From contig NW_003124627.1 in assembly GCF_000003605.2 (NCBI RefSeq), forward strand, positions 1 through 36,759: a DNA stretch of 36,759 nucleotides. The letters are read 5' to 3'. The stretch is from Saccoglossus kowalevskii (lineage: Eukaryota; Hemichordata; Enteropneusta; Harrimaniidae). The first letter of the stretch is position 1, and every line of letters starts with the position of its first letter. Positions 1-36,759 of this stretch are shown here, one piece after another. Under the pieces are notes generated by a model. That model had not been told where the DNA came from, ran no database searches, and was given only the letters and a program-made list of their open reading frames with translations. The position numbers and the translations under genes were made by a program.

Positions 1-81
1 CATTTGCAATTAATATAATATGGCAGTTGTACATAGCATTTCGTGCAATAATCTCAGTGATGGGATTGACAATGTACGGTA

Positions 82-92
82 GTTCTCTTTTT
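82..92 (-). promoter_or_regulatory. Histone downstream element-like purine motif (copy 1)
   Basis: The minus strand reads AAAAAGAGAAC about 12 nt after the stem-loop. In animals, U7 snRNP base-pairs with a purine-rich downstream element at this distance to position cleavage. Copies show four main forms: AAAAAGAGAAC, AAAAGGAGAAC, AACAAGAGAAC, and long A runs before GAAC. The last goes with the UCUG loop variant. Confidence 0.6.
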
Positions 93-104
93 GGAGTATG
101 TGCT

Positions 105-120
105 GGCCCTGAGAAGGGCC
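105..120 (-). terminator. Histone-type 3' stem-loop, copy 1
   Basis: The minus strand reads GGCCCTTCTCAGGGCC: a 6-bp stem GGCCCT/AGGGCC and loop TCTC, fitting the histone consensus of two G-C pairs, three Y-R pairs, one U-A pair and a UHUH loop. The 5' flank is ACAAAAC and the 3' flank AGCAC. In histone mRNA this element binds SLBP and replaces the poly(A) tail. It recurs at the same distance from the stop in 30 other copies. Confidence 0.88.
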
Positions 121-142
121 GTTTTGTATGAGTGTCGTAGCA

Positions 143-403
143 CTATTGCTGACGACGATTTTGCCTTTTCTGGATAATTTTTAAAATCACCCAAGGAGCA
201 TAATCTACAGGATAATTGCCTTCTCTAAGAATTGAGATGACCTCTTCGACAGGTAATAACTGTACGATGGATCGTGCCCAAGACGAAAATGCTCGTGTCC
301 ATGGCTGCGGTGGTCTCCTTGTCAAAAGAGGGCTGGATAAATACGCATAGTAGCATGCTATACGGGAGTCAAACATGATATGGCAGTTGTTATTTGGATC
401 CAT
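143..403 (-). CDS. Copy 1: 86-residue unknown protein with histone-type 3' end
   Basis: The frame runs from an ATG at 403 to a TAG ending at 143. I chose this ATG because it is the first one downstream of the TATA box (453-460) and TCAG initiator (near 428), leaving a leader of about 25 nt, and because it has G at -3 and G at +4. The frame is open further upstream, but only through the promoter. Residues 1-8 are MDPNNNCH. A Pro/Arg-rich stretch covers about 28-36. Possible helices cover about 37-50 and 52-60, and a third (71-80) ends in the basic tail KRQNRRQQ. No signal peptide, membrane segment, histone fold or known catalytic motif is visible. A histone-type stem-loop follows the stop by 22 nt. 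Its product is identical to those of copies 13 and 31 (L27, R60). Function is unknown; a non-coding role of the transcript cannot be excluded. Confidence 0.62.
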   Translation of the reverse strand: MDPNNNCHIMFDSRIACYYAYLSSPLLTRRPPQPWTRAFSSWARSIVQLLPVEEVISILREGNYPVDYAPWVILKIIQKRQNRRQQ

Positions 404-426
404 GTCGATTGATGGTATGGCTGTAT

Positions 427-511
427 CTGATGGAAAACAGTAAATTCTGTCGTTTATAAAAGGGGGTCGGCCAATCAGCTTGATCTCGCACATGTCACTT
501 TTTGAACCAAT
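427..511 (-). promoter_or_regulatory. Core promoter of copy 1 (type A example)
   Basis: Read on the minus strand, this holds inverted CCAAT boxes (ATTGG at 507-511 and 471-475), then TATA (453-460), then a TCAG initiator whose A is at 428, 32 nt from the first TATA base. The order and spacing are those of a compact TATA-driven Pol II promoter, and paired CCAAT boxes are common in histone promoters. The TATA core is palindromic, so orientation is inferred from the boxes, the initiator and the gene. The equivalent TATA in other intact copies lies 50-57 nt upstream of the ATG. Confidence 0.7.
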
Positions 512-641
512 CAGAAATCCCCGTCGAAGTGACAAAGTCGTCCAAACACGAAAATAGTTGTCACATTTTCACTTGTAGGCGGCGTGATTGAAGTTCTACG
601 TTATTGTTTCCACTAAACTTTATTGTGAAGCGAGTTTTTTA

Positions 642-776
642 ATTGCGACGCCATATTTGTTACCAGATACAACCGCGAAAAGGTGACGCTTTAGTACGTC
701 CCGGCAAATTAACAATACATATTCTGAGAGTTTGCATAATGTAGTAATACATGCATTTGATTATTGCAATTTCTAG
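642..776 (+). repeat. Spacer monomer A (example)
   Basis: This is the first of two diverged direct repeats in the spacer, aligning with monomer B at an offset of 171-174 bp. Shared anchors are CCGG...ATTAACA, TACATATTCTGA, AGCTTT and GTAATAC. The two are far more diverged from each other than unit copies are, so the duplication predates the array. Confidence 0.75.
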
Positions 777-812
777 TTCATTACTTGCTCAGTTTCGCAT
801 TGCCAAACTCTT

Positions 813-949
813 ATTCGCAACACATATGTATTAACATATATTTACTCGACAAAAAGATGGCGTTTTTTTGAGAACCGGAGATTAACATTACATATTCTGA
901 AAGCTTTAAATAATTATGTAATACTTGTAATTAATCATTTGAAATTAGC
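813..949 (+). repeat. Spacer monomer B (example)
   Basis: This is the second diverged copy of the ~173-bp monomer. It aligns from ATTCGCAACA through GAAATTAG with monomer A. A weaker, possible third copy may lie around 1033-1075 (TATTCTG...TTGAAATC), but I cannot establish it by eye. Confidence 0.72.
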
Positions 950-1030
950 TGCTATTACATAATCTGCTTCCACGTGTTCTTTTACTTAACTGAATTATTC
1001 CAATTTGATGTGCGTCGAATGTTGGCGCTC

Positions 1031-1036
1031 TTTATT
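1031..1036 (-). promoter_or_regulatory. AATAAA downstream of the stem-loop (example, copy 2)
   Basis: The minus strand reads AATAAA about 150 nt beyond the stem-loop of copy 2, and the motif recurs in almost every unit; it is retained even before copy 3. A downstream polyadenylation signal behind a histone stem-loop is known as a backup 3' end in histone genes. I see no strong GU-rich element after it, so use is uncertain. Confidence 0.4.
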
Positions 1037-1084
1037 CTGTTTTATGCATTATGACATTGACCTGAATTGGTTGAAATCGTTCTG

Positions 1085-1094
1085 ATTTGCAAAT
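1085..1094. promoter_or_regulatory. Octamer-like palindrome ATTTGCAAAT (example)
   Basis: The sequence is close to the octamer ATGCAAAT bound by Oct/POU factors and used in H2B promoters. It recurs in nearly all units. It lies beyond the 3' end of each gene and not next to the promoter, so a regulatory role is speculative. Confidence 0.25.
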
Positions 1095-1188
1095 AAGTAA
1101 GATATGACAGTTGTACATAGCATTACGTGCAATAATCGCAGTGATGGGATGGACAATGTACGGTAGTTCTCTTTTTGGAGTATGTGCT

Positions 1189-1204
1189 GGCCCTGAGAAG
1201 GGCC
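1189..1204 (-). terminator. Histone-type stem-loop, copy 2
   Basis: Canonical sequence. Confidence 0.86.
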
Positions 1205-1226
1205 GTTTTGTATGAGTGTCGTAGCA

Positions 1227-1487
1227 CTATTGCTGAAGACGATTTTGCCTTTTCTGGATAATTTTTAAAATCACACAAGGAGCATAATCTACAGGATAAT
1301 TGCCTTCTTCAAGAATTGAGATGACCTCTTCGACAGGTAATAACTGTACGATGGATCGTGCCCAAGACGAGAATGCTCGTGTCCATGGCTGCGGTGGTCT
1401 CCTTGTCGAAAAGGGACTGAATAAATACGGATAGTAGCATGCTATACGGGAGTCCAACATGATATGGCAGTTGTTATTTGGATCCAT
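1227..1487 (-). CDS. Copy 2: 86-residue unknown protein
   Basis: The full 86-codon frame is kept, with TATA at 1537-1544 and a canonical stem-loop at 1189-1204. The product carries the variant set L11, P20, F23, F26, E60 and C71, plus L84 near the end, while its promoter is the TATA-bearing type. This makes it a mosaic of the two haplotypes. It is the first copy in the window with an extra promoter module upstream on the minus strand (1698-1938). Confidence 0.6.
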   Translation of the reverse strand: MDPNNNCHIMLDSRIACYYPYLFSPFSTRRPPQPWTRAFSSWARSIVQLLPVEEVISILEEGNYPVDYAPCVILKIIQKRQNRLQQ

Positions 1488-1697
1488 GTCGATTGATGGT
1501 ATGGCTGTATCTGATGGAAAACAGTAAATTCTGTCGTTTATAAAAGGGGGTCGGCCAATCAGCTTGATCTCGCACATGTCACTTTTTGAACCAATCAGAA
1601 ATCCCCGTCGAAGTGACAAAGTCGTCCAAACACGAAAATAGTTGTCACATTTTCATTTGTAGGCGGCGTGATTGAAGTTCTACGTTATTGTTTCCAC

Positions 1698-1938
1698 AGT
1701 TGTTATGGCAGTTGTTACTTGGATCCATGTCGATTGATGGTATGGCTGTATCTGATGGAAAACAGTAAATTCAGTCGTTTATAAAAGGGGGTCGGCCAAT
1801 CAGCTTGATCTCGCACATGTCACTTTTTGAACCAATCAGAAATCCCCGTCGAAGTAACAAAGTCGTCCAAACACGAAAATAGTTGTCACATTTTCACTTG
1901 TAGGCGGCGTGATTGAAGTTCTACGTTATTGTTTCCAC
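1698..1938 (-). promoter_or_regulatory. Extra promoter module upstream of copy 2
   Basis: This is a 241-bp direct duplication of the promoter plus the first codons, with TATA at 1778-1785 and both CCAAT boxes. Its ATG (1726-1728) opens a 27-codon frame stopping at 1645, inside the flank of the main promoter. It would act as a second promoter producing an mRNA with an upstream short frame. Its start region matches the main gene, unlike the other modules, suggesting recent conversion. Confidence 0.7.
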
Positions 1939-2389
1939 TAAACTTTGTTGTGAAGCGAGTTTTTTATTTGCGACGCCTATTTGTTACCAGATACAACCGC
2001 GAAAAGGTGACGCTTTGGTACGTCCCGGCAAATTAACAATACATATTCTGAGAGCTTTGCATAATGTAGTAATACATGCATTTGACTATTGCAATTTCTA
2101 GTTCATTACTTGCTCAGTTTCGCATTGCCAAACTCTTATTCGCAACACATATGTATTAACATATATTTACTCGACAAAAAGATGGCGTTTTGTTGAGAAC
2201 CGGAGATTAACATTACATATTCTGAAAGCTTTAAATAATTATGTAATACTTGTAATTAATCATTTGAAATTAGCTGCTCTTACATAATCTGCTTCTACAT
2301 GTTCTTTTACTTAACTGAATTTTTCCAATTTGATGTGCGTCGAATGTTGGCGCTCTTTATTCTGTTTTATGCATTATGACATTGACCTG

Positions 2390-2405
2390 AATTGGTAGTT
2401 CTCCT
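2390..2405. other. 94-bp deletion junction downstream of copy 3
   Basis: The sequence CTGAATTGG is followed directly by TAGTTCTCC. Other units have about 94 bp between these, including the ATTTGCAAAT palindrome. Confidence 0.88.
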
Positions 2406-2420
2406 TTTGGAGTATGTGCT

Positions 2421-2436
2421 GGACCTGAGAATGGCC
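2421..2436 (-). terminator. Damaged stem-loop, copy 3
   Basis: Two substitutions create C-U and A-G mismatches within the stem. Confidence 0.7.
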
Positions 2437-2458
2437 GTTTTGTAAGAGTGTCGTAGCA

Positions 2459-2719
2459 CTATTGCTGACGACGATTTTGCCTTTTCTGGACAATTTTTAA
2501 AATCACCCAAGGAGCATAATCTACAGGATAATTGCCTTCTCCAAGAATTGAAATGACCTCTTCGACAGGTAATAACTGTACGATGGATCGTGCCCAAGAC
2601 GAGAATGCTCGTGACCATGGCGGCGGTGGTCTCCTTGTCGAAAGAGGGCTGGATAAATACGCATAGTAGCATGCTATACGGGAGTCAAACATGATATGGC
2701 AGTTGTTATTTGGATCCAT
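2459..2719 (-). CDS. Copy 3: intact frame, damaged 3' end
   Basis: All 86 codons are open (P33 for Q, S36 for T) and TATA lies at 2769-2776. The stem-loop at 2421-2436 has two mismatched pairs, and about 94 bp beyond it are deleted. The reading frame therefore survives while histone-type 3' processing is probably lost or weak. Copies of this kind separate selection on the protein from selection on the RNA end. Confidence 0.55.
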   Translation of the reverse strand: MDPNNNCHIMFDSRIACYYAYLSSPLSTRRPPPPWSRAFSSWARSIVQLLPVEEVISILGEGNYPVDYAPWVILKIVQKRQNRRQQ

Positions 2720-3504
2720 GTCGATTGATGGTATGGCGGTATCTGATGGAAAACAGTAAATTCTGTCGTTTATAAAAGGGGGTCGGCCAATCAGCTTGAT
2801 CTCGCACATGTCACTTTTTGAACCAATCAGAAATCCCCGTCGAGGTGACAAAGTCGTCCAGACGCGAAAATAGTTGTCACATTTTCACTTGTAGGCGGCG
2901 TGATTGAAGTTCTACGTTATTGTTTCCACTAAACTTTGTTGTGAAGCGGGTTTTTTAATTGCGACGCCTATTTGTTACCAGATACAACCGCGAAACGGAG
3001 ACACTTTAGTACGTCCAGGCAAATTAACAATACATATTCTGAGAGCTTTGCATAATGTAGTAATACATGCATTTGATTATTGCAATTTCTAGTTCATTAC
3101 TTGCTCAGTTTCGCATTGCCAAACTCTTATTCGAAACACATATGTATTAACATATATTTACTCGACAAAAAGATGGCGTTTTGTTGAGAACCGGAGATTA
3201 ACATTACATATTCTGAAAGCTTTAAATAATTATGTAATACTTGTAATTAATCATTTGAAATTAGCTGCTATTACATAATCTGCTTCTACATGTTCTTTTA
3301 CTTAACTGAATTTTTCCAATTTGATGTGCGTCGAATGTTGGCGCTCTTTATTCTGTTTTATGCATTATGACATTGACCTGAATTGGTTGAAATCGCTCTG
3401 ATTTGCAAATTAATATGATATGGCAGTTGTTCATAGCATCACGTGCAATAATCTGAGTGATGGGATGGACAATGTACGGTAGTTCTCCTTTTGGAGTATG
3501 TGCT

Positions 3505-3520
3505 GGCCCTGAGAAGGGCC
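3505..3520 (-). terminator. Histone-type stem-loop, copy 4
   Basis: Canonical sequence. Confidence 0.86.
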
Positions 3521-3542
3521 GTTTTGTATGAGTGTCGTAGCA

Positions 3543-3803
3543 CTATTGCTGACGACGATTTTGCCTTTTCTGGATAATTTTTAAAATCACCCAAGGAGCA
3601 TAATCTACAGGATAATTGCCTTCTCCAAGAATTGAGATGACCTCTTCGACAGGTAATAACTGTACGACGGATCGTGCCCAAGACGAGAATGCTCGTGTCC
3701 ATGGCTGCGGTGGTCTCCTTGTCGAAAGAGGGCTGGATAAATACGCATAGTAGCATGCTATACGGGAGTCAAACATGATATGGCAGTTGTTATTTGGATC
3801 CAT
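3543..3803 (-). CDS. Copy 4: 86-residue unknown protein
   Basis: The frame is intact, with V46 in place of I. The TATA box reads TTTATATA at 3853-3860, still a good TATA element in minus orientation. The stem-loop at 3505-3520 is canonical. The downstream element is the AAAAGGAGAA form also found in copies 3, 8 and 29-31. Confidence 0.6.
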   Translation of the reverse strand: MDPNNNCHIMFDSRIACYYAYLSSPLSTRRPPQPWTRAFSSWARSVVQLLPVEEVISILGEGNYPVDYAPWVILKIIQKRQNRRQQ

Positions 3804-4582
3804 GTCGATTGATGGTATGGCGGTATCTGATGGAAAACAGTAAATTCTGTCGTTTATATAAGGGGGTCGGCCAATCAGCTTGATCTCGCACATGTCACTT
3901 TTTGAACCAATCAGAAATCCCCGTCGAAGTGATAAAGTCGTCCAAACACGAAAATAGTTGTCACATTTTCACTTGTAGGCGGCGTGATTGAAGTTCTACG
4001 TTATTGTTTCCACTAAACTTTGTTGTGAAGCGAGTTTTTTAATTGCGACGCCTATTTGTTACCAGATACAACCGCGAAAAGGTGACGCTTTAGTACGTCC
4101 CGGCAAATTAACAATTCTCAGAGCTTTGCATAATGTAGTAATGCATGCATTTGATTATTGCAATTTCTAGTTCATTACTTGCTCAGTTTCGCATTGCCAA
4201 ACTCTTATTCGCAACACATATGTATTAACATATATTTACTCGACAAAAAGATGGAGTTTTGTTGAGAACCGGAGATTAACATTACATATTCTGAATGCTT
4301 TAAATAATTATGTAATACTTGTAATTAATCATTTGAAATTAGATGCTATTACATAATCTGCTTCTACATGTTCTTTTACTTAACTGAATTATTCCAATGT
4401 GATGTGCGTCGAATGTTGGCGTTCTTTATTCTGTTTTATGCATTATGACATTGACCCGAATTGGTTGAAATCGTTCTGATTTGCAAATAAGTATGATATG
4501 ACAGTTGTACATAGCATTACGTGCAATAATCGCAGTGATGGGATGGACAATGTACGGTAGTTCTCTTTTTGGAGTATGTGCT

Positions 4583-4598
4583 GGCTCTGAGAAGGGCC
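4583..4598 (-). terminator. Stem-loop with one mismatch, copy 5
   Basis: One stem pair becomes C-A. Confidence 0.72.
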
Positions 4599-4620
4599 GT
4601 TTTGTATGAGTGTCGTAGCA

Positions 4621-4882
4621 CTATTGCTGACGACGATTTTGCCTTTTCTGGACAATTTTTTAAAATCACCCAAGGAGCATAATCTACAGGATAATTGCCT
4701 TCTCCAAGAATTGAGATGACCTCTTCGACAGGTAATAACTGTACGATGGATCGTGCCCAAGACGAGAATGCTCATGTCCATGGCTGCGGTGGTCTCCTTG
4801 TCAAAAGAGGGCTGGATAAATACGCATAGTAGCATGCTATACGGGAGTCAAACATGATATGGCAATTGTTATTTGGATCCAT
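4621..4882 (-). pseudogene. Copy 5: broken copy, stop at codon 37 plus frameshift
   Basis: Codon 37 is TGA instead of CGA, a CpG-to-TpG type change shared with copy 14. A one-base insertion in a T run near 4670 shifts the frame close to the 3' end. The core promoter is changed to TTTTTAAA at 4932-4939, so the TATA box is lost, though the TCAG initiator remains. The stem-loop at 4583-4598 has one mismatched pair. At most 36 residues would be made. Confidence 0.75.
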
Positions 4883-5668
4883 GTCGATTGATAGTGAGAC
4901 GTTATCTGATGGAAAAATGTAAACGGCTGTCGTTTTTAAAAAGGCGTTCGGCCAATCAGCTTGATCTCGCACATGTCACTTTTTGAACCAATCAGAAATC
5001 CCCGTCGAAGTGACAAACTCGTCCAAACACGAAAATGGTTGTCACATTTTAACTTGTAGGCGGCGTGATTGAAGTTCTACGTTATTGTTTCCACTAAACT
5101 TTGTTGTGAAGCGAGTTTTTTAATTGCGACGCCTATTTGTTACCAGATACAACCGCGAAAAGGTGACGCTTTAGTACGTCCCGGCAAATTAACAATGCAT
5201 ATTCTGAGAGCTTTGCATAATGCAGTAATACATGCATTTGATTATTGCAATTTCTAGTTCATTACTTGCTCATTTTCGCATTGCCAAACTCTTATTCGCA
5301 ACACATATGTATTAACATATATTTACTCGACAAAAAGATGGCGTTTTGTTGAGACCCGGAGATTAACATTACATATTCTGAAAGCTTAAAATAATTATGT
5401 AATACTTGTAATTAATCATTTGAAATTAGCTGCTATTACATAATCTGCTTCTACATGTTCTTTTACTTAACTGAATTATTCCAATGTGATGTGCGTCGAA
5501 TATTGGCGTTCTTTATTCTGTTTTATGCATTATGACATTGACCCGAATTGGTTGAAATCGTTCTGATTTGCAAATAAGTACGATATGACAGTTGTACATA
5601 GCATTACGTGCAATAATCGCAGTGATGGGATGGACAATGACGGTAGTTCTCTTTTTGGAGTATGTGCT

Positions 5669-5684
5669 GGCCCTGAGAAGGGCC
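5669..5684 (-). terminator. Histone-type stem-loop, copy 6
   Basis: Canonical sequence. Confidence 0.86.
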
Positions 5685-5706
5685 GTTTTGTATGAGTGTC
5701 GTAGCA

Positions 5707-5967
5707 CTATTGCTGACGACGATTTTGCCTTTTCTGGATAATTTTTAAAATCACCCAAGGAGCATAATCTACAGGATAATTGCCTTCTCCAAGAATTGAG
5801 ATGACCTCTTCGACAGGTAATAACTCTACGACGGATCGTGCCCAAGACGAGAATGCTCGTGTCCATGGCTGCGGTGGTCTCCTTGTCGAAAGAGGGCTGG
5901 ATAAATACGCATAGTAGCATGCTATACGGGAGCCAAACATGATATGGCAGTTGTTATTTGGATCCAT
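5707..5967 (-). CDS. Copy 6: 86-residue unknown protein
   Basis: The frame is intact with G12 for D and the pair V46/E48, a set shared in part with copy 9. TATA is at 6017-6024 and the stem-loop at 5669-5684 is canonical. The upstream flank carries small deletions near 6142-6170 that lie outside the recognised promoter boxes. Confidence 0.6.
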   Translation of the reverse strand: MDPNNNCHIMFGSRIACYYAYLSSPLSTRRPPQPWTRAFSSWARSVVELLPVEEVISILGEGNYPVDYAPWVILKIIQKRQNRRQQ

Positions 5968-6751
5968 GTCGATTGATGGTATGGCTGTATCTGATGGAAA
6001 ACAGTAAATTCTGTCGTTTATAAAAGGGGGTCGGCCAATCAGCTTGATCTCGCACATGTCACTTTTTGAACCAATCAGAAATCCCCGTCGAAGTAACAAA
6101 GCCGTCCAAACACGAAAATAGTTGTCACATTTTCACTTGTAGCGGCGTGATTGAAGTTCTACGTTATGTTTCCACTAAACTTTGTTGTGAAGCGAGTTTT
6201 TTTAATTGCGACGCCTATTTGTTACCAGATACAACCGCGAAACGGTGACACTTTAGTACGTCCCGGCAAATTAACAATACATATTCTGAGAGCTTTGCAT
6301 AATGTAGTAATACATGCATTTGATTATTGCAATTTCTAGTTCATTACTTGCTCAGTTTCGCATTGCCAAACTCTTATTCGCACCACATATGTATTAACAT
6401 ATACTTACTCGACAAAAATATGGCGTTTTGTTGAGAACCGGAGATTAACATTACATATTCTGAAAGCTTTAAATAATTATGTAAAACTTGTAATTAAGCA
6501 TTTGAAATTAGCTGCTATTACATAATCTGCTTCTACATGTTCTTTTACTTAACTGAATTATTTCAATTTGATGTGCGTCGAATGTTGGCGCTCTTTATTC
6601 TGTTTTTTGCATTATGACATTGACCTGAATTGGTTGAAATCGTTCTGATTTGCAAATAAGTATGATATGACAGTTGTACATTGCATTACGTGCAATAATC
6701 GCAGTGATGGGATGGACAATGTACGGTAGTTCTTTTTTTGGAGTATGTGCT

Positions 6752-6767
6752 GGCCCTCAGAAGGGCC
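6752..6767 (-). terminator. Stem-loop with UCUG loop, copy 7
   Basis: The stem is perfect, but the last loop base is G, outside the usual UHUH pattern. Confidence 0.78.
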
Positions 6768-6789
6768 GTTTTGTATGAGTGTCGTAGCA

Positions 6790-7050
6790 CTATTGCTGAC
6801 GACGATTTTGCCTTTTCTGGATAATTTTTAAAATCACACAAGGAGCATAATCTACAGGATAATTGCCTTCTTCAAGAATTGAGATGACCTCTTCGACAGG
6901 TAATAACTGTACGATGGATCGTGCCCAAGACGAGAATGCTCGGGTCCATGGCTGCGGTGGTCTCCTTGTCGAAAAAGGGCTGAATAAATACGGATAGTAG
7001 CATGCTATACGGGAGTCCAACATGATATGGCAGTTGTTATTTGGATCCAT
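6790..7050 (-). CDS. Copy 7: intact frame with type B promoter
   Basis: All 86 codons are open with L11, P20, F23, F26, E60 and C71. The core promoter is type B: the TATA position reads CTTTTAAAAG and the TCAG initiator is lost. An extra TATA-bearing promoter module sits upstream at 7264-7504. The stem-loop at 6752-6767 has an atypical UCUG loop, and the downstream element is a longer A run. This combination recurs, in whole or part, in copies 16, 18 and 19. Confidence 0.55.
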   Translation of the reverse strand: MDPNNNCHIMLDSRIACYYPYLFSPFSTRRPPQPWTRAFSSWARSIVQLLPVEEVISILEEGNYPVDYAPCVILKIIQKRQNRRQQ

Positions 7051-7263
7051 GTCGATTGATAGTATGGCGGTATCTATTGCAAAAATGTAAACAGCTGTCG
7101 TCTTTTAAAAGACGTTCGGGCCAATCAGCATGATCTCGCACATGTCACTTTTCGAACCAATCGGAAATCCCCGTCGAAGTGACAAAGTCGTCCAAACACG
7201 AAAATAGTTGTCACATTTTCACTTGTAGGCGGCGTGATTGAAGTTCTACGTTATTGTTTCCAC

Positions 7264-7504
7264 AGTTGTTATGGCAGTTCTTACTTGGATCCATGTTGAT
7301 TCATGGCATGGCGGTATCTGATGGAAAACAGTAAATTCTGTCGTTTATAAAAGGGGGTCGGCCAATCAGCTTGATCTCGCACATGTCACTTTTTGAACCA
7401 ATCAGAAATCCCCGTCGAAGTGATAAAGTCGTCCAAACGCGAAAATAGTTGTCACATTTTCACTTGTAGGCGGCGTGATTGAAGTTCTACGTTATTGTTT
7501 CCAC
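7264..7504 (-). promoter_or_regulatory. Extra promoter module upstream of copy 7
   Basis: It retains TATA and two CCAAT boxes, while the promoter next to copy 7 has no TATA. Its ATG is at 7292-7294 and opens a 27-codon frame. Confidence 0.7.
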
Positions 7505-8079
7505 TAAACTTTGTTGTGAAGCGAGCTTTTTAAATGCGACGCCTATTTGTTACCAGATACAACCGCGAAACGGTGACACTTTAGTACGTCCCGGCAAATT
7601 AACAATACATATTCTGAGAGCTTTGCATAATGTAGTAATACATGCATTTGATTATTGCAATTTCTAGTTCATTACTTGCTCAGTTTCGCATTGCCAAACT
7701 CTTATTCGCAACACATATGTATTAACATATATTTACTCGACAAAAAGATGGCGTTTTGTTGAGAACCGGAGATTAACATTACATATTCTGAAAGCTTTAA
7801 ATAATTATGTAATACTTGTAATTAATCATTTGAAATTAGCTGCTGATACATAATCTGCTTCTACATGTTCTTTTACTTAACTGAATTATTCCAATTTGAT
7901 GTGCGTCGAATGTTGGCGCTCTTTATTCTGTTTTATGCATTATGACATTGACCCGAATTGGTTGAAATCGCTCTGATTTGCAAATTAATATGATATGGCA
8001 GTTGTTCATAGCATTACGTGCAATAATCTGAGTGATGGGATGGACAATGTACGGTAGTTCTCCTTTTGGAGTATGTGCT

Positions 8080-8095
8080 GGCCCTGAGAAGGGCC
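8080..8095 (-). terminator. Histone-type stem-loop, copy 8
   Basis: Canonical sequence. Confidence 0.86.
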
Positions 8096-8117
8096 GTTTT
8101 GTATGAGTGTCGTAGCA

Positions 8118-8378
8118 CTATTGCTGACGACGATTTTGCCTTTTCTGGATAATTTTTAAAATCACCCAAGGCGCATAATCTACAGGATAATTGCCTTCTC
8201 CAAGAATTGAGATGACCTCTTCGACAAGTAATAACTGTACGATGGATCGTGCCCAAGACGAGAATGCTCGTGTCCATGGCTGCGGTGGTCTCCTTGTCGA
8301 AAGAGGGCTGGATAAATACGCATAGTAGCATGCTATACGGGAGTCAAACATGATATGGCAGTTGTTATTTGGATCCAT
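8118..8378 (-). CDS. Copy 8: 86-residue unknown protein
   Basis: The frame is intact; the visible change is L51 for P at the putative turn between the first two helices. TATA is at 8428-8435 and the stem-loop at 8080-8095 is canonical. An extra promoter module lies upstream on the minus strand at 8589-8829. Confidence 0.6.
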   Translation of the reverse strand: MDPNNNCHIMFDSRIACYYAYLSSPLSTRRPPQPWTRAFSSWARSIVQLLLVEEVISILGEGNYPVDYAPWVILKIIQKRQNRRQQ

Positions 8379-8588
8379 GTCGATTGATGGTATGGCGGTA
8401 TCTGATGGAAAACAGTAAATTCTGTCGTTTATAAAAGGGGGTCGGCCAATCAGCTTGATCTCGCACATGTCACTTTTCGAACCAATCGGAAATCCCCGTC
8501 GAAGTGACAAAGTCGACCAAACACGAAAATAGTTGTCACATTTTCACTTGTAGGCGGCGTGATTGAAGTTCTACGTTATTGTTTCCAC

Positions 8589-8829
8589 AGTTGTTTTGAC
8601 AGTTGTTACTTGGATCCATGTTGATTTATGGCATGGCGGTATCTGATGGAAAACAGTAAATTCTGTCGTTTATAAAAGGGGGTCGGCCAATCAGCTTGAT
8701 CTCGCACATGTCACTTTTTGAACCAATCAGAAATCCCCGTCGAAGTGACAAAGTCGTCCAAACACGAAAATAGTTGTCACATTTTCACTTGTAGTCGGCG
8801 TGATTGAAGTTCTACGTTATTGTTTCCAC
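8589..8829 (-). promoter_or_regulatory. Extra promoter module upstream of copy 8
   Basis: TATA and CCAAT boxes are intact. The left junction reads AGTTGTTTTGAC where other modules have AGTTGTTATGGC. Both promoters of this copy look functional. Confidence 0.68.
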
Positions 8830-9405
8830 TAAACTTTATTGTGAAGCGAGTTTTTTTAATTGCAACGCCTATTTGTTACCAGATACAACCGCGAAAAGGT
8901 GACGCTTTAGTACGTTCCGGCAAATTAACAATACATATTCTGAGAGCTTTGCATAATGTAGTAATACATGCATTTGATTATTGCAATTTCTAGTTCATTA
9001 CTTGCTCAGTTTCGCATTGCCAAACTCTTACTCGCAACACATATGTATTATCATATATTTACTCGACAAAAAGATGGAGTTTTGTTGAGAACCGGAGATT
9101 AACATTACATATTCTGAATGCTTTAAATAATTATGTAATACTTGTAATTAATCATTTGAAATTAGCTGCTATTACATAATCTGCTTCTACATGTTCTTAT
9201 ACTTAACTGAATTATTCCAATGTGATGTGCGTCGAATGTTGGCGTTCTTTATTCTGTTTTATGCATTATGACATTGACCCGAATTGGTTGAAATCGTTCT
9301 GATTTGCAAATAAGTATGATATGACAGTTGTACATAGCATTACGTGCAACAATCGCAGTGATGGGATGGACAATGTACGGTAGTTCTCTTTTTGGAGTAT
9401 GTGCT

Positions 9406-9421
9406 GGCCCTGAGAAGGGCC
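9406..9421 (-). terminator. Histone-type stem-loop, copy 9
   Basis: Canonical sequence. Confidence 0.86.
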
Positions 9422-9443
9422 GTTTTGTATGAGTGTCGTAGCA

Positions 9444-9704
9444 CTATTGCTGACGACGATTTTGCCTTTTCTGGATAATTTTTAAAATCACCCAAGGAGC
9501 ATAATCTACAGGATAATTGCCTTCTCCAAGAATTGAGATGACCTCTTCGACAGGTAATAACTCTACGACGGATCGTGCCCAAGACGAGAATGCTCGTGTC
9601 CATGTCTGCGGTGGTCTCCTTGTCGAAAGAGGGCTGGATAAATACGCATAGTAGCATGCTATACGGGAGTCAAACATGATATGGCAGTTGTTATTTGGAT
9701 CCAT
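9444..9704 (-). CDS. Copy 9: 86-residue unknown protein
   Basis: The frame is intact with T34 for P and V46/E48. TATA is at 9754-9761 and the stem-loop at 9406-9421 is canonical. It begins a run of three very similar units (copies 9-11) whose spacers share GGAG for GGCG and an A-to-T change in the second spacer monomer; copies 21-22 have the same marks. Confidence 0.6.
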   Translation of the reverse strand: MDPNNNCHIMFDSRIACYYAYLSSPLSTRRPPQTWTRAFSSWARSVVELLPVEEVISILGEGNYPVDYAPWVILKIIQKRQNRRQQ

Positions 9705-10490
9705 GTCGATTGATGGTATGGCTGTATCTGATGGAAAACAGTAAATTCTGTCGTTTATAAAAGGGGGTCGGCCAATCAGCTTGATCTCGCACATGTCACT
9801 TTTTGAACCAATCAGAAATCCCCGTCGAAGTAACAAAGTCGTCCACACACGAAAATAGTTGTCACATTTTCACTTGTAGGCGGCGTGATTGAAGTTCTAC
9901 GTTATTGTTTCCACTAAACTTTATTGTGAAGCGAGTTTTTTTAATTGCAACGCCTATTTGTTACCAGATACAACCGCGAAAAGGTGACGCTTTAGTACGT
10001 CCCGGCAAATTAACAATACATATTCTGAGAGCTTTGCATAATGTAGTAATACATGCATTTGATTATTGCAATTTCTAGTTCATTACTTGCTCAGTTTCGC
10101 ATTGCCAAACTCTTATTCGCAACACATATGTATTAACATATATTTACTCGACAAAAAGATGGAGTTTTGTTGAGAACCGGAGATTAACATTACATATTCT
10201 GAATGCTTTAAATAATTATGTAATACTTGTAATTAATCATTTGAAATTAGCTGCTATTACATAATCTGCTTCTACATGTTCTTTTACTTAACTGAATTAT
10301 TCCAACGTGATGTGCGTCGAATGTTGGCGTTCTTTATTCTGTTTTATGCATTATGACATTCACCTGAATTGGTTGAAATCGTTCTGATTTGCAAATAAGT
10401 ATGATATGACAGCTGTACATAGCATTACGTGCAATAATCGCAGTGATGGGATGGACAATGTACGGTAGTTCTCTTTTTGGAGTATGTGCT

Positions 10491-10506
10491 GGCCCTGAGA
10501 AGGGCC
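10491..10506 (-). terminator. Histone-type stem-loop, copy 10
   Basis: Canonical sequence. Confidence 0.86.
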
Positions 10507-10528
10507 GTTTTGTATGAGTGTCGTAGCA

Positions 10529-10789
10529 CTATTGCTGACGACGATTTTGCCTTTTCTGGATAATTTTTAAAATCACCCAAGGAGCATAATCTACAGGATA
10601 ATTGCCTTCTCCAAGAATTGAGATGACCTCTTCGACAGGTAATAACAGTACGACGGATCGTGCCCAAGACGAGAATGCTCGTGTCCATGGCTGCGGTGGT
10701 CTCCTTGTCGAAAGAGGGCTGGATAAATACGCATAGTAGCATGCTATACGGGAGTCAAACATGATATGGCAGTTGTTATTTGGATCCAT
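10529..10789 (-). CDS. Copy 10: 86-residue unknown protein
   Basis: The frame is intact with V46 and L48. TATA is at 10839-10846 and the stem-loop at 10491-10506 is canonical. Its flanks match copies 9 and 11 almost base for base. Confidence 0.6.
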   Translation of the reverse strand: MDPNNNCHIMFDSRIACYYAYLSSPLSTRRPPQPWTRAFSSWARSVVLLLPVEEVISILGEGNYPVDYAPWVILKIIQKRQNRRQQ

Positions 10790-11575
10790 GTCGATTGATG
10801 GTATGGCTGTATCTGATGGAAAACAGTAAATTCTGTCGTTTATAAAAGGGGGTCGGCCAATCAGCTTGATCTCGCACATGTCACTTTTTGAACCAATCAG
10901 AAATCCCCGTCGAAGTAACAAAGTCGTCCAAACACGAAAATAGTTGTCACATTTTCACTTGTAGGCGGCGTGATTGAAGTTCTACGTTATTGTTTCCACT
11001 AAACTTTATTGTGAAACGAGTTTTTTTTAATTGCAACGCCTATTTGTTACCAGATACAACCGCGAAAAGGTGACGCTTTAGTACGTCCCGGCAAATTAAC
11101 AATACATATTCTGAGAGCTTTGCATAATGTAGTAATACATGCATTTGATTATTGCAATTTCTAGTTCATTACTTGCTCAGTTTCGCATTGCCAAACTCTT
11201 ATTCGCAACACATATGTATTAACATATATTTACTCGACAAAAAGATGGAGTTTTGTTGAGAACTGGAGAATAACATTACATATTCTGAATGCTTTAAATA
11301 ATTATGTAATACTTGTAATTAATCATTTGAAATTAGCTGCTATTACATAATCTGCTTCTACATGTTCTTTTACTTAACTGAATTATTCCAATGTGATGTG
11401 CGTCGAATGTTGGCGTTCTTTATTCTGTTTTATGCATTATGACATTGACCCGAATTGGTTGAAATCGTTCTGATTTGCAAATAAGTATGATATGACAGTT
11501 GTACATAGCATTACGTGCAATAATCGCAGTGATGGGATGGACAATGACGGTAGTTCTCTTTTTGGAGTATGTGCT

Positions 11576-11591
11576 GGCCCTGAGAAGGGCC
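11576..11591 (-). terminator. Histone-type stem-loop, copy 11
   Basis: Canonical sequence. Confidence 0.86.
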
Positions 11592-11613
11592 GTTTTGTAT
11601 GAGTGTCGTAGCA

Positions 11614-11874
11614 CTATTGCTGACGACGATATTGCCTTTTCTGGATAATTTTTAAAATCACCCAAGGAGCATAATCTACAGGATAATTGCCTTCTCCAAG
11701 AATTGAGATGACCTCTTCGACAGGTAATAACTGTACGACGGATCGTGCCCAAGTCGAGAATGCTCGTGTCCATGGCTGCGGTGGTCTCCTTGTCGAAAGA
11801 GGGCTGGATAAATACGCATAGTAGCATGCTATACGGGAGTCAAACATGATATGGCAGTTGTTATTTGGATCCAT
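11614..11874 (-). CDS. Copy 11: 86-residue unknown protein
   Basis: The frame is intact with T41 for S, V46, and Y82 for N in the basic tail. TATA is at 11924-11931 and the stem-loop at 11576-11591 is canonical. Confidence 0.6.
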   Translation of the reverse strand: MDPNNNCHIMFDSRIACYYAYLSSPLSTRRPPQPWTRAFSTWARSVVQLLPVEEVISILGEGNYPVDYAPWVILKIIQKRQYRRQQ

Positions 11875-12662
11875 GTCGATTGATGGTATGGCTGTATCTG
11901 ATGGAAAACAGTAAATTCTGTCGTTTATAAAAGGGGGTCGGCCAATCAGCTTGATCTCGCACATGTCACTTTTTGAACCAATCAGAAATCCCCGTCGAAG
12001 TAACAAAGTCGTCCAAACACGAAAATAGTTGTCACATTTTCACTTGTAGGCGGCGTGATTGAAGTTCTACGTTATTGTTTCCACTAAACTTTGTTGTGAA
12101 GCGAGTTTTTTAATTGCGACGCCTATTTGTTACCAGATACAACCGCGAAAAGGTGACGCTTTAGTACGTCCCGGCAAATTAACAATACATATTCTGAGAG
12201 CTTTGCATAATGTAGTAATACATGCATTTGACTATTGCAATTTCTAGTTCATTATTTGCTCAGTTTCGCATTGCCAAACTCTTATTCGCAACACATATGT
12301 ATTAACATATATTTACTCGACAAAAATTTGCCGTTTTGTTGAGAACCGGAGATTAACATTACATATTCTGAAAGCTTTAAATAATTATGTAATACTTGTA
12401 ATTAATCATTTGAAATTAGCTGCTATTTACATAATCTGCTTCTACATGTTCTTTTACTTAACTAGAATTATTCCAATGTGATGTGCGTCGAATGTTGGCG
12501 CTCTTTTATTCTGTTTTATGAATTGTGACATTGACCTGAATTGGTTGAAATCGTTCTGATTTGCAAATTAATATGATATGGCAGTTGTTCATAGCATTAC
12601 GTGCAATAATCTGAGTGATGGGATGGACAATGTACGGTAGTTCTCTTGTTGGAGTATGTGCT

Positions 12663-12678
12663 GGCCCTGAGAAGGGCC
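12663..12678 (-). terminator. Histone-type stem-loop, copy 12
   Basis: Canonical sequence, after a coding region that lacks its ATG. Confidence 0.86.
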
Positions 12679-12700
12679 GTTTTGCATGATTGTGGTAGCA

Positions 12701-12961
12701 CTATTGCTGACGACGATTTTGCCTTTTCTGGATAATTTTTAAAATCACCCAAGGAGCATAATCTACAGGATAACTGCCTTCTCCAAGAATTGAGATGACC
12801 TCTTCGACAGGTAATAACTGTACGATGGATCGTGCCCAAGACGAGAATGCTCGTGTCCGTGGCTGCGGTGGTCTCCTTGTCGAAAGAGGGCTGGATAAAT
12901 ACGCATAGTAGCATGCTATACGGGAGTCAAACATGATATGGCAGTTGTTATTTGGATCCAC
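12701..12961 (-). pseudogene. Copy 12: open frame but start codon lost (GTG)
   Basis: The 86 codons are open, but the start ATG reads GTG, the invariant-looking W35 is R, and N63 is S. The next in-frame ATG is M10, which would remove the MDPNNNCH segment. TATA (13011-13018) and the stem-loop (12663-12678) are intact, so a processed RNA could still form. An extra promoter module follows at 13172-13412. Confidence 0.65.
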
Positions 12962-13171
12962 GTCGATTGATGGTATGGCTGTATCTGATGGAAAACAGTA
13001 AATTCTGTCGTTTATAAAAGGGGGTCGGCCAATCAGCTTGATCTCGCACATGTCACTTTTTGAACCAATCAGAAATCCCCGTCGAAGTAACAAAGTCGTC
13101 CAAACACGAAAATAGTTGTCACATTTTCACTTGTAGGCGGCGTGATTGAAGTTCTACGTTATTGTTTCCAC

Positions 13172-13412
13172 AGTTGTTATGGCAGTTGTTACTTGGATCC
13201 ATGTTGATTTATGGCATGGCGGTATCTGATGGAAAACAGTAAATTCTGTCGTTTATAAAAGGGGGTCGGCCAATCAGCTTGATCTCGCACATGTCACTTT
13301 TTGAACCAATCAGAAATCCCCGTCGAAGTGACAAAGTCGTCCAAACACGAAAATAGTTGTCACATTTTCACTTGTAGGCGGCGTGATTGAAGTTCTACGT
13401 TATTGTTTCCAC
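13172..13412 (-). promoter_or_regulatory. Extra promoter module upstream of copy 12
   Basis: The module is intact and of the common form (ATGTTGATTTATGGCATGG around the start codon). It lies upstream of a copy whose own start codon is GTG. Confidence 0.68.
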
Positions 13413-13986
13413 TAAACTTTATTGTGAAGCGAGTTTTTTAATTGCGACGCCTATTTGTTACCAGATACAACCGCGAAAAGGTGACGCTTTAGTACGTCCC
13501 GGCAAATTAACAATACATATTCTGAGAGTTTGCATAATGTAGTAATACATGCATTTGATTATTGCAATTTCTAGTTCATTACTTGCTCAGTTTCGCATTG
13601 CCAAACTCTTATTCGCAACACATATGTATTAACATATATTTACTCGACAAAAAGATGGCGTTTTTTTGAGAACCGGAGATTAACATTACATATTCTGAAA
13701 GCTTTAAATAATTATGTAATACTTGTAATTAATCATTTGAAATTAGCTGCTATTACATAATCTGCTTCCACGTGTTCTTTTACTTAACTGAATTATTCCA
13801 ATTTGATGTGCGTCGAATGTTGGCGCTCTTTATTCTGTTTTATGCATTATGACATTGACCTGAATTGGTTGAAATCGTTCTGATTTGCAAATAAGTAAGA
13901 TATGACAGTTGTACATAGCATTACGTGCAATAATCGCAGTGATGGGATGGACAATGTACGGTAGTTCTCTTTTTGGAGTATGTGCT

Positions 13987-14002
13987 GGGCCTGAGAAGGG
14001 CC
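13987..14002 (-). terminator. Stem-loop with one mismatch, copy 13
   Basis: The third stem pair is C-C. Confidence 0.72.
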
Positions 14003-14024
14003 GTTTTGTATGAGTGTCGTAGCA

Positions 14025-14285
14025 CTATTGCTGACGACGATTTTGCCTTTTCTGGATAATTTTTAAAATCACCCAAGGAGCATAATCTACAGGATAATTG
14101 CCTTCTCTAAGAATTGAGATGACCTCTTCGACAGGTAATAACTGTACGATGGATCGTGCCCAAGACGAAAATGCTCGTGTCCATGGCTGCGGTGGTCTCC
14201 TTGTCAAAAGAGGGCTGGATAAATACGCATAGTAGCATGCTATACGGGAGTCAAACATGATATGGCAGTTGTTATTTGGATCCAT
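14025..14285 (-). CDS. Copy 13: 86-residue unknown protein, weak stem-loop
   Basis: The product is identical to copies 1 and 31. TATA is at 14335-14342. The stem-loop at 13987-14002 has a C-C mismatch in its third pair. The spacer on its left shares private variants with the spacer between copies 1 and 2. Confidence 0.57.
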   Translation of the reverse strand: MDPNNNCHIMFDSRIACYYAYLSSPLLTRRPPQPWTRAFSSWARSIVQLLPVEEVISILREGNYPVDYAPWVILKIIQKRQNRRQQ

Positions 14286-15067
14286 GTCGATTGATGGTAT
14301 GGCTGTATCTGATGGAAAACAGTAAATTCTGTCGTTTATAAAAGGGGGTCGGCCAATCAGCTTGATCTCGCACATGTCACTTTTTGAACCAATCAGAAAT
14401 CCCCGTCGAAGTGACAAAGTCGTCCAAACACGAAAATAGTTGTCACATTTTCACTTGTAGGCGGCGTGATTGAAGTTCTACGTTATTGTTTCCACTAAAC
14501 TTTATTGTGAAGCGAGTTTTTTAATTGCGACGCCTATTTGTTACCAGATACAACCGCGGAAAGGTGACGCTTTAGTACGTCCCGGCAAATTAACAATACA
14601 TATTCTGAGAGCTTTGCATAATGTAGTAATACATGCATTTGATTATTGCAATTTCTAGTTCATTACTTGCTCAGTTTCGCATTGCCAAACTCTTATTCAC
14701 AACACATATGTATTAGCATATATTTACTCGACAAAAAGATGGCGTTTTGTAGCGAACCGGAGATTAACATTACATATTCTGAAAGCTTTAAATAATTATG
14801 TAATACTTGTAATTAATCATTTGAAATTAGCTGCTATTACATAATCTGCTTTTACATGTTCTTTTACTTAATTATTCCAATGTGATGTGCGTCGAATATT
14901 GGCGCTCTTTATTCTGTTTTATGCATTATGACATTGACCCAAATTGGTTGAAATCGTTCTGATTTGCAAATTAGTATGATATGACAGTTGTACATAGCAT
15001 TACGTCTAATAATCTCAGTGATGGGATGGACAATGTACGGTAGTTTTTCTTTTTTTGAGTATGTGCT

Positions 15068-15082
15068 GGCCTGAGAAGGGCC
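15068..15082 (-). terminator. Shortened stem-loop, copy 14
   Basis: One stem base is deleted, leaving 15 nt and an unbalanced stem. Confidence 0.7.
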
Positions 15083-15104
15083 GTTTTGCATTAGTGTCGT
15101 AGCA

Positions 15105-15367
15105 CTATTGCTGACGACGATTTTGCCTTTTCTGAGGTAATTTTTAAAATCACCCAAGGAGCATAATCTACAGGATAATTGCCTTTCTCCAAGAATTGAG
15201 ATGACCTCTTCGACAGGTAATAACTGTACGATGGATCGTGCCCAAGACGAGAATGCTCATGTCCATGGCTGCGGTGTTCTCCTTGTCAAAAGAGGGCTGG
15301 ATAAATACGCATAGTAGCTTGATATACGGGAATCAAACATGATATGGCAGTTGTTATTTGGATCCAT
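15105..15367 (-). pseudogene. Copy 14: broken copy, stop at codon 37, two insertions
   Basis: Codon 37 is TGA as in copy 5, and two single-base insertions lie in the 3' half. The core promoter reads TTTTTAAA at the TATA position. The stem-loop at 15068-15082 has lost one base of the stem. Coding region, promoter and 3' end are all damaged, making this one of the most decayed copies. Confidence 0.75.
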
Positions 15368-16152
15368 GTCGATTGATAGTATGGCGGTATCTGATGGAAA
15401 ACAGTAAATTCCGTCGTTTTTAAAAGGCGTTCGGCCAATCAGCTTGATCTCGCACATGTCACTTTTTGAACCAATCAGAAATCCCCGTCGAAGTGACAAA
15501 CTCGTCCAAACACGAAAATGGTTGTCACATTTTAACTTGTAGGCGGCGTGATTGAAGTTCTACGTTATTGTTTCCACTAAACTTTGTTGTGAAGCGAGTT
15601 TTTTAATTGCGACGCCTATTTGTTACCAGATACAACCGCGAAAAGGTGACGCTTTAGTACGTCCCGGCAAATTAACAATACATATTCTGAGAGCTTTGCA
15701 TAATGCAGTAATACATGCATTTGATTATTGCAATTTCTAGTTCATTACTTGCTCATTTTCGCATTGCCAAACTCTTATTCGCAACACATATGTAATAACA
15801 TATATTTACGCGACAAAAAGTTGACGTTTTGTTGAGAACTGGAGATTAACATTACATATTCTGAAAGCTTTAAATAATTATGTAATACTTGTAATTAATC
15901 ACTTGAAATTAGCTGCTATTACATAATCTGCTTCTACATGTTCTTTTACTTAACTGAATTATTCCAATGTGATGTGCGTCGAATGTTGGCGCTCTTTATT
16001 CTGTTTTATGCATTATGACATTGACCCCAATTGGTTGAAATCGTTCTGATTTGCAAATTAATATGATATGACAGTTGTACATAGCATTACGTGCAATAAT
16101 CTCAGTGATGGGATGGACAATGTACGGTAGTTCTCTTTTTGGAGTATGTGCT

Positions 16153-16168
16153 GGCCCTGAGAAGGGCC
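16153..16168 (-). terminator. Histone-type stem-loop, copy 15
   Basis: Canonical sequence. Confidence 0.86.
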
Positions 16169-16190
16169 GTTTTGTATGAGTGTCGTAGCA

Positions 16191-16449
16191 CTATTGCTGA
16201 CGACGATTTTGCCGTTTCTGGATAATTTTAAATCACCCAAGGAGCATAATCTACAGGATAACTGCCTTCTCCGAGAATTGAGATGACCTCTTCGACAGGT
16301 AATAACTGTACGATGGATCGTGCCCAAGACGAGAATGCTCGTGTCCATGGCTGCGGTGGTCTCCTTGTCGAAAGAGGGCTGGATAAATACGCATAGTAGC
16401 ATGCTGTACGGGAGTCAAACATGATATGGCAGTTGTTATTTGGATCCAT
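16191..16449 (-). pseudogene. Copy 15: C-terminal frameshift, 73-residue product
   Basis: Two single-base losses near 16215-16230 end the frame after I73 (stop at 16228), removing the putative third helix and basic tail. S63 replaces N. TATA (16499-16506) and the stem-loop (16153-16168) are intact, so a processed mRNA for a truncated protein is possible. Confidence 0.65.
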
Positions 16450-17233
16450 GTCGATTGATGGTATGGCTGTATCTGATGGAAAACAGTAAATTCTCTCGTT
16501 TATAAAAGGGGGTCGGCCAATCAGCTTGATCTCGCACATGTCACTTTTTGAACCAATCAGAAATCCCCGTCGAAGTAAAAAAATCGTCCAAACACGAAAA
16601 TAGTTGTCACATTTTCACTTGTAGGCGGCGTGATTGAAGTTCTACGTTATTGTTTCCACTAAACTTTATTGTGAAGCGAGTTTTTTAATTGCGACGCCTA
16701 TTTGTTACCAGATACAACCGCGAAAAGGTGACGCTTTAGTACGTCCCGGCAAATTAACAATACATATTCTGAGAGCTTTGCATAATGTAGTAATACATGC
16801 ATTTGATTATTGCAATTTCTAGTTCATTACTTGCTCAGTTTCGCATTGCCAAACTCTTATTCGCAACACATATGTATTAATATATATTTACTCGACAAAA
16901 AGATGGCGTTTTGTTGAGAACCGGAGATTAACATTACATATTCTGAAAGCTTTAAATAATTATGTAATACTTGTAATTAATCATTTGAAATTAGCTGCTA
17001 TTACATAATCTGCTTCCACATGTTCTTTTACTTAACTGAATTATTCCAATGTGATGTGCGTCGAATGTTGGCGCTCTTTATTCTGTTTTATGCATTATGA
17101 CATTGACCTGAATTGGTTGAAATCGTTCTGATTTGCAAATAAGTATGATATGACAGTTGTACATTGCATTACGTGCAATAATCGCAGTGATGGGATGGAC
17201 AATGTACGGTAGTTCTTTTTTGGAGTATGTGCT

Positions 17234-17249
17234 GGCCCTCAGAAGGGCC
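17234..17249 (-). terminator. Stem-loop with UCUG loop, copy 16
   Basis: Perfect stem, loop ending in G. Confidence 0.78.
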
Positions 17250-17271
17250 GTTTTGTATAAGTGTCGTAGCA

Positions 17272-17534
17272 CTATTGCTGACGACGATTTTGCCTTTTCT
17301 GGATAATTTTTAAAATCACACAAGGAGCATAATCTACAGGATAATTGCCTTCTTCAAAGAATTGAGATGACCTCTTCGACAGGTAATAACTGTACGATGG
17401 ATCGTGCCCAAGACGAGAAATGCTCGGGTCCATGGCTGCGGTGGTCTCCTTGTCGAAAAAGGGCTGAATAAATACGCATAGTAGCATGCTATACGGGAGT
17501 CCAACATGCTAGGGCAGTTGTTATTTGGATACAT
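17272..17534 (-). pseudogene. Copy 16: frameshifted type B copy
   Basis: The N-terminus reads MYPNNNCPSML instead of MDPNNNCHIMF. Two single-base insertions (in GAGAAATG and TTCAAAGA) shift the frame after F39, giving 66 residues with a stop at 17334. The promoter is type B without TATA or TCAG, with an extra TATA-bearing module at 17747-17971. The stem-loop at 17234-17249 has the UCUG loop. Confidence 0.72.
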
Positions 17535-17746
17535 GTCGATTGATAGTATGGCGGTATTATATGGAAAAATGTAAAGGGCTGTCGTTTTTAAAAAGGCGTT
17601 CGGCCAATCAGCATGATCTCGCACATGTCACTTTTCGAACCAATCGGAAATCCCCGTCGAAGTGACAAAGTCGTCCAAACACGTAAATGGTTGTCACATT
17701 TTCACTTGTAGGCGGCGTGATTGAAGTTCTTCGTTATTGTTTCCAC

Positions 17747-17971
17747 AGTTGTTATGGCAGTTGTTACTTGGATCCATGTTGATTTATGGCATGGCGGTAT
17801 CTGATGGAAAACAGTAAATTCTGTCGTTTATAAAAGGGGGTCGGCCAATCAGCTTGATCTCGCACATGTCACTTTTTGAACCAATCAGAAATCCCCGTCG
17901 AAGTGACAAAGTCGTCCAAACAGGAAAATAGTTGTCACATTTTCACTTGTAGGCGGCGTGATTGTTTCCAC
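17747..17971 (-). promoter_or_regulatory. Extra promoter module upstream of copy 16, 16-bp deletion
   Basis: The outer end has lost 16 bp between two ATTG repeats, outside the TATA and CCAAT boxes. The identical deletion occurs in the module upstream of copy 26. Confidence 0.68.
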
Positions 17972-18546
17972 TAAACTTTATTGTGAAGCGAGTTTTTTAA
18001 TTGCGACGCCTATTTGTTACCAGATACAACCGCGAAAAGGTGACGATTTAGTACGTCCCGGCAAATTAACAATACATATTCTGAGAGCTTTGCATAATGT
18101 AGTAATACATGCATTTGATTATTGCAATTTCTAGTTCATTACTTGCTCAGTTTCGCATTGCCAAACTCTTATTCGCAACACATATGTATTAACATATATT
18201 TACTCGACAAAAAGTTGGCGTTTTGTTGAGAACCGGAGATTAGCATTACATATTCTGAAAGCTTTAAATAATTATGTAATACTTGTAATTAATCATTTGA
18301 AATTAGCTGCTATTACATAATCTGTTTCTACATGTTCTTTTACTTAACTGAATTATTCCAATGTGATGTGCGTCGAATGTTGGCGCTCTTTATTCTGTTT
18401 TATGCATTGTGACATTGACCTGAATTGGTTGAAATCGTTCTGATTTGCAAATTAATATGATATGGCAGTTGTTCATAGCATTACCTGCAATAATCTGAGT
18501 GATGGGATGGACAATGTACGGTAGTTCTCTTGTTGGAGTATGTGCT

Positions 18547-18562
18547 GGCCCTGAGAAGGGCC
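18547..18562 (-). terminator. Histone-type stem-loop, copy 17
   Basis: Canonical sequence. Confidence 0.86.
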
Positions 18563-18584
18563 GTTTTGTATGATTGTCGTAGCA

Positions 18585-18845
18585 CTATTGCTGACGACGA
18601 TTTTGCCTTTTCTGGATAATTTTTAAAATCACCCAAGGAGCATAATCTACAGGATAACTGCCTTCTCCGAGAATTGAGATGACCTCTTCGACAGGTAATA
18701 ACTGTACGATGGATCGTGCCCAAGACGAGAATGCTCGGGTCCATGGCTGCGGTGGTCTCCTTGTCGAAAAAGGGCTGAATAAATACGCATAGTAGCATGC
18801 TATACGGGAGTCCAACATGCTAGGGCAGTTGTTATTTGGATACAT
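18585..18845 (-). CDS. Copy 17: intact frame, type B promoter, canonical stem-loop
   Basis: All 86 codons are open. The first half carries the type B set (Y2, P8, S9, L11, F23, F26), while the second half (G60, S63, W71) and the stem-loop (18547-18562) are type A. A conversion breakpoint therefore lies inside the gene. The core promoter lacks TATA; an extra module with TATA lies at 19058-19298. Confidence 0.55.
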   Translation of the reverse strand: MYPNNNCPSMLDSRIACYYAYLFSPFSTRRPPQPWTRAFSSWARSIVQLLPVEEVISILGEGSYPVDYAPWVILKIIQKRQNRRQQ

Positions 18846-19057
18846 GTCGATTGATAGTATGGCGGTATTATATGGAAAAATGTAAAGGGCTGTCGTTTTT
18901 AAAAAGGCGTTCGGCCAATCAGCATGATCTCGCACATGTCACTTTTCGAACCAATCGGAAATCCCCGTCGAAGTGACAAAGTCGTCCAAACACGAAAATG
19001 GTTGTCACATTTTCACTTGTAGGCGGCGTGATTGAAGTTCTACGTTATTGTTTCCAC

Positions 19058-19298
19058 AGTTGTTATGGCAGTTGTTACTTGGATCCATGTTGATTTATGG
19101 CATGGCGGTATCTGATGGAAAACAGTAAATTCTGTCGTTTATAAAAGGGGGTCGGCCAATCAGCTTGATCTCGCACATGTCACTTTTTGAACCAATCAGA
19201 AATCCCCGTCGAAGTGACAAAGTCGTCCAAACACGAAAATAGTTGTCACATTTTCACTTGTAGGCGGCGTGATTGAAGTTTTACGTTATTGTTTCCAC
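19058..19298 (-). promoter_or_regulatory. Extra promoter module upstream of copy 17
   Basis: TATA and CCAAT boxes are intact. It is the only TATA-bearing promoter for copy 17, whose frame is open. Confidence 0.68.
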
Positions 19299-19873
19299 TA
19301 AACTTTATTGTGAAGCGAGTTTTTTAATTGCGACGCCTATTTGTTACCAGATACAACCGCGAAAAGGTGACGCTTTAGTACGTCCCGGCAAATTAACAAT
19401 ACATATTCTGAGAGCTTTGCATAATGTAGTAATACATGCATTTGATTATTGCAATTTCTAGTTCATTACTTGCTCAGTTTCGCATTGCCAAACTCTTATT
19501 CGCAACACATATGTATTAACATATATTTACTCGACAAAAAGATGGCGTTTTGTTGAGAACCGGAGATTAACATTACATATTCTGAAAGCTTTAAATAATT
19601 ATGTAATACTTGTAATTAATCATTTGAAATTAGCTGCTATTACATAATCTGCTTCCACATGTTCTTTTACTTAACTGAATTATTCCAATGTGATGTGCGT
19701 CGAATGTTGGCGCTCTTTATTCTGTTTTATGCATTATGACATTGACCTGAATTGGTTGAAATCGTTCTGATTTGCAAATAAGTATGATATGACAGTTGTA
19801 CATTGCATTACGTGCAATAATCGCAGTGATGGGATGGACAATGTACGGTAGTTCTTTTTTTGGAGTATGTGCT

Positions 19874-19889
19874 GGCCCTCAGAAGGGCC
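19874..19889 (-). terminator. Stem-loop with UCUG loop, copy 18
   Basis: Perfect stem, loop ending in G. Confidence 0.78.
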
Positions 19890-19911
19890 GTTTTGTATAA
19901 GTGTCGTAGCA

Positions 19912-20171
19912 CTATTGCTGACGACGATTTTGCCTTTTCTGGATAATTTTTAAAATCACACAAGGAGCATAATCTACAGGATAATTGCCTTCTTCAAGAA
20001 TTGAGATGACCTCTTCGACAGGTAATAACTGTACGATGGATCGTGCCCAAGACAAGAATGCTCGGGTCCATGGCTGCGGTGGTCTCCTTGTCGAAAAAGG
20101 GCTGAATAATACACATAGTAGCATGCTATACGGGAGTCCAACATGATAGGGCAGTTGTTATTTGGATACGT
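19912..20171 (-). pseudogene. Copy 18: start lost (ACG) and frameshifted
   Basis: The start codon reads ACG, residue 2 is Y, and a one-base deletion near 20109 shifts the frame. The promoter is type B without TATA; its inner CCAAT box is changed to CCGAT. The stem-loop at 19874-19889 has the UCUG loop. An extra promoter module lies at 20384-20624. Confidence 0.75.
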
Positions 20172-20383
20172 GTCGATTGATAATATGGCGGTATCATATG
20201 GAAAAATGTAAAGGGCTGTCGTTTTTAAAAAGGCGTTCGGCCGATCATCATGATCTCGCACATGTCACTTTTCGAACCAATCCGAAATCCCCGTCAAAGC
20301 GACGAATTCCTCCAAACACGAAAATAGTTGTCACATTTTCACTTGTAGGCGGCGTGATTGAAGTTCTACGTTATTGTTTCCAC

Positions 20384-20624
20384 AGTTGTTATGGCAGTTG
20401 TTACTTGGATCCATGTTGATTTATGGCATGGCGGTATCTGATGGAAAACAGTAAATTCTGTCGTTTATAAAAGGGGGTCGGCCAATCAGCTTGATCTCGC
20501 ACATGTCACTTTTTGAACCAATCAGAAATCCCCGTCGAAGTGACAAAGTCGTCCAAACACGAAAATAGTTGTCACATTTTCACTTGTAGTCGGCGTGATT
20601 GAAGTTCTACGTTATTGTTTCCAC
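20384..20624 (-). promoter_or_regulatory. Extra promoter module upstream of copy 18
   Basis: TATA and CCAAT boxes are intact, upstream of a copy that lacks a start codon. Confidence 0.68.
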
Positions 20625-21199
20625 TAAACTTTATTGTGAAGCGAGTTTTTTAATTGCGACGCCTATTTGTTACCAGATACAACCGCGAAAAGGTGACGCT
20701 TTAGTACGTCCCGGCAAATTAACAATACATATTCTGAGAGCTTTGCATAATGTAGTAATACATGCATTTGATTATTGCAATTTCTAGTTCATTTCTTGCT
20801 CAGTTTCGCATTGCCAAACTCTTATTCGCAACACATATGTATTAACATATATTTACTCGACAAAAAGATGGCGTTTTGTTGAGAACCGGAGATTAACATT
20901 ACATATTCTGAAAGCTTTAAATAATTATGTAATACTTGTAATTAATCATTTGAAATAAGCTGCTATTACATAATCTGCTTCCACATGTTCTTTTACTTAA
21001 CTGAATTATTCCAATGTGATGTGCGTCGAATGTAGGCGCTCTTTATTCTGTTTTATGCATTATGACATTGACCTGAATTGGTTGAAATCGTTCTGATTTG
21101 CAAATAAGTATGATATGACAGTTGTACATTGCATTACGTGCAATATTCGCAGTGATGGGATGGACAATGTACGGTAGTTCTTTTTTTGGAGTATGTGCT

Positions 21200-21215
21200 G
21201 GCCCTCAGAAGGGCC
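21200..21215 (-). terminator. Stem-loop with UCUG loop, copy 19
   Basis: Perfect stem, loop ending in G. It is also the first stem-loop downstream of the fused copy 20. Confidence 0.78.
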
Positions 21216-21237
21216 GTTTTGTATGAGTGTCGTAGCA

Positions 21238-21498
21238 CTATTGCTGACGACGATTTTGCCTTTTCTAGATAATTTTTAAAATCACACAAGGAGCATAATT
21301 TACAGGATAATTGCCTTCTTCAAGAATTGAGATGACCTCTTCGACAGGTAATAACTGTACGATGGATCGTGCCCAAGACGAGAATGCTCGTGTCCATGGC
21401 TGCGGTGGTCTCCTTGTCGAAAAAGGGCTGAATAAATACGCATAGTAGCATGCTATACGGCAGTCCAACATGATAGGGCAGTTGTTATTTGGATACAT
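21238..21498 (-). pseudogene. Copy 19: stop at codon 78, 77-residue product
   Basis: Codon 78 is TAG for CAG, removing the basic tail, with stop at 21265. Y2 and L11 mark it as type B, and the promoter lacks TATA and TCAG. The stem-loop at 21200-21215 has the UCUG loop. Its upstream flank is cut at 21678 and joined to the middle of copy 20. Confidence 0.7.
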
Positions 21499-21571
21499 GT
21501 CGATTGATAGTATGGCGGGATCATATGGAAAAATGTAAAGGGCTGTCGTTTTTAAAAAGGCGTTCGGCCAA

Positions 21572-21871
21572 TCAGCATGATCTCGCACATGTCACTTTTC
21601 GAACCAATCGGAAATCCCCGTCGAAGCGACAAACTCGTCCAAACACGAAAATAGTTGTCACATTTTCACTTGTAGGCGGATAATTGCCTTCTTCAAGAAT
21701 TGAGATGACCTCTTCGACAGGTAATAACTGTACGATGGATCGTGCCCAAGACGAGAATGCTCGTGTCCATGGCTGCGGTGGTCTCCTTGTCGAAAGAGGG
21801 CTGGATAAATACGCATAGTAGCATGCTATACGGGAGTCAAACATGATTTGGCAGTTGTTATTTGGATCCAT
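21572..21871 (-). CDS. Copy 20: fusion frame, 99 residues, no stem-loop
   Basis: The first 65 codons are normal (Q8 for H, E60). A deletion then joins the coding region to the promoter flank of copy 19, so the frame runs on for 34 foreign codons and stops at 21572. The normal C-terminus, stop, stem-loop and whole spacer are missing. TATA at 21921-21928 is intact, so transcription would enter the promoter of copy 19 and could use that copy's stem-loop at 21200-21215. Confidence 0.6.
   Translation of the reverse strand: MDPNNNCQIMFDSRIACYYAYLSSPLSTRRPPQPWTRAFSSWARSIVQLLPVEEVISILEEGNYPPTSENVTTIFVFGRVCRFDGDFRLVRKVTCARSC
21665..21690. other. Deletion junction fusing units 19 and 20
   Basis: The sequence passes from ...CTTGTAGGCGG of the copy 19 promoter flank directly into ATAATTGCC of the copy 20 coding region. 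About 950 bp are missing relative to a standard unit. Confidence 0.88.
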
Positions 21872-22081
21872 GTCGATTGATGGTATGGCTGTATCTGATG
21901 GAAAACAGTAAATTCTCTCGTTTATAAAAGGGGGTCGGCCAATCAGCTTGATCTCGCACATGTCACTTTTTGAACCAATCAGAAATCCCCGTCGAAGTAA
22001 CAAAGTCGTCCAAACACGAAAATAGTTGTCACATTTTCACTTGTAGGCGGCGTGATTGAAGTTCTACGTTATTGTTTCCAC

Positions 22082-22323
22082 AGTTGTTATGGCAGTTGTT
22101 ACTTGGATCCATGTTGATTTATGGCATGGCGGTATCTGATGGAAAACAGTAAATTCTGTCGTTTATAAAAGGGGGTCAAGCTGATTAGCTTGATCTCGCA
22201 CATGTCACTTTTTAAACCAATCAGAAATCCCCGTCGAAGTGACAAAGTCGTCCAAACACGAAAATAGTTGTCACATTTTCACTTGTAGGCGGCGTGATTG
22301 AAGTTCTACGTTATTGTTTCCAC
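22082..22323 (-). promoter_or_regulatory. Extra promoter module upstream of copy 20, inner CCAAT altered
   Basis: TATA is kept, but the inner CCAAT region is rewritten to AAGCTGATTAGC and the outer box reads AAACCAATCAG. The inner CCAAT box is therefore lost. Confidence 0.66.
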
Positions 22324-22898
22324 TAAACTTTATTGTGAAGCGAGTTTTTTAATTGCAACGCCTATTTGTTACCAGATACAACCGCGAAAAGGTGACGCTT
22401 TAGTACGTCCCGGCAAATTAACAATACATATTCTGAGAGCTTTGCATAATGTAGTAATACATGCATTTGATTATTGCAATTTCTAGTTCATTACTTGCTC
22501 AGTTTCGCATTGCCAAACTCTTATTTGCAACACATATGTATTAACATATATTTACTCGACAAAAAGATGGAGTTTTGTTGAGAACCGGAGATTAACATTA
22601 CATATTCTGAATGCTTTAAATAATTATGTAATACTTGTAATTAATCATTTGAAATTAGCTGCTATTACATAATCTGCTTCTACATGTTCTTTTACTTAAC
22701 TGAATTATTCCAACGTGATGTGCGTCGAATGTTGGCGTTCTTTATTCTGTTTTATGCATTATGACATTGACCCGAATTGGTTGAAATCGTTCTGATTTGC
22801 AAATAAGTGTGATATGACAGTTGTACATAGCATTACGTGCAATAATCGCAGTGATGGGATGGACAATGTACGGTAGTTCTCTTTTTGGAGTATGTGCT

Positions 22899-22914
22899 GG
22901 CCCTGAGAAGGGCC
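22899..22914 (-). terminator. Histone-type stem-loop, copy 21
   Basis: Canonical sequence. Confidence 0.86.
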
Positions 22915-22936
22915 GTTTTGTATGAGTGTCGTAGCA

Positions 22937-23197
22937 CTATTGCTGACGACGATTTTGCCTTTTCTGGATAATTTTTAAAATCACCCAAGGAGCATAATCT
23001 ACAGGATAATTGCCTTCTCCAAGAATTGAGATGACCTCTTCGACAGGTAATAACTGTACGACGGATCGTGCCCAAGACGAGAATGCTCGTGTCCATGGCT
23101 GCGGTGGTCTCCTTGTCGAAAGAGGGCTGGATAAATACGCATAGTAGCATGCTATACGGGAGTCAAACATGATATGGCAGTTGTTATTCGGATCCAT
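22937..23197 (-). CDS. Copy 21: 86-residue unknown protein
   Basis: The frame is intact with V46. TATA is at 23247-23254 and the stem-loop at 22899-22914 is canonical. Flanks resemble copies 9-11. Confidence 0.6.
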   Translation of the reverse strand: MDPNNNCHIMFDSRIACYYAYLSSPLSTRRPPQPWTRAFSSWARSVVQLLPVEEVISILGEGNYPVDYAPWVILKIIQKRQNRRQQ

Positions 23198-23983
23198 GTC
23201 GATTGATGGTGTGGCGGTATCTGATGGAAAACAGTAAATTCTGTCGTTTATAAAAGGGGGTCGGCCAATCAGCTTGATCTCGCACATGTCACTTTTTGAA
23301 CCAATCAGAAATCCCCGTCGAAGTAACAAAGTCGTCCACACACGAAAATGGTTGTCACATTTTAACTTGTAGGCGGCGTGATTGAAGTTCTACGTTATTG
23401 TTTCCACTAAACTTTATTGTGAAGCGAGTTTTTTTAATTGCAACGCCTATTTGTTACCAGATACAACCGCGAAAAGGTGACGCTTTAGTACGTCCCGGCA
23501 AATTAACAATACATATTCTGAGAGCTTTGCATAATGTAGTAATACATGCATTTGATTATTGCAATTTCTAGTTCATTACTTGCTCAGTTTCGCATTGCCA
23601 AACTCTTATTTGCAACACATATGTATTAACATATATTTACTCGACAAAAAGATGGAGTTTTGTTGAGAACCGGAGATTAACATTACATATTCTGAATGCT
23701 TTAAATAATTATGTAATACTTGTAATTAATCATTTGAAATTAGCTGCTATTACATAATCTGCTTCTACATGTTCTTTTACTTAACTGAATTATTCCAACG
23801 TGATGTGCGTCGAATGTTGGCGTTCTTTATTCTGTTTAATGCATTATGACATTGACCTGAATTGGTTGAAATCGTTCTGATTTGCAAATAAGTGTGATAT
23901 GACAGTTGTACATAGCATTACGTGCAATAATCGCAGTGATGGGATGGACAATGTACGGTAGTTCTCTTTTTGGGGTATGTGCT

Positions 23984-23999
23984 GGCCCTGAGAAGGGCC
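23984..23999 (-). terminator. Histone-type stem-loop, copy 22
   Basis: Canonical sequence. Confidence 0.86.
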
Positions 24000-24021
24000 G
24001 TTTTGTATGAGTGTCGTAGCA

Positions 24022-24282
24022 CTATTGCTGACGACGATTTTGCCTTTTCTGGATAATTTTTAAAATCACCCAAGGAGCATAATCTACAGGATAATTGCCT
24101 TCTCCAAGAATTGAGATGACCTCTTCGACAGGTAATAACTGTACGACGGATCGTGCCCAAGACGAGAATGCTCGTGTCCATGGCTGCGGTGGTCTCCTTG
24201 TCGAAAGAGGGCTGGATAAATACGCATAGTAGCATGCTATACGGGAGTCAAACATGATATGGCAGTTGTTATTTGGATCCAT
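24022..24282 (-). CDS. Copy 22: 86-residue unknown protein, TATA mutated
   Basis: The frame is intact with V46 and the stem-loop at 23984-23999 is canonical. The TATA position reads TTCATAAA at 24332-24339, so core promoter strength is probably reduced; the TCAG initiator and CCAAT boxes remain. Confidence 0.58.
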   Translation of the reverse strand: MDPNNNCHIMFDSRIACYYAYLSSPLSTRRPPQPWTRAFSSWARSVVQLLPVEEVISILGEGNYPVDYAPWVILKIIQKRQNRRQQ

Positions 24283-25068
24283 GTCGATTGATGGTATGGC
24301 TGTATCTGATGGAAAACAGTAAATTCTGTCGTTCATAAAAGGGGGTCGGCCAATCAGCTTGATCTCGCACATGTCACTTTTTGAACCAATCAGAAATCCC
24401 CGTCGAAGTAACAAAGTCGTCCAAACACGAAAATAGTTGTCACATTTTCACTTGTAGTCGGCGTGATTGAAGTTCTACCTTATTGTTTCCACTAAACTTT
24501 ATTGTGAAGCGAGTATTTTTAATTGCAACGCCTATTTGTTACCAGATACAACCGCGAAAAGGTGACGCTTTAGTACGTCCCGGCAAATTAACAATACATA
24601 TTCTGAGAGCTTTGCATAATGTAGTAATACATGCATTTGATTATTGCAATTTCTAGTTCATTACTTGCTCAGTTTCGCATTGCCAAACTCTTATTCGCAA
24701 CACATATGTATTAACATATATTTACTCGACAAAAAGATGGAGCTTTGTTGAGAACCGGAGATTAACATTACATATTCTGAAAGCTTTAAATAATTATGTA
24801 ATACTTGTAATTAATCATTTGCAATTAGCTGCTATTACATAATCTGCTTCTACATCTTCTTTTACTTAACTGAATTATTCCAATGTGATGTGCGTCGAAT
24901 GTTGGCGTTCTTTATTCTGTTTTATGCATTATGACATTGACCCGAATTGGTTGAAATCGTTCTGATTTGCAAATAAGTATGATATGACAGTTGTACATAG
25001 CATTACGTGCAATAATCGCTGTGATGGGATGGACAATGTACGGTAGTTCTCTTTTTGGAGTACGTGCT

Positions 25069-25084
25069 GGCCCTGAGAAGGGCC
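25069..25084 (-). terminator. Histone-type stem-loop, copy 23
   Basis: Canonical sequence, after a coding region stopped at codon 19. Confidence 0.86.
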
Positions 25085-25106
25085 GTTTTGTATGAGTGTC
25101 GTAGCA

Positions 25107-25368
25107 CTATTGCTGACGACGATTTTGCCTTTTCTGGATAATTTTTAAAATCACCCAAGGAGCATAATCTACAGGATAATTGCCTTCTCCAAGAATTGAG
25201 ATGACCTATTCGACAGGTAATAACTGTACGATGGATCGTTCCCAAGACGGGAAATGCTCGTGTCCATGGCTGCGGTGGTCTCCTTGTCGAAAGAGGGCTG
25301 GATAAACACGCTTAGTAGCATGCTATACGCGAGTCCAACATGATATGGCAGTTGTTATCTGGATCCAT
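25107..25368 (-). pseudogene. Copy 23: stop at codon 19 and frameshift
   Basis: Codon 19 is TAA for TAT, and a one-base insertion (GGGAAATG) follows. The TATA position reads TTTATTAAAAG, which keeps only part of a TATA element. The stem-loop at 25069-25084 is canonical. Only an 18-residue peptide would be made. Confidence 0.75.
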
Positions 25369-26154
25369 GTCGATTGATAGTATGACGGTATCTGATGGAA
25401 AAATGTAAACGGCTGTCGTTTATTAAAAGGCGTTCGGCCAATCAGCATGATCTCGAACATGTCACTTTTCGAACCAATCAGAAATCCCCGTCGAAGTGAC
25501 AAACTCGTCCAAACACGAAAATGGTTGTCACATTTTAACTTGTAGGCGGCGTGATTGAAGTTCTACGTTATTGTTTCCACTAAACTTTGTTGTGAAGCGA
25601 GTTTTTTAATTGCGACGCCTATTTGTTACCAGATACAACCGCGAAAAGGTGACGCTTTAGTACGTCCCGGCAAATTAACAATACATATTCTGAGAGCTTT
25701 GCATAATGCAGTAATACATGCATTTGATTATTGCAATTTCTAGTTCATTACTTGCTCATTTTCGCATTGCCAAACTCTTATTCGCAACACATATGTATTA
25801 ACATATATTTACTCGACAAAAAGATGGCGTTTTGTTGAGAACCGGAGATTAACATTACATATTCTGAAAGCATTAAATAATTATGTAATACTTGTAATTA
25901 ATCATTTGAAATTAGCTGCTATTACATAATCTGCTTCTACATGTTCTTTTACTTAACTGAATTATTCCACTGTGATGTGTGTCGAATGTTGGCGCTCTTT
26001 ATTCTGTTTTATGCATTGTGACATTGACCCGAATTGGTTGAAATCGTTCTCATTTGCAAATTAATATAATATGGCAGTTGTACATAGCATTTCGTGCAAT
26101 AATCTCAGTGATGGGATTGACATGTACGGTAGTTCTCTTTTTGGAGTATGTGCT

Positions 26155-26170
26155 GGCCCTGAGAAGGCCC
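26155..26170 (-). terminator. Damaged stem-loop, copy 24
   Basis: One stem pair becomes G-G. Confidence 0.7.
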
Positions 26171-26190
26171 GTTTGTATGAGTGTCGTAGC

Positions 26191-26449
26191 ACTCTGCTGA
26201 CGACGATTTGCCTTTCTGGATATTTTTTAAATCACACAAGGAGCATAATCTACAGGATAATTGCCTTTCTTCAAGAATTGAGATGACCTCTTCGACAGGT
26301 AATAACTGTACGATGGATCGTGCCCAAGACGAGAATGCTCGGGTCCATGGCTGCGGTGTTCTCCTTGTCGAAAAAGGGCTGAATAAAAACGCATAGTATC
26401 GTGCTATACGGGAGTCCAACATGATAGGGCAGTTGTTATTTGGATACAT
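26191..26449 (-). pseudogene. Copy 24: heavily decayed type B copy
   Basis: The first 61 codons follow the type B pattern (Y2, L11, R17). Several single-base losses and gains then shift the frame, the normal stop is missing, and reading continues through the stem-loop region to 26105. The promoter lacks TATA. The stem-loop at 26155-26170 has a broken pair. Two extra promoter modules follow. Confidence 0.75.
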
Positions 26450-26661
26450 GTCGATTGATAGTATGGCGGTATCATATGGAAAAATGTAAAGGGCTGTCGT
26501 TTTTAAAAAGGCGTTCGGCCAATCAGCATGATCTCGCACATGTCACTTTTCGAACCAATCGGAAATCCCCGTCGAAGCGACAAAGTCGTCCAAACACGAA
26601 AATAGTTGTCACATTTTCACTTGTAGGCGGCGTGATTGAAGTTCTACGTTATTGTTTCCAC

Positions 26662-26902
26662 AGTTGTTATGGCAGTTGTTACTTGGATCCATGTTGATTT
26701 ATGGCATGCCGGTATCTGATGGAAAACAGTAAATTCTGTCGTTTATAAAAGGGGGTCGGCCAATCAGCTTGATCTCGCACATGTCACTTTTTGAACCAAT
26801 CGGAAATCCCCGTCGAAGCGACAAAGTCGTCCAAACACGAAAATAGTTGTCACATTTTCACTTGTAGGCGGCGTGATTGAAGTTCTACGTTATTGTTTCC
26901 AC
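26662..26902 (-). promoter_or_regulatory. First of two extra promoter modules upstream of copy 24
   Basis: TATA is kept. The outer flank carries type B bases (AATCGG, GAAGCGAC) matching the main promoter of copy 24, so this module is a mosaic. Confidence 0.68.
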
Positions 26903-27143
26903 AGTTGTTATGGCAGTTGTTACTTGGATCCATGTTGATTTATGGCATGGCGGTATCTGATGGAAAACAGTAAATTCTGTCGTTTATAAAAGGGGGTCGG
27001 CCAATCAGCTTGATCTCGCACATGTCACTTTTTGAACCTATCAGAAATCCCCGTCGAAGTGACAAAGTCGTCCAAACACGAAAATAGTTGTCACATTTTC
27101 ACTTGTAGGCGGCGTGATTGAAGTTCTACGTTATTGTTTCCAC
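26903..27143 (-). promoter_or_regulatory. Second extra promoter module upstream of copy 24
   Basis: This is a further tandem copy of the same module, so copy 24 has three promoters in a row at about 241-bp spacing. The outer CCAAT box reads CCTAT. Confidence 0.68.
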
Positions 27144-27719
27144 TAAACTTTATTGTGAAGCGAGTTTTTTTATTGCGACGCCTATTTGTTACCAGATACA
27201 ACCGCGAAAAGGTGACGCTTTAGTACGTCCCGGCAAATTAACAATACATATTCTGAGAGCTTTGCATAATGTAGTAATACATGCATTTGATTATTGCAAT
27301 TTCTAGTTCATTACTTGCTCAGTTTCGCATTGCCAAACTCTTATTCGCAACACATATGTATTAACATATATTTACTCGACAAAAAGGTGGCGTTTTGTTG
27401 AGAACCGGAGATTAACATTACATATTCTGAAAGCTTTAAATAATTATGTAATACTTGTAATTAATCATTTGAAATTAGCTGCTATTACATAATCTGCTTC
27501 TACATGTTCTTTTACTTAACTGAATTATTCCAATTTGATGTGCGTCGAATGTTGGCGCTCTTTATTCTGTTTTATGCATTATGACATTGACCCGAATTGG
27601 TTGAAATCGTTCTGATTTGCAAATAAGTATGATATGACAGTTGTACATTGCATTACGTGCAATAATCGCAGTGATGGGATGGACAATGTACGGTAGTTCT
27701 TTTTTTTGGAGTATGTGCT

Positions 27720-27735
27720 GACCCTGAGAAGGGCC
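27720..27735 (-). terminator. Stem-loop with G-U pair, copy 25
   Basis: One outer pair is G-U, so the stem can still form. The loop is TCTC. Confidence 0.78.
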
Positions 27736-27757
27736 GTTTTGTATGAGTGTCGTAGCA

Positions 27758-28018
27758 CTATTGCTGACGACGATTTTGCCTTTTCTGGATAATTTTTAAA
27801 ATCACACAAGGAGCATAATCTACAGGATAATTGCCTTCTTCAAGAATTGAGATGACCTCTTCGACAGGTAATAACTGTACGATGGATCGTGCCCAAGACG
27901 AGAATGCTCGGGTCCATGGCTGCGGTGGTCTCCTTGTCGAAAAAGGGCTGAATAAATACGCATAGTAGTATGCTATACGGGAGTCCAACATGATATGGCA
28001 GTTGTTATTTCGATCCAT
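27758..28018 (-). CDS. Copy 25: intact frame with type B promoter
   Basis: All 86 codons are open with R3, L11, Y17, F23, F26, E60 and C71. The promoter lacks TATA and TCAG, and unlike most type B copies there is no extra promoter module upstream. The stem-loop at 27720-27735 keeps pairing through a G-U wobble. Confidence 0.53.
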   Translation of the reverse strand: MDRNNNCHIMLDSRIAYYYAYLFSPFSTRRPPQPWTRAFSSWARSIVQLLPVEEVISILEEGNYPVDYAPCVILKIIQKRQNRRQQ

Positions 28019-28286
28019 GTCGATTGATAGTATGGCGGTATCATATGGAAAAATGTAAACAGCTGTCGTTTTTAAAAAGGCGTTCGGCCAATCAGCATGA
28101 TCTCGCACATGTCACTTTTCGAACCAATCGGAAATCCCCGTCGAAGTGACAAAGTCGTCCAAACGCGAACATAGTTGTCACATTTTCACTTGTAGGCGGC
28201 GTGATTGAAGTTCTACGTTATTGTTTCCACTAAACTTTGTTGTGAAGCGAGTTTTTTAAATGCGACGCCTATTTGTTACCAGATAC

Positions 28287-28774
28287 AACCGCGAAACGGT
28301 GACACTTTTGTACGTCCCGGCAAATTAACAATACATATTCTGAGAGCTTTGCATAATGTAGTCATACATGCATTTGATTATTGCAATTTCTAGTACATTA
28401 CTTGCTCAGTTTCGCATTGCCAAACTCTTATTCGCAACACATATGTATTAACATATATTTACTCGACAAAAAGATGGCGTTTTGTTGAGAACCGGAGATT
28501 AACATTACATATTCTGAAAGCTTTAAATACAACCGCGAAACGGTGACACTTTTGTACGTCCCGGCAAATTAACAATACGTATTCTGAGAGCTTTGCATAA
28601 TGTAGTCATACATGCATTTGATTATTGCAATTTCTAGTTCATTACTTGCTCAGTTTCGCATTGCCAAACTCTTATTCGCAACACATATGTATTAATATAT
28701 ATTTACTCGACAAACAGTTGGCTTTTTGTTGAGAACCGGAGATTAACATTACATATTCTGAAAGCTTTAAATAA
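28287..28774. repeat. 244-bp tandem duplication inside the spacer of copies 25-26
   Basis: The segment from ATACAACCGCG through the second monomer is present twice at an offset of 244 bp. Both copies share the private variants TTTTGTACG and GTCATACATGC, so the event is younger than those mutations. The junction at about 28526-28530 joins TTTAAAT of monomer B to ATACAACC before monomer A, with a short ATA overlap. Confidence 0.85.
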
Positions 28775-29049
28775 TTATGTAATACTTGTAATTAATCATT
28801 TGAAATTAGCTGCTATTACATAATCTGCTTCTACATGTTCTTTTACTTAACTGAATTATTCCAATGTGATGTGCGTCGAATGTTGGCGCTCTTTATTCTG
28901 TTTTATGCATTATGACATTGACCTGAATTGGTTGAAATCGTTCTGATTTGCAAATAAGTATGATATGACAGTTGTACATTGCATTACGTGCAATAATCGC
29001 AGTGATGGGATGGACAATGTACGGTAGTTCTTTTTTTGGAGTATGTGCT

Positions 29050-29065
29050 GGCCCTCAGAAGGGCC
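29050..29065 (-). terminator. Stem-loop with UCUG loop, copy 26
   Basis: Perfect stem, loop ending in G. Confidence 0.78.
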
Positions 29066-29087
29066 GTTTTGTATGAGTGTCGTAGCA

Positions 29088-29348
29088 CTATTGCTGACGA
29101 CGATTTTGCCTTTTCTGGATAATTTTTAAAATCACCCAAGGAGCATAATCTACAGGATAATTGCCTTCTCCAAGAATTGAGATGACCTCTTCGACAGGTA
29201 ATAACTGTACGATGGATCGTGCCCAAGACGAGAATGCTCGTGACCATGGCTGCGGTGGTCTCCTTATCGAAAGAGGGCTGGATAAATACGCATAGTAGCA
29301 TGCTATACGGGAGTCAAACATGATATGGCAGTTGTTATTTGGATCCAT
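29088..29348 (-). CDS. Copy 26: 86-residue unknown protein
   Basis: The frame is intact with I28 and S36. TATA is at 29398-29405. The stem-loop at 29050-29065 has the UCUG loop despite the type A coding region, so a conversion breakpoint lies between them. An extra promoter module follows at 29559-29783. Confidence 0.57.
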   Translation of the reverse strand: MDPNNNCHIMFDSRIACYYAYLSSPLSIRRPPQPWSRAFSSWARSIVQLLPVEEVISILGEGNYPVDYAPWVILKIIQKRQNRRQQ

Positions 29349-29558
29349 GTCGATTGATGGTAAGGCGGTATCTGATGGAAAACAGTAAATTCTGTCCTTT
29401 ATAAAAGGAGGTCGGCCAATCAGCTTGATCTCGCACAAGTCACTTTTTGAACCAATCGGAAATCCCCGTCGAAGTGACAAAGTCGTCCAAACACGAAAAT
29501 GGTTGTCACATTTTCACTTGTAGGCGGCGTGATTGAAGTTCTACGTTATTGTTTCCAC

Positions 29559-29783
29559 AGTTGTTATGGCAGTTGTTACTTGGATCCATGTTGATTTATG
29601 GCATGGCGGTATCTGATGGAAAACAGTAAATTCTGTCGTTTATAAAAGGGGGTCGGCCAATCAGCTTGATCTCGCACATGTCACTTTTTGAACCAATCAG
29701 AAATCCCCGTCGAAGTGACAAAGTCGTCCAAACACGAAAATTGTTGTCACATTTTCACTTGTAGGCGGCGTGATTGTTTCCAC
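29559..29783 (-). promoter_or_regulatory. Extra promoter module upstream of copy 26, 16-bp deletion
   Basis: TATA and CCAAT boxes are intact. It shares the 16-bp deletion with the module upstream of copy 16. Confidence 0.68.
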
Positions 29784-30358
29784 TAAACTTTATTGTGAAG
29801 CGAGTTTTTTAATTGCGACGCCTATTTGTTACCAGATACAACCGCGAAAAGGTGACGCTTTAGTACGTCCCGGCAAATTATCAATACATATTCTGAGAGC
29901 TTTGCATAATGTAGTAATACATGCATTTGATTATTGCAATTTCTAGTTCATTACTTGCTCAGTTTCGCATTGCCAAACTCTTATTCGCAACACATATGTA
30001 TTAACATATATTTACTCGACAAAAAGTTGGCGTTTTGTTGAGAACCGGAGATTAGCATTACATATTCTGAAAGCTTTAAATAATTATGTAATACTTGTAA
30101 TTAATCATTTGAAATTAGCTGCTATTACATAATCTGTTTCTACATGTTCTTTTACTTAACTGAATTATTCCAATGTGATGTGCGTCGAATGTTGGCGCTC
30201 TTTATTCTGTTTTATGCATTGTGACATTGACCTGAATTGGTTGAAATCGTTCTGATTTGCAAATTAATATGATATGGCAGTTGTTCATAGCATTACGTGC
30301 AATAATCTGAGTGATGGGATGGACAATGTACGGTAGTTCTCTTGTTGGAGTATGTGCT

Positions 30359-30374
30359 GGCCCTGAGAAGGGCC
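30359..30374 (-). terminator. Histone-type stem-loop, copy 27
   Basis: Canonical sequence. Confidence 0.86.
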
Positions 30375-30396
30375 GTTTTGTATGATTGTCGTAGCA

Positions 30397-30657
30397 CTAT
30401 TGCTGACGACGATTTTGCCTTTTCTGGATAATTTTTAAAATCACCCAAGGAGCATAATCTACAGGATAATTGCCTTCTCCAAGAATTGAGATGACCTCTT
30501 CGACAGGTAATAACTGTACGATGGATCGTGCCCAAGACGGGAATGCTCGTGACCATGGCTGCGGTGGTCTCTTTATCGAAAGAGGGCTGGATAAATACGC
30601 ATAGTAGCATGCTATACGGGAGTCAAACATGATATGGCAGTTGTTATTTGGATCCAT
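30397..30657 (-). CDS. Copy 27: 86-residue unknown protein
   Basis: The frame is intact with I28, K29, S36 and P40. TATA is at 30707-30714 and the stem-loop at 30359-30374 is canonical. The downstream element is the AACAAGAGAAC form shared with copies 12 and 17. Confidence 0.6.
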   Translation of the reverse strand: MDPNNNCHIMFDSRIACYYAYLSSPLSIKRPPQPWSRAFPSWARSIVQLLPVEEVISILGEGNYPVDYAPWVILKIIQKRQNRRQQ

Positions 30658-31442
30658 GTCGATTGATGGTATGTCGGTATCTGATGGAAAACAGTAAATT
30701 CTGTCGTTTATAAAAGGGGGTCGGCCAATCAGCTTGATCTCGCACATGTCACTTTTTGAACCAATCAGAAATCCCCGTCGAAGTGACAAAGTCGTCCAAA
30801 CGCGAAAATAGTTGTCACATTTTCACTTATAGGCGGCGTGATTGAAGTTCTACGTTATTGTTTCCACTAAACTTTGTTGTGAAGCGAGTTTTTTAAATGC
30901 GACGCCTATTTGTTACCAGATACAACCGTGAAAAGGTGACGCTTTAGTACGTCCCGGCAAATTAACAATACATATTCTGAGAGCTTTGCATAATGTAGTA
31001 ATACATGCATTTGATTATTGCAATTTCTAGTTCATTACTTGCTCAGTTTCGCATTGCCAAACTCTTATTCGCAACACATATGTATTAACATATATTTACT
31101 CGACAAAAAGATGGCGTTTTGTTGAGAACCGGAGATTAACATTACATATTCTGAAAGCTTTAAATAATTATGTAATACTTGTAATTAAGCATTTGAAATT
31201 AGCTGCTATTACATAATCTGCTTCTACATGTTCTTTTACTTAACTGAATTATTCCAATGTGATGTGCGTCGAATGTTGGCGCTCTTTATTCTGTTTTATG
31301 CATTATGACATTGACCTGAATTGGTTGAAATCGTTCTGATTTGCAAAGTAATATGATATGGCAGTTGTTCATAGTATTACGTGCAATAATCTGAGTGATG
31401 GGATGGACAATGTACTGTAGTTCTGCTTTTGGAGTATGTGCT

Positions 31443-31458
31443 GGCCCTGAGAAGGGCC
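31443..31458 (-). terminator. Histone-type stem-loop, copy 28
   Basis: Canonical sequence. Confidence 0.86.
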
Positions 31459-31480
31459 GTTTTGTATGAGTGTCGTAGCA

Positions 31481-31741
31481 CTATTGCTGACGACGATTTT
31501 GCCTTTTCTGGATAATTTTTAAAATCACACAAGGAGCATAATCTACAGGATAATTGCCTTCTCCAAGAATTGAGATGACCTGTTCGACAGGTAATAACTG
31601 TACGATGGATCGTGCCCAAGACGGGAATGCTCGTGACCATGGCTGCGGTGGTCTCCTTATCGAAAGAGGGCTGGATAAATACGCATAGTAGCATGCTATA
31701 CGGGAGTCAAACATGATATGGCAGTTGTTATTTGGATCCAT
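31481..31741 (-). CDS. Copy 28: 86-residue unknown protein
   Basis: The frame is intact with I28, S36, P40, Q54 and C71. TATA is at 31791-31798 and the stem-loop at 31443-31458 is canonical. Confidence 0.6.
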   Translation of the reverse strand: MDPNNNCHIMFDSRIACYYAYLSSPLSIRRPPQPWSRAFPSWARSIVQLLPVEQVISILGEGNYPVDYAPCVILKIIQKRQNRRQQ

Positions 31742-32526
31742 GTCGATTGATGGTATGTCGGTATCTGATGGAAAACAGTAAATTCTGTCGTTTATAAAAG
31801 GGGGTCGGCCAATCAGCTTGATCTCGCACATGTCACTTTTTGAACCAATCAGAAATCCCCGTCGAAGTGACAAAGTCGTCCAGACGCGAAAATAGTTGTC
31901 ACATTTTCACATGTAGGCGGCGTGATTGAAGTTCTACGTTATTGTTTCCACTAAACTTTGTTGTGAAGCGGGTTTTTTAATTGCGACGCCTATTTGTTAC
32001 CAGATACAACCGCGAAAAGGTGACGCTTTAGTACGTCCCGGCAAATTAACAATACATATTCTGAGAGCTTTGCATAATGTAGTAATACATGCATTTGATT
32101 ATTGCAATTTCTAGTTCATTACTTGCTCAGTTTCGCATTGCCAAACTCTTATTCGCAACACATATGTATTAACATATATTTACTCGACAAAATGATGGCG
32201 TTTTGTTGAGAACCGGAGATTAACATTACATATTTTGAAAGCTTTAAATAATTATGTAATACTTGTAATTAATCATTTGAAATTAGCTGCTATTACATAA
32301 TCTGCTTCTACATGTTCTTTTACTTAACTGAATTTTTCCAATTTGATGTGCGTCGAATGTTGGCGTTCTTTATTCTGTTTTATGCATTATGACATTGACC
32401 TGAATTGGTTGAAATCGATCTGATTTGCAAATTAATATGATATGGCAGTTGTTCATAGCATTACGTGCAATAATCTGAGTGATGGGATGGACAATGTACG
32501 GTAGTTCTCCTTTTGGAGTATGTGCT

Positions 32527-32542
32527 GGCCCTGAGAAGGGCC
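32527..32542 (-). terminator. Histone-type stem-loop, copy 29
   Basis: Canonical sequence. Confidence 0.86.
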
Positions 32543-32564
32543 GTTTTGTATGAGTGTCGTAGCA

Positions 32565-32824
32565 CTATTGCTGACGACGATTTTGCCTTTTCTGGATAAT
32601 TTTGAAAATCACCCAAGGCGCATAATCTACAGGATAATTGCCTTCTCCAAGAATTGAGATGACCTCTTCGACAAGTAATAACTGTACGATGGATCGTGCC
32701 CAAGACGAAAATGCTCGTGTCCATGGCTGCGGTGGTCTCTTGTCAAAAGAGGGCTGGATAAATACGCATAGTAGCATGCTATACGGGAGTCAAACATGAT
32801 ATGGCAGTTGTTATTTGGATCCAT
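32565..32824 (-). pseudogene. Copy 29: one-base deletion, 65-residue frameshifted product
   Basis: A C is missing from the GGTCTCC run near 32739, shifting the frame after T28; the shifted frame stops at 32627. TATA (32874-32881) and the stem-loop (32527-32542) are intact. The lesion is a single base in a short homopolymer, so an assembly error is possible. Confidence 0.65.
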
Positions 32825-33609
32825 GTCGATTGATGGTATGGCGGTATCTGATGGAAAACAGTAAATTCTGTCGTTTATAAAAGGGGGTCGGCCAATCAGC
32901 TTGATCTCGCACATGTCACTTTTTGAACCAATCAGAAATCCCCGTCGAAGTGACAAAGTCGTCCAGACGCAAAAATAGTTGTCACATTTTCATTTGTAGG
33001 CGGCGTGATTGAAGTTCTACGTTATTGTTTCCACTAAACTTTGTTGTGAAGCGGGTTTTTTAATTGCGACGCCTATTTGTTACCAGATACAACCGCGAAA
33101 CGGAGACACTTTAGTACGTCCCGGCAAATTAACAATACATATTCTGAGAGCTTTGCATAATGTAGTAATACATGCATTTGATTATTGCAATTTCTAGTTC
33201 ATTACTTGCTCAGTTTCGCATTGCCAAACTCTTATTCGCAACACATATGTATTAACATATATTTACTCGACAAAAAGATGGCGTTTTGTTGAGAACCGGA
33301 GATTAACATTACATATTCTGAAAGCTTTAAATAATTATGTAATACTTGTAATTAATCATTTGAAATTAGCTGCTATTACATAATCTGCTTCTACATGTTC
33401 TTTTACTTAACTGAATTTTTCCAATTTGATGTGCGTCGAATGTTGGCGCTCTTTATTCTGTTTTATGCATTATGACATTGACCTGAATTGGTTGAAATCG
33501 CTCTGATTTGCAAATTAATATGATATGGCAGTTGTTCATAGCATCACGTGCAATAATCTGAGTGATGGGATGGACAATGTACGGTAGTTCTCCTTTTGGA
33601 GTATGTGCT

Positions 33610-33625
33610 GGCCCTGAGAAGGGCC
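33610..33625 (-). terminator. Histone-type stem-loop, copy 30
   Basis: Canonical sequence. Confidence 0.86.
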
Positions 33626-33647
33626 GTTTTGTATGAGTGTCGTAGCA

Positions 33648-33909
33648 CTATTGCTGGCGACGATTTTGCCTTTTCTGGATAATTTTTAAAATCACCCAAG
33701 GAGCATAATCTACAGGATAATTGCCTTCTCCAAGAATTTGAGATGACCTCTTCGACAGGTAATAACTGTACGACGGATCGTGCTCAAGACGAGAATGCTC
33801 GTGTCCATGGCTGCGGTGGTCTCCTTGTCGAAAGAGGGCTGGATAAATACGCATAGTAGCATGCTATACGGGAGTCAAACATGATATGGCAGTTGTTATT
33901 TGGATCCAT
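33648..33909 (-). pseudogene. Copy 30: stop at codon 42 plus insertion
   Basis: Codon 42 is TGA for TGG, ending the product at 41 residues (stop at 33784). A separate one-base insertion lies in the T run near 33737. TATA (33959-33966) and the stem-loop (33610-33625) are intact. Confidence 0.7.
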
Positions 33910-34688
33910 GTCGATTGATGTTAAGGCGGTATCTGATGGAAAACAGTAAATTCTGTCGTTTATAAAAGGGGGTCGGCCAATCAGCTTGATCTCGCACATG
34001 TCACTTTTTGAACCAATCAGAAATCCCCGTCGAAGTGATAAAGTCGTCCAAACACGAAAATAGTTGTCACATTTTCACTTGTAGGCGGCGTGATTGAAGT
34101 TCTACGTTATTGTTTCCACTAAACTTTGTTGTGAAGCGAGTTTTTTAATTGCGACGCCTATTTGTTACCAGATACAACCGCGAAAAGGTGACGCTTTAGT
34201 ACGTCCCGGCAAATTAACAATTCTGACAGCTTTGCATAATGTAGTAATACATGCATTTGATTATTGCAATTTCTAGTTCATTACTTGCTCAGTTTCGCAT
34301 TGCCAAACTCTTATTCGCAACACATATGTATTAATATATATTTACTCGACAAAAAGTTGGCGTTTTGTTGAGAACCGGAGATTAACATTACATATTCTGA
34401 AAGCTTTAAATAATTATGTAATACTTGTAATTAATCATTTGAAATTAGCTGCTACTACATAATTTGCTTCTACATGTTCTTTTACTTAACTGAATTATTC
34501 CAATGTGATGTGCGTCGAATGTTGGCGCTCTTTATTCTGTTTTATGCATTATGACATTGACCTGAATTGTTTGAAATCGTTCTGATTTGCAAATTAATAT
34601 GATATGGCAGTTGTTCATAGCATTACGTGCAATAATCTGAGTGATGGGATGGACAATGTACGGTAGTTCTCCTTTTGGAGTATGTGCT

Positions 34689-34704
34689 GGCCCTGAGAAG
34701 GGCC
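34689..34704 (-). terminator. Histone-type stem-loop, copy 31
   Basis: Canonical sequence. Confidence 0.86.
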
Positions 34705-34726
34705 GTTTTGTATGAGTGTCGTAGCA

Positions 34727-34987
34727 CTATTGCTGACGACGATTTTGCCTTTTCTGGATAATTTTTAAAATCACCCAAGGAGCATAATCTACAGGATAAT
34801 TGCCTTCTCTAAGAATTGAGATGACCTCTTCGACAGGTAATAACTGTACGATGGATCGTGCCCAAGACGAAAATGCTCGTGTCCATGGCTGCGGTGGTCT
34901 CCTTGTCAAAAGAGGGCTGGATAAATACGCATAGTAGCATGCTATACGGGAGTCAAACATGATATGGCAGTTGTTATTTGGATCCAT
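34727..34987 (-). CDS. Copy 31: 86-residue unknown protein
   Basis: The product is identical to copies 1 and 13. TATA is at 35037-35044 and the stem-loop at 34689-34704 is canonical. The spacer to its left has a 6-bp loss in the first monomer, also seen between copies 4 and 5. Confidence 0.61.
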   Translation of the reverse strand: MDPNNNCHIMFDSRIACYYAYLSSPLLTRRPPQPWTRAFSSWARSIVQLLPVEEVISILREGNYPVDYAPWVILKIIQKRQNRRQQ

Positions 34988-35772
34988 GTCGATTGATGGT
35001 ATGGCGGTATCTGATGGAAAACAGTAAATTCTGTCGTTTATAAAAGGGGGTCGGCCAATCAGCTTGATCTCGCACATGTCACTTTTTGAACCAATCAGAA
35101 ATCCCCGTCGAAGTGACAAAGTCGTCCAGACGCGAAAATAGTTGTCACATTTTCACTTGTAGGCGGCGTGATTGAAGTTCTACGTTATTGTTTCCACTAA
35201 ACTTTGTTGTGAAGCGGGTTTTTTAATTGCGACGCCTATTTGTTACCAGATACAACCGCGAAACGGTGACACTTTAGTACGTCCCGGCAAATTAACAATA
35301 CATATTCTGAGAGCTTTGCATAATGTAGTAATACATGCATTTGATTATTGCAATTTCTAGTTCATTACTTGCTCAGTTTCGCATTGCCAAACTCTTATTC
35401 GCAACACATATGTATTAACATATATTTACTCGACAAAAAAATGGCGTTTTGTTGAGAACCGGAGATTAACATTACATATTCTGAAAGCTTTAAATAATTA
35501 TGTAATACTTGTAATTAATCATTTGAAATTAGCTGCTATTACATAATCTGCTTCTACATGTTCTTTTACTTAACTGAATTATTCCAATGTGATGTGCGTC
35601 GAATGTTGGCGCTCTTTATTCTGTTTTATGCATTATGACATTGACCTGAATTGGTTGAAATCGTTCTGATTTGCAAATTAATATGATATGGCAGTAGTTC
35701 ATAGCATTACGTGCAATAATCTGAGTGATGGGATGGACAATGTACGGTAGTTCTCTTTTTGGAGTATGTGCT

Positions 35773-35788
35773 AGCCCTGAGAAGGCTC
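35773..35788 (-). terminator. Damaged stem-loop, copy 32
   Basis: Substitutions on both arms remove the outer pairs, leaving about four pairs (AGCC/GGCT). Confidence 0.7.
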
Positions 35789-35809
35789 GTTTGTATGAGT
35801 GTCGTAGCA

Positions 35810-36070
35810 CTATTGCTGACGACGATTTTGCCTTTTCTGGATAATTTTTAAAATCACCCAAGGAGCATAATCTACAGGATAATTGCCTTATCCAAGAATT
35901 GAGATGACCTCTTCGACAGGTAATAACTGTACGATGGATCGTGCCCAAGACGAGAATGCTCGTGTCCATTGCTGCGGTGGTCTCCTTGTCGAAAGAGGGC
36001 TGGATAAATACGCATAGTAGCATGCTATACGGGAGTCAAACATGATATGGCAGTTGTTATTTGGATCCAT
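35810..36070 (-). pseudogene. Copy 32: stop at codon 61, stem-loop damaged
   Basis: Codon 61 is TAA for GAA, giving 60 residues with stop at 35888. The stem-loop at 35773-35788 has lost its outer pairs. TATA at 36120-36127 is intact. Confidence 0.7.
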
Positions 36071-36759
36071 GTCGATTGATGGTATGGCGGTATCTGATGG
36101 AAAACAGTAAATTCTGTCGTTTATAAAAGGGGGTCGGCCAATCAGCTTGATCTCGCACATGTCACTTTTTGAACCAATCAGAAATCCCCGTCGAAGTGAT
36201 AAAGTCGTCCAAACACGAAAATAGTTGTCACATTTTCACTTGTAGGCGGCGTGATTGAAGTTCTACGTTATTGTTTCCACTAAACTTTGTTGTGAAGCGA
36301 GTTTTTTAATTGCGACGCCTATTTGTTACCAGATACAACCGCGAAAAGGTGACGCTTTAGTACGTCCCGGCAAATTAACAATACATATTTTCAGAGCTTT
36401 GCATAATGTAGTAATACATGCATTTGATTATTGCAATTTCTAGTTCATTACTTGCTTAGTTTCGCATTGCCAAACTCTTATTCGCAACACATATGTATTA
36501 ATATATATTTACTCGACAAAAAGTTGGCGTTTTGTTGAGAACCGGAGATTAACATTACGTATTCTGAAAGCTTTAAATAATTATGTAACAGTTGTAATTA
36601 ATCATTTGAAATTAGCTGCTATTACATAATCTGCTTCCACATGTTCTTTTACTTAACTGAATTATTCCAATGTGATGTGCGTCGAATGTTGGCGCTCTTT
36701 ATTCTGTTTTATGCATTATGACATTGACCTGAATTGGTTGAAATCGTTCTGATTTGCAA

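Follow-up and report, generated by a model that had tools for sequence, protein, structure and literature searches.

A tandem array of non-histone minigenes with histone-type 3' ends in the hemichordate Saccoglossus kowalevskii

Tandem repeats of histone genes exist, for example in sea urchin and fly. The mRNA 3' end of replication-dependent histone genes, a stem-loop (Rfam RF00032) followed by a downstream element and handled by the SLBP/U7 snRNP pathway, is to our knowledge essentially restricted to these genes in animals, as textbooks have it. Here we describe a tandem array of a short non-histone gene that carries an ending of this type. The window, that is, the whole stretch of DNA analysed (36,759 nucleotides), is one entire contig of the 572 Mb genome, and its minus strand holds all array features, among them an 86-codon gene in 31 complete copies and a truncated one. 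A mitochondrial COX1 piece of the same genome stays open when TGA is read as Trp and has AAA where most animals have Lys, a feature that argues against an echinoderm.

Layout of the array and its promoter

When the reference gene was compared with the window by BLAST, it matched 41 places: 31 genes in full, nine stubs of 28 nt from the gene start, and one gene body that lacks its 3' part. We counted 43 promoter anchors versus 32 gene bodies, so that probably 11 promoters lie beyond the gene bodies. The family extends over at least five contigs, with 173 genome matches to a 26-nt word from the gene body (up to three mismatches), and on contigs C1112, C2493 and C1716 family matches cover the sequence almost end to end. 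The features of the window are as follows (window coordinates; HDE, histone downstream element).

35732..36070, minus: copy 1, 86-codon frame with stop at codon 61; altered stem-loop; HDE
34648..34987, minus: copy 2, frame intact; stem-loop; HDE
33569..33909, minus: copy 3, stop at codon 42 and frameshift; stem-loop; HDE
32486..32824, minus: copy 4, frameshift; stem-loop; HDE
31402..31741, minus: copy 5, frame intact; stem-loop; weak HDE
30318..30657, minus: copy 6, frame intact; stem-loop; HDE
29009..29348, minus: copy 7, frame intact; stem-loop (loop variant); HDE
27678..28018, minus: copy 8, frame intact; stem-loop with one stem change; HDE
26115..26449, minus: copy 9, frame with indels; altered stem-loop; HDE
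25028..25368, minus: copy 10, two stops and frameshift; stem-loop; HDE
23943..24282, minus: copy 11, frame intact; stem-loop; HDE
22858..23197, minus: copy 12, frame intact; stem-loop; HDE
21159..21498, minus: copy 13, stop at codon 78; stem-loop (loop variant); HDE
19833..20171, minus: copy 14, start codon ACG and frameshift; stem-loop (loop variant); HDE
18506..18845, minus: copy 15, frame intact; stem-loop; HDE
17194..17534, minus: copy 16, frameshift; stem-loop (loop variant); HDE
16112..16449, minus: copy 17, frameshift; stem-loop; HDE
15025..15367, minus: copy 18, stop at codon 37 and frameshift; altered stem-loop; HDE
13946..14285, minus: copy 19, frame intact; stem-loop with one stem change; HDE
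12622..12961, minus: copy 20, start codon GTG; stem-loop; HDE
11536..11874, minus: copy 21, frame intact; stem-loop; HDE
10450..10789, minus: copy 22, frame intact; stem-loop; HDE
9365..9704, minus: copy 23, frame intact; stem-loop; HDE
8039..8378, minus: copy 24, frame intact; stem-loop; HDE
6711..7050, minus: copy 25, frame intact; stem-loop (loop variant); HDE
5629..5967, minus: copy 26, frame intact; stem-loop; HDE
4542..4882, minus: copy 27, stop at codon 37 and frameshift; stem-loop with one stem change; HDE
3464..3803, minus: copy 28, frame intact; stem-loop; HDE
2394..2719, minus: copy 29, frame intact; altered stem-loop; shortened HDE
1148..1487, minus: copy 30, frame intact; stem-loop; HDE
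64..403, minus: copy 31 (reference), intact frame 146-403; stem-loop 105-120; HDE ~76-92
404..520, minus: promoter of copy 31, two GATTGG (CCAAT) boxes and TATA
21678..21871, minus: 32nd copy, 3'-truncated gene body without stem-loop (BLAST)
1463..1938, minus: duplication of promoter and gene start (~241 bp), one of ten
starts 7026, 8359, 12937, 17513, 18824, 20150, 21849, 26428 and 29324: the other nine ~241-bp duplications of promoter and gene start

The TATA box and paired CCAAT boxes that had been predicted near the gene start are present in the consensus promoter, with GATTGG boxes at -109 and -73 and the TATA box beginning at -57. This promoter resembles those of the host H3 and H2A genes; CCAAT boxes and TATAAATA occur in the host H3 promoters.

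A histone-type ending within and beyond the array

The stem-loop, with a six-pair stem, a four-base loop and an A-rich 5' flank, is of the RF00032 type and lies 22 nt behind the stop codon in the reference copy; its predicted presence at this distance in 31 of 32 copies was correct on both counts. It occurs 19 times in exact form in the window and five more times with a change in the last loop base only, which leaves the six-pair stem unaltered in 24/31 copies; the other seven carry stem changes in an alignment read by eye. One stem-loop folds at -11.4 kcal/mol, with a z-score of -3.9 against shuffles. The covariance-model search suggested by the original prediction gave a divided answer: with cmscan, 29/31 copies matched RF00032 (Histone3) at a relaxed threshold (20.6-32.1 bits, E from 1.4e-5 to 0.28, all on the minus strand), 24 of them at E <= 5.7e-4, but none of the 31 reached the gathering score of 34 bits. 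This shortfall is perhaps due to the second base after the stem, which is G in the array and C in the host histones. Plus-strand matches to Rfam RMST_1 (E 1.4 to 5.8) were dismissed as chance.

Pairing with the host's own U7 snRNA had been named beforehand as the test on which the 3'-end prediction could fail. A purine-rich element begins 12 nt past the stem, with the same spacing as in host histone genes, and its consensus pairs with the 5' region of host U7 over 15 bp, as do the host histone elements. In 24/31 copies the element pairs with U7 better than all 300 mononucleotide shuffles of itself, while seven copies do not outdo all of theirs. The mean duplex energy of the 31 copies is -15.8 kcal/mol, compared to -5.9 for random 35-mers and -18.9 for the host H3 element, and 22/31 elements reach -16.2 kcal/mol or better; among random 35-mers of the array strand, a sample that can include the elements themselves, the best 1% reach -14.8 and the best -18.1.

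The host U7 genes were found in five copies. Their pairing region does not vary, and their hairpin has 13 pairs, with 95.4% of cells paired and two pairs changed on both sides. They score below the Rfam U7 gathering threshold, and at a relaxed threshold this model also matches 12/14 prokaryote controls, so that the identification rests on the structure shared by the five copies and not on Rfam. Among 11 U7 candidates in total, seven of the eight inspected first were dismissed, including tandem AT-rich repeats on C2117, and the remaining three are U7 copies. The genome also encodes the SLBP domain PF15247, in two adjoining pieces on C1837. Together with the stem-loop, the downstream element and the U7 pairing, this bears out the prediction of 3' ends of histone type.

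Host histone genes finish in a near-identical block: the spacing is again 12 nt, and the purine core is mostly followed by ACTACCGT. Their stop-to-stem-loop distance is 28-33 nt, once 42 nt, versus 22 nt in the array (21 of 26 histone rows, with a stem-loop detected within 150 nt). The histone genes found sit on contigs other than the array's, several of them in mixed clusters. Across the genome, the pattern of stem-loop plus element has 98 exact places and its reversed control none; by hand count, 50 lie on array contigs, 18 at histone genes and 30 elsewhere. Exact stem-loops with a TTTT loop number 83, of which 62 are at no detected histone gene. We read 22 of these 62: six lie in two DDE transposon families, 12 and probably one more in a HIRAN-type repeat, and three are of unknown kind. 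The premise that the ending is essentially limited to histone genes is thus wrong in this genome.

In the pogo/Tc1-type transposons, stem-loop and downstream element follow the transposase stop by 27-31 nt. The stem-loop lies inside both a DDE_1 element with 27-nt terminal repeats and a DDE_3 element. Locus L060 (DDE_1 domain, E 4e-17) has 27-nt terminal inverted repeats at 96%, and identical ends recur at a second place with different flanks; L060 and the partly masked L059 both combine a DDE domain with terminal inverted repeats that begin and end in TA, as in Tc1/pogo elements. L076 on C1597, chosen for a stem-loop match, contained no stem-loop by the search patterns. One unit-sized stretch of the array (64-1220), inspected as a possible Tc1/pogo transposon, had no terminal inverted repeats and only one 18-nt palindrome.

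The 86-codon frame

As predicted, the frame is non-histone: it has no Pfam match, be it to a histone fold, a linker histone or a transposase (for the latter, three frames were checked), and array contigs are absent among the genome matches to PF00125 and PF00538. No significant relative turned up in IMG/VR, in PHROGs or among PDB sequences, where the one row had an E of 1.2. A frameshifted histone as its origin was rejected: the 60 best BLAST rows between the unit and host histones reflect mainly the block of stem-loop and downstream element that both have in common. The longer of these rows span 93-96 nt (78-81%) or, at a single place on C260 that appears in two overlapping loci, 131 nt (73%). 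The 30 tblastn matches listed extend to an E of 0.007; every one of them derives from a second, overlapping frame, with most of the matching due to the stem-loop block, and the 86-aa frame itself contributes none.

The 86-codon frame begins at the first ATG past the TATA box and ends near the stem-loop. Such an arrangement arose with a chance of 0.0045 in shuffles, indicating that the unit once coded or still does. The frame is intact in 19/31 copies. Its variants within the array comprise 14 synonymous, 52 missense and seven stop changes, against a neutral expectation of 18.2, 50.2 and 4.6; pN/pS is 1.31, and singletons in the frame are not fewer than in most of the spacer. These variants look neutral: across the array they show no sign of selection at the protein level, and the view that the family encodes something functional finds no support in them, although redundancy among the copies could hide selection. 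Depletion of singletons was likewise looked for in the stem-loop and the downstream element and found in neither. In the stem-loop, they amount to 43.8 per 100 sites (16 sites only) versus 18.4 in the frame, indicating no visible selection on the 3' end within the array.

Readings of the array and related systems

We consider it probable that the array consists of satellite-like transcription units of S-phase type and is one of several selfish or multicopy families that use the histone 3'-end pathway. On this view each full unit is a small pol II transcription unit, apparently free of introns, in which a short frame lies between a histone-like CCAAT/TATA promoter and a 3' end of histone type. 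Host SLBP would bind the stem-loop and the 5' end of host U7 snRNA would pair with the downstream element, and the pre-mRNA would be cut between the two, yielding an S-phase transcript without poly(A). The unit would have been amplified into satellite-like tandem arrays that undergo concerted evolution, selection on the 86-aa protein not being visible, and would stand beside other non-histone multicopy families, including two DDE transposons, that may use the same host pathway. We infer that the array is transcribed, in S phase, that its transcripts are cleaved and that it is selfish in nature; its ending may have been taken over from a histone gene.

A functional S-phase multigene family, with the 86-aa protein as its selected product and a high copy number for dosage, as in histone repeats, would account for the 19 intact frames, the position of the frame between TATA box and stem-loop (with its stop 22 nt before the latter) and the likeness to H3 and H2A promoters. 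We regard it as unlikely, since stops and missense changes lie at or above the neutral expectation, frame singletons are no less frequent than in most of the spacer, and the searched collections hold no relative; a possible masking of selection by redundant copies tempers this judgement.

The array might instead be silent satellite DNA, in which the 3' end is an unused relic of the founding gene. Satellite-like evolution with singletons depleted in neither frame nor 3' end, contigs filled nearly end to end and the 12 of 31 frames that are not intact all agree with this. The 24 unaltered stems and the 22 downstream elements at or beyond -16.2 kcal/mol speak against it, unless recent homogenisation explains both, and we think it quite improbable. 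That the transcript acts as RNA, as a non-coding S-phase RNA or a source of small RNAs, with the frame being incidental, would fit the neutrality of the protein; however, the transcribed stretch lacks a clear excess of conservation over the spacer, and the way the frame is placed between TATA box and stem-loop also speaks against it. We hold this reading to be very improbable indeed.

In this animal, histone pre-mRNA processing might be a general expression route for selfish DNA, by which DNA transposons, the HIRAN repeat and minigene arrays would give rise to SLBP/U7-processed, tail-less mRNAs timed to replication; we see the chances of this broader proposal as evenly balanced. Provided that the transcripts are real, host-matched stem-loops and U7 sites on transposons and tandem minigenes would break the histone-only rule. 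S-phase expression may then be of advantage to elements that move or amplify during replication, and a tail-less end might evade the controls that act on poly(A) transcripts. It thereby becomes testable whether a pathway regarded as private to histones can be hijacked by selfish DNA.

Compared with replication-dependent histone mRNA 3' ends, the array shares the stem, the loop, the A-rich flank, the 12-nt spacing and the U7 pairing, and its gene resembles histone genes in being short, without introns in view and driven by a CCAAT/TATA promoter. It differs in its non-histone protein, in a 3' flank of AGCA instead of the host's ACCA and in scores under the Rfam gathering cut-off. With tandem histone repeats it has in common a high copy number, short units, histone-type ends and a homogenised look, whereas each of its units holds a single non-histone gene whose protein evolves neutrally within the array. 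The pogo/Tc1-type DDE transposons of the same genome share the stem-loop and downstream element with the array but, unlike it, are dispersed and, in the DDE_1 family, bounded by terminal repeats.

Array units and their 3′ ends

BLAST locates the 86-codon gene at 41 places on the window's minus strand: 31 full copies, one truncated at the 3′ end, and nine 28-nt stubs of the gene start. Judging from promoter anchors, there are 11 additional promoters in total. Units are spaced by about 1,084 bp, and by more at the ten places where 241-bp promoter duplications sit. At these places, a unit of ~241 bp comprising promoter and gene start is itself tandemly duplicated, for example at 26428-27143, with three copies, giving additional promoters without genes. 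The family occupies at least five contigs: in a protein search that sets a lower bound (150 matches scored, 212 candidates), all 150 scored matches lie on C1112, C1716, C2493, C439 and C2911. Likewise, a 26-nt word from the gene body, when three mismatches are allowed, occurs at 173 places in the 572 Mb of eukaryotic genome covered (4,830 contigs; the window is all 36,759 bases of C1716), the first 100 places listed being confined to C439, C1112, C1716 and C2493, and the reversed control giving none.

In the reference copy, the stem-loop begins 22 nt past the stop codon, and what the original prediction observed is confirmed. Among the 31, 19 stem-loops are exact, five more are altered in the last loop base only, and seven carry stem changes. 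In the covariance search that had been proposed as a check, the Rfam Histone3 model matched no array copy at the gathering score; at a relaxed score it matched 29 of 31, every one of them on the coding strand, with E between 1.4e-5 and 0.28.

Host U7 snRNA and its pairing with the array

The Rfam U7 model yielded 11 weak genome matches, none above the cut-off (65 scored of 69,676 candidates; the same threshold also matched 12 of 14 prokaryote controls), and one of the eight weak matches read contained a candidate pairing region. A pattern search of four fetched regions then gave five distinct U7 copies, of which C62 holds four and C3649 one:

L011, L079-L082: U7 snRNA genes (n = 5), four on one contig; those scored fall below the Rfam U7 cut-off

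The 5′ sequence ACGGTATATCTCTTTTCAATTTCTCCAG is common to the five. Their 3′ hairpin comprises 13 pairs, and 95.4% of its cells are paired; two pairs are changed on both sides, as reached by 16 of 500 shuffles, and sliding the partner by 1-3 columns lowers pairing to 35-51%. An SLBP RNA-binding domain is encoded on C1837 as two neighbouring pieces. U7 and the downstream element are treated in PMC7026596.

The purine-rich downstream elements of the 31 copies form duplexes with host U7 at a mean of -15.8 kcal/mol, versus -5.9 for random same-strand 35-mers, a sample that may contain array elements themselves (best 1%, -14.8; best, -18.1 kcal/mol). Twenty-two elements reach -16.2 kcal/mol or better, while copy 5 (31402..31741, minus strand) pairs weakly, at -8.0 kcal/mol. 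Pairing was better than in all 300 mononucleotide shuffles of the same element in 24 of 31 cases, and not so in seven. The consensus duplex has 15 bp and one internal mismatch of 2 nt, and is close to the host H3 duplex (-18.9 kcal/mol). Pairing to the host U7, whose absence the original prediction had named as a refutation, is present.

Histone-type endings outside histone genes

As a census of exact stem-loop copies, we searched the genome for the exact 18-nt pattern GGCCCTTTTCAGGGCCAC, which occurs at 83 places (reversed control, 0). For 20 of them a core histone match lies on the same strand no more than 1.2 kb upstream, one (on C1143) follows a linker histone match, and 62 have no detected histone gene, with histone remnants missed by the family models possible among the unread part of these 62. 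Stem-loop and downstream element occur jointly at 98 exact places (reversed control, 0); by hand count, array contigs account for 50 of these, histone genes for 18 (including a linker histone on C3166) and other sites for 30. The Histone3 genome search gave 73 matches (75 of 50,532 candidates scored); among 14 controls one matched, none above the cut-off. Two H2B genes (L035, L036), which also have the stem-loop, carry SPRK/SPTK in the tail and so resemble sperm-type H2B.

We read 22 of the 62 non-histone stem-loops (within L047-L078), chosen by top Histone3 score and hence biased towards good stem-loops. Twelve belong to a HIRAN-type dispersed repeat family, grouped via DNA similarity, flank or frame pieces, three to a DDE_3 transposon family (L061, L051, L072) and three to a pogo-like DDE_1 family. 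One more (C351) looks by eye like a diverged HIRAN family member; a similar pair (L075 on C96, L077 on C46) and a single place (L065 on C996) are of unassigned kind.

Transposon and repeat families with the histone-type ending
L061:3220-4868 (C1343): DDE_3 element; transposase piece, E 1.5e-20; copy split into two frames
L060:2615-4904 (C3323): pogo-like DDE_1 element; DDE_1, E 4e-17; 27-nt terminal repeats
L059 (C3161): pogo-like DDE_1 element, second copy; L059 and L060 copies both partly masked
L064, L067, L069, L073 and others: HIRAN repeat family; Pfam HIRAN match in L064 and L067, the two tested

The DDE_3 transposase piece of L061 stops 27 nt before the stem-loop, a distance repeated in L072. 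Both L051 and L072 were assigned via DNA similarity; the last frame piece of L072 gave no DDE match, and BLAST found no terminal repeats in this family. Its stem-loop sits within a block common to copies at different genome places. In the DDE_1 family, found at two insertion places with different flanks, stem-loop and U7 site lie 31 nt past the transposase stop. The block common across stem-loop families is mostly ~50-70 nt long.

Several families that are not histone genes are shown here to carry a host-matched stem-loop and downstream element, spaced much as in histone genes. The 3′-end module may have been copied from histone genes, or may have arisen repeatedly. SLBP and the U7 snRNP would process these ends, giving mRNAs without a poly(A) tail whose levels would be highest in S phase, and the families would benefit from histone-type processing. 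Judged by sequence, the surprise exceeds the window: selfish and multicopy genes other than histones carry 3′ ends of histone type. A full-text search covering few subscription journals showed, among the titles and abstract starts listed, no report of such ends in transposons or in tandemly repeated genes other than those of histones (see also PMC6303110, PMC2781718).

The 86-codon frame and likeness to host histone genes

Three frames tested had no Pfam match, the 86-residue product had no relatives in PHROG or IMG/VR, and a PDB sequence search returned one insignificant row (E 1.2). The array unit was probably born coding, because just 0.445% of 20,000 dinucleotide shuffles yield a frame that opens at the first ATG, runs for 86 codons or more and stops no further than 45 nt from the stem-loop, assuming transcription to start 30 nt past the TATA box. 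Intact frames are found in 19 of 31 copies. Frame variants comprise 14 synonymous, 52 missense and 7 stop changes versus 18.2, 50.2 and 4.6 expected (pN/pS = 1.31), and singletons per 100 are about alike in frame (18.4) and spacer blocks (12.5-31.7). The frame has a lower mean diversity than the promoter, but diversity is low in much of the spacer as well. Since 12 of 31 frames are not intact, variants look neutral and singletons are spacer-like, the array, judged by its sequence, is evolving like a satellite; selection acting on a few copies could be masked by redundancy. The proposal of a new protein under histone-type control is partly supported: the 3′ end with host U7 pairing holds, and the frame variants are near neutral expectation. 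A second overlapping frame of at least 105 codons spans gene and stem-loop in many units (e.g. 8014-8331, minus strand); the one tested had no significant Pfam match (best E 0.098).

The consensus array promoter has GATTGG boxes at -109 and -73 and a TATA start at -57. Over the 140 nt viewed, host H2B and most H4 promoters shown do not have two boxes of this kind, whereas H2A promoters carry ATTGG and TATAAATA, and CCAAT boxes together with TATAAATA are present at the H3 genes that have stem-loops. The stem is followed by ACCACATCCTCCAAAAAGAGAACTACCGT in most host histone genes, versus mostly AGCACATACTCCAAAAAGAGAACTACCGT in the array, and the spacing from stem to downstream element is equal in both.
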